Below, in pieces: positions 1 through 49,115 of a stretch of DNA of 49,115 bases (position 1 is the first letter of the stretch; every line of letters starts with the position of its first letter). The stretch covers positions 1 to 49,115 of the IMG/VR virus record IMGVR_UViG_3300017971_000369. The stretch is one strand, 5' to 3'. The position numbers were made by a program, and so were the translations under genes. The notes beneath the pieces were generated by a model. That model was not told the DNA's origin. It was given only the letters and a program-made list of their open reading frames with translations, and searched no databases. Source of the DNA: a virus.

Positions 1-531
1 GTACCATCCCCATCGTCGTCGGCGGGGCCGAACGCGCAGGCGGCCCCTCCGACTTCACCTCCCGCAACGGTCGCGTTGTCGCAAGAGCATCAAGCCGCTC
101 TGAACTTCGCGAGCAAGGTAGGTCGACAGATGTACATTGACCGGATTGACAAGCTGGTCAATTCGGGACGGATCACGCCGGACTACGCCAACAAGACGTT
201 GTCCCCCTACCTGAGCGACTTGCGGCTGTCGTTTGACGCGGATGGCAACCCAATGTCCGGCGAGCTGGACAAGCTATTGCTTGCCCTGGAAGCATTGCCG
301 CAGAACCAAGTGATCGGTGGATCGGTTGTCTCCGGGATCCGCAGCAACGGTCAGCAGATGTTTTCGTTGGCAACGCAACCGACCGAAGTTCCCAACGAAC
401 ACTTGTGGCGGGACAACACGGCGGAGCCGTCCGAAGACGAAGCGATTGACATTGTCAATCAGCAGTTTCAGAACACCGGTCGCAGCCACTTTATCCGGGG
501 TCCGCAACGCATGACCGGACGTCCGGTTTAA
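1..531 (+). CDS. Probable C-terminal part of prohead protease/scaffold protein (5' partial)
   Basis: The frame is open from the first base to the TAA at 529-531, so the true start lies outside the window. The first ~30 codons encode a Pro/Ala/Ser-rich linker, followed by a charged helical region and a disordered tail. No catalytic motif is visible. The gene sits directly before the decoration and major capsid genes, where tailed phages keep scaffold or protease-scaffold genes. The frame at 48337-49115 carries the protease part of such a protein and also ends in a Pro/Ala-rich linker, so I infer these are two parts of one gene. A TTG at 76 could act as an internal start but has no good ribosome-binding site. 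Confidence 0.55.
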   Translation, partial: VPSPSSSAGPNAQAAPPTSPPATVALSQEHQAALNFASKVGRQMYIDRIDKLVNSGRITPDYANKTLSPYLSDLRLSFDADGNPMSGELDKLLLALEALPQNQVIGGSVVSGIRSNGQQMFSLATQPTEVPNEHLWRDNTAEPSEDEAIDIVNQQFQNTGRSHFIRGPQRMTGRPV

Positions 532-543
532 CACGACGAATCA

Positions 544-584
544 GTTTTCTTTCCAGGTAACAAACGGAAGGCCGCCGAGCGGCC
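544..584 (+). promoter_or_regulatory. Recurrent leader element, copy 1 (variant)
   Basis: GTTTTCTTTCCAG at 544-556 is followed by an A-rich spacer and a hairpin with stem GGCCGC (570-575) and GCGGCC (579-584), loop CGA. The ribosome-binding site GAGGGAAG and the ATG at 603 follow. The stem sequence differs from the other copies but the layout is the same; the second hairpin is absent. Confidence 0.5.
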
Positions 585-602
585 CTGCAAGAGGGAAGTC
601 CG

Positions 603-1454
603 ATGGGTTTCGACTACACAGCATTCGCCTCCATTCCCGGAATCGAGGACGTCCGACAGACCGTCGAGTCTGAAATCTTCTGGGGCCCGTTCGAGTACAA
701 CCGTGCGTTCATCGTCCCCTGCTTCATTGACGCAAGCGGGACGCGGGACACCGGCGGCAGCCCGACCACCTTGATCCGCGCCGGAATGCTAATGGGTCAA
801 ATCCGGTCCAGCAAACTGCTGGTCGAGTGGAACCCTGCGGGGACCGATGGGTCGGAAGAAATTTACGGCCCGCTTCTCTACTCCCAGCAAACGCAACTCC
901 AAGGAACCGACAAAGACCGTTGGTTTGGATTCTGCGCGGTGGGTGGAAATGTCAAAGCTGCCAAGCTGCTTGTTCCTGGCGCTAGCTCCGCAGGGATCGA
1001 CGGGTCCGCGTACGAGTACGAAGTGGTTCGCCAGATGGCCGGTCGATTCAACTTCGACGGTCTCTACAACGTGTACAAAACGTCAGCACTGTACGGTGGC
1101 TGGCGAAAAGTCGTTGCGAAGACCGCTGACTACACGTTGACGGTTGACGACACCGGGTGCATTTTCACCAACACCGGCGAAACCGATCTGCTGACATTGA
1201 CTCTGCCTGCGGTTGCCAACAACCGAGGTCTTCGGTACGGCGTCTACGTCACCAACGATGCTGGAATCTCCATCGCGTCTGCTGCGGGGGACGACATCGT
1301 ATGCGACAACGATGCCGCCGCAGATTCGGTTACGGTTAGCACGACCGGGAAGTGTATCGGAACGTTCATCGAAATCCTCGGAGTTGGCGGCTCCGCTTGG
1401 TACACGATTACGCATCTCGCCGCCAGTGATCATGTGATTACCATCGCGACGTAA
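603..1454 (+). CDS. Putative head decoration protein
   Basis: 283 aa. The ATG at 603 has GAGGGAAG about 5 bases upstream. Residues ~55-130 resemble head decoration proteins of the lambda gpD type: a stretch (residues ~59-66, IRAGMLMG) like the 'aGtvlG' motif, then an acidic-glycine turn and a short strand near GGNVKAAKLLVPG. The C-terminal ~120 residues are Thr/Ala/Val-rich and look like a separate beta-sandwich found in phage structural proteins. It sits between the protease/scaffold gene and the major capsid gene, the usual place for a decoration or stabilisation protein. The family call is by resemblance only. Confidence 0.5.
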   Translation: MGFDYTAFASIPGIEDVRQTVESEIFWGPFEYNRAFIVPCFIDASGTRDTGGSPTTLIRAGMLMGQIRSSKLLVEWNPAGTDGSEEIYGPLLYSQQTQLQGTDKDRWFGFCAVGGNVKAAKLLVPGASSAGIDGSAYEYEVVRQMAGRFNFDGLYNVYKTSALYGGWRKVVAKTADYTLTVDDTGCIFTNTGETDLLTLTLPAVANNRGLRYGVYVTNDAGISIASAAGDDIVCDNDAAADSVTVSTTGKCIGTFIEILGVGGSAWYTITHLAASDHVITIAT

Positions 1455-1502
1455 TTCGAAAACGGTTTTCAACAAAAGCTCCGCGTTTAGGAAACGGTAA
1501 AA

Positions 1503-2654
1503 ATGGCCACGAATGTAGCACTCCACCAGCTTCTGGGGTCGACCACGGTTACCCGTGCGATTAGCCAGATCAAGACGCCCATGTCGCGTCTTCAGGATTT
1601 CTTCGGCGCGGGGCCGGGCGGACCCAATACCAATCAAGTCGGCGGGAAGAACTTCGGTTGGGACATCTTCGACCGGACGCGGAGCATTGCCACGGGACGC
1701 CCGCCAGGGACCGGACCCGCAACCATCGCACCGCAAGTGGTCGGTCACGTCTCCGCCGCCGCTTACCGCGCTCACGAGAAGATCACCCTGCTGGAGGAAA
1801 GAATCTTCCGAACCCGCCCGATTGGAGGTCAGTGGGGTGAAGTGGACGTCCGGGGTCAAGCGTACGTCACCCGTCAAGAGCAGTACATCGCGCAGCGATT
1901 TCGCAACAGTCGTGAGTTGATGTTGGCCGCCATGCTTCGCGGTCAGCTCTATCTTACGATCAACGGTGACGATCTTGTCCCGACGCTCGCAAGTGGCGAC
2001 GTTACGATTGACTTCAAAATCCCTGCCGGTAACAAGAGCCAGCTCGACCTTACCGGGGCGGGGAGCATTATCGGGACGTCGTGGGACACCGACGCCGACA
2101 CTGACGGGACGTACGAAGGAACCATCGTTGACGACTGTCTCGATATCAACAGCGCGTTCGAGCAGCTCCACGGTTATCCCCTCCGCCACGTCTGGGTCAA
2201 CAGTACCCTCATGAAATACGTGATGAACACCGCCCAACTTCAGAACGTGGCAGGGACCGCGAACCGGGTATTCACGTTGTTTCAGCCGACGGGGTTGACA
2301 AACGACGACGGCGTTGAGGACACCGGTTTCAACGTCGTTTTCGAAGCGATGCCGTGGCTGACGTGGCACGTCTACGACGGCGGCTTGGACGTCAATGGAA
2401 CGTTCACCAAACTGATCGCAGATAGCACTGCGATTTTCATGCCTGACCCCGATCCTAACTGGTTCGAAATGCTGGAAGGGTCGGAAGTGGTCGCGGAAAA
2501 CGTCATGGATGCGGGGAACGAACGGTTCGGCTTGCAAGCTTGGACGACGCGGGTGATCGACCCCGCGGGGTTCGACCTGAAAGCGTTGGACGTCTGCTTG
2601 CCGGCCCTTTACATTCCGAAGTGCATCGCGTATGGGACGGTGATTTTTACGTAA
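1503..2654 (+). CDS. Major capsid protein
   Basis: 383 aa, translated from an ATG with AGGAAACGG upstream. The protein builds the icosahedral shell and is expected to have the HK97 fold. Support: the length; an N-terminal segment with phenylalanine and glycine clusters; a central long-helix region (YIAQRFRNSRELMLAAML, residues ~129-146) typical of the spine helix of gpE-like capsid proteins; and a C-terminal beta-rich domain. It follows the protease and decoration genes and is terminated by a strong hairpin at 2690-2725, as expected for a highly expressed gene. I am confident of the role and less so of the subfamily. Confidence 0.8.
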   Translation: MATNVALHQLLGSTTVTRAISQIKTPMSRLQDFFGAGPGGPNTNQVGGKNFGWDIFDRTRSIATGRPPGTGPATIAPQVVGHVSAAAYRAHEKITLLEERIFRTRPIGGQWGEVDVRGQAYVTRQEQYIAQRFRNSRELMLAAMLRGQLYLTINGDDLVPTLASGDVTIDFKIPAGNKSQLDLTGAGSIIGTSWDTDADTDGTYEGTIVDDCLDINSAFEQLHGYPLRHVWVNSTLMKYVMNTAQLQNVAGTANRVFTLFQPTGLTNDDGVEDTGFNVVFEAMPWLTWHVYDGGLDVNGTFTKLIADSTAIFMPDPDPNWFEMLEGSEVVAENVMDAGNERFGLQAWTTRVIDPAGFDLKALDVCLPALYIPKCIAYGTVIFT

Positions 2655-2689
2655 TCGCAAGAGCATCGGAAGGCGTCTCCTTTTTCGGT

Positions 2690-2725
2690 GGGCGGGTGAG
2701 GCGAGGGACCTTGCCCGCCCTTTTT
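2690..2725 (+). terminator. Rho-independent terminator after the capsid gene
   Basis: Perfect 7-bp stem GGGCGGG (2690-2696) / CCCGCCC (2714-2720), a 17-nt loop, then TTTTT (2721-2725). It lies 36 bp after the capsid stop codon and just before the next leader element. Confidence 0.8.
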
Positions 2726-2730
2726 CGTGG

Positions 2731-2787
2731 TATTATCTCTCCAGTAGTCCCCGACGGGACGTCCGAAAACTAGTGAACAGGTGTACA
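2731..2787 (+). promoter_or_regulatory. Recurrent leader element, copy 2
   Basis: TATTATCTCTCCAG (2731-2744), hairpin GTCCC-CGAC-GGGAC (2747-2760), an A-rich spacer, then an imperfect second palindrome TGAAC-AGGT-GTACA (2773-2786) directly before ATG 2789. TATTAT could serve as a -10 box with the start of transcription near CTCTCC, but no good -35 box lies upstream here. Confidence 0.65.
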
Positions 2788-2788
2788 G

Positions 2789-5665
2789 ATGCCGAGACGT
2801 CCTTATTACATTCTTGCTGGATACAGAAGACGTCGCGTAACGGGGTTCTCTTGGACCAAGGTCACCAACCAGGTCATTCGCTACAACCCATCGGACACGG
2901 ACAATCCACCGGTAACGCGGACCAGTGCCAGTTTCGATGGGACGAACTGGTTGGCAGCGACTACGGCCAACTTTCGGTCAGCCGATTCTAGTGGATCGAT
3001 CTTCGGATGGGTGTACATTCCCGCAACGACGGCAACCCAGACCATCTTTTCAACCGCTGATACGGCCACAGCCAATTACTACCTGGCACTGAGTATCCTC
3101 GGGACCGGTGCGTTTCAGATCGACCAGAAGAACAATGACACTGCTGATCAAGTCGCAACGACCGACACGGGATACGATGATGGTGCATGGCACTTTGTTG
3201 AACTACGGTCGAGTGGTACGGCGTGGTCCATTCGCGTTGACAAGACGGATTTGACACTTGACACACCAGCCAGTGGGACCAACAGTGGCGATTGGTTTGC
3301 GGATACCACGGCGCGGGACAACGTAGTTCTCGGTGCGTTGGTTACAAGCTCTACCAGCCAAAACATGATTGGCCGGCTGGACCACTTCTACATCACCAAC
3401 ACACCTCTGACGGACACCGAGCACGATTATCTAGCGGACAACAAATTAGGTTTTGACGACGCCGAAGCCTACCTTGGCTCTGGCCGAATCGTTTTCGCCC
3501 CGCCCCTGAACAACACGTCCCCTGGCGTCTGGCCGGACCTGTCCGCCAGCGAGTTACACCTGACCGAGTACGGGACTGCTAAGGGGGTGACGTTTGCTAG
3601 TGCGAGTAGTCAGTATGCTAGTAGTGACGCAACGCCGACTGGTGCTTATCCGATAGCAATGGGATGCAGTTTTAAAACTACGTCCTCACCAGATACTAGT
3701 ACGCAAGGCTTGATATGGTTTGGCGACAAAGACTCAAGTGACGACTTTCAGGCTTTATTTCTTTTGGGTGGTACCGATGTGGTAGCACGATCCATTAGCA
3801 ACTCTGATGCGGCCCGTGATGCCAGAAGTACAGGAATCAACCCTGATGATGGCGCGTGGCATGCCATTGGTGGGATTTTCACTAGCTCCAGTAGGACTGT
3901 TGTGGTTGAAGGGGATAGCGTTACCGAATCAACAGCACAAGCAATAGGTGTGACGTATGATAGATTATCCATTGCTATGTTCCGGGACGCAAGTCCGAAC
4001 AATCCGTTCAATGGCACGTTAGATAATTGTTGGTTATATCAAGGTGGTACAGCGCTAACTGTGGCGCAGGTAAATTGGCTCCGCACCGGCGGCCCCTCTG
4101 GCGGCCCTGCCACTTACCGCGATGTACAGACTTCCAACCACCCCGATAATCCGGGCATCTCCAATCTGCGGGCCTGGTACAAACTGAACGAATCAAGTGG
4201 AACCACGCTGGTCAACGTCCACAACCCAGGAACGTATGACCTAACCACTCAGAACAGCCCGACACTCGGTGCCACCGGCCACGTGATCGACTACCCTGGC
4301 TGGGCAGACGGGACGGTGGAAGCGGATACGGAAGTGGAAGATCGGGCACTGAGGTTCAATGGGACGAATCAGTATGCTTCCAGAGCGGTAACCGGGTTTC
4401 GCAGCACGGATACAACGGGTTCATGGTCGTTTTGGTTTCAAGAGTCTAAAATTGGTACTGCAAACATTGCTTTGATCGGGTCCAGTGATGGCGGTACGGG
4501 AAACAACACAGTTGAAATATATCTTACTACTACGTCCAAATTGCAACTACTGTTGCGTACGGGTGGGGCGAATTTATCAGGAATTATTTCCGACGCGACG
4601 TTCGTAAATAACACCCTACATCATGTAGTCGTTGTATCTAACGGCACGGACTACGACCTATACGTGAATGGGTCTCCAAGCACGTTCGCGGTAAACGTCG
4701 CTGACGACGGCAAATGGTATGCAGCCGTTGGTTCAAGGACCAATTTGACGTTTGCCTCAAGGGTGCGTTCATCGGCTCAAGATTACATGACGGGTGTAAT
4801 TGACGAGCCGATGTATTTTAATTCAGCGCTAAACACGGACGACGCATCAGAACTTTACAACGGCGGCGCTGGCGTTTTAGCCGCCGACCTGATCAGCGGT
4901 GCCGTATCACTCACCAGTGGCAAGAAACCCATCCACGCATGGCCTCTCAATTCCCGTAGTGCCGCAGGGGCTACCGCAGACATCGGCACCACAGGCGGTC
5001 TGACCCTAACGCTCAACAATTCCCCCACCGACGCCGCAGGCATCCCAGCGGGGCGAGTGATCGGGGGAAGCGTGTACAAACTGCCGGACCTGTCGGGCAA
5101 CTCACGCAACGCATTGCAAACGGACATCACTAAGCGGCGGTGGCTGTCCTCGGAATCTGTGGGAACCGTGTTGTCCGGGGATACGGTTAGCAAGTATCTA
5201 CAGACAGCATCGTTTACGGCAGTATCTCAGCCGACGACCGTAGTACTCGTGACCAAGGTAACAGCACCCACAACGGCCCAATCTATGTTTGACGGAATTG
5301 CAGCGGCCAATGAGCACGGCGTGAGAACAAAAGTCACGACGGGGGTCATCCAAATTGACGGCGGAACCGAGGTAGACGGTACCGCAACCGTCGATGCGGC
5401 CACATGGACCATCTGGACGATCATCTTCAACGGTGCATCCAGTAAAATCTATAAGAACGGCGGGACACCGCAGACGGTCAACGCCGGGTCCGAGGGTATC
5501 ACCGGTGCGACCATCGGGGCCTTGTACGATGGCACGCTGGCAATGGGCGGCAGCCACGGCGACATCATGGTCAAGGAAGGTGCGATCAGTGTAGCCAATC
5601 ACAATGCGATGGGACGGTATCTGGCCACCATCTACGGAATTACATGGAACACAGTGTCGGCATGA
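2789..5665 (+). CDS. Tail fibre/adhesin with about four LamG-like domains
   Basis: 958 aa. I see four consecutive concanavalin-A/LamG-like modules (roughly residues 35-225, 262-435, 460-700, 760-958). They carry repeated signatures: 'FDGTNWLAATT', 'FASASSQYASS', 'FNGTNQYASRA' at the start, 'DDGAWH' or 'VNNTLHHVVVVSNGT' strands in the middle, and a final '(I/L)D..(Y/W)(I/F)... L' strand with an Ala-Asp/Glu helix. Such jelly rolls bind glycans or protein surfaces, so a host-recognition or virion-surface role is inferred. No signal peptide. DNA of modules 2 and 3 (about 3590-4080 and 4440-4860) looks more AT-rich than its surroundings, suggesting module exchange. Confidence 0.65.
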   Translation: MPRRPYYILAGYRRRRVTGFSWTKVTNQVIRYNPSDTDNPPVTRTSASFDGTNWLAATTANFRSADSSGSIFGWVYIPATTATQTIFSTADTATANYYLALSILGTGAFQIDQKNNDTADQVATTDTGYDDGAWHFVELRSSGTAWSIRVDKTDLTLDTPASGTNSGDWFADTTARDNVVLGALVTSSTSQNMIGRLDHFYITNTPLTDTEHDYLADNKLGFDDAEAYLGSGRIVFAPPLNNTSPGVWPDLSASELHLTEYGTAKGVTFASASSQYASSDATPTGAYPIAMGCSFKTTSSPDTSTQGLIWFGDKDSSDDFQALFLLGGTDVVARSISNSDAARDARSTGINPDDGAWHAIGGIFTSSSRTVVVEGDSVTESTAQAIGVTYDRLSIAMFRDASPNNPFNGTLDNCWLYQGGTALTVAQVNWLRTGGPSGGPATYRDVQTSNHPDNPGISNLRAWYKLNESSGTTLVNVHNPGTYDLTTQNSPTLGATGHVIDYPGWADGTVEADTEVEDRALRFNGTNQYASRAVTGFRSTDTTGSWSFWFQESKIGTANIALIGSSDGGTGNNTVEIYLTTTSKLQLLLRTGGANLSGIISDATFVNNTLHHVVVVSNGTDYDLYVNGSPSTFAVNVADDGKWYAAVGSRTNLTFASRVRSSAQDYMTGVIDEPMYFNSALNTDDASELYNGGAGVLAADLISGAVSLTSGKKPIHAWPLNSRSAAGATADIGTTGGLTLTLNNSPTDAAGIPAGRVIGGSVYKLPDLSGNSRNALQTDITKRRWLSSESVGTVLSGDTVSKYLQTASFTAVSQPTTVVLVTKVTAPTTAQSMFDGIAAANEHGVRTKVTTGVIQIDGGTEVDGTATVDAATWTIWTIIFNGASSKIYKNGGTPQTVNAGSEGITGATIGALYDGTLAMGGSHGDIMVKEGAISVANHNAMGRYLATIYGITWNTVSA

Positions 5666-6408
5666 GTGTAAAACAGCAATACGTAGCGGCAGTCAGTAAC
5701 GCAGACGTTGACGACCTACGCACCGCACTGGCAGCAGTCAGCGGCGATTGGGCCGCGTATCTATTCCGCGAGGCAGTGATCCGGGACGACGATCCGGATG
5801 ACCTGGACCCGCCGCGAGGTTGGGCTGTGGTAACGCCGAGGACGTGGCAGCAGCGAGAGCTAGAGCTGTTCAAGCAAACCGTTCAGGCGGTCAATCCTGG
5901 CTCGCTACAGTACCGGCAAGTACCGGCCAAACTATTTGACGAGGACTTGGCCGAGGATCAGACACTAGACGCATGGTTTGCGACGAACGGTTTTCGGCGG
6001 CGTGGCGTGGTCATGGTGTCGGTAGGGCACGCATCGGCAGATGGCACTGAGGATGCTCAGGACACGACCACCAGCTACATTTTGGTCAACCAGTGGACGA
6101 CACTGGACCGCATGGTGCAGATGAGTCGCAGCGGGCAACGCTTTGAGTTAAACCTCGGCGGAACGTACCGGTTGTCGGTATCCCTGGAATTCGAAGCGGT
6201 ACAGGGGACGCTGTTTGGTTTCAGGGCGGTGCGGAATGCGGGTGTGGTAGGTGATGAATTGGTCAGCGGTGACGGTGAAGCGGTGGGCAGCATCGAAGGT
6301 ACTCTGTCTGCAGGTGATCTCATCGGGTTGGCTGTACGAAGCAGTCAGGCGGCATCCTTCAAATTGCTGGCCGGATCGGAAATACGATTGAAGAGGATTG
6401 CGTCATGA
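5662..6408 (+). CDS. Virion protein with C-terminal jelly-roll-like domain
   Basis: 248 aa. I chose ATG 5662 because it forms an ATGA overlap with the preceding stop. The N-terminal half has a mixed helical region (WAAYLFREAVIRDDDP) and several Asp-rich turns. The last ~110 residues alternate short hydrophobic strands with glycine turns (RFELNLGGTYRLSVSLEF, then GTLFGFRAVRN, and a terminal SAGDLIGLAVRSS), the pattern of C1q/TNF-like or receptor-binding jelly rolls in phage tails. It is translationally coupled to the LamG fibre and the beta-helix protein, so a place in the same adsorption apparatus is likely. No enzymatic motif seen. Confidence 0.45.
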   Translation: MSVKQQYVAAVSNADVDDLRTALAAVSGDWAAYLFREAVIRDDDPDDLDPPRGWAVVTPRTWQQRELELFKQTVQAVNPGSLQYRQVPAKLFDEDLAEDQTLDAWFATNGFRRRGVVMVSVGHASADGTEDAQDTTTSYILVNQWTTLDRMVQMSRSGQRFELNLGGTYRLSVSLEFEAVQGTLFGFRAVRNAGVVGDELVSGDGEAVGSIEGTLSAGDLIGLAVRSSQAASFKLLAGSEIRLKRIAS

Positions 6409-8225
6409 CAACATATCGCCTCAATTCTGGTCAGCCGTTGCAACCGATGCTGGACAACCTGCGAGGTGGTGACGTTCTTGAGCTTGAGGCCGGGGCGGTG
6501 TGGTCTGGCGGATTCCTGTTACCGCAGAACCGCACCACACAGCCGATCACGATTCGCACCACGTACACCGGATGGGAATCCAGCGTGCGTGTCGGGCCGG
6601 CAGACGCACCGAAAATGGCAACGCTGGAAGTACCTGGTTCGTCACCAGTTCTGCGAGCGCAGGCAAACTCTCACGGTTTTGTTCTGGAAGGGCTGGAACT
6701 TCGAGTAGCTGCGGACTACACGAACATGCAGTACAACCTGCTATCGTGGGGTTATCACCGAGACGCCAATACACAGATCAGTGTTCTTGAAGAACTGCCA
6801 GCCAATATCATCATCAAGCATTGCTATGTACACGGGCACGCGACCAGTAGCAGTCGAAGAGGTACGGTATTGAACTGCAACGGCGCGACGGTCGAAGACT
6901 GTTACTTCGCGGACTTCCATCAAGCTGGATTCGACTCGCAAGCTATCGGCTGCTGGAATAGTCCAGGAAACCTTGTCATCCGCAACTGCTACTTGGAAGG
7001 TGCTGGAGAGAATGTATTGTTCGGTGGTGGTGGTGCTGGACTCGGCGCTGAAGGCAATCCGGACGGTATTCTGATCGAACGGTGCCACTTCCGAAAACCC
7101 TTGCACTGGTTCAAGTGCGAGGCTGAATGGGACGGACGCGAGCCTCTATGGACGATCAAGAACCTACTAGAATTCAAAGTAGGGTCGAATATCGTTGTGC
7201 GCAGTAACGTGCTGGAAAACAACTGGGCACACGCGCAGCATGGGCAGGCTATTGTCATCACGCCGCGAGAAGGACCAATAGGCGACATTTTGATCGAGGA
7301 CAACATCATCCTACACAGCGCAGCCGTTGCAGCGATTGCAGACACGGGTCCTGGCATCGGTAATGTCACTTGGCGAAACAACTTGGTGTATGACATCCGA
7401 CGAGGACAAACAAACAATGGTACGAGCCGAGGACAAAACTACAGTTTCAATATAGCTGGACGAAGAGACGGGACTCGGATACCGTCCGTGGCGATGGTCG
7501 GCAACACGTTTGCCCACGGTTGGGAAAACGCAAATCTTATGGGCACAAACCCATCGGAAAATCACTCACAAGGCTTTATTAACTTCACTCGCAATTCGGT
7601 TGCGCAGTTTACATGTCGGGATAACATTATCGCGTTGGGAAACTACGGCCTGATGCTGGATGCTGGCGGTGGTGGCGTAGCGGCGTTGGACGGGGGATGT
7701 GACGAGTACAACTACGGCCACAACGTGACAATCGCGGAAAATCCGCAGTCATCGTACCCGGCAATCAACGATGACATTGCACTACCGATAACGACACCGT
7801 TGGCGGAAGTGTTTCAGGAACCCGAAGTGTGGAACATGCGACCCGTGCAGCAGTACGCCGGATACGGATGCAATGCGGATCGGCTCTACAATCTTGCAGA
7901 ACAAGTCAGACTAGGAAAATTCGACATGCCACAAGCGACATACAGGTGCACCGCGACTTGGACACCAGGCACCGGCGCGGACGCTCAGTTGATTCAATGG
8001 TTTATAGATTCTGTCATGATCCACAATATGAGTTTGGATGCCGGTGCAACTCAAGACATTCGGCAAATCCCGGCAGATCCGGGACAGGTGATCCGAGTTC
8101 AAGTCGCCGGCGAAAACCAGCACGGGGCGGCAGAGTGGCGGACTGTATCCGTTACTGTGCCCAACAACGGAACGCCGCCGACGCCAGTCAGCGGTTTAAC
8201 ATTATCTATCGAGAAGATCACCTAA
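6405..8225 (+). CDS. Right-handed beta-helix tail spike or depolymerase
   Basis: 606 aa; its start overlaps the previous stop as ATGA. Residues ~15-400 contain many short rungs of the type 'ITIR', 'NIIIKHCYVHGH', 'NLVIRNCYLEG', 'NIVVRSNVLENN', 'DILIEDNIILHS', 'NVTWRNNLVYD', the pectate-lyase-like parallel beta-helix pattern of phage spikes and polysaccharide lyases. After residue ~500 an Ig-like domain follows (ATYRCTATWTPGTGADAQ...), similar to the C-terminus of the cysteine peptidase at 20612. Glycan cleavage or binding on the host surface is inferred; catalytic residues cannot be assigned by eye. Confidence 0.6.
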   Translation: MTTYRLNSGQPLQPMLDNLRGGDVLELEAGAVWSGGFLLPQNRTTQPITIRTTYTGWESSVRVGPADAPKMATLEVPGSSPVLRAQANSHGFVLEGLELRVAADYTNMQYNLLSWGYHRDANTQISVLEELPANIIIKHCYVHGHATSSSRRGTVLNCNGATVEDCYFADFHQAGFDSQAIGCWNSPGNLVIRNCYLEGAGENVLFGGGGAGLGAEGNPDGILIERCHFRKPLHWFKCEAEWDGREPLWTIKNLLEFKVGSNIVVRSNVLENNWAHAQHGQAIVITPREGPIGDILIEDNIILHSAAVAAIADTGPGIGNVTWRNNLVYDIRRGQTNNGTSRGQNYSFNIAGRRDGTRIPSVAMVGNTFAHGWENANLMGTNPSENHSQGFINFTRNSVAQFTCRDNIIALGNYGLMLDAGGGGVAALDGGCDEYNYGHNVTIAENPQSSYPAINDDIALPITTPLAEVFQEPEVWNMRPVQQYAGYGCNADRLYNLAEQVRLGKFDMPQATYRCTATWTPGTGADAQLIQWFIDSVMIHNMSLDAGATQDIRQIPADPGQVIRVQVAGENQHGAAEWRTVSVTVPNNGTPPTPVSGLTLSIEKIT

Positions 8226-8235
8226 AGGACGAACC

Positions 8236-8640
8236 ATGCAAACCGTCAAGGCACGATTTCGGGGCCAAAACCCAGACGACCGATCCCTTACCATTCCTGC
8301 CGGCGAGCCGGTTCGGATTGAACTGTGGTCCGAGGCACACTATTACGGGCCGAAGATTGACTCGTACGACGGATTGTTACCAGACGCGGAGGATCCCCAC
8401 GCCGGCCCACAACCCAACAAGGATCGACCTGGTACGCTGAAGATTACGGAACACGGATTGCTTGGTGATGGGGACGGTGTATGGCTGGTCGCGCAGATGG
8501 ATGAGCCAGACGCCGTGGCCATTTTGCAGGTCTACTGTCATTCCATTTACCCGCACCCGTTTGCCGACGATCAAACAAAGTACATGCAAGCCAAGTTGGC
8601 GTTGCTTGTTTCAACGAGAACCGATTTTGAATTGCTTTAA
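8236..8640 (+). CDS. Hypothetical virion-region protein
   Basis: 134 aa, with AAAGGACG just before the ATG. The sequence is hydrophilic with several likely beta strands (SLTIPAGEPVRIEL, TLKITEHGLL, VWLVAQMDEPDAVAILQVYC) and no membrane segment or known motif. It lies between the beta-helix spike and another small structural-type protein, in the same transcriptional direction. I do not recognise the family; a small virion or chaperone role is possible only from context. Confidence 0.5.
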   Translation: MQTVKARFRGQNPDDRSLTIPAGEPVRIELWSEAHYYGPKIDSYDGLLPDAEDPHAGPQPNKDRPGTLKITEHGLLGDGDGVWLVAQMDEPDAVAILQVYCHSIYPHPFADDQTKYMQAKLALLVSTRTDFELL

Positions 8641-8651
8641 GAGAGCTTGCT

Positions 8652-9008
8652 ATGGGCCACTTACTCGGCGAGCTTCGCGTCAACGATGACAACCTTCTTC
8701 ACAAAGGAGAAGACAACGCGGTCCAACTGCGCGGGCTTCGCAACACTGACGACCCCGCAACGTTCGTTGACGACGGGACGTTAACGTTCACATTGAAGGA
8801 CATGGACGGCGATGCTGTCTCGGGAGCTGAAAACATCAGCATGACATACGAGACAGACTCCGATGGAGTATACGTTGGCCTTGTTCAGCAAAGCGTCAGC
8901 TTGACAATACACACTCACTATTTCTTGGAGGTTTCTATGTCGGACGGGACCGATACCGGTTTCCGCCGACGACGACTTTGGTGTAATTATCACCGGTCCC
9001 GCCCCTAG
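8652..9008 (+). CDS. Hypothetical small beta-rich protein
   Basis: 118 aa. The core (DGTLTFTLKDMDGDAVSGAENISM, then a glycine-tyrosine strand near DGVYVGLV, then HYFLEVSMSDG) reads as an Ig-like beta sandwich common in small phage structural proteins. The last 15 residues are abruptly Arg-rich (GFRRRRLWCNYHRSRP). The +1 alternative frame of the same bases reads DFGVIITGPAP, which looks more natural, so a frameshift (biological or sequencing) near 8968 is possible. The stop codon TAG leads straight into leader element copy 3. Confidence 0.5.
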   Translation: MGHLLGELRVNDDNLLHKGEDNAVQLRGLRNTDDPATFVDDGTLTFTLKDMDGDAVSGAENISMTYETDSDGVYVGLVQQSVSLTIHTHYFLEVSMSDGTDTGFRRRRLWCNYHRSRP

Positions 9009-9065
9009 ATTTTCTCTCCAGAGATCCCGACGGGAACCCCAAAATTTAGTGTACGTTTGTATACT
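9009..9065 (+). promoter_or_regulatory. Recurrent leader element, copy 3
   Basis: ATTTTCTCTCCAG (9009-9021) directly after a TAG stop; hairpin TCCC-GAC-GGGA (9025-9035); second hairpin AGTGTAC-GTTT-GTATACT (9048-9065), a 7-bp stem with one G-U pair; then GGAGAAAAG and ATG 9075. The opening TTTTCTCTCCAG is nearly complementary to the CTGGAGAAAA of the ribosome-binding site (9064-9073), so this leader could hide its own translation start. Confidence 0.65.
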
Positions 9066-9074
9066 GGAGAAAAG

Positions 9075-9551
9075 ATGGTAGAGTCACTTTCCTATACGTA
9101 CACGTCGCAGTCGGAGATGGAATCCATCTTCTCCGCCGTTGCTGTCATGCTTCGTTCCGACGATCCGAACGACGCGGAGTCTGATCCTACGGATATTTTG
9201 ACGGACGTTGTAGAAGAGGCAACCGACATCTGCAACGAGTATCTTCTCCCTCGATACGAAGCGTCGATTTTGAATGAGAGTAAGTGGGTTCGCCGTCGTT
9301 GTTCGTACATTGCGTGCAAACTGCTTTCGGAGCGGCGCGGAAACGCTGGACAGTTCACCAGCCGATACGAGGAAATCATCCGATCTTTCGAGCGGGTCCG
9401 AAAGGGTCAGATGCAAATCCCACGACAAGCGACGCGAAGCAATTACCAGCCGAAGCATTCCAACATTGTTGTTGACGACCGGGTCTACCCAACAGAGGAC
9501 AAGTTGCAAGACGTCGAAGACTTGGAAACAAGATATCGTTGGCCTTACTAA
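9075..9551 (+). CDS. Head-tail connector / head completion protein (Mu gp36-like)
   Basis: 158 aa. I chose ATG 9075 over an upstream TTG because GGAGAAAAG sits 5-6 bases before it. The protein is helical: 'DILTDVVEEATDICNEYLLPRYE' followed by 'RRRCSYIACKLLSERRG' and 'YEEIIRSFERVRKGQMQIP', which matches the layout of the DUF1320/Mu gp36-type connector family (helix, RY, helix, Tyr-Asp/Glu helix, 'vrkG'). Such proteins bind the portal vertex and close the head. It overlaps the next gene by one base (TAATG), consistent with a head-tail joining operon. Confidence 0.6.
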   Translation: MVESLSYTYTSQSEMESIFSAVAVMLRSDDPNDAESDPTDILTDVVEEATDICNEYLLPRYEASILNESKWVRRRCSYIACKLLSERRGNAGQFTSRYEEIIRSFERVRKGQMQIPRQATRSNYQPKHSNIVVDDRVYPTEDKLQDVEDLETRYRWPY

Positions 9552-10279
9552 TGCCCGATTACACAGTAACCGCGAGAAATCCAAACTTCCGAAGGTTGCT
9601 TCGCAGTCTGCCGGCGATTTTGTCGGGTGATGCTCCCGATCCGAAGGGGCTTCGCCGGTCCTTTCTCGCTGCGCTGTTATACAATGCGTTCAAACGGACG
9701 CATGAAGCGTATTTGACGAAAGCGGACGGTGGAGCCGACGAGTACGGTGAATCGTGGGATCCGCTATCCCCGAAAACCATCGCATCCCGTCCGATCACTC
9801 AGCAAGATCAAAGACAGTACGGAGTACGGAAGGGTCAGCGAGGGCTACTAACCGCGGAACAAAACCGTAGGTGGAAAGGTATCTTTGCATCTGTCTATTT
9901 TCGAGAGCTTACGTCAGGGACTCTGGAGAAAGAAGCTAAAGCCGTCGCGGGTCGCATAGCGTGGGCAATCCTCAAATCGCAGGGTGCGAAAACCCGGATC
10001 GGAACCCTATCGAAACGCGACGTCCCGATTATGATCGACAAGGGACGGTTGGAAAGGTCCTTCCGACCCGGAGCGTTGACGAAGAACGCCTACCGCCGAT
10101 ACAACCGGGACCAGGTTGCAGAGATTCGCGAGCGCAGCATCCGTTTCGGTTCCAGCGTCCCGTATGCAAAGCGAGCCGCCAAGAAGCGTCCTGTCATCCC
10201 AACTGCGAAGCAGTTTCGGGTTGATATTTTGCGAGACGCTCGTGACAGGTTGATTGACCGACTTCGCGAAGAGGTGTGA
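9551..10279 (+). CDS. Tail completion / neck protein (HK97 gp10- or Mu gpG-like)
   Basis: 242 aa. ATG 9551 shares a base with the previous stop (TAATG), so I prefer it to the in-frame upstream start at 9539. Segments such as 'GGADEYGESWDPLSPKT', 'IMIDKGRLERSFRPG', 'IRFGSSVPYAKRAAKKRPVIPT' recall the 'G..W.pL...T', 'l..tG.L..Si', 'v.vGs.v.YA...' pattern of phage virion morphogenesis proteins that sit at the head-tail junction. The protein is rich in Arg and Lys, as expected for a neck protein facing DNA. Confidence 0.55.
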   Translation: MPDYTVTARNPNFRRLLRSLPAILSGDAPDPKGLRRSFLAALLYNAFKRTHEAYLTKADGGADEYGESWDPLSPKTIASRPITQQDQRQYGVRKGQRGLLTAEQNRRWKGIFASVYFRELTSGTLEKEAKAVAGRIAWAILKSQGAKTRIGTLSKRDVPIMIDKGRLERSFRPGALTKNAYRRYNRDQVAEIRERSIRFGSSVPYAKRAAKKRPVIPTAKQFRVDILRDARDRLIDRLREEV

Positions 10280-10280
10280 C

Positions 10281-10847
10281 ATGTTCTCCGCTTTCCTATC
10301 CGCCGTCCGCAATCGTCTGTTGGAAGAGGTCGGAGATTTGAATGAAGACAACTGCGAGCTGCGGATTCGCGGGATGCCGCCGCCGTGGGCTGGAGAAGAA
10401 TACGTCGGGTTGTACGCTACGGGCTGGGAGCCGGGCGAGCTGTCGCGAATCTCTGATAGGGCAATTGATGAGATTTACAGCTTTGCTGTTACGATTACCC
10501 GGCGTATCGGTTTTTCTCCAGGGGACCGACGGAGCGGCGAAATTTACTACATCGTCTCCGATGGGATGGAAGCTCGCGCGAGACAAATCACTGCCGCAAT
10601 CCTGAAAAAGCGGCTCGAAATATGCGGCGACGCAAACACACGACTTCAGCAAATCACCGAACGGGGTACAATAACCAACGGGCTATTTGTTGAACCCCTC
10701 CGCTGGCAGGGAACGGACGCGGAACCCCGCGAGGTGGGTCCGGAGTGGTTTTCCGCAAACCCCGACGATAACAGGGCTTACGGCTTTGCTCTTGATATTC
10801 GATTCGGAGACATCCGTAGGATTCACAACGTAAGTTCGATGGAGTAA
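10281..10847 (+). CDS. Putative tail terminator / minor neck protein
   Basis: 188 aa. ATG 10281 lies one base after the previous stop with GAGG upstream. The sequence alternates an N-terminal helix (LSAVRNRLLEEVGDL) with strands (YSFAVTITRRIG, YGFALDIRFGDI), compatible with the small alpha/beta fold of tail terminators. Its position between the gp10-like protein and the putative tail tube protein is the usual slot of the tail terminator. The assignment rests mainly on gene order. Confidence 0.4.
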   Translation: MFSAFLSAVRNRLLEEVGDLNEDNCELRIRGMPPPWAGEEYVGLYATGWEPGELSRISDRAIDEIYSFAVTITRRIGFSPGDRRSGEIYYIVSDGMEARARQITAAILKKRLEICGDANTRLQQITERGTITNGLFVEPLRWQGTDAEPREVGPEWFSANPDDNRAYGFALDIRFGDIRRIHNVSSME

Positions 10848-10852
10848 AGGTC

Positions 10853-11428
10853 ATGTCATTTCTTGCAGGCCCTTTTGAGTTGTACCTCAGTCCGTACGCG
10901 GGCGCAACGCCGGGGCAAAGTGCGGTCCCGTTGGGAAAGACGCGAGACGGGATCGAGATAGAAATTGTCCGTAGTATGCAGCCGATTGCTGGCGACAACT
11001 ATGGAGCCGAGACGATTCAAGATTTCATCATGCAGGGCGGGAATTGCTTTCTCAATTTTACCCTGATCGAATGGAATGCCTCCGGCATGTCAACGTTGTT
11101 GAACATGTACGGATCGTCTGGATACGTCGGCCCTTTCGGTTGCAGTGCGAAGGAAGATGCGTTGCAACTGGGGATCGGCTTAATCTCTACCGCATGTGGG
11201 ACAAACATTACCCCGGACCACTATCACTTTGAAGGCGTGGTCATTCCGCCAAACTCTCCCATACGCTATGCGCTGAGCAGTCGACTCCGCGAGGTTCCGT
11301 TCCGTTTGCAAGCGTTGCCGTACGATCATAGCGGAAACGACCGTGTTAGCGGACAAGCTTTGGGCGGGTCCAATCCCGCATGGTACGTTGCAGACCCGAC
11401 AACCGACCCGCGAGCCAACTGGCCGTAA
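10853..11428 (+). CDS. Putative major tail tube protein
   Basis: 191 aa, with AAAGG directly after the previous stop. Features that fit tail tube proteins: an N-terminal beta hairpin, 'LGKTRDGIEIEIVRSMQPIAGDNYG' (a strand, then Asp-Gly and a Gly/Asn loop), and 'NFTLIEWNASGM'. It precedes a protein with tape-measure features, the canonical order. A long contractile sheath gene is not evident in the window, so a non-contractile tail is more likely. Confidence 0.6.
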   Translation: MSFLAGPFELYLSPYAGATPGQSAVPLGKTRDGIEIEIVRSMQPIAGDNYGAETIQDFIMQGGNCFLNFTLIEWNASGMSTLLNMYGSSGYVGPFGCSAKEDALQLGIGLISTACGTNITPDHYHFEGVVIPPNSPIRYALSSRLREVPFRLQALPYDHSGNDRVSGQALGGSNPAWYVADPTTDPRANWP

Positions 11429-11431
11429 ACA

Positions 11432-12337
11432 ATGGCAGATGATGCAACCCTTACCATCGACCTTCGCGATTTGGAGCGAAGGAGTGAAGAGGCGTTCGGT
11501 GGACCTTCTGGTCCAACAACGTCGATGGGGGTTCCGCGTCTCAATCAACAGCTTCAAGAGCTGATCACTTCGGTCAACGTCTTCCGGGAGGCGGTGGTTG
11601 CTCGTCTCAGGGATCGACAAGGGGAAAGAGCTTCGCAAGACGGACAAGAGCAGGACGGCGGTGGAGGCAGAGGAGCACTTCGCGGTTTTGCGATTGGTCG
11701 ATTGTTTGGTTCTCTAACGGGGCGTCTGACGGGACTTCTCGGAAGCGTAGGAGCCTTTGGAATTGCTCTTGGCGGCTTGACTCTTGCGGTGACCGGTGCG
11801 ATTGCCGCATTCAAGACGCTGAACAACTTCCTAAACGAACGGGCATCCCGCTTAGCTGGAGAGCTTGGCGGGTTATCCCGCGAGATCAATTTGGAGTCGG
11901 CCCTCCGTGAGATTCAAACGTTTCAATTGCAACAGCGCAGAGCACAAGCTTTAGGACCTTCGGTAGCGGAACAACTTCGCTCGGCCCGTGAGGCAGAATT
12001 TGCTTGGGAAGAATTGAAGTTTCGACTGCAAACGATTTACGAGCCACTGTTGACGAAAGCCAACACGTTTTTGAACGATATCAAGAAGGACGTTGCAGAA
12101 GGCGTTTCTGGCATTCTCGATTGGCTAAGAGTTCAAAGAGCGCCACAAGCAGCTCTGCCGCAAGGTGGATTCGGCGACTTGTTTGACTTCTTCAACTCGC
12201 TACCGCCCGCTTCAGACGTCCGTACCTTACCTGGAGATGAAAGACGAGGTCCGCGACCCGCTAACCCGCCCGCAGGTCCTATCGGCCCTCCCGGAGCCGG
12301 TCCTGCTGGTTTTGACCGTTTTGGGAATCCTTTGTAA
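11432..12337 (+). CDS. Short tape measure-like protein
   Basis: 301 aa. The N-terminus is helical and polar (LNQQLQELITSVNVFREAVVARLRDRQG). A glycine-rich hydrophobic stretch at residues ~85-130 (GRLTGLLGSVGAFGIALGG, then LAVTGAIAAFKTL) looks like the membrane-active segment of tape measure proteins. A long helix with coiled-coil character follows, and the C-terminus is Pro/Gly-rich. It comes right after the tail tube gene. If it is the ruler, at ~0.15 nm per residue the tail would be only about 45 nm long. It could instead be a smaller tail-tip chaperone. Confidence 0.5.
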   Translation: MADDATLTIDLRDLERRSEEAFGGPSGPTTSMGVPRLNQQLQELITSVNVFREAVVARLRDRQGERASQDGQEQDGGGGRGALRGFAIGRLFGSLTGRLTGLLGSVGAFGIALGGLTLAVTGAIAAFKTLNNFLNERASRLAGELGGLSREINLESALREIQTFQLQQRRAQALGPSVAEQLRSAREAEFAWEELKFRLQTIYEPLLTKANTFLNDIKKDVAEGVSGILDWLRVQRAPQAALPQGGFGDLFDFFNSLPPASDVRTLPGDERRGPRPANPPAGPIGPPGAGPAGFDRFGNPL

Positions 12338-14085
12338 TGTCCACCGTCGCATACAACGGCTACACGTTCCCTGCCTGGTCGCAAGTCCAGGTCCAGATGA
12401 ACTACATCCCAACGACGGGCAACATCCAAACGAAGTACGTCCAATACGTTGTATCGGTTTCGTCGATTATTTACGTTCCTTGCACAAGCGACAGTGCGTC
12501 GCTTGATCAAACCATGTCTCTCCTCCAAGCGCAGCTTGGCGTGGAGGGTCAAATCCTTTCTATAACCGACGCGGGTTTTGGTGCGAACTTCCGTATCGCC
12601 GCTGGAGGAAAAGCAGATGTTGCGCACGGTCCCAAACCCCGGTCATTCCAGTGGGAGCCTATCGGCACGCGAGCTGCAAGGATCACTTGGGTTGTGGAGC
12701 TGACGCTCCCGCGTTGTCCGCAGCAGCTTACGAACATCGCGGAATATGAATACTCGCTGACGTGGAACATCGCCGAGAACGGACTAACTGTACGGACGAT
12801 CACCGGTCAGTTGGAAATTGCAAACAACCACACCCGTCAGGGTTGGCAAGGGTCCTTTGGAACGAAGTTTATTGACACGGCGGATGCGTACCGAAACCGG
12901 ATCTCCTTCGAACCGTTGGATAACTTTCAGCGTAGCCAATCCTTTTCTTTGTCCCCCGACAAACGTGTACTATCGTTCACTATCACCGATTCGGAGATTC
13001 CTTCGGACAATCCGTACTACCCCGGCATCGTTACTCCCCGCGTTTCTTACACTGTGCGAAGCACCGCTGAATACCTTTCCGGTAACTCCGTTTGGGCGGT
13101 CAATCTGTCGGGGTCTTTCGAGGTTGCTCCAGGCTACCACAAACGCACCGCATACCTTGCGATGTTCGAGATTATCCGAACACTTCGCAACGCATTGAAA
13201 AACTCCAAGTCTTACGCGGGACGCGGCCCCGCGTACACGTCTCCTGGAGATGAAGAAAAGCCGGGCAGCTCGGTTATCTTGCGAAGCTTACAAATCACCG
13301 ATGAGATATTTTCCCGAAACGTTTCCATCTCTCTAGAGTGGCACTTACTGTGCTCCCTTAAAGAGCTGATCTCCGCTTCCGGTTTGTGGGATCCTCTACC
13401 GAAAGAATCTACGTGGGAACGGTGGCGCGCGAGCATGGCGAACGTCCAACGTCCCCGTGGATTTGCAAACCTCTTCGACAGGAACGAAGATGTAATCATT
13501 GGCCTTTGCAGCACGCAAGGTTTTGTTTCTCCAGGAGACGACCCGGAAGTCAATCCGCCTTCGGATAAACAGGACCCAACGATTACATCAGATGCGCCAC
13601 CTCCGGGTCGGAGCTGGCTTAATTTTCAAAACGACATTTTCATCGAAGAGGATACGAACACCGCAACCCACCGTAGGCTGTCGGAGCCAAAAAGCTATTC
13701 GCAAATGCCGTCCGATCAAGCGTACCTAAACTCTCAAGTCGGAAACCTTGCGTCCTTCTCTCCGGGGTACAGCGGGGCGTCGCAGGACCGCAAGGTTTCT
13801 GTTTTACAAACGCGAGGCGAGCCGCATTACAACGTGGTTCTGGAAGGGAGAGCTGTCCGCGCCGTGTACGGAATTCCGATTCCTGCTTTGCTCCAGATTG
13901 GCGGCTTGGCCATGCAAAACCAACGTCCGCAATCTCGAAGGTTCAAATACAAAGAGTTCCGAACAGCGGACAACCTGCCGATGTACGCGGCGGTCTGGCA
14001 GATCAAGTATTCCATCCCCGGAATACCGGTCGGAGATTTGACACAAAACATTCAACTCGCGGGGGAGGCTTTCAACATCGGATAG
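12337..14085 (+). CDS. Large tail protein, possible distal tail/hub component
   Basis: 582 aa; its ATG overlaps the previous TAA (TAATG). The protein is mostly beta-rich without a signal peptide. I see two similar halves: each has a strand cluster ending in a 'W.(V/I)E/N LT(L/W)' or 'SLEWHLL' motif (residues ~105-145 and ~335-350), suggesting an internal duplication like the tandem beta domains of baseplate hub or distal tail proteins. A disordered Pro/Asp-rich linker (~residues 405-430) separates a C-terminal domain. It lies after the tape-measure-like gene, where tail-tip proteins are expected. I do not recognise a precise family. Confidence 0.5.
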   Translation: MSTVAYNGYTFPAWSQVQVQMNYIPTTGNIQTKYVQYVVSVSSIIYVPCTSDSASLDQTMSLLQAQLGVEGQILSITDAGFGANFRIAAGGKADVAHGPKPRSFQWEPIGTRAARITWVVELTLPRCPQQLTNIAEYEYSLTWNIAENGLTVRTITGQLEIANNHTRQGWQGSFGTKFIDTADAYRNRISFEPLDNFQRSQSFSLSPDKRVLSFTITDSEIPSDNPYYPGIVTPRVSYTVRSTAEYLSGNSVWAVNLSGSFEVAPGYHKRTAYLAMFEIIRTLRNALKNSKSYAGRGPAYTSPGDEEKPGSSVILRSLQITDEIFSRNVSISLEWHLLCSLKELISASGLWDPLPKESTWERWRASMANVQRPRGFANLFDRNEDVIIGLCSTQGFVSPGDDPEVNPPSDKQDPTITSDAPPPGRSWLNFQNDIFIEEDTNTATHRRLSEPKSYSQMPSDQAYLNSQVGNLASFSPGYSGASQDRKVSVLQTRGEPHYNVVLEGRAVRAVYGIPIPALLQIGGLAMQNQRPQSRRFKYKEFRTADNLPMYAAVWQIKYSIPGIPVGDLTQNIQLAGEAFNIG

Positions 14086-14095
14086 GAGACGCAAC

Positions 14096-14634
14096 GTGGA
14101 CGATGTGTACAAAGTTTCACTAGTAGACAACCCTACATTATCTATCCAGTTACCCGACGGGAACTCCCTGGCCGTCGACCTTTTCGAGGCTCAAGATACC
14201 GTCGAATCCCTGGAAAGGAAAGTTGTGGAATCCGAAGGGTCGGAGAAGGACCTCTACGCAGCCCTCCGAGACTGGGTTCGGGAGAAATCGGACGGGTGCG
14301 AAATCACGCTGTCACAAGCGTCGCTTCTCCACCGGGCGATTGTGTATAATTACTTGGATTTCAAAAAAAAAGTCGCGACGCGGTTTCCGTTGGATACTGG
14401 TATCGGCTCGACCCCCGAACCCTCAGCAGAGCAGACATCCGACTTTTGAAGGACCTTTTGCCGGTCGTTCTGGCGGAACGGGAATTGCAGCAGAGACAAG
14501 CAGCGGCGCCACTTAGTCCGGAGCGGCTTCGCTACTTGCTCTACACGTCCACAGGGGACTGGAAGTATACGGACCACGAGGTAGCCCGCTACCTGCTGGA
14601 TTTGGCGAAGCGGGGGGATTTCCATGATCACTAA
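14096..14634 (+). CDS. Tail-region protein made by probable programmed -1 frameshift (two products)
   Basis: GTG 14096 has AGGAG 6-10 bases upstream. The zero-frame product stops at 14447-14449 (117 aa). Nine adenines at 14363-14371, read AAA AAA AAA in the zero frame, form a classical A-AAA-AAA slip site. After a -1 slip the frame stays open to the TAA at 14632-14634 and gives about 179 aa. The -1 frame after the slip (DAVSVGYWYRLDPRTLSR, then a helical region ending DWKYTDHEVARYLL) looks more protein-like than the zero-frame tail (VATRFPLDTGIGSTPEPSAE). No ATG starts the downstream frame. This resembles the lambda G/GT tail chaperone arrangement, although here it precedes the portal gene rather than the tape measure. 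Confidence 0.6.
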
Positions 14635-15769
14635 GACAAGCTTGCTCGGGCCGCCCAAAACTGCTGGATACCGTCCTGCTGTTGCGGGGTACTATGCATT
14701 GTACGTCCACCGAAAGCCGGTTTGGACGCTGGGGTACGTCGAGCTGATGCTTTCCGATCCGCGGATTCGGTTCGGTCTCCGCCTGATCAAAGGACCTCTC
14801 TTGGCGAACCTCCGGTATGAGGTGAAATGCCGCCGCCAGGACGTAGGGCAATTCATCGACGCGAACTTGACCCGATTCATCCAAAACAGTGCGATGAAAG
14901 CCCTCCGGGCAATTGAGTGGGGGTACGTGGGGCACGAGGTGCTCTATCGCGTTGACGAGCGAAACCGGATTGCGTTTGATACGCTGAAATACATCCATCC
15001 CCGCGACGTAAAGCCGCTCGTTCTGGCAGACGAGATTGCTTCCGCGTCCGTTCAAATCCACGGGGGTTCTCGCGGAAAGGTCTACTTGAACGGTCCCAAG
15101 CTGTTTTGGCACATCCACGAACGTGAGTACGATCCCTACTTCGGTTGCTCCCGGCTCAAGGGAACCTTCGATCCCTGGTGGGACATCTACAGCGATGGCG
15201 GAGCCAAAGACGCAAGGCGTCTCTACTTCTACAAATACCTCTACTCCGGGGACGTGCTGTATTATCCTCCAGAGGATGGAACGACAAACGTAGAGGGGCA
15301 GTCGCAATCGAACCGCGAGCTGGCGCTTGAGATTGTCAACAAGCGACGGACAGGTGGAACCCTTGTTCTTCCCAACACGGTTGACCCGGATACAAATCAG
15401 CGGTTATGGGAAATTTCGGCGGGGACGTCCACAATTCCGTCGGCGGATATTCGTGAAGTCATCGCAGATTTGAAGGATGAAGAGTGGGAGGGTATGGGAA
15501 TCCCTCCCGAAGTTGCACGCGCCGAAGGCACGGGGGCGTTTGCGGGTCGGCGCGTTCCGCAGCAAGCATTTTTCTCGATCTTGCAGGAGTTGGCATTTTG
15601 GTTAGTCACCGACACTGATCGCCAAATAATCAAGCCGTTGGTCAACATGAACTTTGGCAATGTTCCGTACGAAATTGAAACGTTGCCGCTACTCCGCGAG
15701 TCGGAGACGCCAGGAGAAGAAGCTGTCCCCGTGGAACCGGAAGAACACGTTCAAGTCGAAGCAACCTAG
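14624..15769 (+). CDS. Portal protein (Mu gp29/DUF935-like)
   Basis: 381 aa. ATG 14624 overlaps the end of the preceding frame by 11 bases. The portal is the dodecameric ring through which DNA enters and leaves the head. Support: 'VELMLSDPRIRFGLRLIKGPLLANLRYEVKC' (the 'mL.D..i...l...k..v....w.v' opening of portal families), a helical clip-like region 'MKALRAIEWGYVGHEVLYRV', 'RRLYFYKYLYSGDVLYYPPEDGTT', and a C-terminal segment 'FAGRRVPQQAFFSILQELAFWLVTD...II' like the portal stem/crown region. The acidic C-terminus is disordered. Its position far from terminase and after the tail genes is unusual. Confidence 0.65.
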   Translation: MITKTSLLGPPKTAGYRPAVAGYYALYVHRKPVWTLGYVELMLSDPRIRFGLRLIKGPLLANLRYEVKCRRQDVGQFIDANLTRFIQNSAMKALRAIEWGYVGHEVLYRVDERNRIAFDTLKYIHPRDVKPLVLADEIASASVQIHGGSRGKVYLNGPKLFWHIHEREYDPYFGCSRLKGTFDPWWDIYSDGGAKDARRLYFYKYLYSGDVLYYPPEDGTTNVEGQSQSNRELALEIVNKRRTGGTLVLPNTVDPDTNQRLWEISAGTSTIPSADIREVIADLKDEEWEGMGIPPEVARAEGTGAFAGRRVPQQAFFSILQELAFWLVTDTDRQIIKPLVNMNFGNVPYEIETLPLLRESETPGEEAVPVEPEEHVQVEAT

Positions 15770-15786
15770 TTTCGCCGGGGTACATC

Positions 15787-16224
15787 ATGTGGGATGAAAT
15801 TAAAGGACACCTAATACCTTGGGTGTTGGCTGTGGTCACCGCGCTGACAACTTGGCTTACACATCGAGCATGGAAACTGATTTCCTGGAAAGAAAAGATA
15901 GATAGCGACTTTGCCCGCGTCCGGGACAAAGTTTCTGTTGACCACGACCGGATCTCTGATCTGTTGAGGTGGGCGGAAGTGGCAAAACAAACCGATCAAC
16001 GCCACGAAGAAGTTATCCGGCATGTGGTTGATCTGCAATCGACACAAACCACACAACTCGTTCGGATGGAAACATCGTTGGAAGGCATTCGCGATACGCT
16101 GGAAAGGTACGTTTCAACGCAAAACGGTAGTTTGGCCTCCGTAAAGAATGAGCTGTCTGAAATTCGATCCAACTGCATGGCCCACCTGCTGAGTCTGGAA
16201 AAGAAAAGGAAAGAGTCAAGCTGA
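15787..16224 (+). CDS. Membrane-anchored coiled-coil protein (holin-like candidate)
   Basis: 145 aa. One N-terminal transmembrane helix (residues ~8-30, LIPWVLAVVTALTTWLTHRAW) is followed by a long amphipathic helix with heptad spacing to residue ~140 and a Lys-rich end. This topology is found in several small phage proteins of uncertain role, including holin and spanin-like proteins. It stops in TGATG with the next gene. I would not assign lysis firmly without a neighbouring endolysin. Confidence 0.55.
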   Translation: MWDEIKGHLIPWVLAVVTALTTWLTHRAWKLISWKEKIDSDFARVRDKVSVDHDRISDLLRWAEVAKQTDQRHEEVIRHVVDLQSTQTTQLVRMETSLEGIRDTLERYVSTQNGSLASVKNELSEIRSNCMAHLLSLEKKRKESS

Positions 16225-16607
16225 TGCCTATTTTCTCCGCACCCACCGCGTCCATCGGACAACTAAGTCACGGCGCTCATGGGGACTTCCAACCCACGAC
16301 GACCGAAGGCCGTCCCGTCCGGTGGGGTCACGTCCGAGAAATCGACCGCAGAGCACACGTCGGCACACCGGCATGGTATCGGCTCCACCAGGAGACGCGA
16401 TTGCAACACCTCAGTGCGTGGCGACGGCTCCACATGCTTCGCACACATCAAGGGGTCCGCCGCGAAGCAAATCGAAGGGGCGTTTCACCATCTTCCGACA
16501 CGACGGTCGAGCAGAAGGTGGACATGGCGAAGACGTTCGAACAACGGGACGCGAAACGGTCGCCGCGTAAGCGATCCAAACGGAGTAGCAAACGGGCGAA
16601 GTCCTAG
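16224..16607 (+). CDS. Hypothetical protein with strongly basic C-terminus
   Basis: 127 aa, coupled to the previous gene by TGATG. All three forward frames are partly open here. I prefer this one because its TAG stop (16605-16607) leads directly into leader element copy 4, as several other genes do. The last ~28 residues (MAKTFEQRDAKRSPRKR and onward) are a Lys/Arg/Ser-rich tail like those on other proteins of this phage. The middle is His/Arg-rich and low in hydrophobic residues; no family recognised. Confidence 0.4.
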   Translation: MPIFSAPTASIGQLSHGAHGDFQPTTTEGRPVRWGHVREIDRRAHVGTPAWYRLHQETRLQHLSAWRRLHMLRTHQGVRREANRRGVSPSSDTTVEQKVDMAKTFEQRDAKRSPRKRSKRSSKRAKS

Positions 16608-16657
16608 GTTTTCTCTCCAGAGATCCCGGCGGGAACTTCAAAAATAGACAGGTGTCA
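16608..16657 (+). promoter_or_regulatory. Recurrent leader element, copy 4
   Basis: GTTTTCTCTCCAG (16608-16620) directly after TAG; hairpin TCCC-GGC-GGGA (16624-16634); A-rich spacer; second hairpin TAGAC-AGGT-GTCA (16645-16657); ATG at 16660. Here the second hairpin occupies the place of the ribosome-binding site. Confidence 0.65.
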
Positions 16658-16659
16658 CA

Positions 16660-16794
16660 ATGCCGTTGACAAAGAAAGGACGAAAGGTCATGCGGGCGAT
16701 GCGTCGTCAGTATGGCTCTTCCAAAGGAAAGCGGGTATTCTACGCTTCTGCGAACAAAGGAACCATCAAAGGCGTTCATAAGAAACGTGGTTAA
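16660..16794 (+). CDS. Tiny basic protein (common phage small ORF type)
   Basis: 44 aa, 'MPLTKKGRKVMRAMRRQYGSS...' with a central 'GKRVFYASANKGTIKGV' segment. The combination of PLTKKG at the start, an MRRQYG helix end and VFYASxNKGxIxGV is, from memory, a very widespread small phage protein of unknown function. It starts right after leader element copy 4 and its TAA overlaps the next ATG (TAATG). Confidence 0.75.
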   Translation: MPLTKKGRKVMRAMRRQYGSSKGKRVFYASANKGTIKGVHKKRG

Positions 16795-19700
16795 TGAGCA
16801 ACGCTTTCATCACCCTCAACGACAAGGCGGTTGTCGACCCACGGGAGTTGTACCGTGAGGCGAACCGTCTAGGTGTCGATCTTCCAAATGATGCGCTGCG
16901 CGCGAATAGCTTTACTCTTTCTAGAGGAAAGGAGCCTGCAAATGGCTGGATTCTCCTACGCAAATCGGATTTTCCTAGCACTCTCGATTCTATCTCTCTC
17001 GATCTTCGTTTTGTTGTGGACGACAAACCCGGCAAAGGCGCAATCACCTTCCGGGATTTGTGCGTTTGGTCAGTGTATGCTGTACTCGCCGGCTCTTCCG
17101 AGGACGACAGTGTCTTCCTCCTCCAACTTTGTGATCGAAGAGTATTGGCCCACCTATCGGCGGTTAACCGTGCGTACAACCTCTGGGAACCAGACGGTAC
17201 GTTATTCTACACGTCCCAGGATTCTGGCTCGGATTGGACATGGGATTCGATCCTTGAAGATTTGTGGGATGCGCTGCCGTCGGCGGTAGGAGCGTACCCC
17301 GGAACGACCGGTTTGACGTTTCCCGAAGAAACGCCACACTATCAGTTTTGGGGTTGGAATGCGTGGGACGCGATCAATCGCGTTTTGGAAGACACTGGAC
17401 ATACGATCACCCGTGAGTTAGATGAGGTCAGTGCTGGCGTCTGGCAAACGGGTGATCTTAAAATCGTCGCGAAATCGGATACGGATACCGTAATCTCGCA
17501 AGAGTTGACCAAGGCGTTGAAAGACGGTCTGGTCGAACACACGCATCCGCAGGACGTCACAAAAGCTTCGATCCCCGCGACGTTCCGAATCTTCCGGCCC
17601 AAGCGGGACTACTCTTTCCAGAATGATCATTCCAGCGAACCTACGTGGGGCGACAAGCACAAAAACGATTGTACGTACTCGTCCGACGTAGCAACGGCTT
17701 CGCTTGACTCCAGCGTTTCCACGGTTGCTGAAACGGTTTACCCGATTTGGGATTCATACCCCGCTGTTTACGATGAAGACGGGTCCTTGGAAAACGGAAC
17801 GGAGATTTCCAACCGGGCATCCACGCTCGCGAATCTTCACCTATCCGCTTTGCTTCTGGAGGATCGAGACAACACCTTCACCGGGCTTTGGCGTCTGTAC
17901 CCTGGAAAGGTACTGTCTTCGGTTTTGTTCCACGATTTCGGAGACGGTATCTTCACTCAAATTACGGCGGAAGGTTTGACCCGCGCCCCTGCCAATACCG
18001 ACCCCTACTCGCGACCTTCGATTGTCGAACCTTCAATTCCGTACGACCGATGGTTTATTGGAGAAATCACGGGCGGAAGCATCGCCGCAGGTTCCAACGG
18101 AACGGCCAAGGTTCTCTACGGGTCCATCGGAACCTCCGGAAATATTGCGTGGTCGCAAAAGTCAACGGATACCGAGCCGGTTCATAATGCGGCATCCAGT
18201 CGCACATACAACAACGCGGAACGAGTAGTTTGCAAGTACCATTGGCAAACGCAACGTTGGCTGATCCTCGACGAGACGGGTGATCCCGGATCGTCCCCCA
18301 TGAAAATCATTAAGATATACGGGGTCAATGACGAATGCGACACGATTGCTGATGATGCCGATTGCGTTTGGGCGGGAAAGATCGTCACCGGAACAACCTC
18401 CGGTTCGATGTGCGGCTTTCCCAACACCGAAGGTGACGACGTTTGGGTCACTTGTCTGAATCAATGCCCAACTCCGCTGGTCTTGAAGATCGGCGAGTTG
18501 TACATCGGATTCAAAGTCACCGACAGTTACACGTACAACGAACATGCTGACCGACCGCTTTATGCAATCCGAAAGCCGCCAGCGGAAACGGCGGTGGTTC
18601 GTGTTACCGGTGAATCCCCCGGATCGTTTACATCGTGCTATCACGACGTAGACGAGATCGGCAAGTGTGCGTACCAAGGGAAGCGATTAGAACCGGACTA
18701 CCAAGCAAGTGGTCAGCTTCCTTCGGATATGTGTGACGCGGACGCCTGGCAGGAAGTCGAAGACATTTGGATTGTCGGGGTTAACCAGTGTAATCACATG
18801 CGGGAGCTGCGAGTCGGCGAACAGTACATGGGAACCTGCATGGGTTACTTGATCAACGGTGCGGTCAAGTACCCATGCTACGCCGTCCGGCATGAAGAGA
18901 CTTCCGTCTATCTATTTGAGGCAAATTCGTCCGGCGTTTATTCCAACAACGTCTATGACGTCCAGACGTCCGATCTTCATTACCCCGACGGGACGGATAC
19001 CCTGAAGGGTCCGAACATCGTTGACCACACAACGTGGAACACAGACACGTTGAACTTGTTTCCACGGGTGCGGAATAACAGCCGCGGCGTTTGCGTTTAT
19101 GTCGGGTCAACGTCAAACGCGGTTACACCTCAAGATGAATGGCACATCGTCAACGTCCAGCAAGAAGCGATCATCGTTGAAGTCGAGTTGAATGCACATT
19201 TGACGCCCGGCGATAATACGATTTCTACCACCTACCGAAGAACGCTTTCGCCTAGCCCGTTCAATATTGCTCCTTCTGCGGTAAACAATTGCAACAACCG
19301 TTTCAAGCTTCGCGGAACAAGCGGGACGCGGGCGCTTGCGTTTTATGACAAAGACGCAACGGGTTCGGGTGATCTCACTTATGATTGGACGATCTTTCAG
19401 GTGGAGGGAGGTTGTGGGCCGCTTCTTTGGCGTGCAAACATCACGTCCACCTCTACTGAGTATCCGCCTGATGTGTCAGCACTTCCTTGGGGTTCGGAAG
19501 TTGTCACATCTGCTAACTATCCTTTAGGATTTACACATAACACGGGAACGTATGAAACGACGTTTACCAAAGTCGGTTGGTATGACATTCGCATTTCGAT
19601 AAGACTTCAAGCAGGGACAAATTCAGGAACAGGCACAAATACGACGTTCACTTTAGAATTGGATTTTGATACTGGTGGTGGATATTCGGGCGAAACGTTG

Positions 19701-19901
19701 TCACAACGATCAGTTTATATCGGAAACGATGGCGCATCTAGTTCTTTGTTCTTAGACTATGCCGGACTTGAGATGCAGTACCTCAAACAAATTACTGTAG
19801 CTAATACGAAGATGCGCACCAACTTTAGACGGGATGGAGGCAACCAAGCGGTCAAGGTGATTCAAGGGAGCTTATTCATCCAACCAGTGAACTATGCCTA
19901 A
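16794..19901 (+). CDS. Large tail protein with internal Cys-containing repeats and C-terminal jelly roll
   Basis: 1035 aa. Residues ~505-595 and ~610-700 form a tandem repeat: each has a 'C.W/Y.GK' strand, a Cys before a charged loop, '(D/I)(V/I)W(V/I)...NQC', 'L.(I/V)GE.Y(I/M)G' and a closing 'P.YA(I/V)R'. The C-terminal ~140 residues (PLGFTHNTGTYETTFTKVGWYDIRIS...) have the strand pattern of C1q/TNF-like jelly rolls used as receptor-binding tips. No enzyme motif or signal peptide. It is the longest gene in the window and follows the portal region, so it is probably a tail-tip, fibre or spike protein; the exact role is unknown. Confidence 0.55.
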   Translation: MSNAFITLNDKAVVDPRELYREANRLGVDLPNDALRANSFTLSRGKEPANGWILLRKSDFPSTLDSISLDLRFVVDDKPGKGAITFRDLCVWSVYAVLAGSSEDDSVFLLQLCDRRVLAHLSAVNRAYNLWEPDGTLFYTSQDSGSDWTWDSILEDLWDALPSAVGAYPGTTGLTFPEETPHYQFWGWNAWDAINRVLEDTGHTITRELDEVSAGVWQTGDLKIVAKSDTDTVISQELTKALKDGLVEHTHPQDVTKASIPATFRIFRPKRDYSFQNDHSSEPTWGDKHKNDCTYSSDVATASLDSSVSTVAETVYPIWDSYPAVYDEDGSLENGTEISNRASTLANLHLSALLLEDRDNTFTGLWRLYPGKVLSSVLFHDFGDGIFTQITAEGLTRAPANTDPYSRPSIVEPSIPYDRWFIGEITGGSIAAGSNGTAKVLYGSIGTSGNIAWSQKSTDTEPVHNAASSRTYNNAERVVCKYHWQTQRWLILDETGDPGSSPMKIIKIYGVNDECDTIADDADCVWAGKIVTGTTSGSMCGFPNTEGDDVWVTCLNQCPTPLVLKIGELYIGFKVTDSYTYNEHADRPLYAIRKPPAETAVVRVTGESPGSFTSCYHDVDEIGKCAYQGKRLEPDYQASGQLPSDMCDADAWQEVEDIWIVGVNQCNHMRELRVGEQYMGTCMGYLINGAVKYPCYAVRHEETSVYLFEANSSGVYSNNVYDVQTSDLHYPDGTDTLKGPNIVDHTTWNTDTLNLFPRVRNNSRGVCVYVGSTSNAVTPQDEWHIVNVQQEAIIVEVELNAHLTPGDNTISTTYRRTLSPSPFNIAPSAVNNCNNRFKLRGTSGTRALAFYDKDATGSGDLTYDWTIFQVEGGCGPLLWRANITSTSTEYPPDVSALPWGSEVVTSANYPLGFTHNTGTYETTFTKVGWYDIRISIRLQAGTNSGTGTNTTFTLELDFDTGGGYSGETLSQRSVYIGNDGASSSLFLDYAGLEMQYLKQITVANTKMRTNFRRDGGNQAVKVIQGSLFIQPVNYA

Positions 19902-20523
19902 AGTATCTTGGCGATATATCGACATTCCTCGAACCGGGTCCACTTCATTTCGCGAGCTATTCGGCCCCGGAGCCGATGCGGGTGTGCGACACACCCCGTA
20001 CCGTCCTGGTCACGAATCTGCGACGCAGTTTGTCACAATCATTCGCCATCCGCTGGACCGTCTTGTCTCCATTTACGCATACGTCAAGAAGGTTCAACCG
20101 AACCATCTGGACGGTGCAACATCCTTCGCCGAGTGGGTCAAAGACGGGATACCATACAACGGGGTCCGTCTTTCAAGTTGGAACGGGGACCATGCGGACG
20201 CTGCGAGAAAAAAGCAAGGCCCTTGGCTGACCGTTCCGCAATGGTACTGGATAGAAAAGGTTCCGACGGGAATGCTGCGCATCCTCCGTTTTGAGAATCT
20301 GGACCACGACGCGGAAGAGTTCAACCGCTGGCTCGGGCGTGCAAACAACCGATTCCCTCACATCAATCAATATCCCCATCCCCCGTGGCGTGAATTGTAT
20401 GCCGACCCCGAAGTCCTTCGGATCGCAACTGCTGTCTATGCAATTGATTTGGTCAACTTTCAGTATGAGGTGCCTTGCGGCATCGGGGATTGTCAAGGGG
20501 ATATGTTGCTAAAGCATAAGTGA
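19894..20523 (+). CDS. Sulfotransferase-like protein
   Basis: 209 aa, overlapping the previous gene by 8 bases. Two motifs of PAPS-dependent sulfotransferases are visible: the 5'-phosphosulfate loop 'IPRTGSTSF' (residues 11-19) and the 3'-phosphate motif 'IRHPLDRLVSIYAY' (50-63), with a later 'LRFENL' helix. These enzymes move a sulfate from PAPS to a carbohydrate or protein hydroxyl group in the cytoplasm. The length is short for the family but the nucleotide-binding core appears complete. It is coupled to a tail gene, so the target might be a host glycan or a virion glycan; that is inference. Confidence 0.65.
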   Translation: MPKVSWRYIDIPRTGSTSFRELFGPGADAGVRHTPYRPGHESATQFVTIIRHPLDRLVSIYAYVKKVQPNHLDGATSFAEWVKDGIPYNGVRLSSWNGDHADAARKKQGPWLTVPQWYWIEKVPTGMLRILRFENLDHDAEEFNRWLGRANNRFPHINQYPHPPWRELYADPEVLRIATAVYAIDLVNFQYEVPCGIGDCQGDMLLKHK

Positions 20524-20611
20524 GGGGGTAGACTAGTCTGGAGGTGCCAGACTTGTCACCGTACCGTTCCGGTCATTCAATCGAAGCGACCCTGCCATTA
20601 GGAGACACAAG
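20524..20611 (+). promoter_or_regulatory. Intergenic hairpin and possible sigma70-type promoter before the peptidase gene
   Basis: A hairpin AGTCTGG-AGGTG-CCAGACT lies at about 20535-20553, just after the sulfotransferase stop, together with the palindrome AGACTAGTCT. TTGTCA (20553-20558), 17 bp, and TTCAAT (20576-20581) form a plausible but imperfect promoter. AGGAG precedes ATG 20612. Confidence 0.35.
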
Positions 20612-22000
20612 ATGCCGTCCCTCGAATCTGCGCTGCAATCTGCGGCGGAACAAACCACGTTTGAAAGCGTCCGTAAGGGAATCCGCGACTCGGGCGGAGC
20701 CGGTTCCGCGTTGCAAGTCTACCAGATGGGGTTCTTCGGAGCCTTTGGTCCGACTGGTCCGGAGTGGATGAAGAAGATTTGGGAGGAAGACCAAGACTTG
20801 GTAGGGCAGTTTCGCGGTCTTGAGCACGTTGCTATTCCACGTGCAGAGTGGAGGGGGAAACGTGCGACGTTTTGGAATCATTACATGGAGCTTCAGCCGG
20901 CAGATGCGCTTCGCGGGAACCAAGACACCGGAAATTGTACATCGTGGTCAGGTAGAGCAATGCTCAATTGTTGTCTCGGCGCGGACATCAAGAAGCGGTT
21001 GGAGCGGCAAAAGTGGCCCGGTGCTCGAATCGGAACAGCGATGATGTACGCCAACCGAGGGCATAGCGGAGCTGGCATGACGTTGGCTCGGGCGATTGAC
21101 GCTGTTGCGAACAAATACGGGATCAGTATCCAAAAGTCATACTGCAACGGCCAATACGACCTGACGGCGGAAGATGCGGACGAGGGGTACGGCGTAAGCT
21201 GGTGGCGCGGCGTTCCGGATTGTGTCCTGGAAGAAACACGACAGCACAAGCTGTTAGCCTGGGACCGTGTAACGGATGAAGACAAGTCAATGTCTTACCT
21301 CCTTGACGGTCGATTTCTGTTTCACGGTTCGCAGTACACAGCCCGTCCGTCCGGAAACCTGATTTCTTCTCTCCAGAGCATCGGCGGACATGCGCAAGCC
21401 GTCCTCGGGTACGATGATACCGACGAGTTCAAACAGTGGTACAAAGAAAATACCGGCCAGACGTTGAACGACTACGTAGTAATCCACGATCAAAGTTGGG
21501 GGAATTGGAACCAGATCCCCGGTTCGAAATGGCCAGACCATCTTTGGGGTCAGAAGCCTGAAGGGGCATGGGTTGTAACGGGTCGCGATTACATGCGAAT
21601 TGTGAACCAGTGGGGGGATCAATACGCCGCGTTGGACGTTGGTGGTTTTCCAGACGACAGTCCACCACCTCCCCCGCCTCCGCCACCTGCGACGTGGTTG
21701 GCTGTTGCTGTCTGGGATGTCAGTCCGACTACCGGCGTAGTGGGCCAGATAATCGAGTGGTTCGTGAACGGGGAAAAGAAAGCGACAGTCTCGATGAATG
21801 CTTCGCAAGAACGAACGACATCGGATGATGCGAAAATTTCGGAAAGCCTTAAAGCGGGAGATGCTGTCGAGGTTCGTATCAAAGCGATTACCGCGTCCGG
21901 CGTTACGAGCGAACCCGCAATCGCACAAGGGACGGTGGAGGAAAACGGGGAGCGTCCTTTACCTCCTCGAAATGTTCGACTGGCTTTCACCAAACGTTGA
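20612..22000 (+). CDS. Papain-like cysteine peptidase with C-terminal Ig-like domain
   Basis: 462 aa. The catalytic Cys is probably C109 in 'GNQDTGNCTSWSGRAML', which matches the Q..G.C.sCWa motif of papain-type (C1) peptidases. The His is H260 in 'IGGHAQAVLGYDD'. The position of the papain Asn is occupied by Gln294 in 'VIHDQSWGNW', an unusual replacement. A run of nine prolines (351-359) links to an Ig-like domain (360-460) similar to the end of the beta-helix spike. No signal peptide. It could act during entry or lysis, or process proteins; the substrate is unknown. It is the only clear hydrolase in the late region. Confidence 0.65.
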   Translation: MPSLESALQSAAEQTTFESVRKGIRDSGGAGSALQVYQMGFFGAFGPTGPEWMKKIWEEDQDLVGQFRGLEHVAIPRAEWRGKRATFWNHYMELQPADALRGNQDTGNCTSWSGRAMLNCCLGADIKKRLERQKWPGARIGTAMMYANRGHSGAGMTLARAIDAVANKYGISIQKSYCNGQYDLTAEDADEGYGVSWWRGVPDCVLEETRQHKLLAWDRVTDEDKSMSYLLDGRFLFHGSQYTARPSGNLISSLQSIGGHAQAVLGYDDTDEFKQWYKENTGQTLNDYVVIHDQSWGNWNQIPGSKWPDHLWGQKPEGAWVVTGRDYMRIVNQWGDQYAALDVGGFPDDSPPPPPPPPPATWLAVAVWDVSPTTGVVGQIIEWFVNGEKKATVSMNASQERTTSDDAKISESLKAGDAVEVRIKAITASGVTSEPAIAQGTVEENGERPLPPRNVRLAFTKR

Positions 22001-22002
22001 CC

Positions 22003-22027
22003 GTCCCGTCGGGGACCTGGAAAGGAG
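22003..22027 (+). promoter_or_regulatory. Hairpin plus ribosome-binding site resembling a reduced leader element
   Basis: GTCCC (22003-22007) / GGGAC (22012-22016) with loop GTCG, followed by CTGGAAAGGAG. The stem is the same as hairpin 1 of the recurrent leader element but the TTTTCTCTCCAG part and hairpin 2 are missing. Confidence 0.4.
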
Positions 22028-22035
22028 ATGCAGAA

Positions 22036-22260
22036 ATGAGTGGTGTCTGGATTCGAGTCGTCATTGCGGCTCTCAAGATTATCTCCCGGTTCATCGAAGA
22101 CCCGGAGATGAAGAAGATTCTGGAAGAGTTAATCGCCATCCTCGAAGAACTCTTCCAGAACCCCAACGCGATCAACGAAGACGATTCAAAGGCCGAACTT
22201 GTCGCCCAGTATGAAAAGTGCCTGCTTCGCTCTCGTAATCGCGACGTATCGAAGATTTGA
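22036..22260 (+). CDS. Small amphipathic helical protein
   Basis: 74 aa; ATG 22036 with AAAGGAG 8 bases upstream. The N-terminus is hydrophobic (VWIRVVIAALKIISRFI) and the middle is an acidic amphipathic helix (EMKKILEELIAILEELF). It might be a small membrane-associated protein, but the hydrophobic segment is short. Its last 75 bases overlap, tail to tail, the end of the helicase gene on the other strand. No family recognised. Confidence 0.45.
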   Translation: MSGVWIRVVIAALKIISRFIEDPEMKKILEELIAILEELFQNPNAINEDDSKAELVAQYEKCLLRSRNRDVSKI

Positions 22261-24528
22261 TTCCTGAACTTGTTCCCATGCAGCGGTCGCGTAAGGGTGC
22301 GGGAGCAGATCAGGGCGTAGGATAACCACCCGGTCTGCTTCCAACCCCTTCGCGCGGTGAATTGTGCTGAGGATGTAGCCGCCTTCGGTCGCTGCTTCGT
22401 CGCTTAGAATCCCGTTGAGCTTCTTTCGGTAGTCCTTGGCGTTCTTGCAGTCCGTCACCGTCATCTTGACGCACTGTACTCTATCTTCCAGGGCGGCTAT
22501 CGCCATCTGCGGAGCGTCGTTGCGGATCAGATGAGCTTCCGCGTGGGCTTGGTACTGGTCTAGCACGTTGATGTGGTTCTCCCAGCTCGTTTCCTTGCCA
22601 AAAGCCTTCTTCGCCAGACCGACGAATTCGGGAATCATATCCCGACCCCGGACGTAGACGGGGATTTGCTGTGCGAATAGGCGGTTGAACAGCTCGAACA
22701 GCGGAGCGTTGGTCCTGCAAAGCACCATCGCCGGCGGTTCGATATCCTCAATCTCCCTGGAGGTGAAAGCAGCAATACCGTCCGGGGCGTTCGGTGCAGC
22801 TTCCAGGTCGGGGACGATAGTCTGCGCGAGACGGACGACGTTCTTCGGACACCGCCACGAAACCGTCAGCGGCAGCTCGATTAGTCCACGTTCCGTTGCG
22901 AGGAGACGTTCCCGAAACCGGGGAATGCTTTCCGCGTCTGCACCTCTGAAGCCAAAAATAGAATTGCCAGTTGCTATTTCATCTGCGATGTACAAACGTC
23001 GACCCCCTTCGGTCGGCGCGACTTGCAAACTCCAAACTTCGCCTACATATCTTTTTCTCGTAAACTGGAGTGGTTCCCAGGAACAATCACGAGGGCCTTT
23101 GACTCGCACGACCATCATGCAGCCATTTAGCAGGTTGTACCCGCGACACATGAAAGAGTAATAGCCGACATGTTGGGCGCTTCCTTTTTCCCACATAGGA
23201 TACCGTGGGTGTCGACCAAACTCTTGAAGAAGGGCACCGATCCTTTCCGGATTCTTCAAGTCTCGTTCTAGTTCTTCCTCCCAAGATCGGTTCGTCCATT
23301 CGAACATGGCCCTTTGCGGGATTTGGTACTTCAGGGAGAGCAACCACTCCAGTTTGCGCGCTTCTTGGCGAGTAGGGAATACATCCAAAACCCAAAGACA
23401 ATCCACCTTTTCTCCGCGAGCACGGACGCCCGGTCCAAACCCACAATCCATTTGAAGTTGTGTTGTTCCGATTCGCGGAATATCGCCTGACAACATTAGG
23501 TAGACCGCGTGTAGCTTCTTCCCTTTTTTCGGATCGAAACGTACAAGCCACCGATGTTCGAGTGTTGTGCATGTTCCGTTTCCGTGAATCAAATCGCCGT
23601 TGTGTTCGTGGTGTTCGATTTTTTCTATCTTGCGTCCTTGTGTATTATGGCCCGGAGAATATGTGTCTTTGCTTTTGTAGGTCGCTAACTGGTCCCCGAC
23701 TTTCAAGTCTTGAATCGGCACGTAGCCGCGCCCTGTCGCCAAAACCTTAGTCCCCCTGGGTTGGCATTGCTCCGGATCGCCGATCACAATGAACCGTTTC
23801 GAAAACTGCGATAGCAATTGACGTTGACAGACGTTCAGGTCTTGGGTCTCATCGACGCCCATCGCTCCGAATGGTGCGGGTTTCAACTTGAGCTGGATAG
23901 GAAGCCAGCACATGTCATCGTAATCGACGCGGTCGGTCAACCGTCGCGACTCTTCGATGCACATGGAGGCCCGCTCCGCAATCTTCTCTTCGTCTTCCAA
24001 AGCCATGCCGTAATGCTTCACTAATGCGAGAATCTCCTCCGGGGTTTCGACAAGACAGCCCTTGGCCAGGCCGACCACCTTCTCCAGGTCGTAGATTAGC
24101 TCCCAGTCTTTTATTTCCAGAGATCCGTCGGAACGGCCAAAACACTCGCGGTATATGTCGCGGATTTTGTTGAAGTTCACACCGTCGACGGCGTATCCCT
24201 TGTCCTTCAACAGTCGAAACCCGAGAGAGTGGACCGTGCAAGCGAGGGTGGACGGCCCGACCCGGCCTTGCAGCTCGGTCGCGATGAGCTTGGAGAAAGC
24301 GACGATTGCTTTCCGGCTCGATTTGACCTTGGAGAAACCGTCAACAATCGTGGTTGTCTTTCCAGTCCCAGCACGCGCAATCCCAAGGATATGCTGGTCG
24401 GAATTGCTCATTGCGTCCCACAAATCTTTTTGTTGCTTTGTTGGTTTGTAGGACTTGCGAACTTTCTTCGCGGCGGGGGTTGCTACTTTCGCTTTGCGTC
24501 GGATTGTCTTTCGTTTGATTGTGGCCAC
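22186..24528 (-). CDS. UvrD/Rep-type superfamily 1 helicase interrupted by an intein
   Basis: 780 aa; GTG start with AAAGGAG upstream. Helicase motifs in order: Walker A AGTGKTTT (53-60), Walker B VDETQD (225-230), motif III GDPEQ (250-254) continued after the intein as SIFGFRGAD (523-531), a motif IV-like SWRCPKNVVRLA, motif V TIHRAKGLEADRVVIL and motif VI NLRYVAITRAKQALFIL. Removing residues 255-522 restores GDPEQ-SIFGFRGAD and leaves a 512-aa 3'-5' DNA translocase. The N-terminal ~27 residues are a Lys/Arg/Ala-rich tail. It is the last gene of the leftward unit and probably acts in replication or recombination. Confidence 0.85.
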   Translation of the reverse strand: MATIKRKTIRRKAKVATPAAKKVRKSYKPTKQQKDLWDAMSNSDQHILGIARAGTGKTTTIVDGFSKVKSSRKAIVAFSKLIATELQGRVGPSTLACTVHSLGFRLLKDKGYAVDGVNFNKIRDIYRECFGRSDGSLEIKDWELIYDLEKVVGLAKGCLVETPEEILALVKHYGMALEDEEKIAERASMCIEESRRLTDRVDYDDMCWLPIQLKLKPAPFGAMGVDETQDLNVCQRQLLSQFSKRFIVIGDPEQCQPRGTKVLATGRGYVPIQDLKVGDQLATYKSKDTYSPGHNTQGRKIEKIEHHEHNGDLIHGNGTCTTLEHRWLVRFDPKKGKKLHAVYLMLSGDIPRIGTTQLQMDCGFGPGVRARGEKVDCLWVLDVFPTRQEARKLEWLLSLKYQIPQRAMFEWTNRSWEEELERDLKNPERIGALLQEFGRHPRYPMWEKGSAQHVGYYSFMCRGYNLLNGCMMVVRVKGPRDCSWEPLQFTRKRYVGEVWSLQVAPTEGGRRLYIADEIATGNSIFGFRGADAESIPRFRERLLATERGLIELPLTVSWRCPKNVVRLAQTIVPDLEAAPNAPDGIAAFTSREIEDIEPPAMVLCRTNAPLFELFNRLFAQQIPVYVRGRDMIPEFVGLAKKAFGKETSWENHINVLDQYQAHAEAHLIRNDAPQMAIAALEDRVQCVKMTVTDCKNAKDYRKKLNGILSDEAATEGGYILSTIHRAKGLEADRVVILRPDLLPHPYATAAWEQVQESNLRYVAITRAKQALFILGDKFGL
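22963..23766 (-). other. Intein in helicase motif III (268 aa)
   Basis: The insert begins with Cys (CQPRGTKVLATGRGYVPIQDL, a block A signature with the GD of 'LKVGDQL' following). It contains block B 'TTLEHRWLV' with the TxxH motif, and ends with a block F-like 'RRLYIADEIATGN' followed by Ser of the host protein. The penultimate residue is Gly rather than the usual His. A middle segment (WVLDVFPTRQEARKLEWLL and onward) might be a remnant or unusual endonuclease domain; I see no LAGLIDADG motif. The insertion point is the conserved ATP-coupling motif, as is typical for inteins. Confidence 0.85.
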
Positions 24529-24558
24529 GGTACGGCTCCTTTCGGTTTTTTATGGTAC

Positions 24559-24605
24559 AAAAAAAACGGGAACCGATACGGAACCGGTTCCCGGTTAACT
24601 AGTAA
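24559..24605 (-). terminator. Rho-independent terminator on the minus strand
   Basis: On the minus strand an 8-bp stem GGGAACCG/CGGTTCCC (plus-strand 24685-style mirror at 24568-24575 and 24585-24592) is followed by eight T (plus-strand A24559-24566). It lies just after the stop of the 24610-24807 gene and upstream of the helicase start. A flanking ACTAGT repeat adds an outer palindrome. Confidence 0.7.
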
Positions 24606-24609
24606 CTGA

Positions 24610-24807
24610 CTAGTCTTTTTCCTCTTCAAGTCGAAACTCACGACGGGTTAACCATTGTCCGTTGTCCAGAATGTACAACGGGGATAAGTTGAACCCGCTG
24701 GGTTCCCGGACGTCTACGATTCGTTGGTGTCGCGCGAACCCTTCATTGATTACGACAACTACCCGTCTACCGATCAGGTTTCGCGGGTCTAAAAGATTCT
24801 CAAGCAT
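24610..24807 (-). CDS. Hypothetical 65-aa protein
   Basis: The sequence (start MLENLLDPRNLIGRRVVVVINEG) predicts a small beta barrel-like fold with 'GRRVVVVI' and 'LSPLYILDNGQWLTRREFRL'. It overlaps the zinc-ribbon gene upstream by 19 bases, so the two are translationally coupled. No family recognised. Confidence 0.5.
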   Translation of the reverse strand: MLENLLDPRNLIGRRVVVVINEGFARHQRIVDVREPSGFNLSPLYILDNGQWLTRREFRLEEEKD

Positions 24808-24995
24808 TCTGCGCTTTCCTCCGAATTACGTGGATAATCAGGATTTGGGGGAACGTAGAGATCAATATCGGTTCCCCCGCACTTCGGACACCCCTCCGTA
24901 ACGGCGCGTTCTGCGCTTTGGGTTGTCCAGAATCGTTTCCCGCATTCCATGCACTGGAATGTCGGGGTCCTAGGACGTCGCTTTTTCGATGACAT
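24789..24995 (-). CDS. Small zinc-ribbon protein
   Basis: 68 aa. 'FQCMECGKRFWTT' and 'GCPKCGGTDIDLY' give a CxxC...CxxC zinc ribbon (residues ~15-18 and ~36-39). The N-terminus is basic (MSSKKRRPRTP). Such short ribbons are frequent in phage early regions and bind nucleic acid or proteins; the partner is unknown. Its start is preceded by AGGGGG and by the minus-strand leader-like hairpin. Confidence 0.6.
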   Translation of the reverse strand: MSSKKRRPRTPTFQCMECGKRFWTTQSAERAVTEGCPKCGGTDIDLYVPPNPDYPRNSEESAECLRIF

Positions 24996-25010
24996 TGTGA
25001 AACCCCCTAA

Positions 25011-25056
25011 AAGAAGGGGGGGTGCGGTTTCCCGTCACCCCCCTGGAAAGATAACC
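25011..25056 (-). promoter_or_regulatory. Minus-strand leader-like element and terminator hairpin
   Basis: Read on the minus strand: GGTTATCTTTCCAG (25056-25043), then hairpin GGGGGGTG / CACCCCCC (25043-25036 and 25024-25017) whose loop holds TGACGGGAA-like sequence, then TTCTTTT. The opening matches the plus-strand leader elements; the hairpin with its T-rich end also fits a rho-independent terminator for the gene ending at 25068. Confidence 0.5.
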
Positions 25057-25067
25057 TACCCCCTAGA

Positions 25068-25619
25068 CTAACGTCGTTTCGTCGTCTTTTTCTTGACGCT
25101 ACGTTTTGCGGGGGTTTTCTTCGCAGGGGTTCCCGATTTCGTCCCTGATTTCGTCCCTCCTGAAGCTTTCGAACCCCTCACGGTCTTCCGAGTCGTCTTT
25201 CGGACAGGAACCGTCTCCGGTTCTTCTGGGGACGATTTCGAGGGGGTAGCTTTGGGGGGTTCAGGTTTGGGAGGATTGTCGAGCAGGTGGTTCCTATCCA
25301 GCGCTTTCTCCCAGGTGAGCGCCTGCTTTGCGAGACGGTCGTTCCATGTACACAATGCTGGCGCTGCTTGATCGACATTCGCGACGTCGCGCAAGTCGAT
25401 TCCCTCCAAGTCGGACAGTCTATCCATCACGTGTTTACTCGCGATAGTTAGCGCTTCCGTTCGGTCGAACCCTGGAGTAGTACAATCCGGGTTAATCTCC
25501 ACCCGCACAACTAGTGGGACAATAACGTCCCAGTTAATCCGTCCGTTGTCTTCCAGGACAATGCGGGGGTGAACCTTGGTTGTGGGTTTACGCGACGTCG
25601 ACGTGTTCTTGCGTGTCAT
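25068..25619 (-). CDS. Hypothetical protein with histone H1-like tail
   Basis: 183 aa. Residues ~15-115 look globular (VHPRIVLEDNGRINWDVIVPLVV, then 'FDRTEALTIASKHVMDRLSDLEG'). The C-terminal ~65 residues are Lys/Thr/Pro/Ser/Arg-rich and end in 'RSVKKKTTKRR', like histone H1 tails. This is the first gene of the leftward early unit: a near-consensus promoter (25752-25779) and a 126-nt structured leader precede it. A nucleic-acid-binding early protein is likely; family unknown. Confidence 0.55.
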   Translation of the reverse strand: MTRKNTSTSRKPTTKVHPRIVLEDNGRINWDVIVPLVVRVEINPDCTTPGFDRTEALTIASKHVMDRLSDLEGIDLRDVANVDQAAPALCTWNDRLAKQALTWEKALDRNHLLDNPPKPEPPKATPSKSSPEEPETVPVRKTTRKTVRGSKASGGTKSGTKSGTPAKKTPAKRSVKKKTTKRR

Positions 25620-25657
25620 TGTGATTATCTCCCATCGTCATGACACAAGTATGTGGT

Positions 25658-25678
25658 CCCCCATCGACGTGATGGGGG
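25658..25678 (-). promoter_or_regulatory. Leader hairpin of the leftward early gene
   Basis: 8-bp perfect stem CCCCCATC (25658-25665) / GATGGGGG (25671-25678) with a 5-nt loop, in the predicted 5' leader of the gene starting at 25619. It is followed by a 4-nt-loop palindrome and GGGAG before the ATG, the same order (hairpin, hairpin, ribosome-binding site) as the plus-strand elements. Confidence 0.5.
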
Positions 25679-25751
25679 AAGAACCCTATTTGATGTTTCC
25701 AAGTTGTCAAAGAGCGATGACGATTCATCAAAAATCGTCGGAATACCTCCG

Positions 25752-25779
25752 ATTATAACCCCCTCTTAGAGTTTGTCAA
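25752..25779 (-). promoter_or_regulatory. Near-consensus sigma70 promoter, leftward early unit
   Basis: On the minus strand TTGACA (25779-25774), 16 bp, TATAAT (25757-25752). Its -35 box is exactly 24 bp from block A, the same distance as at the rightward promoter. It should drive 25619 and the genes down to the helicase. Confidence 0.8.
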
Positions 25780-25803
25780 TAGGGGGTTCCCTAGTATTTT
25801 CTT

Positions 25804-25835
25804 AGTAGATTTGTGCAAGAGACACTTTGCGGTAT
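25804..25835. repeat. Block A, left copy (32 bp)
   Basis: Inverted copy of 27901-27932 with 31 of 32 bases identical. Contains AGATTTGTGC and GAGACACTTTG. Placed 24 bp upstream of the leftward TTGACA box. Confidence 0.9.
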
Positions 25836-25916
25836 CTGGACCCCTCCCGGTAGAGGGGTGATTCCGCAAGTCTAACCCGTTGCTAGACTTGCGAAAACCC
25901 CATTTAATGTACATTT

Positions 25917-25957
25917 GTTCAGAAATAACATGGATACAGAAAGGGTGATATATACCC
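25917..25957. repeat. Block B, left copy (41 bp)
   Basis: Inverted copy of 27778-27818 with 40 of 41 bases identical. Contains the palindrome GGGT-GATATAT-ACCC. It lies 81 bp from block A and touches the stop codon of the exonuclease gene. Confidence 0.9.
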
Positions 25958-26577
25958 TATGACCCCCCTAGTGTGGGGTGTGGGTTTCGCATAGTTAGGA
26001 CGGTGTCGGGATTCTTGGGATTGCGAAGGTATCCCTGGTCGAGGATACGGTCGAACAGGTTGCGCGTTAAACGGACGTCCTCAAGACAATAGTCAATAAC
26101 CTCACCGATCCGGTTTTCTTGCCAAAGTACCGGCGCTAACTCCCCTGATCCCGTTTTCTTGTGTCCCAGATTCACCTCCGCTGTCTTGTCGAGCGAAAAT
26201 CCACCGTGAGACGGACTGAATTTATCGGGGTCTAAACGCGCCGCGTTCCACATCTCGCGGAGCAGGTCATACGATGCCATGTCCGCAATCTTGATCCCAT
26301 TTGCGCGGATCACTTTGTTGTCGAACCGGATGTTGTTGAATCCGACGAGTGGGATTCGATTCGCCGCTAACTCTTCGAACTCTAGGAGGTTCTCTGCGGT
26401 GAAGACGCGGAACCGATCTGTAGCGTAGTCGTAAGCGCAGAGTACGGAGATGCCCATGTTCTCGTGATCGTCCCATCCCTTGCAGTATTCAATTCCTGCT
26501 ATCTGCTTTCCAGGAGGTCTTGGCGGGATCGCTCGAACGATTTCCAGGTCGTAAACCAGCGGAGCTAAGCCTTGCAT
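25957..26577 (-). CDS. DEDD-type 3'-5' exonuclease (RNase H-like fold)
   Basis: 206 aa. ATG with AGGAG 9 bases upstream. Three exonuclease motifs are visible: Exo I 'VYDLEIVRAI' (D10, E12), Exo II 'LVGFNNIRFDNKVI' (D86), Exo III 'IDYCLEDVRLTRNLF' (Y163, D167), the Y-x3-D form of DEDDy enzymes. It would digest DNA or RNA from the 3' end with two metal ions. DNA polymerase I of this phage has its own exonuclease domain, so this stand-alone enzyme may serve recombination or host DNA breakdown. It lies in the cassette between the two control modules. Confidence 0.75.
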   Translation of the reverse strand: MQGLAPLVYDLEIVRAIPPRPPGKQIAGIEYCKGWDDHENMGISVLCAYDYATDRFRVFTAENLLEFEELAANRIPLVGFNNIRFDNKVIRANGIKIADMASYDLLREMWNAARLDPDKFSPSHGGFSLDKTAEVNLGHKKTGSGELAPVLWQENRIGEVIDYCLEDVRLTRNLFDRILDQGYLRNPKNPDTVLTMRNPHPTLGGS

Positions 26578-26589
26578 TTGAAACGTCTC

Positions 26590-27123
26590 CTAAGAGCTTG
26601 CGATTCGTTCGATCCGGTTGACGCCAACCTTAACGATCCGTTGAATCGCTAACGCGGTCCCCTCTTGGTTGTGGGTGAAAAGCACGGGGACGCCTGACAC
26701 TATCCACCCGGAAATGGCTCCAAGAACGTGTGACGGCGTGATCTGGCGAGAGTATCTGTAGATGCTACTGAAAGGGTTCTGAATCTCTTTCCACGTAGTT
26801 TCAGCCAGAATCACCCGAATAGGAAACTCGCGCAGTCGGTAGATTTCCTTCTCGAAACGCGAACGGCCCGAGCCGACGGTCCCGATCAGGTCTCTCCCCG
26901 ACTTGCGCTCAAAAGAGAATATCTCTTCGTAACCGGCAACCGTATAGTCACCGGTTTTGAGAGTGCGTACCGTACAAGGTCCTGGAAGAAAAATCGTAAT
27001 GCCGGGGAGTGGTTCTCTCCGATCAACTACGTACTGAACCTCGTTTGCGGGTTCCGGTGCGGGTGCGCTTTTTGACGATCTTCGGCTTGTTCGTTTTGGT
27101 GGACTTCTTTTTCTTTTGGGCAC
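26590..27123 (-). CDS. ERCC4/XPF-type nuclease
   Basis: 177 aa. The active-site series 'VVDRREPLPG' (D34, E37), 'TLKTGDYTVAG' (G58-D59) and 'FERKSGRDLIGTV' (E72-R-K74, D78) is the ERCC4 nuclease signature, followed by 'RSRFEKEIYRL'. Such enzymes cut branched DNA (flaps, forks). The N-terminal ~20 residues are a basic Lys/Arg/Ser tail. The first 101 bases overlap the upstream gene in another frame; the catalytic domain begins after the overlap. No helix-hairpin-helix domain is seen, so it is a minimal form. Confidence 0.75.
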   Translation of the reverse strand: MPKRKRSPPKRTSRRSSKSAPAPEPANEVQYVVDRREPLPGITIFLPGPCTVRTLKTGDYTVAGYEEIFSFERKSGRDLIGTVGSGRSRFEKEIYRLREFPIRVILAETTWKEIQNPFSSIYRYSRQITPSHVLGAISGWIVSGVPVLFTHNQEGTALAIQRIVKVGVNRIERIASS

Positions 27124-27625
27124 GCTTCTTGCCTTCCTGCATGTTAGCTACGCGACCCTCCCGAAAATCAAATAAAGCTTTCACGTGATCGGGCATTTCC
27201 TCCCGAGTCATGGGTCTTCTTCCCGTACCGATGATGGGTTCCCCGTTGATGTTCCACCTGACGGATTTCTTTTTCGGCTCTACTCCGCGAGTGAATGAGC
27301 CGAGGTTGTAAGACTTTCTCAAGTAAGGAACCGAGATGCGTCCTTCCATAAGCGACTTGGTTGTCTTCGCCTCCGGAAACTCCTCGATAAGAAGTTGCAT
27401 GATGGAGGGATCGGTAAGCTTCTTGCTTAGGGGAAACTCTTCGTTCGCCTCGAAGATAACCGCCATGAATCTTGTGATACCTCCTTCAAACGTCTTCCCT
27501 TTTGTACGCGGCTTGCAACCTCTTGTATAGGGGGAGTCGGGGATCCGGTCCACACTAAAGTGGTCCAGTATTTCGGACGCCGCTCCTTGATCTTTCACAA
27601 CTTTGGGAGATTTCTTGTCAGGCAT
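27023..27625 (-). CDS. Hypothetical early protein with basic C-terminus
   Basis: 200 aa from ATG 27625 (an in-frame GTG at 27643 is an alternative). The middle has a pattern of short helices (FMAVIFEANEEFPLSKKL, 'SIMQLLIEEFPEAKTTKSL') and 'ISVPYLRKSYNLGSF', which could be a DNA-binding domain. The last ~35 residues are almost only Lys, Arg, Thr and Ser. It heads the three-gene nuclease cassette. No family recognised. Confidence 0.5.
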   Translation of the reverse strand: MPDKKSPKVVKDQGAASEILDHFSVDRIPDSPYTRGCKPRTKGKTFEGGITRFMAVIFEANEEFPLSKKLTDPSIMQLLIEEFPEAKTTKSLMEGRISVPYLRKSYNLGSFTRGVEPKKKSVRWNINGEPIIGTGRRPMTREEMPDHVKALFDFREGRVANMQEGKKRAQKKKKSTKTNKPKIVKKRTRTGTRKRGSVRS

Positions 27626-27729
27626 TCTCTCGCTCTCTTTCACTTAACTTTTGACACCTCGCTTAGACAGAACCCTCCCGCTCCACCCACCAGTGGAGCG
27701 TCTTTTTCGGGGTCCGTCAATACTGTGCG

Positions 27730-27756
27730 ATTGTATACTAAAAAACACAAAGTCAA
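27730..27756 (-). promoter_or_regulatory. Possible promoter of the nuclease cassette
   Basis: Minus-strand TTGACT (27756-27751), 15 bp, TACAAT (27735-27730). The spacing is short and the -35 box imperfect, so this is a weaker candidate than the two flanking TTGACA promoters. Confidence 0.4.
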
Positions 27757-27777
27757 TAGGGTTACTGTAGTATCCGG

Positions 27778-27818
27778 GGGTATATATCACCCTTTCTGTA
27801 TCCATGTTACTTCTGAAC
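27778..27818. repeat. Block B, right copy (41 bp)
   Basis: Inverted relative to 25917-25957; one mismatch. 82 bp from block A. Confidence 0.9.
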
Positions 27819-27900
27819 ACCCATACACTTAACCCCCCGATATCTAAACTGTTGGAAAATAACGACTTACAAAATCGTCCCTTAGTTGGGGGGTGGTAGC

Positions 27901-27932
27901 ATACCTCAAAGTGTCTCTTGCACAAATCTACT
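27901..27932. repeat. Block A, right copy (32 bp)
   Basis: Inverted relative to 25804-25835; one mismatch. Lies 24 bp upstream of the rightward TTGACA box. Confidence 0.9.
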
Positions 27933-27956
27933 TATGACGTCCCTAATAAAGACGGG

Positions 27957-27985
27957 TTGACAGAGACCCTAACAATATATAGTAT
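27957..27985 (+). promoter_or_regulatory. Consensus sigma70 promoter, rightward early unit
   Basis: TTGACA (27957-27962), exactly 17 bp, TAGTAT (27980-27985). It should drive the repair-recombination-replication genes from 28043 onward. Same distance to block A as at the leftward promoter. Confidence 0.8.
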
Positions 27986-28042
27986 GTACTTTTGGATTTC
28001 GCGGTACTAACAGATTCTCGCAAACCTTGGGAGGGCCTTGCA

Positions 28043-28447
28043 GTGCAAACATTCATACCGTATTCTAACTTCGATTGGTCCGCGTTTGTCCTGGATGACA
28101 AGCGGCTCGGTAATCAGTTCTACAACGAGGGTCAAGTGCTACTTCGCGGAGGTTGGCCGAACCACCCCGCGAGCAAGATGTGGCGGGGGTATCACTTCGC
28201 TCTAGGATGCTACCTGTTAGCTTGTGCTAGGGAGCTTCACCGGCGTGGTCGATTCTACCCCGAACACATCAACACGACTTGGCAGGTCATGAACCTCGAC
28301 CGCGAGCGGCGTATGCCCCCGTGGATCGGGGACGAGCGGGTCCATTCGTCCCACCGGGCGAATCTGCTCCGCAAGGACCCCCAGCACTATGGACAATTCA
28401 ACTGGACGGAGCAACCGACCGAAGGCTACTTCTGGCCAGTACAATAG
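28043..28447 (+). CDS. Pyrimidine dimer glycosylase-like protein (T4 endonuclease V-related family)
   Basis: 134 aa. I chose GTG 28043 because it has GGGAGGG 8 bases upstream and gives the family-like N-terminus 'VQTFIPYSNFDWSAFVLDDKRLGNQ'. Further family-like segments are 'GWPNHPASKMWRGYHFAL', 'PPWIGDERVHSSHRANLLRKDPQHYGQF' and a terminal 'YFWPVQ'. From memory this matches the MSMEG_6728-type proteins, relatives of the UV-repair glycosylase DenV. It would remove UV-damaged pyrimidines. It is the first gene of the rightward early unit and is followed by a terminator. Confidence 0.65.
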   Translation: MQTFIPYSNFDWSAFVLDDKRLGNQFYNEGQVLLRGGWPNHPASKMWRGYHFALGCYLLACARELHRRGRFYPEHINTTWQVMNLDRERRMPPWIGDERVHSSHRANLLRKDPQHYGQFNWTEQPTEGYFWPVQ

Positions 28448-28464
28448 CGAGCCTCCCACCGTCG

Positions 28465-28512
28465 GCCCGCTGCGTGATGACACTCGTCGTGTCTAGCGTG
28501 GCGGGCTTTTTT
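28465..28512 (+). terminator. Rho-independent terminator with inner hairpin
   Basis: Outer stem GCCCGC (28465-28470) / GCGGGC (28501-28506) followed by TTTTTT (28507-28512); inner hairpin GACAC-TCGTC-GTGTC (28479-28493). It could attenuate transcription between the first early gene and the rest. Confidence 0.7.
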
Positions 28513-28533
28513 CATCCCCCAAGGAGATTGGAC

Positions 28534-28776
28534 ATGACAAAAATTGATCTTCCATCGCGACGGCGTATAGACAAGCAGCAAGACAAAGTCGTGAAAGACC
28601 CTACCGACTGGTTCTTCTGCTCTCGTCCGTTGTCGTCCATCAACCCGCGACTCGTCCGCGCCGAGAAAGACTTTTGGGAAGGCCGACGCTGGACCTTCAT
28701 AAAAGTCTCCATCAAATATGCGGACGGTTCCGTTGTTGAAGGTTCGCAGCGGTTGAAGGCGGATCGGGTGCTCTAG
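28534..28776 (+). CDS. Hypothetical 80-aa protein
   Basis: ATG 28534 with AAGGAG upstream. The N-terminal third is charged and basic (SRRRIDKQQDKVVKD); the remainder (WFFCSRPLSSINPRLVR, FIKVSIKYADGSVVEGSQ) may form a small beta sheet. Its TAG stop runs into leader element copy 5. No family recognised. Confidence 0.5.
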   Translation: MTKIDLPSRRRIDKQQDKVVKDPTDWFFCSRPLSSINPRLVRAEKDFWEGRRWTFIKVSIKYADGSVVEGSQRLKADRVL

Positions 28777-28826
28777 GTTTTCTCTCCAGGTTCCCGACTG
28801 GGCATCTGAAAATTGACAATTGTCTA
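28777..28826 (+). promoter_or_regulatory. Recurrent leader element, copy 5
   Basis: GTTTTCTCTCCAG (28777-28789) after TAG; hairpin core CCC-GACT-GGG (28793-28802); AAAA; second hairpin TTGAC-AATT-GTCTA (28813-28826); AGAAAGG and ATG 28840. Confidence 0.65.
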
Positions 28827-28839
28827 GAAAGGTGATGAT

Positions 28840-29034
28840 ATGAAAGAGTTACCGGCTGACAAGCTTATCATGAAGATTCGTACGATGTTGGAAAAGGAAT
28901 CGTACTCGCTCGGGCAGGAGGAGAAGGAATACTGTGAGGATGCTTTAGGGATCCTTGCTGCCGTCACGGAAGGTTTAGAAATGCGTTTGAGAGAACTAGA
29001 AGCGGAGGCAGAAGACGATGGGAGAAATGGCTGA
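28840..29034 (+). CDS. Small helical acidic protein
   Basis: 64 aa, largely two amphipathic helices (ADKLIMKIRTMLEKESYSL and 'AAVTEGLEMRLRELEAEAEDD'). It ends in an overlap with the next gene. Unknown function; short acidic helical proteins are common among phage early genes. Confidence 0.5.
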   Translation: MKELPADKLIMKIRTMLEKESYSLGQEEKEYCEDALGILAAVTEGLEMRLRELEAEAEDDGRNG

Positions 29035-29299
29035 TTGGTTTCTCGAACAGGTAATGGACATGGAGGAGCTGCGAGAAGATTACAGAGCTGGCTTCATGAC
29101 GGACATTGAGGCGTATGAAGCTGGCATAATCGACGAACAGGGACACTACCTCGGTTACGGTGTCGGATACGACAGGACCCGGATGTGCCGTTATTGCGGA
29201 AAGCGCGGTTTGTTGTGGGGGAGGGATGGTAAGAGGTGGCGACTATTTGAGGTTTGTGATCATTCTTACCACGTCCACACTTGCTTGAAAAGGAGATAA
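29018..29299 (+). CDS. Small protein with a Cys/His cluster
   Basis: 93 aa, overlapping the previous gene by 17 bases. 'MCRYCGKRGLLWGRDGKRWRLFEVCDHSYHVHTC' contains a CxxC pair followed by C, H, H and C, a likely zinc-binding unit. The N-terminal half is an acidic helix (MADWFLEQVMDMEELRED). From memory similar 'C..CG..gL.W.......WrL...H.C' proteins are widespread in phages, with unknown function. Confidence 0.55.
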   Translation: MGEMADWFLEQVMDMEELREDYRAGFMTDIEAYEAGIIDEQGHYLGYGVGYDRTRMCRYCGKRGLLWGRDGKRWRLFEVCDHSYHVHTCLKRR

Positions 29300-29301
29300 C
29301 T

Positions 29302-29493
29302 GTGCCTGACCCGAAAACAGGACGATACGTCGATACGGATCGGATGCCGTTCGGCCTGCACAAAGGGAAGTACCTTTACGATATTTCCGATGCATATTGG
29401 AGATGGTTTCTCAAACAAGACTGGAGCAAACGTTGGCCAAAGCTGGTCGAGTATGCGAAGGTCGCAGAGGGGGAGGACTTCGACGATGTTTGA
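29302..29493 (+). CDS. DUF3820-like small protein
   Basis: 63 aa from GTG 29302 with AAGGAG 6 bases upstream. 'MPFGLHKGKYLYDISDAYWRWFLKQ' matches the 'mpFGk.kGk.l.dip..YL.Wl' pattern of DUF3820-type proteins, which are common in phages and near exonucleases. Molecular role unknown. It overlaps the next gene by 8 bases. Confidence 0.6.
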   Translation: MPDPKTGRYVDTDRMPFGLHKGKYLYDISDAYWRWFLKQDWSKRWPKLVEYAKVAEGEDFDDV

Positions 29494-29710
29494 CCAGAAG
29501 CTGAAGAAGACGCCGATCACGGTCGAAACCGCGGAGGCGGTGTTGTTGATCTATCGGAAGATGGCTCAAGCGTTGGAAACTATTCGACCGGAAGACCCTC
29601 TAGCCCGTGCTCTTGTGCGGGCAGAAGCACAACGTTTTCGTAAGCTGTCGCAACGATGGAAAGCGCAGCGGAAAGACTCCGAGAACCCCGACATAAAGGG
29701 CGTTGTATGA
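29486..29710 (+). CDS. Hypothetical helical basic protein
   Basis: 74 aa; ATG 29486 with GGGGAGGAC upstream. One long helix (TAEAVLLIYRKMAQALETI) and a second Arg-rich helix (ALVRAEAQRFRKLSQRWKAQRK). Coupled to the next gene by ATGA. No family recognised. Confidence 0.5.
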   Translation: MFDQKLKKTPITVETAEAVLLIYRKMAQALETIRPEDPLARALVRAEAQRFRKLSQRWKAQRKDSENPDIKGVV

Positions 29711-30036
29711 ACTATTTCAAATTTAAAGAGGCGATGGAGCAAGCAAAAGCTGCTGAACGCGATATGTTGGCTTGTGTAAACTCGTCCGACAACGTTTACC
29801 TCGGAGCAAGTTCTGAAGTGCGGGCAATTTTGGCGCGTTATGCGGCTTACGTCGCGTCAATACTCGGTTCCAATCAGAAAGAGGATTCCGAAGGCGCAAC
29901 AGAAGCTTGTGTGATAGCTTTCTCTATTGTTGCTCGATATGCGTATATCAAAGGATATGAACAAGGGCGAAAAAAGATGACCGACGAACTTGCTTTCCTT
30001 CGGACAAAAGAAAAAGAGGGAAAAGATGTCGATTGA
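29707..30036 (+). CDS. Hypothetical helical protein
   Basis: 109 aa. Start overlaps the preceding stop (ATGA). Predicted all-helical with an Ala-rich middle (AILARYAAYVASILG and 'ACVIAFSIVARYAYIKGYEQG') that is too interrupted to be a confident membrane segment. Ends 11 bases inside the glycosylase gene. No family recognised. Confidence 0.5.
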   Translation: MNYFKFKEAMEQAKAAERDMLACVNSSDNVYLGASSEVRAILARYAAYVASILGSNQKEDSEGATEACVIAFSIVARYAYIKGYEQGRKKMTDELAFLRTKEKEGKDVD

Positions 30037-30598
30037 AGACTTTGAAGCGAAATGGCTGCGGTGCAAGCGTTGCCCCAACCTGCTCGAAGAACGTCACAAC
30101 GTCGTTCTTTATCGCGGACATACAAACTGTCCCGACGTGCTGTTTCTCGGGGAGGCTCCCGGAAAGGTCGAAGACGCATTTGGCGTTCCGTTCAAGGGAC
30201 CGGCAGGCCGGTTGCTGAACAAGCTGATTTTGGAGACCCTCCCCGAAGATCGAACAATGACTTATGTCATCACCAACATTGTTTGCTGCCTACCGCTGGA
30301 CGCGGACGGAAAGATTCGCCAGCCAACATCGGAGGAGGCTGAAAATTGTTCGGATCGTCTTTTCGAATTCTACGAACGTTGTCTCCCGTCTTCGGTTGTT
30401 CTGCTGGGCGAGGTTGCCAAGAAGTATTGGAATGCACACCTCGCAAAACGGGTAGGCTTCCCATTGCCTATCATCCATGTCTACCACCCCGCTTACCTCT
30501 TGCGGCAAGGGGAATCCGCAGGAACCGTCGGTTTCCACACGTTGGCCGGCAAGGCCACTGTCCTCAAACTCCGTCGTTTTTTCAAGGAGAACTTTTGA
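30026..30598 (+). CDS. Uracil-DNA glycosylase, family 4-like with Fe-S cluster
   Basis: 190 aa; AAAGAGGG precedes ATG 30026. Motif A 'LFLGEAPGKVEDAFGVPFKGPAGRLL' (residues 39-64) and motif B 'HPAYLLR' (154-160) are those of family 4 uracil-DNA glycosylases. Cys13 and Cys16 ('RCKRCP'), Cys87 or Cys88 and Cys108 match the four ligands of their 4Fe-4S cluster. The enzyme removes uracil from DNA. With the DenV-like gene it gives the phage its own base-excision repair. It ends in TGATG with the next gene. Confidence 0.8.
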   Translation: MSIEDFEAKWLRCKRCPNLLEERHNVVLYRGHTNCPDVLFLGEAPGKVEDAFGVPFKGPAGRLLNKLILETLPEDRTMTYVITNIVCCLPLDADGKIRQPTSEEAENCSDRLFEFYERCLPSSVVLLGEVAKKYWNAHLAKRVGFPLPIIHVYHPAYLLRQGESAGTVGFHTLAGKATVLKLRRFFKENF

Positions 30599-31671
30599 TG
30601 CAAGTCTACAAGCTATTTGATCGCGGCATTAGCAAGAGCTTCCTGGAGACGTTTTCTGCTTGCCGAGAGGCGTGTCGGCTCCAGTACCTCAAAGGGTACT
30701 ACCCGGTCAAGGAGGGCTTCGCTCTAGACTTCGGGACTGCGTTCCATGCGTGCAACGCTCACCTTCAAACCATCGCAGATCAGACATGGGAAGGGGTCCA
30801 GCACGTATGCACCAAGTACGCCCGAGAGTACATCGCAAAGCGAAAGAAGTACATGGACAAGCCTTCTATCGAAGAGTTTCAAGAGATGATGGAACGGGTT
30901 GCAGTAACCCTCGACGAGTACCGAAAGCGGTGGGCCAAAGACGATGCGAAGGTCGAGTGGGTTGAGCGTGAGAAAGAGTTCGCGTTGTGGCTTGAATACG
31001 AATACGCCGACGACACGATGTTTCTTGTTCCATTCAAAGGTTACCGGGATGGCGTTTTTTATCGCAAAGATCGCAAGGGCGGGATGCAGAACCTCTACCT
31101 CTTTGAGACGAAAACGAAAACAAAATGGGACCAGGCGGACATCCGCGACCTGCTGGAGCACGACCTGCAAACCATGCTCTACCTCTTCTCTATGCAATCT
31201 GAATACGGCAGGCTCCCTAAGGGTGTCCGTTACGATCTGGTCAAACGTCCCAGCACGCTGATCAAGGGCGGCGCAGAGCGGGTCCGTACTTTCATTCAAA
31301 AATCCCCAAAAGGTTACTTCTGGCGGCACGACTGGAACACCGTTCGTCAACGTCACCTCACTTCGTGGCGGGTTAAGTTCTTGGACGGGCTGATCCGCCA
31401 AGTCGTGGATTGGGTCCTTGGGTTCTATCCGGATTGGCGAGACACCGCAGGACGGCGGGAGATCAATGACCCCTACGACAATCCCCATCACTTCGCGAAC
31501 TCCGCAAACCTCGTTACCTTTTGGGGACGGGATCCCATGTTCGACGCGGTGACGCGGGGGAAACTGGACGGACTAGTCCACGCGCCGGAGTCTGCGCGAA
31601 AGTGCATCATCCCCATAGAGAACGTGGAAGATTCAAAACACGCGAAAAAAACGCGGAAAAAGCGGGGTTGA
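30598..31671 (+). CDS. RecB/Cas4-type PD-(D/E)XK nuclease
   Basis: 357 aa, coupled to the glycosylase by TGATG. Motifs: 'FSACREACRLQYLKGY' (first helix, with a Cys pair that could mark a Cas4-type Fe-S site), 'LDFGTAFHA' (44-51), 'GYRDGVFY' (D151), 'LFETKTKTKW' (E170, K172) and 'HDLQTMLYLF' (the Q-x3-Y helix). This is the RecB-family exonuclease layout. It lies before the ERF annealing protein and SSB-like protein, so it probably makes single strands for recombination. The C-terminus is Lys/Arg-rich. Confidence 0.75.
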   Translation: MQVYKLFDRGISKSFLETFSACREACRLQYLKGYYPVKEGFALDFGTAFHACNAHLQTIADQTWEGVQHVCTKYAREYIAKRKKYMDKPSIEEFQEMMERVAVTLDEYRKRWAKDDAKVEWVEREKEFALWLEYEYADDTMFLVPFKGYRDGVFYRKDRKGGMQNLYLFETKTKTKWDQADIRDLLEHDLQTMLYLFSMQSEYGRLPKGVRYDLVKRPSTLIKGGAERVRTFIQKSPKGYFWRHDWNTVRQRHLTSWRVKFLDGLIRQVVDWVLGFYPDWRDTAGRREINDPYDNPHHFANSANLVTFWGRDPMFDAVTRGKLDGLVHAPESARKCIIPIENVEDSKHAKKTRKKRG

Positions 31672-31703
31672 CAAATACTCGCATTTGTGCGAGACTCGAT
31701 AGT
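31668..31703 (+). promoter_or_regulatory. Possible promoter with palindrome before the ERF gene
   Basis: TTGACA (31668-31673) overlaps the preceding stop codon. A palindrome CTCGCA-TTTG-TGCGAG (31679-31694) fills the spacer, where a regulator or RNA hairpin could act. The -10 box is weak (GAGACT at 17 bp), so promoter activity is uncertain. Confidence 0.4.
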
Positions 31704-31747
31704 TGTGTTTTTTAACCCCTCATTTCACCCCTAAAGGAGACGTACCG

Positions 31748-32290
31748 ATGGCAAAGAAAAAACCACCGGCCCTATCGCGGAGAACGAAACCGACATTGTC
31801 GGAACCTCCGCGACCGACCCCGACGGTCGAGAGTGTCGGAGACCCGATCCTCAGCAAGATGGAAGTTCTCATGTCCTCCTCTGTGGGAAAGCTTGCGGAG
31901 GCGATCTACAAGGTGCAGCGAAGCATCGGACTTATCGGAAAGGATTCCGAAGGGTTCAAATATGCTTACACTTCCCTTGGAGCAATCCGCGACGCTATCG
32001 AAGGACCCCTCGCGGAAGCGAAGCTAGTCCTATCCCAATTCCCTTGCAGCGTGGGCGGGCGTGTCGGGGCAACCACCGTCCTAATCCATGCGGGTTCTGG
32101 CGAGTGGATGCAGCTCGGCTTTACACTCCCCGTGGTCCAGATGCGTTCCCGCGAGGGTCGGGACACTGCAACCCTGACCCAATGTGCAGGCGCAGCAATC
32201 ACCTACGCAAAGCGTTACGCTATTTGCTCCGTGTTGGGCATTGTGGCGACAGACGACGCGGACGTGGACGACTTTGGTCCGGGCGACTAG
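31748..32290 (+). CDS. ERF-family single-strand annealing protein
   Basis: 180 aa; ATG 31748 with AAAGGAG upstream. 'FKYAYTSLGAIRDAIEGPLAEAKLVLSQ', 'TTVLIHAGSGEWMQLGFTLPV' and 'TQCAGAAITYAKRYAICSVLGIVATDDADVDD' match the ERF pattern, including the 'iTYakRYal...lgi...DdD' core. ERF proteins anneal complementary single strands during phage recombination. The N-terminal ~30 residues are basic and Pro-rich. Neighbours are the nuclease that would feed it and an SSB-like protein. Confidence 0.8.
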   Translation: MAKKKPPALSRRTKPTLSEPPRPTPTVESVGDPILSKMEVLMSSSVGKLAEAIYKVQRSIGLIGKDSEGFKYAYTSLGAIRDAIEGPLAEAKLVLSQFPCSVGGRVGATTVLIHAGSGEWMQLGFTLPVVQMRSREGRDTATLTQCAGAAITYAKRYAICSVLGIVATDDADVDDFGPGD

Positions 32291-32293
32291 TCT

Positions 32294-32345
32294 GTTTTCT
32301 CTCCAGTAGTCCCGGTGGGACACTCAAAATTCTACAACTGTATAG
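32294..32345 (+). promoter_or_regulatory. Recurrent leader element, copy 6
   Basis: GTTTTCTCTCCAG (32294-32306) shortly after TAG; hairpin GTCCC-GGT-GGGAC (32309-32321); CAAAAT; weaker second hairpin TCTAC-AACT-GTATA (32331-32344) with one mismatch; AGAAAGG; ATG 32359. Confidence 0.65.
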
Positions 32346-32358
32346 AAAGGGTTCGACA

Positions 32359-32949
32359 ATGGCAAAGAAGAAAGCTTCAGGCCGTGCAGCAAGTACCGCT
32401 CGCGCTTCCCGCAAGACTGCGAAGGGTGTCGCAGCGAAGAAAGCCCCCGTCAAGAAGAAGGCGTCTTCAGGTGGCAAGACGGAGGGGACCTTGTCCTGGA
32501 AACAATACAAGGAGAACACCAAGGTTGATTGGGGCGTGACGACACGGCGTGCCAAGAGTATGGCGGGACAAACCAGTCTCGTCGAGGGGACCTATCCCGC
32601 GAAGTTGATTGATGCGAAGCTGCGCAACAGCTTTCGGACGAAAGGCGTCCTTGCTCTGGAAATGACCTTTGCGGTGACGGATGGGGAGTACGAGGGCGAG
32701 GTGGTCAGCACAGTTGACGACATTGACCCTACCCGTACGCTTAGCGCGAATACCGACGCTACCCCTTATGACATTCTGATCCAACACATCGGCCAATTGG
32801 GGTACGAAGTTTCTGAAGATCCCGACTTTGATGAAGTCATTGGGATGTTGAAGGCGGACCAGCCCGAAGCTGAGATCGACATCGTGATTGGTGACACGGG
32901 ACGTGCTTACGTTCGGCGCATACGTGGCGTGGAGGAAGAGGAAGAGTAG
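32359..32949 (+). CDS. SSB-like (DUF669-type) protein with H1-like N-tail
   Basis: 196 aa; ATG 32359 after AGAAAGG. Residues 1-40 are Lys/Ala/Ser/Arg-rich like a histone H1 tail. The core 'YPAKLIDAKLRNSFRTKGVLALEMTFAVTDGEYEGEVV' recalls DUF669-type proteins that behave as phage single-strand DNA-binding proteins. The protein ends in five glutamates, the acidic tip that SSB proteins use to recruit partners. Position between the annealing protein and DNA polymerase supports this. A strong terminator follows. Confidence 0.6.
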   Translation: MAKKKASGRAASTARASRKTAKGVAAKKAPVKKKASSGGKTEGTLSWKQYKENTKVDWGVTTRRAKSMAGQTSLVEGTYPAKLIDAKLRNSFRTKGVLALEMTFAVTDGEYEGEVVSTVDDIDPTRTLSANTDATPYDILIQHIGQLGYEVSEDPDFDEVIGMLKADQPEAEIDIVIGDTGRAYVRRIRGVEEEEE

Positions 32950-32971
32950 CGGCTTGTCTCTGCGGGGGTCG

Positions 32972-33009
32972 GGAGGGGGTTCGGAGAAATCCGCCCCCTC
33001 CTGTTTTTT
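32972..33009 (+). terminator. Rho-independent terminator
   Basis: Stem GGAGGGGG (32972-32979) / CCCCCTCC (32994-33001) and six T at 33004-33009, between the SSB-like gene and DNA polymerase. Confidence 0.75.
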
Positions 33010-33022
33010 GGGAGGATTCCAA

Positions 33023-34876
33023 ATGGTCAGAAAACTCGAAACGAAGCTAGATGAGACGATCCGCCGACAGCGTCCGTTGCTCCCTCCATACTCGGAACCA
33101 TACGTTGCGGTGGATACGGAGACGACGGGTTTGGACGTGTCGCACAAAGACGTCGCTTTCGCAGTGTCGGCGTGTACGCACAACGGGGAACGCTACTTTT
33201 GGCAATGGGATATAGACCCGAATACTCGTCAGGCGTCGATTTCGTCGCAAATGCGAAGTGAGATTAAAGGGTTGATTGATGCGTATCCTGATATCGTGTT
33301 CCACAACGCTAAGTTCGACTTGCAGGCGTTAGCGACAATTGACCTCATTGTTCCGAATCGCGTGATTATCCATGACACCGTGGTTGCGGCGCATGTTTTG
33401 GGGGAAGAGACGAAGGGGTTGAAAGATCTGGCGTTGCTCTACCTCAACATCCCTGCGGATGATGAATCGGAGCTACGCACTGCGGTGGTCAAAGCGCGGG
33501 CGTTGCTCAAGAACGCGGGTTATCCTCGCGGGGAGAAAGTCCAATATGACTACTGGGCACCGTTTTTCTTCCGTGACAAAGTTCCCGAATTTCGGGAAGT
33601 GTTGAAACGCTACGCAATCCGCGACGCGGAGCGAACCGCTTTGCTCTGGCGTGGTCTAGGCCCCTTGCTGGACAAAGAAGGTTTAGTCTTCCAGTACCAT
33701 CGCGAGATGGCGGTCGTCCCGATGATCGACTTCATGGAACGTGAGGGGGTTCCGTTTAAATCAAAGCTGGCGCATAAACGACACGGCGAGCTGCGTCACC
33801 GCTGCAATGTTCTTTGTGACCAGATGAGTGTCTTTGCAGGCTTCGACGTGAACCCCCGCTCCCCCGATCACTTGGCGAAGATGCTTCACGACGTAGCAGG
33901 GCTTCCCGTAATCTCCAAAACTCCGACCGGAAAACCTGCAACGGATGCAGCAACGATTCAAGACCTGTCGGATCGGTATTCCTGCGAAGCGTTGCAGGAC
34001 CTTCAGGAATTCAAACAGTGCAACAAGGCGGTGACGGACATTGAACAATACTTAGGCAAACAGCACTGGACAAAAGTTCACTTCCATTACAACACGGTCG
34101 GCACGAAGACGACTCGATTTTCTTCTACCAACCCCAACGGTCAAAACATCGCAAAGAGCGCAGCGGTTCCCCTGCGGGATTTGTTTGGTCCTCCGATGGG
34201 CTGGCGTTGGCTCGACGTGGATTATGATCAATTGGAGCTGCGCATCTTTGCGGAGCTATCGCAAGAACGCGTGATGATGGAGGCATTTTCCAGAGGTAAA
34301 GACCTGCATCAAATCACCGCAGACGGTATCTCGAAAATTGCAGGTAGGGAGGTTGACCGTGCCCTCGGCAAGCGGGTCAATTTCGCGTGGATTTATGGAG
34401 CGCGTCCTAAGAAGCTTGGCATTCTGATCGGCGTAGAAGCAGACGCTCTTGATCTTGCAATGCGGACAACCTACCCCCGCGCGGTCGAATGGTTCAACGA
34501 AGTGCAATCACGCGGGCGTCGCGAAGGATTTGTCTACAGCGGTTTCGGGTTTCGAATACCCGTTCCTCCGCAGGAAGCGTATAAAGGAGTCAATTACATC
34601 ATCCAATCGACGGCGGGCGACGTGCTCAAGAATGCAATCATCCGAATCCACGATTATCTGACCCGACGAAAACTGTATGACAGTATTCGGCCATTGCTGA
34701 CAATCCATGACGAACTGGTTTTCCAGATTCACAAAAGTGTGTCCGAAAGTCACCTGCGGGAGCTTTGCATCATCATGGAAATGAGCGGTCGTGATGTGGG
34801 CGTGCATACCCCGGTCGGTGCAAAAATCATTTCTGGCGGTCGAGGTTGGTCCAAAGGGCGTACCTGGAAACCATGA
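33023..34876 (+). CDS. DNA polymerase I (family A) with 3'-5' exonuclease domain
   Basis: 617 aa; GGGAGG upstream of ATG 33023. Exonuclease motifs: 'AVDTETTGLD' (D31, E33), 'FHNAKFD' (D99), 'YAIRD' (D201). Polymerase motifs: 'TRFSSTNPNGQNI', motif A 'LDVDYDQLELRIFAELS' (D400), motif B 'RALGKRVNFAWIYG' (R446, K450, F454, Y458), motif C 'TIHDELVF' (H562, D563). No 5'-3' nuclease domain. Phe454 corresponds to Phe762 of E. coli Pol I. It is the replicative polymerase of the phage, with the primase-helicase gene downstream. Confidence 0.92.
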   Translation: MVRKLETKLDETIRRQRPLLPPYSEPYVAVDTETTGLDVSHKDVAFAVSACTHNGERYFWQWDIDPNTRQASISSQMRSEIKGLIDAYPDIVFHNAKFDLQALATIDLIVPNRVIIHDTVVAAHVLGEETKGLKDLALLYLNIPADDESELRTAVVKARALLKNAGYPRGEKVQYDYWAPFFFRDKVPEFREVLKRYAIRDAERTALLWRGLGPLLDKEGLVFQYHREMAVVPMIDFMEREGVPFKSKLAHKRHGELRHRCNVLCDQMSVFAGFDVNPRSPDHLAKMLHDVAGLPVISKTPTGKPATDAATIQDLSDRYSCEALQDLQEFKQCNKAVTDIEQYLGKQHWTKVHFHYNTVGTKTTRFSSTNPNGQNIAKSAAVPLRDLFGPPMGWRWLDVDYDQLELRIFAELSQERVMMEAFSRGKDLHQITADGISKIAGREVDRALGKRVNFAWIYGARPKKLGILIGVEADALDLAMRTTYPRAVEWFNEVQSRGRREGFVYSGFGFRIPVPPQEAYKGVNYIIQSTAGDVLKNAIIRIHDYLTRRKLYDSIRPLLTIHDELVFQIHKSVSESHLRELCIIMEMSGRDVGVHTPVGAKIISGGRGWSKGRTWKP

Positions 34877-34902
34877 CCGCAATTTTCAAGGGAGGTGTTA
34901 CG

Positions 34903-35679
34903 ATGCTAAACGTATGTTCAGCTAGGTACTCTGTGATGGAACGCGGCGATTTGCGGGAGGTTCCGCTACCGTCTGCTGGTGATCGGAGTCGCTGGAAGGG
35001 AATCCAACACGGTGAACTCATGGACACTATTGAAGGCGTCCTGAAGGATGATTACAAAATGGGGATGGTGGATGAACGCTACGCGGTGTCTCCCAATCAA
35101 GCGAAGCTGGTCGGCGGGTTCAAGCTTCGTGAGCTAAAGCGGAAGCAACCCAAGCAGGTCATGGGTCTTCCACACAAGACGGAGCTTTGTATGGGCATCC
35201 GTCATGGGAACGATTCGACGTTTGCGTTGACGTGTTCTCTCGGCGCGTCTGTTCTTGTGTGTGAGAACGGTCTGATCATCGGAGAGTACACGGCCAAACA
35301 CCGTCACTCTTCCAAGCTGAAGCTTGAAGATTACATTCGCGAAACGTTCGAAGGGTACTTTGAAAATCTCGGCGTCCTTGGCGATACGCTGTCTGGTTTG
35401 GCGGAGCGAAACGTCACTCCCGCTGACCACGACGCGGGGATTTTGCAACTAGCACGGACGGGATGTTTGCCTTGGAGACTGGCCGGCGATGTGGACAAGC
35501 TTTGGAGAAAGACCCTGGAGGGAAAGGGTCCCCACAACGGAGCATTCGATGGGCGGACGGCGTGGGATTGGTACAACCACGTCAATGACGTTATTAAGCG
35601 CACCCCGCCTATTGGCCAGCTTCGGCGTCTCCATCAGGCGTACCGAATTAGCTCTGGTCCATTTGCAACCGCTACGTGA
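34903..35679 (+). CDS. DUF932-like phage/plasmid protein
   Basis: 258 aa from ATG 34903, which has GGGAGG 7 bases upstream; an in-frame ATG at 34873 overlaps the polymerase stop. Segments such as 'KTELCMGIRHGNDSTFALTCSLGASVLVCENGLIIG' and 'RHSSKLKLEDYIRETFEGYFENL' fit the DUF932 pattern (a 'g.rv.VCeNG' strand followed by a conserved His and a long helix). These proteins accompany replication and recombination genes in phages and plasmids; activity unknown. Confidence 0.6.
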   Translation: MLNVCSARYSVMERGDLREVPLPSAGDRSRWKGIQHGELMDTIEGVLKDDYKMGMVDERYAVSPNQAKLVGGFKLRELKRKQPKQVMGLPHKTELCMGIRHGNDSTFALTCSLGASVLVCENGLIIGEYTAKHRHSSKLKLEDYIRETFEGYFENLGVLGDTLSGLAERNVTPADHDAGILQLARTGCLPWRLAGDVDKLWRKTLEGKGPHNGAFDGRTAWDWYNHVNDVIKRTPPIGQLRRLHQAYRISSGPFATAT

Positions 35680-35693
35680 TAACACACCTTTCG

Positions 35694-35733
35694 GTTTTCT
35701 GTCCAGTGGCCCTCCGGAGAAATCCCCGGAGGG
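35694..35733 (+). promoter_or_regulatory. Recurrent leader element, copy 7 (variant)
   Basis: GTTTTCTGTCCAG (35694-35706) followed by an 8-bp hairpin CCCTCCGG (35710-35717) / CCGGAGGG (35726-35733). Hairpin 2 is not recognisable. The TTAGGGAGG ribosome-binding site and ATG 35767 follow. Confidence 0.55.
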
Positions 35734-35766
35734 TCCATCTCTTTCTGAACCTTTAGGGAGGCGACG

Positions 35767-37848
35767 ATGGTTCAAATCGTTTCACAACGCACACTTAGAG
35801 ATACGCCGGAACCGCTCCGACCCTACGTGTTCCACGGTGCGGATTTCGAAAAAACGACAACGAAGGAAGTGAACGGTTTTTGTCCGATCTGCAAAGCGGA
35901 GACGAAACGAAAGCGAATGGGAGGCTTGTATGTCAATACCGAGAAAGGAGTTTGGAAATGCGTGCATTGTGAAAAAGGCGGCAATATCTCCGACTTCCAA
36001 AGAAACCTCTATCAGAGCTACAAACCCCTCACCGAGGCTACGCATTACGAGAAGCTTTCCGAACTCAAACCCCCTTGCACCCCCGACGCTTTGAAAGCCG
36101 CTGGTCTTGTTTGGGATAACTTTCTAGACCGGTGGCTTATCCCCTATTATGATGGTGACGGACGCTTCAAATCGGTCCGCGCATGGAAACCTCCCACCGG
36201 GAAAATCTACACAACCCCCGGCGACAAGCAGACTCTTTGGAATGTTCAAGCCCTAACAGGCAAGGATACACTGTACCTAACAGAAGGGGAGTGGGACGCT
36301 ATCGCATTGGCCCCTCTACTTGAACGAAATGAGGGGGTCATTTCTTCTCCAGGAGCACACTTCCAACCTCGCTGGTCGCCCTACTTCAGCGACCGAAAAG
36401 TCTACCTGCTATACGACAACGACAAGGCAGGAGAGACGGCGGCCAAGAACGCTGCATTTGTTCTCCAGGGATCCGCACGGTCGGTCCACGTTATCAAGTG
36501 GCCGCCCGATTGGAAAACAGGATACGACGTTCGCGACTACGTCAAAGAGAACCTTGAGCTGGACGTCGAACCCAAACAGATTCTGGAAGGCTTACGCTTT
36601 CTCAGCGTCGTTCCGGAAACCGGATACAGTCCGCTCAGCAACGGGAAGCTTGAAAAGCCCCTCTACAAACCGCTTCCGGATAAGCGACCGACTTACAGTC
36701 AGATCCTCAAAGAGGTTCAAGAAACCTATGCGTTCGGCGACCCTCAAGTCTACGACACCCTTGCGGTGATCTTCGGAACCATTTGGAGCAACTACATCTC
36801 CGGTGATCCAGTCTGGATGTTTATTGTCGGCCCTTCGGGCTGTGGAAAAACCACCTTCGTTGCAACTGCAAGTAGAGCACACGTAGTGAAGTTTCAAAGT
36901 TCGCTCTCCCCCGGCGGCCTGGTCTCCGGTTTCAAACCGAAGGACGGGAGCGACCCTTCCCTCATTGCACAAATCTTGGGCAAGACCTTGATCGTCAAAG
37001 ACTTCACCGAAGTGTTGGACGAACCGGAACAAGTTCGCGACCGAATCATCGCAATCCTTCGAGGCGGTTTCGACGGACGCATCGACCGCGACTACGGAAA
37101 CGGGGTGTCCCGAAAGTACGAAGGATTCTTCAGCGTCGTGGCGGCGGTTACGGACAAAATCCACTCAATCCAACGCGCCGATCTAGGGGAACGGTTCCTG
37201 AAATATCAGATGCTCTCAACGAGGCGACAACAATTCGCATTCCGCGAACAAATTCTAGCCGCAGTCCGCGCAACCACCTCCCAACACGACGTGGATCATT
37301 ACATCCGCGAAATGGTCCGCGAGCATTTCAACCATCTGCCCGATGCAATCCCCGAAGTTCCTACGTGGCTCATAGACAAAGTCAGCCCCCTGGCCGATCT
37401 CGTCGAAGCAATGCGTGGAAAAGTCGTCCGCTCTGGGGCGTTAGTTTCCCATCCGCCATCCGGCGGGGTAGGAACCCGCGTCGCAAAGCAACTCGTCAAG
37501 CTTGCACAAGGAATATCACTTGCATGGGGAAAGCGGGCTATTCCCCGATCCGTCTATCCAATCCTTCGCAAGTGTGCTCTCGATACCGCCTTCGGCTGGC
37601 AGTCAGAAATCATCACGCATCTCCTAAGTCATGGTGTGCAAACGATTACCGAAGTCAGGAAGGCCCTCGGGATGCCCCGCTCGACCTGCGAAGTCCGCTT
37701 GAAAGACCTTCGGTATTTGGGCATAGTCAGCGAGATCGAACTCCCCCCGGAGGATCGCGGCAGCGGTGGCCGTGCTCGCCAATCGCAGATCGCGTACGAT
37801 ATTGTCCCGGAGGTTCGAAAGCTTTGGAAGGAAATCGCGGACAAGTGA
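35767..37848 (+). CDS. Primase-helicase (zinc finger, TOPRIM, P-loop ATPase, winged helix)
   Basis: 693 aa. A CHC2-like zinc finger with four Cys (39, 42, 65, 68: 'FCPIC', 'KCVHC') is followed by TOPRIM motifs 'YLTEGEWDAIAL' (E173) and 'YLLYDNDKAG' (D217, D219). The ATPase domain has Walker A 'VGPSGCGKTT' (354-363) and a probable 'KTLIVKDFTEVL' Walker B region. A winged-helix-like end ('VQTITEVRKALGMPRSTCEVRLKDL') follows. It should synthesise primers and unwind DNA at the fork with the family A polymerase. The ATPase resembles the SF3/AAA+ style rather than T7 gp4; this is by eye only. Confidence 0.8.
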   Translation: MVQIVSQRTLRDTPEPLRPYVFHGADFEKTTTKEVNGFCPICKAETKRKRMGGLYVNTEKGVWKCVHCEKGGNISDFQRNLYQSYKPLTEATHYEKLSELKPPCTPDALKAAGLVWDNFLDRWLIPYYDGDGRFKSVRAWKPPTGKIYTTPGDKQTLWNVQALTGKDTLYLTEGEWDAIALAPLLERNEGVISSPGAHFQPRWSPYFSDRKVYLLYDNDKAGETAAKNAAFVLQGSARSVHVIKWPPDWKTGYDVRDYVKENLELDVEPKQILEGLRFLSVVPETGYSPLSNGKLEKPLYKPLPDKRPTYSQILKEVQETYAFGDPQVYDTLAVIFGTIWSNYISGDPVWMFIVGPSGCGKTTFVATASRAHVVKFQSSLSPGGLVSGFKPKDGSDPSLIAQILGKTLIVKDFTEVLDEPEQVRDRIIAILRGGFDGRIDRDYGNGVSRKYEGFFSVVAAVTDKIHSIQRADLGERFLKYQMLSTRRQQFAFREQILAAVRATTSQHDVDHYIREMVREHFNHLPDAIPEVPTWLIDKVSPLADLVEAMRGKVVRSGALVSHPPSGGVGTRVAKQLVKLAQGISLAWGKRAIPRSVYPILRKCALDTAFGWQSEIITHLLSHGVQTITEVRKALGMPRSTCEVRLKDLRYLGIVSEIELPPEDRGSGGRARQSQIAYDIVPEVRKLWKEIADK

Positions 37849-37852
37849 CCTG

Positions 37853-37881
37853 TTGACCCCCTCCGCATGGCGTGGTATTAT
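37853..37881 (+). promoter_or_regulatory. Sigma70-type promoter before leader element copy 8
   Basis: TTGACC (37853-37858), exactly 17 bp, TATTAT (37876-37881), with transcription expected to start in CTCTCC. This is the one copy where a full promoter is joined to the leader element, so the element would form the very 5' end of the transcript. Confidence 0.65.
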
Positions 37882-37920
37882 CTCTCCAGTAGTCCTTGAC
37901 GGGACATTCGAAATTTTGAA
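37876..37920 (+). promoter_or_regulatory. Recurrent leader element, copy 8
   Basis: TATTATCTCTCCAG (37876-37889), hairpin GTCCT-TGAC-GGGAC (37892-37905) with a U-G pair, AAATTTTG, and GAATTGTCC without a clear second hairpin. CTCTCC could pair with GGAGGGAG (37938-37945), the ribosome-binding site of the 37952 gene. Confidence 0.65.
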
Positions 37921-37951
37921 TTGTCCGCATCAAATACGGAGGGAGTTAATC

Positions 37952-38131
37952 ATGGGACGTGTAACAGGAGCGGCAAGAGGCGGCAGGGCAGCTCCGACTG
38001 CTCGACAACTTCGAGCGCAGCAAGCGGTGACGCGACGGATGAACCGGGGAGCCCTCGGAGCCGCCGAAAATGCGGCAGCGGTAACACGCGCTCCGAGACG
38101 TACACCGCGAGCGCGAGGTGGCCGCCGATAG
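37952..38131 (+). CDS. Small very basic protein
   Basis: 59 aa, 'MGRVTGAARGGRAAPTARQL...' with about 16 Arg and no Lys. GGAGGGAG precedes the ATG. It resembles protamine-like or disordered nucleic-acid-binding proteins in composition. It follows the promoter plus leader element copy 8 and lies just before the ParB-like gene. No family recognised. Confidence 0.55.
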   Translation: MGRVTGAARGGRAAPTARQLRAQQAVTRRMNRGALGAAENAAAVTRAPRRTPRARGGRR

Positions 38132-38144
38132 TCGAAGGTAGACT

Positions 38145-39530
38145 ATGGCGAAGAAAAAAGCAGCAACCACAAGGCGACGCAAACCCACGGTCCTTCGCAC
38201 GGTAGATCAGGACGCTCCGCTCCCTCCGGGCGTCCGAGAACTCGTATGGGTTAAAGCAAAGGACCTCCCTTCGAACCCGTTGAATTGGAGGAAGCACCCG
38301 CCCAGACAGATCAACCGTCTCAAAGCTTCTCTAGCTTCCAATGGGTGGGCGGGTGCCCTTCTTTTCAATCGCACCTCCGGTCGTCTAATCGACGGTCATG
38401 CTCGAAAGCAGCTATCGCCCGAAGCTGTGGTGCCGGTTCTCGTCGGTGAGTTCACTCTCGAACAAGAGCGGAGTATTCTCTCCAGTCTCGACCCCATTTC
38501 TGCGATGGCGGAAACCGACGCGACCATGCTTCGCAAGTTGACGCAGCAGGTCGACACCGATCTAAAGAAGCTTGACGAGCTAGACGCGGAAGACCTCGCG
38601 GAGTTGAACAAAGAGCTTCAAAGCGAAGCCGAAGCTGTCCGCAAGGGAGCATCTGCATCGTTCTTTCCCGCCCCCAACGACAACGTCCAGCTCACATCCG
38701 CGTCTGAACTTGCAGAACAATCTGAAGCGAAGGGCCAACTGGAGATCAACCCCCGCGAGCTTCCCGACGGGATCAACATTCCCAAACATCCCGACAACAT
38801 TGAAACGCTTCGTGAGCTGACGCCGCTGACTCAGTACCAAGTCCCAAAGCTTCTCGCGAAACACCTCGCAGACCCTCCCGAACCGGACGTGGTCACATGG
38901 GCCGGCCAAGAAACGCCGAAACGCTCCGCGTACTTCGCGGTATGGGGCTTCAAAGCGATACCTCCGGAAAACGCTTCGCAATACACTATCGGTTTTTACG
39001 AAGACGATTCCAAGTTCGAATCCGCCTGGACGGTCCCGGTTCAATTTGTCACCCGCTTACTCAAACTCCAACCCCGCGCGGTGGTCACTCCCAATTTTTC
39101 GATCTTCCCAGGCGATCCGTTCCCTATCCGCTTGCACCAAAACTACAAGTCCTACTGGACCGGTAGATGGTGGGGCGAACTCGGTTTGAAAATTATCCCC
39201 GACGTTCTGCTCCCCGCTGACTTCCCCGCCGATCTGTCGTGGCGTTTCGAAGCGGTCCCGAAAAACGCTCCCTGCATTGCAGTCGAGTTACAAAGTATCG
39301 GCCAAGGTGCTCGGGACAACTACGTCCAAGCAGGTCAAAAATCGCTTCTCGAAGTCGTGAAGCTTCTGAAACCCCAAACTCTCTTGGCCTACACAACCGA
39401 CGGCCTGCCGGAAAACTTCTTCCGCGCGTTCCCCAAACAACTTGCTATAATCCAGACGTACTCTTATATGGGCACCCGGCGAGCGATCATGCCGTCCCTC
39501 AAGAAGAAACGAAAACGCTCGACGGAGTAG
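38145..39530 (+). CDS. ParB-like nuclease domain fused to DUF4417-like domain
   Basis: 461 aa. After a basic tail (MAKKKAATTRRRKP) the segment 'NPLNWRKHPPRQINRLKASLASNGWAGALLFNRTSGRLIDGHARKQL' (residues ~44-90) is a ParB/sulfiredoxin-type core with the 'DGHaR' box. An acidic helical linker follows. Residues ~245-420 ('VVTPNFSIFPGDPFPIRLHQNYKSYWTGRWWGELGLKIIPDVLLP', 'WRFEAVPKNAPCIAVELQSIG') fit DUF4417. It lies directly upstream of terminase. A role in packaging, DNA modification or segregation is possible; I cannot choose. Confidence 0.65.
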   Translation: MAKKKAATTRRRKPTVLRTVDQDAPLPPGVRELVWVKAKDLPSNPLNWRKHPPRQINRLKASLASNGWAGALLFNRTSGRLIDGHARKQLSPEAVVPVLVGEFTLEQERSILSSLDPISAMAETDATMLRKLTQQVDTDLKKLDELDAEDLAELNKELQSEAEAVRKGASASFFPAPNDNVQLTSASELAEQSEAKGQLEINPRELPDGINIPKHPDNIETLRELTPLTQYQVPKLLAKHLADPPEPDVVTWAGQETPKRSAYFAVWGFKAIPPENASQYTIGFYEDDSKFESAWTVPVQFVTRLLKLQPRAVVTPNFSIFPGDPFPIRLHQNYKSYWTGRWWGELGLKIIPDVLLPADFPADLSWRFEAVPKNAPCIAVELQSIGQGARDNYVQAGQKSLLEVVKLLKPQTLLAYTTDGLPENFFRAFPKQLAIIQTYSYMGTRRAIMPSLKKKRKRSTE

Positions 39531-39560
39531 TCCGCGTTTCGTTTTCCGGGAGGTTGTCCG

Positions 39561-40199
39561 ATGGCAGACGCGAATCTCGAACGTCTTGGCAAACCGTTGT
39601 CCACTAAAAAACGCCGGGGCCGCCAACCCAAACTCGAATGGTTCCGACGGTACGACCCCGAAGGATATGCCGCCGCGTTGAAGTTCATCGAACTCGGTGC
39701 GTACGACTACGTCGTCTTCGAAGCGATGGGAGTAACCGCCGCGACATTCTACCGCTGGCTAGAGCGCGGAGAAGAGGATAACTGTCCATCTGTATACCGC
39801 GAATTCCTTGAAGACGTGATGCGGGCAAGAGCACGCGCCCGCGTTCTTGTCGAGATAGACGTGCGTAGAGATAAACCCGATTTCTGGCTCCGCTGCGGCC
39901 CCGGTCGTTCCCGTCCCGGTCGCGAAGGTTGGACCGAAACCCGCGAGATGGACATCCGCGTCAATGGGCAATCCGCAGCAACCGTTGTTGTCGAAGACCA
40001 GGTCTCCCAAGAGGAGCTGGCAGAAACGCTCCGCGTGGTCCAGACCCTTGGTTTCGTCTCCAGTGACCCCGACGGGAATTCCGAAGAATTAGGGGATGAA
40101 ACAGGGGTTGACAGCACCCCTAATTTAACCGATAATGGAAAGAATGGGGATCCTTCGGATAACAACGGAAAACGAAAAGGGAGGAAACGCGATGCGTAG
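39561..40199 (+). CDS. terS: Small terminase subunit
   Basis: 212 aa; GGGAGG upstream. An N-terminal helix-turn-helix ('ALKFIELGAYDYVVFEAMGVTAATFYRWLERGEED') binds the packaging site. A central helical region (VYREFLEDVMRARARARVLVEIDV) would oligomerise, and the C-terminus is acidic then basic. It is two genes upstream of the large terminase, with one small membrane protein between. The C-terminal coding part contains an in-frame copy of the leader element and a promoter-like sequence. Confidence 0.7.
   Translation: MADANLERLGKPLSTKKRRGRQPKLEWFRRYDPEGYAAALKFIELGAYDYVVFEAMGVTAATFYRWLERGEEDNCPSVYREFLEDVMRARARARVLVEIDVRRDKPDFWLRCGPGRSRPGREGWTETREMDIRVNGQSAATVVVEDQVSQEELAETLRVVQTLGFVSSDPDGNSEELGDETGVDSTPNLTDNGKNGDPSDNNGKRKGRKRDA
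40052..40076 (+). repeat. In-frame degenerate copy of the leader element inside terS
   Basis: TTTCGTCTCCAG (40052-40063) and hairpin core CCC-GAC-GGG (40068-40076), then AATTCC. Translated as part of the small terminase (VSSDPDGNS). Confidence 0.5.
40108..40136 (+). promoter_or_regulatory. Sigma70-type promoter inside the end of terS
   Basis: TTGACA (40108-40113), 17 bp, GATAAT (40131-40136). It would transcribe the small membrane protein and large terminase genes. It lies 32 bp after the in-frame leader element copy. Confidence 0.55.
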
Positions 40200-40416
40200 T
40201 ACAACTTACCGGCCCGACCAGGAGGAACTAGCGAAGCTTGCAAAGCTTCTTACGCTCCCGCGACGTCAACGGTCCAGGACGACAGAACGGACACCACTTT
40301 GGTTCTGGACGCAATGGCTCGCGGGGGCGCTTTTGAGCATCCCGCTTTCCGCTTGGATTGTGGGATTGATCAGTCCTGGACATCCGTACACTGAGATGAT
40401 TTTTGGGTGGCTCTAA
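40192..40416 (+). CDS. Small membrane protein (holin-like candidate)
   Basis: 74 aa. ATG 40192 overlaps the end of terS and has GGGAGG upstream. Residues ~41-61 form one transmembrane helix (QWLAGALLSIPLSAWIVGLI) with an Arg-rich N-terminal half. It ends 2 bases before the large terminase start. A single-helix holin or an unrelated inner-membrane protein are both possible. Confidence 0.5.
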   Translation: MRSTTYRPDQEELAKLAKLLTLPRRQRSRTTERTPLWFWTQWLAGALLSIPLSAWIVGLISPGHPYTEMIFGWL

Positions 40417-40418
40417 CG

Positions 40419-41852
40419 ATGGTCGCAATCACCGAAGCAATCCGAAAAGCTTTCACCCTTCGGCTGACGAAGTACATCGCACATCAACCCACAATCAAGC
40501 AACGAGTTTTCCTCGCACTGACCCCGTATGAAGAAGTCCTGTTCGGCGGCGCTGCAGGTCCTGGAAAGTCGGACGCTCTCCTGATGGCGGCTTTGCAATT
40601 TGTCGACGTCGCGGGTTATCACGCATTGATCTTGCGACGCACGTATGCGCAGCTCTCCAAATCCGACGGTCTCATCCCCCGCTCCCACGAATGGTTGCAC
40701 GACACCGATGCACGTTGGAACGGCGGCGGAAAGGTTTGGTCCTTCCCGTCCGGAGCTACGCTATCCTTCGGACATGTTCAGTATGAAGACAACAAGTATG
40801 ACTATCAATCAGCGGCTTACACCTTCATCGGTTTTGACGAGCTGACGCAATTCACCGAATCACAATACCTCTACATTGGGTTTTCCCGACGTCGTCGTCT
40901 CCGCGATATGTCGGTCCCGCTCCGCGTTCGGTCAGCAACTAATCCGCCGCCAGACCAGCGGGGTCGTTGGGTCCGGGATCGCTTCGCGATTCACAAGGAC
41001 GAGCGGTCGGGGGAGTTCATCGGACACGAGCCGAACCGTCCGTTTGTCCCTGCCAAAATCTCCGACAATCCGTATCTGGATCAGGAGGAATACGAGACGG
41101 CCCTTGCCGAGCTGGACCCGGTCACCCGCGAGCAATTGCTTTCCGGAGACTGGGAGATTATGCAAGTCGGTCGGATGCGAAAGTCGTGGGCACGCTACTA
41201 CAACATCACCTCTGACGCATACCAACTACTGGACCCCGTCACCGGTCGTGGTTTTCGCAATGTGAAAAAGCGAGACTGCCATCACTTCCAAATCTGCGAT
41301 CCCGCAGCGTCTGCCCGCGAAGGTCCTGGAGACGAACAGATCTGGGAGCGGAAGATGCCGTCCCACACGGTGATCGGGACGTTCGCAATGACCCCGGACG
41401 CGGACCTGCTTTGGATCGACAACCGCAGGTTTCAAGGCGAAGTCCCAGAGGTTCAAGACGCTTTGCTGGAGGAGTATTCCAAATGGCAGCAATGCACCCA
41501 CGTCGGGATTGAAAAGAGCGGTCTTGGCATCGGTGTCTTCCAATGGGCGAAGCGCAGCGGTCTTCCCGTCCGCGCGTTGTCCCCACAGTCGCAAGACAAA
41601 CTAGTCCGGGCAACCGACTTCATCAACAGACTGTACGAGGGGATGGTTTATTTCCCGAACGCTCCCTCGGATTGGCGTAGGGAACTATTCGACGAGCTTT
41701 TCGCGTGGACCGGTCACCCGCACGAACAAGACGATCAGATTGATGTGGCCGGTTATGCGGGACGTGAGGTGACCCGGTTGCGAGGACCGATTCCGATCCG
41801 TAGACGGATTCGACAGATCGAGCGACCCGTCGTCGCGGGCGGACTGCGTTAG
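40419..41852 (+). CDS. terL: Large terminase subunit (ATPase and nuclease)
   Basis: 477 aa from ATG 40419. ATPase: Walker A 'LFGGAAGPGKSDALL' (41-55), Walker B 'YTFIGFDELTQF' (134-145), coupling motif region 'VRSATNPP' (170-177). Nuclease: RNase H-like acidic residues 'FQICDPAAS' (D294), 'VGIEKSG' (E365) and 'EQDDQIDVAGYA' (D438/D439/D442). This is the packaging motor that translocates and cuts DNA. The length is usual for the family. Confidence 0.92.
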   Translation: MVAITEAIRKAFTLRLTKYIAHQPTIKQRVFLALTPYEEVLFGGAAGPGKSDALLMAALQFVDVAGYHALILRRTYAQLSKSDGLIPRSHEWLHDTDARWNGGGKVWSFPSGATLSFGHVQYEDNKYDYQSAAYTFIGFDELTQFTESQYLYIGFSRRRRLRDMSVPLRVRSATNPPPDQRGRWVRDRFAIHKDERSGEFIGHEPNRPFVPAKISDNPYLDQEEYETALAELDPVTREQLLSGDWEIMQVGRMRKSWARYYNITSDAYQLLDPVTGRGFRNVKKRDCHHFQICDPAASAREGPGDEQIWERKMPSHTVIGTFAMTPDADLLWIDNRRFQGEVPEVQDALLEEYSKWQQCTHVGIEKSGLGIGVFQWAKRSGLPVRALSPQSQDKLVRATDFINRLYEGMVYFPNAPSDWRRELFDELFAWTGHPHEQDDQIDVAGYAGREVTRLRGPIPIRRRIRQIERPVVAGGLR

Positions 41853-41900
41853 TTTTCTGTCCAGGGTTCCTACGGGACATTCCAAAAAAGACAATTGTCT
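41852..41900 (+). promoter_or_regulatory. Recurrent leader element, copy 9
   Basis: GTTTTCTGTCCAG (41852-41864) shares its first base with the terminase TAG; hairpin GTTCC-TAC-GGGAC (41866-41878) with a U-G pair; AAAAAA; second hairpin AGAC-AATT-GTCT (41889-41900); AGGAG; ATG 41914. Confidence 0.65.
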
Positions 41901-41913
41901 AGGAGAAAAAGTG

Positions 41914-42759
41914 ATGCGACATACGAGCCTGTTTGTTTTTGCGTTTCTTGCAACGATGTTGCTTTCGATGATTTGTCGCGGACAAACGACGTTGATTATG
42001 AATGCCAACCGTCAGACGGTGATTCGACCGTCGGACCCCAATGGAACGTACGGCGGTTTAGATGAGCTACCGGTTGATGCTGGAGACCAGATGCTGGTGC
42101 AATACTGGCTCCCATTTACCCAGCTTCCGGACGATTCGTTCGTCTTTTCCGTCCATGCGATTTTCTATCTTCAGGACTACGTAGATTCGCCGCGTCCGAT
42201 GGCGTCTCGGATGCTTCTCATTTGGGATAGTGCCGTCACGTGGTCGGAGACTGGAAGTGGTGGAGGTGGATGGAATACAACCCCTGGTATTCAATGGGGT
42301 GAGCGGGCAGTGCCGATAGCGCCTTATCGAGGGCTGACCTACGACATTGATAACAATCCGACGCCGCCGCCAGTTGCGCAGATGTGGATGGACATTACCG
42401 CAATTTGGAGAGAGTGGGAAAATGGCCAACCAAACCGTGGAATCGTAGTGGATGTAAGTCAGGGAGATATGGTGGTCTACGGAACAGGAACACCGTATCG
42501 CAGCGAGCTTTGGGTTTCCTATGCAATGCCTGGCGATGCCAACTTTGACGGTGTGTTCAATCAGTTGGACATTGTGCAGGTATTGCAGGAGGGCAAGTAC
42601 AACACCGGTCAATACGCGACTTGGAGACAAGGCGATTGGGACCGCGATGGTGTGTTCGGGCCGTTAGACATCGTGCTCGCATTGCAACAGACCGGTGACT
42701 ATGCGTACCAAACATCCAGCAATCCGGCGGTCACCGCGTTCGGTGAGGAGTGGGAATGA
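41914..42759 (+). CDS. Secreted protein with DNRLRE-like domain and dockerin-type repeats
   Basis: 281 aa. I prefer ATG 41914 to the GTG three bases before; AGGAG is 8-12 bases upstream. Residues 1-23 are a signal peptide (MRHTSLFVFAFLATMLLSM, then CRGQ). A beta-rich domain follows (~25-205, with 'VTWSETGSGGGGWNTTPGI' as in DNRLRE-type domains). The C-terminus has two dockerin-like Ca-binding repeats: 'GDANFDGVFNQLDIVQVLQ' and 'GDWDRDGVFGPLDIVLALQ', each with D-x-N/D-x-D-G. Such paired repeats are typical of planctomycete secreted proteins. In a phage it may be exported to the host surface. Confidence 0.7.
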   Translation: MRHTSLFVFAFLATMLLSMICRGQTTLIMNANRQTVIRPSDPNGTYGGLDELPVDAGDQMLVQYWLPFTQLPDDSFVFSVHAIFYLQDYVDSPRPMASRMLLIWDSAVTWSETGSGGGGWNTTPGIQWGERAVPIAPYRGLTYDIDNNPTPPPVAQMWMDITAIWREWENGQPNRGIVVDVSQGDMVVYGTGTPYRSELWVSYAMPGDANFDGVFNQLDIVQVLQEGKYNTGQYATWRQGDWDRDGVFGPLDIVLALQQTGDYAYQTSSNPAVTAFGEEWE

Positions 42760-42762
42760 GCG

Positions 42763-43194
42763 ATGGGTAAAGCAAAGGTGGCAAACAGTCGCTATTACCG
42801 GATCGAGATTGATCGGCTGCGTGAGGAACTGAGTGAATGCCGCCAGGCATTGGGACTAATGACTACAGCAAAGCCGTCGATGGAGATGGACGTGGCGAAA
42901 CCTGTTGCAATGGCCGCGGAGGTGGTAGCCGAGATCGAGCGGCTGCGGTCAGACAACGAAAATCTAAAAACCGTTCTACGGAGAGACGAAGAGCAGCTGA
43001 GCCAGTGGGAGGAGCGAGCACGTGAGGCACACAACGACATGATGCGAGTCGTACAGGAACGCGACAACTTGAAGGCCGAGATTGAGCGGGTGCGGGCGGA
43101 GCTACACCGGTGGTGTACGGCGAGGTGTGAATGTATCACGTCCCAGGTGCAGGCAATGGAGGTGAACGATGAAAACGATGCACTACAAAGATGA
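42763..43194 (+). CDS. Coiled-coil protein
   Basis: 143 aa. Residues ~10-30 and ~52-115 have clear heptads (YYRIEIDRLREELSECRQAL; EIERLRSDNENLKTVLRRDEE and onward). Two Cys near the end (WCTARCEC) could form a disulfide or metal site. It lies between the dockerin protein and a beta-helix protein and overlaps the latter by 26 bases. Oligomerisation or a fibre shaft role is plausible; family unknown. Confidence 0.5.
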   Translation: MGKAKVANSRYYRIEIDRLREELSECRQALGLMTTAKPSMEMDVAKPVAMAAEVVAEIERLRSDNENLKTVLRRDEEQLSQWEERAREAHNDMMRVVQERDNLKAEIERVRAELHRWCTARCECITSQVQAMEVNDENDALQR

Positions 43195-43987
43195 AGTTTT
43201 TAAAGACAAGGAACGTGGGATTGACTTGTCAACTGGCGAAGACATTGAAGAGTTGATCGTCGAAGATTGCACGTTTGAAAACTGCGTTCGCGGAATCAAC
43301 GGTTGGCATAAAGGGCCGCACATCAAACGAGCGGTCATCAGAAACTGCTTTTTCACCGGAGGTCAATTCGGCGTACTATTCCGAAACGACTTCGACGAGT
43401 TAGCTGTGCGTCACAATCTGTTTCGCGGGATCGGTACGTTTGAGTCTCGCGGAACAGCAATTCATTTAGGGTCGACCGCTCCCGACGCAAGACTGAACGC
43501 CGACGCAGTTGCGGTTAACAACACAATTGAAGACATTCGTGGAGAATCCCTCGCTTTCGGGATCTACGCTCGCGGCGAACGGTTTCTAATTCGCGACAAT
43601 TTGATCACAAACGTCCAAATCGCAGCGGTAAACCCGGAGGAGGATGAAGACGCTTCCGGCATTTATACGAAGCTGAAGAATTCTCAAGTGCTGTCGAACA
43701 CGTTGATCGACGCCGGAGGGTACGAAGGTTGCATCTCCGTCAAAGGGGAATGGGGGAGCAACGAAATTCGAAACAATGACATTTTCGTGACGGACCCCGC
43801 CCCTTACGAAGACCCGCGATGGAACCGTGCGATTTGTGTCATTCGCAGCACGCAAAACGTGATCAAGAACAACCGGATCGGAAGCCCGCTCCGCATTGTG
43901 CTGTCGCCTTCAGCGCTTGGAAACATCGTCGAGGGGGCGTACCGCGTTTCCGTCGACCCATCCGCGATCAGCTTTTATCCGCTTTGA
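43169..43987 (+). CDS. Parallel beta-helix protein
   Basis: 272 aa; GGAGGTGA precedes the ATG. Repeated rungs of ~22 residues: 'ELIVEDCTFENC', 'RAVIRNCFFTGG', 'ELAVRHNLFRG', 'AVAVNNTIEDI', 'RFLIRDNLITNV', 'NSQVLSNTLIDAG', 'SNEIRNNDIFV', 'QNVIKNNRIGS'. This is the pectate-lyase-like fold of spikes and carbohydrate-active enzymes. There is no signal peptide. It converges with the glycosyltransferase gene, overlapping by 20 bases. It could be a virion spike or a carbohydrate-active enzyme. Confidence 0.55.
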   Translation: MKTMHYKDEVFKDKERGIDLSTGEDIEELIVEDCTFENCVRGINGWHKGPHIKRAVIRNCFFTGGQFGVLFRNDFDELAVRHNLFRGIGTFESRGTAIHLGSTAPDARLNADAVAVNNTIEDIRGESLAFGIYARGERFLIRDNLITNVQIAAVNPEEDEDASGIYTKLKNSQVLSNTLIDAGGYEGCISVKGEWGSNEIRNNDIFVTDPAPYEDPRWNRAICVIRSTQNVIKNNRIGSPLRIVLSPSALGNIVEGAYRVSVDPSAISFYPL

Positions 43988-44531
43988 GGATGGTGATCGA
44001 GGACGGCTCATGCTTTTTCTTCCAGTGATTATGACGGTAATGGTCGACGATCCCGCATTCTCGAATGTCAATGCCGGGGCAGTGCTCGCGGAGCTTGGTC
44101 CAAAACCAGTAGTCGCTTCCCGAGAAGTCGCCGCCCCAAGGCTGGAATAGTTTTCGCTGTCCATACGAAACAATGACCGACAATGCAATCTTGACGAAAA
44201 CGGTTCCTGTGAAATAAAGGCCGTACCTGCGATGTTGAGCATTCAAAGCACCAGGACTGACGTATGCGTGACAGACTGCGACCTGCGGAGCCTCCATCAT
44301 TTCGGACCACTGCTTGTCCGTTGCGACGAAGTCGTCTTCGCAGAGCAAAAGGTCGCGATGTTGAGCCCGTGCGATTTCGACTGCTTCATTTTGAGCGTCG
44401 GGTATGGTCTTGCCGGTGATGAGGACATAAGGTAGCTCTCGCAACGCAGCGGTCTGTGCTACGTGTGCGATGCACTCAGCAGGGGCAACGCCTCGTGAAT
44501 ACTGTACCACTACGTGATTGGAATTTCCCAT
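43968..44531 (-). CDS. Putative GT-A-type glycosyltransferase
   Basis: 187 aa from ATG 44531 with GAGG just upstream. 'ECIAHVAQTAALRELPYVLITGKTIPDAQNEAVEIARAQHRDLLLCEDDFVATDKQW' fits the first half of a family 2-like glycosyltransferase. It has a nucleotide-sugar-binding helix and a DxD-like 'CEDDF' (residues ~69-73) that would hold the metal ion. The C-terminal part 'PWGGDFSGSDYWFWTKL' fits the acceptor region. Short for the family. Its start codon overlaps that of the divergent methyltransferase gene. Confidence 0.55.
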   Translation of the reverse strand: MGNSNHVVVQYSRGVAPAECIAHVAQTAALRELPYVLITGKTIPDAQNEAVEIARAQHRDLLLCEDDFVATDKQWSEMMEAPQVAVCHAYVSPGALNAQHRRYGLYFTGTVFVKIALSVIVSYGQRKLFQPWGGDFSGSDYWFWTKLREHCPGIDIRECGIVDHYRHNHWKKKHEPSSITILKADKS

Positions 44532-45006
44532 GAACCTCGCCCTCAAGTTGAATTTAGGATGCAGCTTTCGCCACCTTCCCGGTTACGTCAACATCGACAT
44601 CCGCGAAGATGTTGGCGCGGACATGGTCCATGATATAGAAACCGGCATCCCCTACAAGACCGACACGGTTGATGAAGTCCGCGCGTACGACTTTCTCGAA
44701 CACGTCCGGCCCGAACGCACCCTTTTTGTCATGCGGGAGATTTGGCGGGTCCTTCGACCGGGCGGCATTCTCGATCACCTCACCCCATCCACCGACGGGC
44801 GCGGAGCATTCCAAGACCCGACCCATCGGTCGTTCTGGAATATCAATAGCTGGCTTTACTACACAGACGACCGATACCGGAGGTTGATCAACACGCCGGT
44901 CAAGTACAAAGTCCTGGAGTTGAAAGACATCATGACCGGAGACATGGTTATTCACACCCGTGGAAGATTAGAGGCGATCAAAGATGAAGTTTCACCTAAC
45001 AGCTAG
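44530..45006 (+). CDS. SAM-dependent methyltransferase-like protein
   Basis: 158 aa from ATG 44530 (TTG 44518 is an alternative; neither has a clear ribosome-binding site). 'LKLNLGCSFRHLPGYVNIDIREDVGADMVHDIE' is the SAM-binding loop (motif I, normally GCG or GSG). 'VDEVRAYDFLEHV' and 'REIWRVLRPGGILDHLTPS' are motifs II-III of the type 11 class I fold. Between two glycosyltransferases, it probably methylates a sugar or other small acceptor. Confidence 0.65.
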   Translation: MNLALKLNLGCSFRHLPGYVNIDIREDVGADMVHDIETGIPYKTDTVDEVRAYDFLEHVRPERTLFVMREIWRVLRPGGILDHLTPSTDGRGAFQDPTHRSFWNINSWLYYTDDRYRRLINTPVKYKVLELKDIMTGDMVIHTRGRLEAIKDEVSPNS

Positions 45007-45817
45007 GATGTGGCGACGGTCCCGCCGTCAATGGTACGCGGAGATCATCGACGCGATGTATGCTTGTCTGCAAGAGTTGGGCCATGAAGTTTCCGAAGGG
45101 GATCACCTCCGCGACGACGCGATCAACGTCGTATTCTGTTGGCAGATGTGGGAACGGATGCCGGCCCTGGAACTTTCCCGCTACCGACTCGTCGCGTTCC
45201 AATCGGAACAACTTCCGCCCGGCGGCTACCTCGAAAAAGCTCCGCCTTGGTACTTGGAGTCGTTACGCCAAGCCGAAGCGGTTTGGGACTACAGCTCGTC
45301 CAACGTTTCCGTGTTGGCTGCTCACGGAATCGCGGCGAGCTGGGTCCCTTTTTACTACCATCCTTCTCTCCAGTTTGTCCCGACCGGCAATATTAAACAG
45401 GACATTCCTATCCTGTTTTACGGGTGGAGGAGCGACAGGAGAGATAACATGATAGAGCGGCTTCGCCCGCTCAGTATCGAATACTTCCCCGCAGGGTTGT
45501 GGGGGGACTATCGAAACGCCGTCATACAACGATCAAAGATCGTATTGAACGTGCACTGGTACGAATCCGCGTTGACGCCGCACCTTCGCTTTGCTCCGCT
45601 GTTAGCAAATCGCGTCGCGATAGTGTCCGAACGATGCGTTGACAATCCCTACGGGGATGCAATCGCGGAGGCAGACTACGACGAACTCCCCGACCTGCTC
45701 CGGTATTACCTGGAGGATGAGCACGAACGGCTTGCTCTCGCGGTGCGTGGACACTCCCGGTTCAAGAACATGAAGTTTCACCATGCTTTGCAAGAGGCGA
45801 TTAAGAAGCTCCCTTAG
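44984..45817 (+). CDS. CgeB-like glycosyltransferase
   Basis: 277 aa, overlapping the methyltransferase by 23 bases. The C-terminal half 'RDNMIERLRPLSIEYFPAGLWGDYRNAVIQRSKIVLNVHWYESALTPHLRFAPLLANRVAIVSERC' matches CgeB/GT4-type C-terminal domains that bind the nucleotide-sugar. The N-terminal half is a Rossmann-like domain (INVVFCWQMWERM, YRLVAFQSEQLPP). It likely transfers a sugar in concert with its two neighbours. Confidence 0.65.
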   Translation: MKFHLTARMWRRSRRQWYAEIIDAMYACLQELGHEVSEGDHLRDDAINVVFCWQMWERMPALELSRYRLVAFQSEQLPPGGYLEKAPPWYLESLRQAEAVWDYSSSNVSVLAAHGIAASWVPFYYHPSLQFVPTGNIKQDIPILFYGWRSDRRDNMIERLRPLSIEYFPAGLWGDYRNAVIQRSKIVLNVHWYESALTPHLRFAPLLANRVAIVSERCVDNPYGDAIAEADYDELPDLLRYYLEDEHERLALAVRGHSRFKNMKFHHALQEAIKKLP

Positions 45818-47100
45818 TCGGTCAGCGTAATCAGACGCGCGTCGGGGAGACTTGCGTTGCTGATCTTCTTGTGCGGGTCGATGATTGTGCCCAACACGAC
45901 GCCGGAGGCGGTTGTAATCGTGACGGCATCGACCGCCTGCGAAGCATCGAAGGTTGCTTCTTCGTTGCTCATAACGAGTGTTCCAATGTCGGGAGAACTG
46001 CCGCCGCTCTGGCACTCTACCGTTCCGGGTCCGCTGATGGTGATGGTTCCCGCGACGGTGCAGCCCTTCAACATACGGAACGTCCCGGATTGGACGGTGA
46101 TGGTGGTGCTTGCGTGTGCCACCGCAGGTTCGATGATCAACGTTCCTCCGAGAACTTGAATCGTTGCCGCTGTACTTCCGATGGTTGTGGGGTTCCAGAT
46201 AGTCAACGTCCCACCACTGACTTCAATCTCCGAACCATCGAGCGTGCTTGCCGCTCCACCTTCTTTACTAATCTCAACCGTCCCGCCGCGGACTTCAATA
46301 TCGGTACCGCCCGTCGTTCCGATCAATTGCAACGCGGCGCGGTTGGTATCCAAAGCTCCACCAGTGTTGTGAACCACAATCGCCATCGCACTGGTGAGCG
46401 ATTTGATTCGCATCCGACCGGAGCCGCTCCCATCACCGCGACCGATAGTCAACGCGGTTGCGTCCAGCTCTAGATGCCGATCCAAAAACTCCGCATACCC
46501 GTTGGGGTTGTCATCTGGGAGACCGATAGTGGACGGCCCGAAGCTCTGGTCGATGTACACGTGCGCGAGCGGTGTGGTCAGTCCGTTCAACGCATCAAGG
46601 TCATAAAGAATGGGCGGCCCGCCTTGGATGTACAACGTATCTCCATCCGACGGTGCAGCGGGGGAACCTCCCGCGTTGTCTTCGTAATTGGCCGCCGCTC
46701 CCCAAACGTTCGGTCCCGCGTTCGCGGTGACGCTACCCTTGGTGATTGTGCCCGAGCCGGTCTTGGCTACGCCAAGCTGCGACGCTCCCGCGACATCTTC
46801 GTCAAACGGTGTGCCGGGCGTGTCCGCTGTCAGGTACACAAGACCGCTCCCTTCATCCGACGCGGTAATTCCGACCGCTCGCGGAGTGGTGCTCGCGTTG
46901 AATGCCGCGACTAGCCCCGCCGCAACATCGCTGACCGTGGGCGAAGCGGCTGTTTCCTGGTACGTCACCCGTCCCACCTCGACGCTGTCGTGATAGAAAA
47001 CGATGGAGTACGTATCGTTCTGTGCGGGGGAGCCGCCAATTGTAACGCTGATGACTTGTGCGACGGGTTCGGCCCGTCCGGTCCAACGAAGCGTGGCCAT
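45814..47100 (-). CDS. Beta-rich virion-type protein (planctomycete phage family)
   Basis: 428 aa; AAGGAA upstream. 'MATLRWTGRAEPVAQVISVTI', 'YSIVFYHDSVEVGRVTYQ', 'VSDVAAGLVAAFNAS', 'ITASDEGSGLVYLTADTPGTPF', 'GPNVWGAAANYEDNAGGSPAAPSDGDTLYI' are the pattern of a repeat-rich protein that I recall from planctomycete genomes and phages. After residue ~240 the sequence becomes a low-complexity beta solenoid (ITISGPGTVE, ATIQVLGGTLIIE). A structural or adhesion role is likely. It is on the minus strand among plus-strand virion genes. Confidence 0.5.
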   Translation of the reverse strand: MATLRWTGRAEPVAQVISVTIGGSPAQNDTYSIVFYHDSVEVGRVTYQETAASPTVSDVAAGLVAAFNASTTPRAVGITASDEGSGLVYLTADTPGTPFDEDVAGASQLGVAKTGSGTITKGSVTANAGPNVWGAAANYEDNAGGSPAAPSDGDTLYIQGGPPILYDLDALNGLTTPLAHVYIDQSFGPSTIGLPDDNPNGYAEFLDRHLELDATALTIGRGDGSGSGRMRIKSLTSAMAIVVHNTGGALDTNRAALQLIGTTGGTDIEVRGGTVEISKEGGAASTLDGSEIEVSGGTLTIWNPTTIGSTAATIQVLGGTLIIEPAVAHASTTITVQSGTFRMLKGCTVAGTITISGPGTVECQSGGSSPDIGTLVMSNEEATFDASQAVDAVTITTASGVVLGTIIDPHKKISNASLPDARLITLTD

Positions 47101-47130
47101 TGAAAAATTCCTTATGGGGTTTGTGACGCT

Positions 47131-47340
47131 TTAACCGCGCGGAGGTACTTTTCCCAGGTCCAAACCGTAAGGCCCTTTTAACCGCCGCGCCTGTCTTTGG
47201 TATCGTATCGACTTTGCCATTTGTTTTCGGACGTCAGAGCCTCGTTGGAATACACTTGGGTGCGTTCGTTTTGACGTCCCGTGTCGCGAAAACCTCTGGA
47301 CAGTTTTGACAACGCTCCGACGTTTCAGTTTCTTGGCCAT
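47131..47340 (-). CDS. Small very basic protein
   Basis: 69 aa, 'MAKKLKRRSVVKTVQRFSRH...', about 22 Lys/Arg. GGAGAG (minus strand) precedes the ATG; these bases are the reverse complement of the CTCTCC of leader element copy 10. A nucleic-acid-binding role fits the composition; no family recognised. Confidence 0.55.
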   Translation of the reverse strand: MAKKLKRRSVVKTVQRFSRHGTSKRTHPSVFQRGSDVRKQMAKSIRYQRQARRLKGPYGLDLGKVPPRG

Positions 47341-47392
47341 AGTTATCTCTCCAGTAGTCCTGACGGGACGTTCAAAAATAGACTAGTGTCTA
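47341..47392 (+). promoter_or_regulatory. Recurrent leader element, copy 10 (opposite to its neighbours)
   Basis: AGTTATCTCTCCAG (47341-47354), hairpin GTCCT-GAC-GGGAC (47357-47369), AAAAA, hairpin TAGAC-TAGT-GTCTA (47379-47392). The sequence reads in the plus direction, but both flanking genes are on the minus strand, and no plus-strand gene begins after it. Confidence 0.65.
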
Positions 47393-47545
47393 ATAATTTT
47401 TCTTGTGGCGTCGCAGCGTTTCAGCAGCCCACTTCCGGAGCTTCTTCCCTTGCGGGGTTGTCTTGCTTGCTTTGCGCGCTTTCTTGACTTGGGTTTGAGA
47501 GTAGGCCGGAAGCCACTTCATGATCTTGCGAAGTTTCTTTGCCAT
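47390..47545 (-). CDS. Small very basic protein
   Basis: 51 aa, 'MAKKLRKIMKWLPAYSQTQV...' with 'KKARKASKTTPQGKKL'. Its stop codon overlaps the second hairpin of leader element copy 10. It shares the MAKKL start with the neighbouring 69-aa protein, which suggests duplication, but the remainder differs. Confidence 0.55.
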   Translation of the reverse strand: MAKKLRKIMKWLPAYSQTQVKKARKASKTTPQGKKLRKWAAETLRRHKKNY

Positions 47546-47548
47546 CGC

Positions 47549-47809
47549 TCAACTCCGTAACTGATCCTCTTGGTTCAACTTCAGGATGAACCGACCTATC
47601 GCCTCCTCCGACGTGTAGATCGTTCCTCCAACCCTTGCGGTTTCCAACCGGACGCCCCGGATGCCGCGTTTGGCCCATTTCCGGATGGTGTCAACGCTAT
47701 GCGGTCCCCCCGGAATCTTTGCGTTAGCGTACCGCAATCGCACAAGCCGTTCTCTATTTGCGTCTAGCATTTTGTCCACTCCGTACCAGGTTTGTCCACT
47801 TTTATCCAT
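47549..47809 (-). CDS. DUF1580-like excisionase-type DNA-binding protein
   Basis: 86 aa, or 73 aa if translation starts at ATG 47770, which has GGAG at a good distance. 'GGPHSVDTIRKWAKRGIRGVRLETARVGGTIYTSEEAIGRFI' is a winged helix-turn-helix of the excisionase/MerR type. It has the 'P.s..Ti.rW...Gv.G.rLe...vGg..yTs.eA..rF' pattern of DUF1580, a family I know mainly from planctomycetes. It may regulate the nearby genes; four GGAYAAA repeats overlap its start region. Confidence 0.65.
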   Translation of the reverse strand: MDKSGQTWYGVDKMLDANRERLVRLRYANAKIPGGPHSVDTIRKWAKRGIRGVRLETARVGGTIYTSEEAIGRFILKLNQEDQLRS

Positions 47810-47818
47810 TTTATCCTA
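47771..47818 (-). repeat. Four phased GGAYAAA repeats at the start of the DUF1580-like gene
   Basis: On the plus strand TTTGTCCAC (47771), TTTGTCCAC (47791), TTTATCCA (47801) and TTTATCCTA (47810). The spacings are 20, 10 and 9 bp, close to whole helical turns, as expected for a protein binding one DNA face. Confidence 0.6.
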
Positions 47819-47824
47819 CTTTTT

Positions 47825-47886
47825 CCGCCCGTCCTAGACGTTGTAAAGGGGGATTGCCGAGGGGATTTCTGGTAGGATTCGGGCGG
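47825..47886 (+). promoter_or_regulatory. Long-range inverted repeat before the small basic gene cluster
   Basis: CCGCCCG (47825-47831) can pair with CGGGCGG (47880-47886), which overlaps the ribosome-binding site GCGGAGG of the gene at 47898. It might control translation. No clear promoter seen in this gap. Confidence 0.3.
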
Positions 47887-47897
47887 AGGCCGAGATC

Positions 47898-48029
47898 ATG
47901 ATGGGAAAAACGATGCGTCGTCGGATGCGGAAACGGGTTCGAATGACGCCGAAATTCAAGCCGCCCGCTGGCGGCAGCGCTCTTCAGCGACCGGTATCGA
48001 CCCGTCGCCAAATCGGTCGGAGGATGTGA
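47898..48029 (+). CDS. Tiny very basic protein
   Basis: 43 aa (start MMGKTMRRRMRKRVRM), Arg-rich. GGAGG lies 10-14 bases upstream. Its stop overlaps the next start as TGATG. Too short for family recognition. Confidence 0.45.
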   Translation: MMGKTMRRRMRKRVRMTPKFKPPAGGSALQRPVSTRRQIGRRM

Positions 48030-48181
48030 TGTTGCGTGGAAGACCTGTCTCGATGAAAACTGCTAAGAAGTTAGCTCGTCGAATGCCTGGTGGCGTTTCG
48101 GCAGTAACGCTTCGAAAGCGACTCAATGCAAAGCCGAAGAATACGCGGAGAGCTGCAGCGCTTAAAGCGATGAAGGGTTAG
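48029..48181 (+). CDS. Tiny very basic protein
   Basis: 50 aa (start MLRGRPVSMKTAKKLARRM) with a Lys/Arg/Ala-rich helix. The sequence TCGGAGGATGTGATG at its start recurs at the start of the next gene. Coupled to the previous gene by TGATG. Confidence 0.5.
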   Translation: MLRGRPVSMKTAKKLARRMPGGVSAVTLRKRLNAKPKNTRRAAALKAMKG

Positions 48182-48197
48182 TTGATCGGAGGATGTG

Positions 48198-48335
48198 ATG
48201 GGCGGAATGGCGATGAAACCGAAGACGAAGACCTTGCTCCGTCACGGTCAGCGTCGCAAGAAGTTCAGCCGAACGACTCGGGGTCAAATCGCCAGACTTC
48301 TCAAAGAATCGCGGAGACGCCAGAAGGGTTATTAA
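48198..48335 (+). CDS. Tiny very basic protein
   Basis: 45 aa (start MGGMAMKPKTKTLLRHGQ) containing 'RRKKFSRTTRGQIARLL'. The start context TCGGAGGATGTGATG repeats that of the previous gene. Ends one base before the protease start. Confidence 0.5.
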   Translation: MGGMAMKPKTKTLLRHGQRRKKFSRTTRGQIARLLKESRRRQKGY

Positions 48336-48336
48336 C

Positions 48337-49115
48337 GTGCCGTTCTTCGACAAGCAAATCTTGAAGCCTGGAACCTACAACGTCCCCGCCCCTGATGGGA
48401 CGATGCAAAAGGTCCACCTCAGCGCGGAACGGTTCAAGCGGTGGGTTGACAACTTCAAGAAAATGGCCGCCGCAGGTCTAAACATCCCCGCCCCGTGGCG
48501 ACACGACGAGAAAGCGATTCCTCTCCGGTTGTCGGCAGACCAGGGCGATACCGACGCTTTCCAGAACGGTGGTTTCTGGCGAGACCTTTGGGTGGACAAC
48601 AACGGAACCCTTCACGGTCGCGTGGAGGTTCCGGATGAAGAGACCGCGAAGCAGAAGATCGGCAAGACCGTCCGCGAGGTCTCTCCGCTGGTCAAAGGGA
48701 AGTGGGCCGACGGAGCGGGGAACGAATACGAGGATGCGATCACGCACATCGCGTTGGTCACGCATCCGGTGGCACAAGCTCAGGAGAACTTCACGCCTAT
48801 CGCTGCGTCGCTTGCTTTCTCCCACTCGCAACTGCTGGTAGCAGACGAGGAGTTGGTGCCGCCCGAGTTGCAATTTCAAGTCGTGCAGGAACCCGCAACA
48901 GAAATGCCGGAGCCGACATCCGCATCCAACGCAACTGTCCAGGATGCGGTTGGGGTGCTCCGCGAGCTGGGGCTTAACCTGCCGGACGATACTACCCCGG
49001 AGAACATTCTGGAAAGGATAGTCACTGCGGGTCTTGCCCTTCGAAGTGAACGGGAACGATCACCCGATACGAACGCACCCCCAGTGGGCGCGACAGAGCC
49101 GAGAGGTCCAATCAC
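48337..49115 (+). CDS. Prohead protease (scaffold fusion), 3' partial
   Basis: At least 259 aa; GTG 48337 with AGAAGGG upstream; no stop before the window end. 'FKRWVDNFKKMAAAGLNIPAPWRHDEKAIPL' (His ~50), 'VREVSPLVKGKWADGAGNEYEDAITHIALVTHPVAQAQENF' (Ser ~113, then the 'slVthP' strand) fit head maturation proteases, which cleave the scaffold and capsid during assembly. A Pro/Glu/Ala-rich linker begins near residue 190 with a helical segment (VQDAVGVLRELGLNLPDD). It probably continues at the other end of the window (1-531). Confidence 0.65.
   Translation, partial: MPFFDKQILKPGTYNVPAPDGTMQKVHLSAERFKRWVDNFKKMAAAGLNIPAPWRHDEKAIPLRLSADQGDTDAFQNGGFWRDLWVDNNGTLHGRVEVPDEETAKQKIGKTVREVSPLVKGKWADGAGNEYEDAITHIALVTHPVAQAQENFTPIAASLAFSHSQLLVADEELVPPELQFQVVQEPATEMPEPTSASNATVQDAVGVLRELGLNLPDDTTPENILERIVTAGLALRSERERSPDTNAPPVGATEPRGPI

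Follow-up and report, generated by a model that had tools for sequence, protein, structure and literature searches.

Since 2011, short repeated elements associated with gene starts have been described in a small number of phage groups, with no function assigned to them. They include the SAS and ESAS of cluster K mycobacteriophages (PMC3203893, PMC11373665, PMC12699233). The SAS is a 13-bp asymmetric repeat with 11-19 copies per genome, situated in unusually long intergenic gaps and nearly always oriented with the genes; about half of the SAS are accompanied by an inverted repeat, and the sequence is essentially absent from host genomes. Some cluster K genomes carry a single SAS in the opposite orientation (PMC3203893), and ESAS sites contain putative SigA-like promoters (PMC11373665). 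In what follows we describe a cassette that resembles the SAS in these general respects, made up of a 13-nt repeat and an adjoining hairpin.

Genome and host

The window analyzed is the whole of IMG/VR virus record IMGVR_UViG_3300017971_000369 (49,115 bases). Its gene set is siphophage-like, with terminase, portal, major capsid, head-tail adaptor, PolA-type polymerase, primase, UvrD-type helicase and ERF recombinase genes, and the phage is an unclassified tailed phage. Queries with TerL, PolA, MCP, primase, portal and helicase gave no close relative, the matches being at best 48% (MCP, L084) or 36-38%. No tRNA was found in the record, and Rfam gave no match at gathering score and none at E values up to 5. 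The protein encoded at 47549-47809 matches DUF1580, a family known from the Planctomycetes. The product of 41911-42759 (plus strand) is a predicted secreted protein with dockerin-like repeats (GDANFDGVFNQLDIVQ) which resembles planctomycete proteins by eye, has no Pfam match, and is encoded directly downstream of a cassette. These two proteins make a planctomycete the probable host. Among the proteins scanned against PHROGs and Pfam, which cover part of the ORFs of a possibly incomplete record, no sigma factor or RNA polymerase was recognized, nor an integrase or repressor. Two further loci can be mentioned here. The UvrD-type helicase (22186-24528, minus strand) contains an insert of about 280 aa that looks intein-like by eye (CQPRGTKVLATGRGYVPIQDLKVGD ... 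LYIADEIATGN/S), the Pfam matches being confined to the helicase parts, and the rightward structural operon has at its head (47898-48335, plus strand) three very small ORFs in succession, of 43, 50 and 45 aa, which are rich in Arg/Lys and gave no PHROG match.

The repeated cassette

The core of the cassette is a 13-mer, RTTWTCTBTCCAG, and the repeat is real: 11 exact matches are present against 0.01 expected in shuffled sequence, a chance figure that is somewhat flattering since the same copies served to define the pattern. The shorter pattern used in an earlier, sequence-only reading of this DNA is also far above chance when up to 2 mismatches are allowed (37 matches versus 11). A T at position -3 is conserved as well, and the other upstream positions carry little information. 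That reading had listed ten copies of a leader element consisting of a short motif, a first hairpin (hairpin 1), an A-rich spacer, a second hairpin (hairpin 2) and a ribosome-binding site (RBS). All ten are present where it placed them, but the list was incomplete, an eleventh copy running from 25055 to 25043 on the minus strand. The copies are the following, together with a terminator and a promoter that adjoin two of them:

544-587, plus strand: variant copy; 13-mer GTTTTCTTTCCAG at 544-556, an exact match; unrelated hairpin GGCCGC-CGA-GCGGCC about 10 nt past the 13-mer, dG not unusual; leader of gene 603 (lambda gpD-like decoration protein; Pfam HDPD match below cut-off).
2690-2720, plus strand: hairpin resembling an intrinsic terminator (12 bp, TTTTT), with its end 11 nt upstream of the 2732 copy.
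2732-2783, plus strand: classical copy; 13-mer at 2732-2744, overlapped by an extended -10-like sequence (TGGTATTAT); hairpin 1 GUCCC-CGAC-GGGAC, no hairpin 2; leader of gene 2789.
9009-9066, plus strand: classical copy, its 13-mer immediately following a TAG stop; hairpin 1 UCCC-GAC-GGGA, different hairpin 2 AGUGUAC-GUUU-GUAUACU; leader of head-tail adaptor gene 9075.
16608-16656, plus strand: classical copy, its 13-mer immediately following a TAG stop; hairpin 1 UCCC-GGC-GGGA, hairpin 2 weak (3 bp); leader of a 44-aa gene (16660-16794).
24996-25055, minus strand: copy missed in the earlier list, between genes 25619-25068 and 24995-24789; 13-mer GTTATCTTTCCAG; unrelated strong terminator-like hairpin GGGGGGUG..CACCCCCC followed by UUCUUUU (dG -25.1, 0.1 percentile of 45-nt windows); leader of gene 24995-24789.
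28777-28826, plus strand: classical copy, its 13-mer immediately following a TAG stop; hairpin 1 CCC-GACU-GGG (imperfect), hairpin 2 GACAATTGTC; leader of gene 28840.
32294-32344, plus strand: classical copy, 3 nt past the ERF stop codon; hairpin 1 GUCCC-GGU-GGGAC, hairpin 2 containing a single mismatch and a G-C to U-A double change; leader of gene 32359.
35694-35737, plus strand: variant copy; 13-mer GTTTTCTGTCCAG; unrelated strong hairpin GGCCCUCCGG..CCGGAGGGUC (dG -21.2, 0.4 percentile of 45-nt windows); leader of primase gene 35767.
37853-37924, plus strand: sigma-70-like promoter and classical copy; TTGACC-17-TATTAT at 37853-37881 overlaps the 13-mer at 37877-37889; hairpin 1 GUCCU-UGAC-GGGAC, no hairpin 2; leader of gene 37952.
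41852-41901, plus strand: classical copy that begins within the TAG codon ending the terminase gene; hairpin 1 GUUCC-UAC-GGGAC, hairpin 2 AGACAATTGTCT; leader of gene 41911-42759.
47342-47392, plus strand: inverted classical copy, complete; it takes up precisely the space between ORFs 47545-47390 and 47340-47131, both on the minus strand.

All 11 copies are intergenic, and non-coding DNA makes up about 5.1% of the record, as calculated from a curated gene list in which some gene starts are approximate. Most of the longer co-directional gaps carry a copy. Where the leader could be measured (nine copies), the distance from the start of the motif to the start codon is 52-75 nt. As the sequence-only reading had remarked, several copies begin in a stop codon: four do so at or inside the stop, and a fifth lies 3 nt past one. 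An apparent enrichment of TAG stops before the element was not significant (p = 0.07, in a calculation that used the wrong gene end for the inverted copy). Since copies are found both in the leftward arm and among the structural genes, the cassette does not mark one temporal class. The 44-aa basic protein encoded behind the 16608 copy (16660-16794, plus strand) has homologues 45-66% identical in Puniceispirillum and Pelagibacter phages.

Ten of the 11 copies are oriented with their genes. The 47342 copy is inverted and, contrary to the earlier description, has neither RBS nor gene downstream in its own orientation. On its reverse complement, the far end of the cassette overlaps the TAG stop of ORF 47545-47390, and the complement of the 13-mer (CTGGAGAG) could act as the RBS (GGAGAG) of ORF 47340-47131. 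These flanking ORFs (51 and 69 aa) have no database matches and are likely real. Among the eight classical copies, identity falls from 0.90 in the 13-mer to 0.74 in hairpin 1, 0.64 in the spacer and 0.43 in the rest, which argues that they are not recent duplicates and that the 13-mer is the most constrained part.

Hairpins

A hairpin begins 0-3 nt after the 13-mer in 10 of the 11 copies. In eight it is a homologous RTYCY-loop-GGGA (GUCCY/GGGAC) stem, and the GUCCC/GGGAC hairpin with a 3-4 nt loop that had been described is correct for these, but only for these, and is imperfect at 28777. The A-rich spacer and the U-G pairs of hairpin 1 at 37877, 41852 and 47342 are likewise as described. The two-hairpin layout does not hold as a general description: hairpin 2 occurs in about six copies, being of the UAGAC/GUCUA type at 16608, 28777, 32294, 41852 and 47342 and different at 9009, but is absent from five (544, 2732, 25055, 35694 and 37877). 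Its replacement at 9009 by a sequence that still pairs is genuine, although it amounts to one event.

The classical hairpins alone prove little, because a stem of at least 5 pairs occurs in such a position at 11% of random positions and because the classical copies are copies of each other; their folding energies are ordinary for the genome (18th-69th percentile). The claim that the stems covary was not borne out. Hairpin 1 has no double changes, four of its pairs varying on one side only and always to U-G, and its paired fraction was reached by 141 of 500 shuffles, whereas hairpin 2 has a single double change among five copies (G-C to U-A, at 32294), which 191 of 500 shuffles equaled. The stems therefore do not covary beyond shuffles, an outcome that the sequence-only reading itself had named as speaking against it. 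Better evidence for structure comes from the copies at 25055 and 35694, in which the downstream sequence is unrelated to that of the classical copies: in spite of this, very strong hairpins start 0-1 nt past the motif, with stabilities in the top 0.1-0.4% of all 45-nt windows. The evidence from these two copies is weakened by the possibility that such hairpins, lying in gaps, are no more than terminators. Translation control through complementarity of CTCTCC to the RBS, another earlier suggestion, found no backing, as pairing to the downstream RBSs was no stronger than to other starts (p = 0.26). Two covariance-model matches in coding sequence were not counted, both being probably codon-level coincidences (CCCGACGGGAAN, Pro-Asp-Gly-Asn); one lies at 40051-40098 (plus strand; 23 bits, rough E 0.005) within the terminase small-subunit gene and the other at 14137.

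Occurrence in other genomes

In IMG/VR, the hairpin pattern had one match, a chance match inside an ORF, and a second pattern had none. GTDB genomes gave 13 single matches scattered over unrelated phyla, fewer than the approximately 20 expected by chance for a pattern of this length. The motif is absent from L084, the nearest relative by capsid protein (48%), and a model of 51 positions run over 0.66 Mb of distant relatives returned nothing better than E 0.5. Look-alikes of the 13-mer in L014 were rejected. The lack of copies in related phages, the other outcome that the sequence-only reading had named against itself, thus comes from searches that brought up no close relative.

Sets of other elements, comparable to the present cassette in layout and placement, are carried by two distant PolA relatives. 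The L005 contig (minus strand of L087) has about nine copies of GATTTAWTCCCACGTT, for example at 575-590, 4706-4721, 11106-11121 and 15242-15257, many of which overlap a TGA stop and lie just before an RBS; in 20 kb of L087 there are 7 copies versus 0.01 expected. The L006 contig (minus strand of L089) has about ten copies of CCAATAAACCCCACGTTT, for example at 1577-1590, 8529-8542 and 13690-13703, which mostly precede an RBS and start codon. CCCACGTT is common to the elements of both contigs. In a motif scan of about 90 loci, several other relatives proved to have motifs that recur in their gaps, and some of these motifs look like plain sigma-70 hexamers. It could be, though we regard it as rather doubtful, that distinct phage lineages each keep about ten stop-adjacent cassettes that punctuate the genome, and that in the present phage these consist of a 13-nt signal and a hairpin selected by position and not by sequence, with a candidate phage factor as the reader.

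Promoters and proposed mechanism

The earlier judgment that the element is a recurrent leader and not a plain sigma-70 promoter stands. A -10 and -35 with a spacer of 16-18 bp are found on one of the 11 copies, the TTGACC-17-TATTAT at 37853, which had been correctly reported; no other copy bears a sigma-70 promoter-like site. Nine of the 11 have no acceptable sigma-70 -10 or -35, and there is no -35 information upstream of the 13-mer. TATTAT occurs in the same register in two copies (2732 and 37877), of which only 37877 has the TTGACC-17. Since sigma-70 promoters also occur without a cassette, at 25779 on the minus strand (12/12) and 27957 on the plus strand (10/12), conventional early-promoter reading by the host enzyme is probable. 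Intrinsic terminators are present between gene blocks.

The reading that we prefer, with a probability of roughly 0.4, is that the cassette is a lineage-specific element fixing where the transcript of a gene block has its 5′ end, by initiation near the CCAG, so giving the block a hairpin-headed leader. One cassette would stand at the head of each block, between the final stop codon of the preceding block and the block's own first RBS, and the 13-mer with its T at -3 would be the recognition sequence. At 2732 and 37877 a sigma-70 extended -10 (TGGTATTAT) could serve in that register, and the remaining copies would need a phage or host factor reading the 13-mer. With initiation 6-7 nt after the -10, the RNA would start where the 13-mer ends and have hairpin 1 close to its 5′ terminus, and the downstream part would become an A-rich leader of about 40-60 nt that may stabilize or isolate the block mRNA. 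Stable phage leaders with a 5′ hairpin do exist, as for T7 gene 10. The register of TATTAT in two copies and the terminator ending 11 nt before 2732 suggest that new transcripts start at cassettes, and from such sequence features we infer a new 5′ end that initiation would make and the hairpin would protect. Initiation is ranked first because the -10 register would put hairpin 1 near the 5′ end of the RNA. Against it, a role for the RNA would more readily account for the strict exclusion of the cassette from coding sequence, the inverted 47342 copy has no gene after it in its own direction, and copies are found in the leftward arm, below the perfect sigma-70 promoter at 25779, as well as among the structural genes.

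Close behind initiation, because nine copies have no recognizable -10, comes an intercistronic element acting at the RNA level, which we consider a tentative possibility: on read-through transcripts, the 13-mer and hairpin would be bound or cut by an RNA-binding protein or nuclease, separating the blocks and setting their stability or translation. The sense orientation of 10 of the 11 copies relative to the genes, the position of all copies outside translated sequence with four abutting a stop codon, the presence of a hairpin even where its sequence is unrelated (25055 and 35694), and the occurrence in both leftward and rightward arms would all be consistent with this. However, there is no covariation beyond shuffles, one copy is inverted, and the terminator above 2732 and the -10s overlapping 2732 and 37877 would keep the 13-mer out of most RNA at those places. 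An inverted copy is easier to accommodate if the cassette is a DNA-binding site, that is, an oriented stoperator-like or ESAS-like operator for a phage regulator, with the dyads as half-sites and not RNA hairpins. The strong sequence constraint on the 13-mer and a possible DNA-binding protein (DUF1580, 47549-47809) also point in this direction, which is the one that the SAS/ESAS authors favored for their inverted repeats (PMC3203893). We nevertheless find an operator unlikely, as the dyads differ, being unrelated at 25055, 35694 and 544, whereas the asymmetric 13-mer is retained; an operator could lie within coding sequence, from which all copies are absent, and no integrase or repressor was recognized among the proteins scanned.

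Very improbable, in our view, is a nut/put antitermination site in which the 13-mer is boxA-like, the hairpin boxB-like and the reader a small arginine-rich phage protein. The size and order of the parts (a linear motif, 2-3 nt, a hairpin of 4-5 bp) do recall nut sites, several tiny Arg/Lys-rich ORFs are at hand (e.g. 47898-48029 and 48029-48181), and intrinsic terminators lie between blocks. Yet two promoter-proximal sites are normally enough and there are 11 here, the unrelated hairpins of three copies would be intolerable for a boxB-type contact, and the GCUCUU core of boxA is absent from the 13-mer. Least probable of all is selfish or passive spread, by which a small mobile cassette without any regulatory function would have multiplied from gap to gap. 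Its discrete edges, the TAG stop available from both ends and the exact fit of the inverted copy into its gap are what one might look for in such a cassette, but the strong divergence everywhere except in the 13-mer points to selection on the 13-mer, and 10 of the 11 copies are oriented with the genes.

Comparison with known systems

The present cassette agrees with the SAS in count and placement, with 11 copies, all in gaps and 10 of them in gene orientation. It differs in that the SAS (GGGATAGGAGCCC) takes in the RBS, sits 3-9 bp from the start codon and is found at non-structural genes only, whereas the present 13-mer (RTTWTCTBTCCAG) is pyrimidine-rich, lies 52-75 nt upstream, has its inverted repeat after and not before it, and serves structural as well as replication genes. 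In contrast to the ESAS, with 17-bp imperfect inverted repeats and SigA-like -35/-10 sequences, the classical copies have arms of 4-5 bp and a full sigma-70-like promoter is found on one of the 11 copies. Because consensus, distance and arm length all fail to agree, the cassette is not a member of SAS or ESAS.

The nearest architectural match is provided by the leaders of Gordonia phage CaiB (cluster DR; PMC9302106), in which a conserved upstream block, a GC-rich hairpin and a conserved RBS precede several genes. In CaiB (L110) we examined five minus-strand copies, at 15885, 35453, 37828, 40268 and 41543, composed of TGTTGTG, a conserved GC-rich hairpin of 5-7 bp and, directly after it, the RBS or start. 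There is no sequence similarity to the present cassette and the blocks lie within 40 nt of the start; they were reported upstream of six genes, in announcement passages that do not mention the hairpin (PMC9302106). The PeSLs of T4-like phages (Arbiol 2010, Comeau 2014), as far as they are summarized in PMC4503421, are mobile intergenic regulatory cassettes in which a promoter and a stem-loop are combined. The stem-loop is present here, but PeSLs have an early sigma-70 promoter, whereas here a full one occurs on one copy only, at 37853, with an extended -10 alone at 2732. Citrobacter phage Mordin has a 26-bp SAS-like repeat before the start of 8 genes, its function not known; the sequence is unrelated, the consensus contains a GGAG RBS, and no hairpin was reported (PMC4611695). 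The cluster A stoperators and cluster O 17-bp repeats (PMC3203893, PMC4351075) resemble the cassette as many dispersed short repeats, and stoperators are in addition asymmetric and oriented with transcription. However, stoperators bind the repressor in temperate phages, and the cluster O repeats are dyads, about a third of which lie in coding sequence (PMC3203893, PMC4351075).

With a planctomycete as the probable host, the cassette would in addition give such phages a regulatory signal, a subject on which our literature search turned up little. Since motif, hairpin and start codon are physically separate, and variants lacking each part as well as an inverted copy are present, it offers a good natural mutant series. 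In its layout it belongs to the loose kind of element begun by SAS and ESAS, of which the Mordin repeat and the CaiB leaders are further cases.
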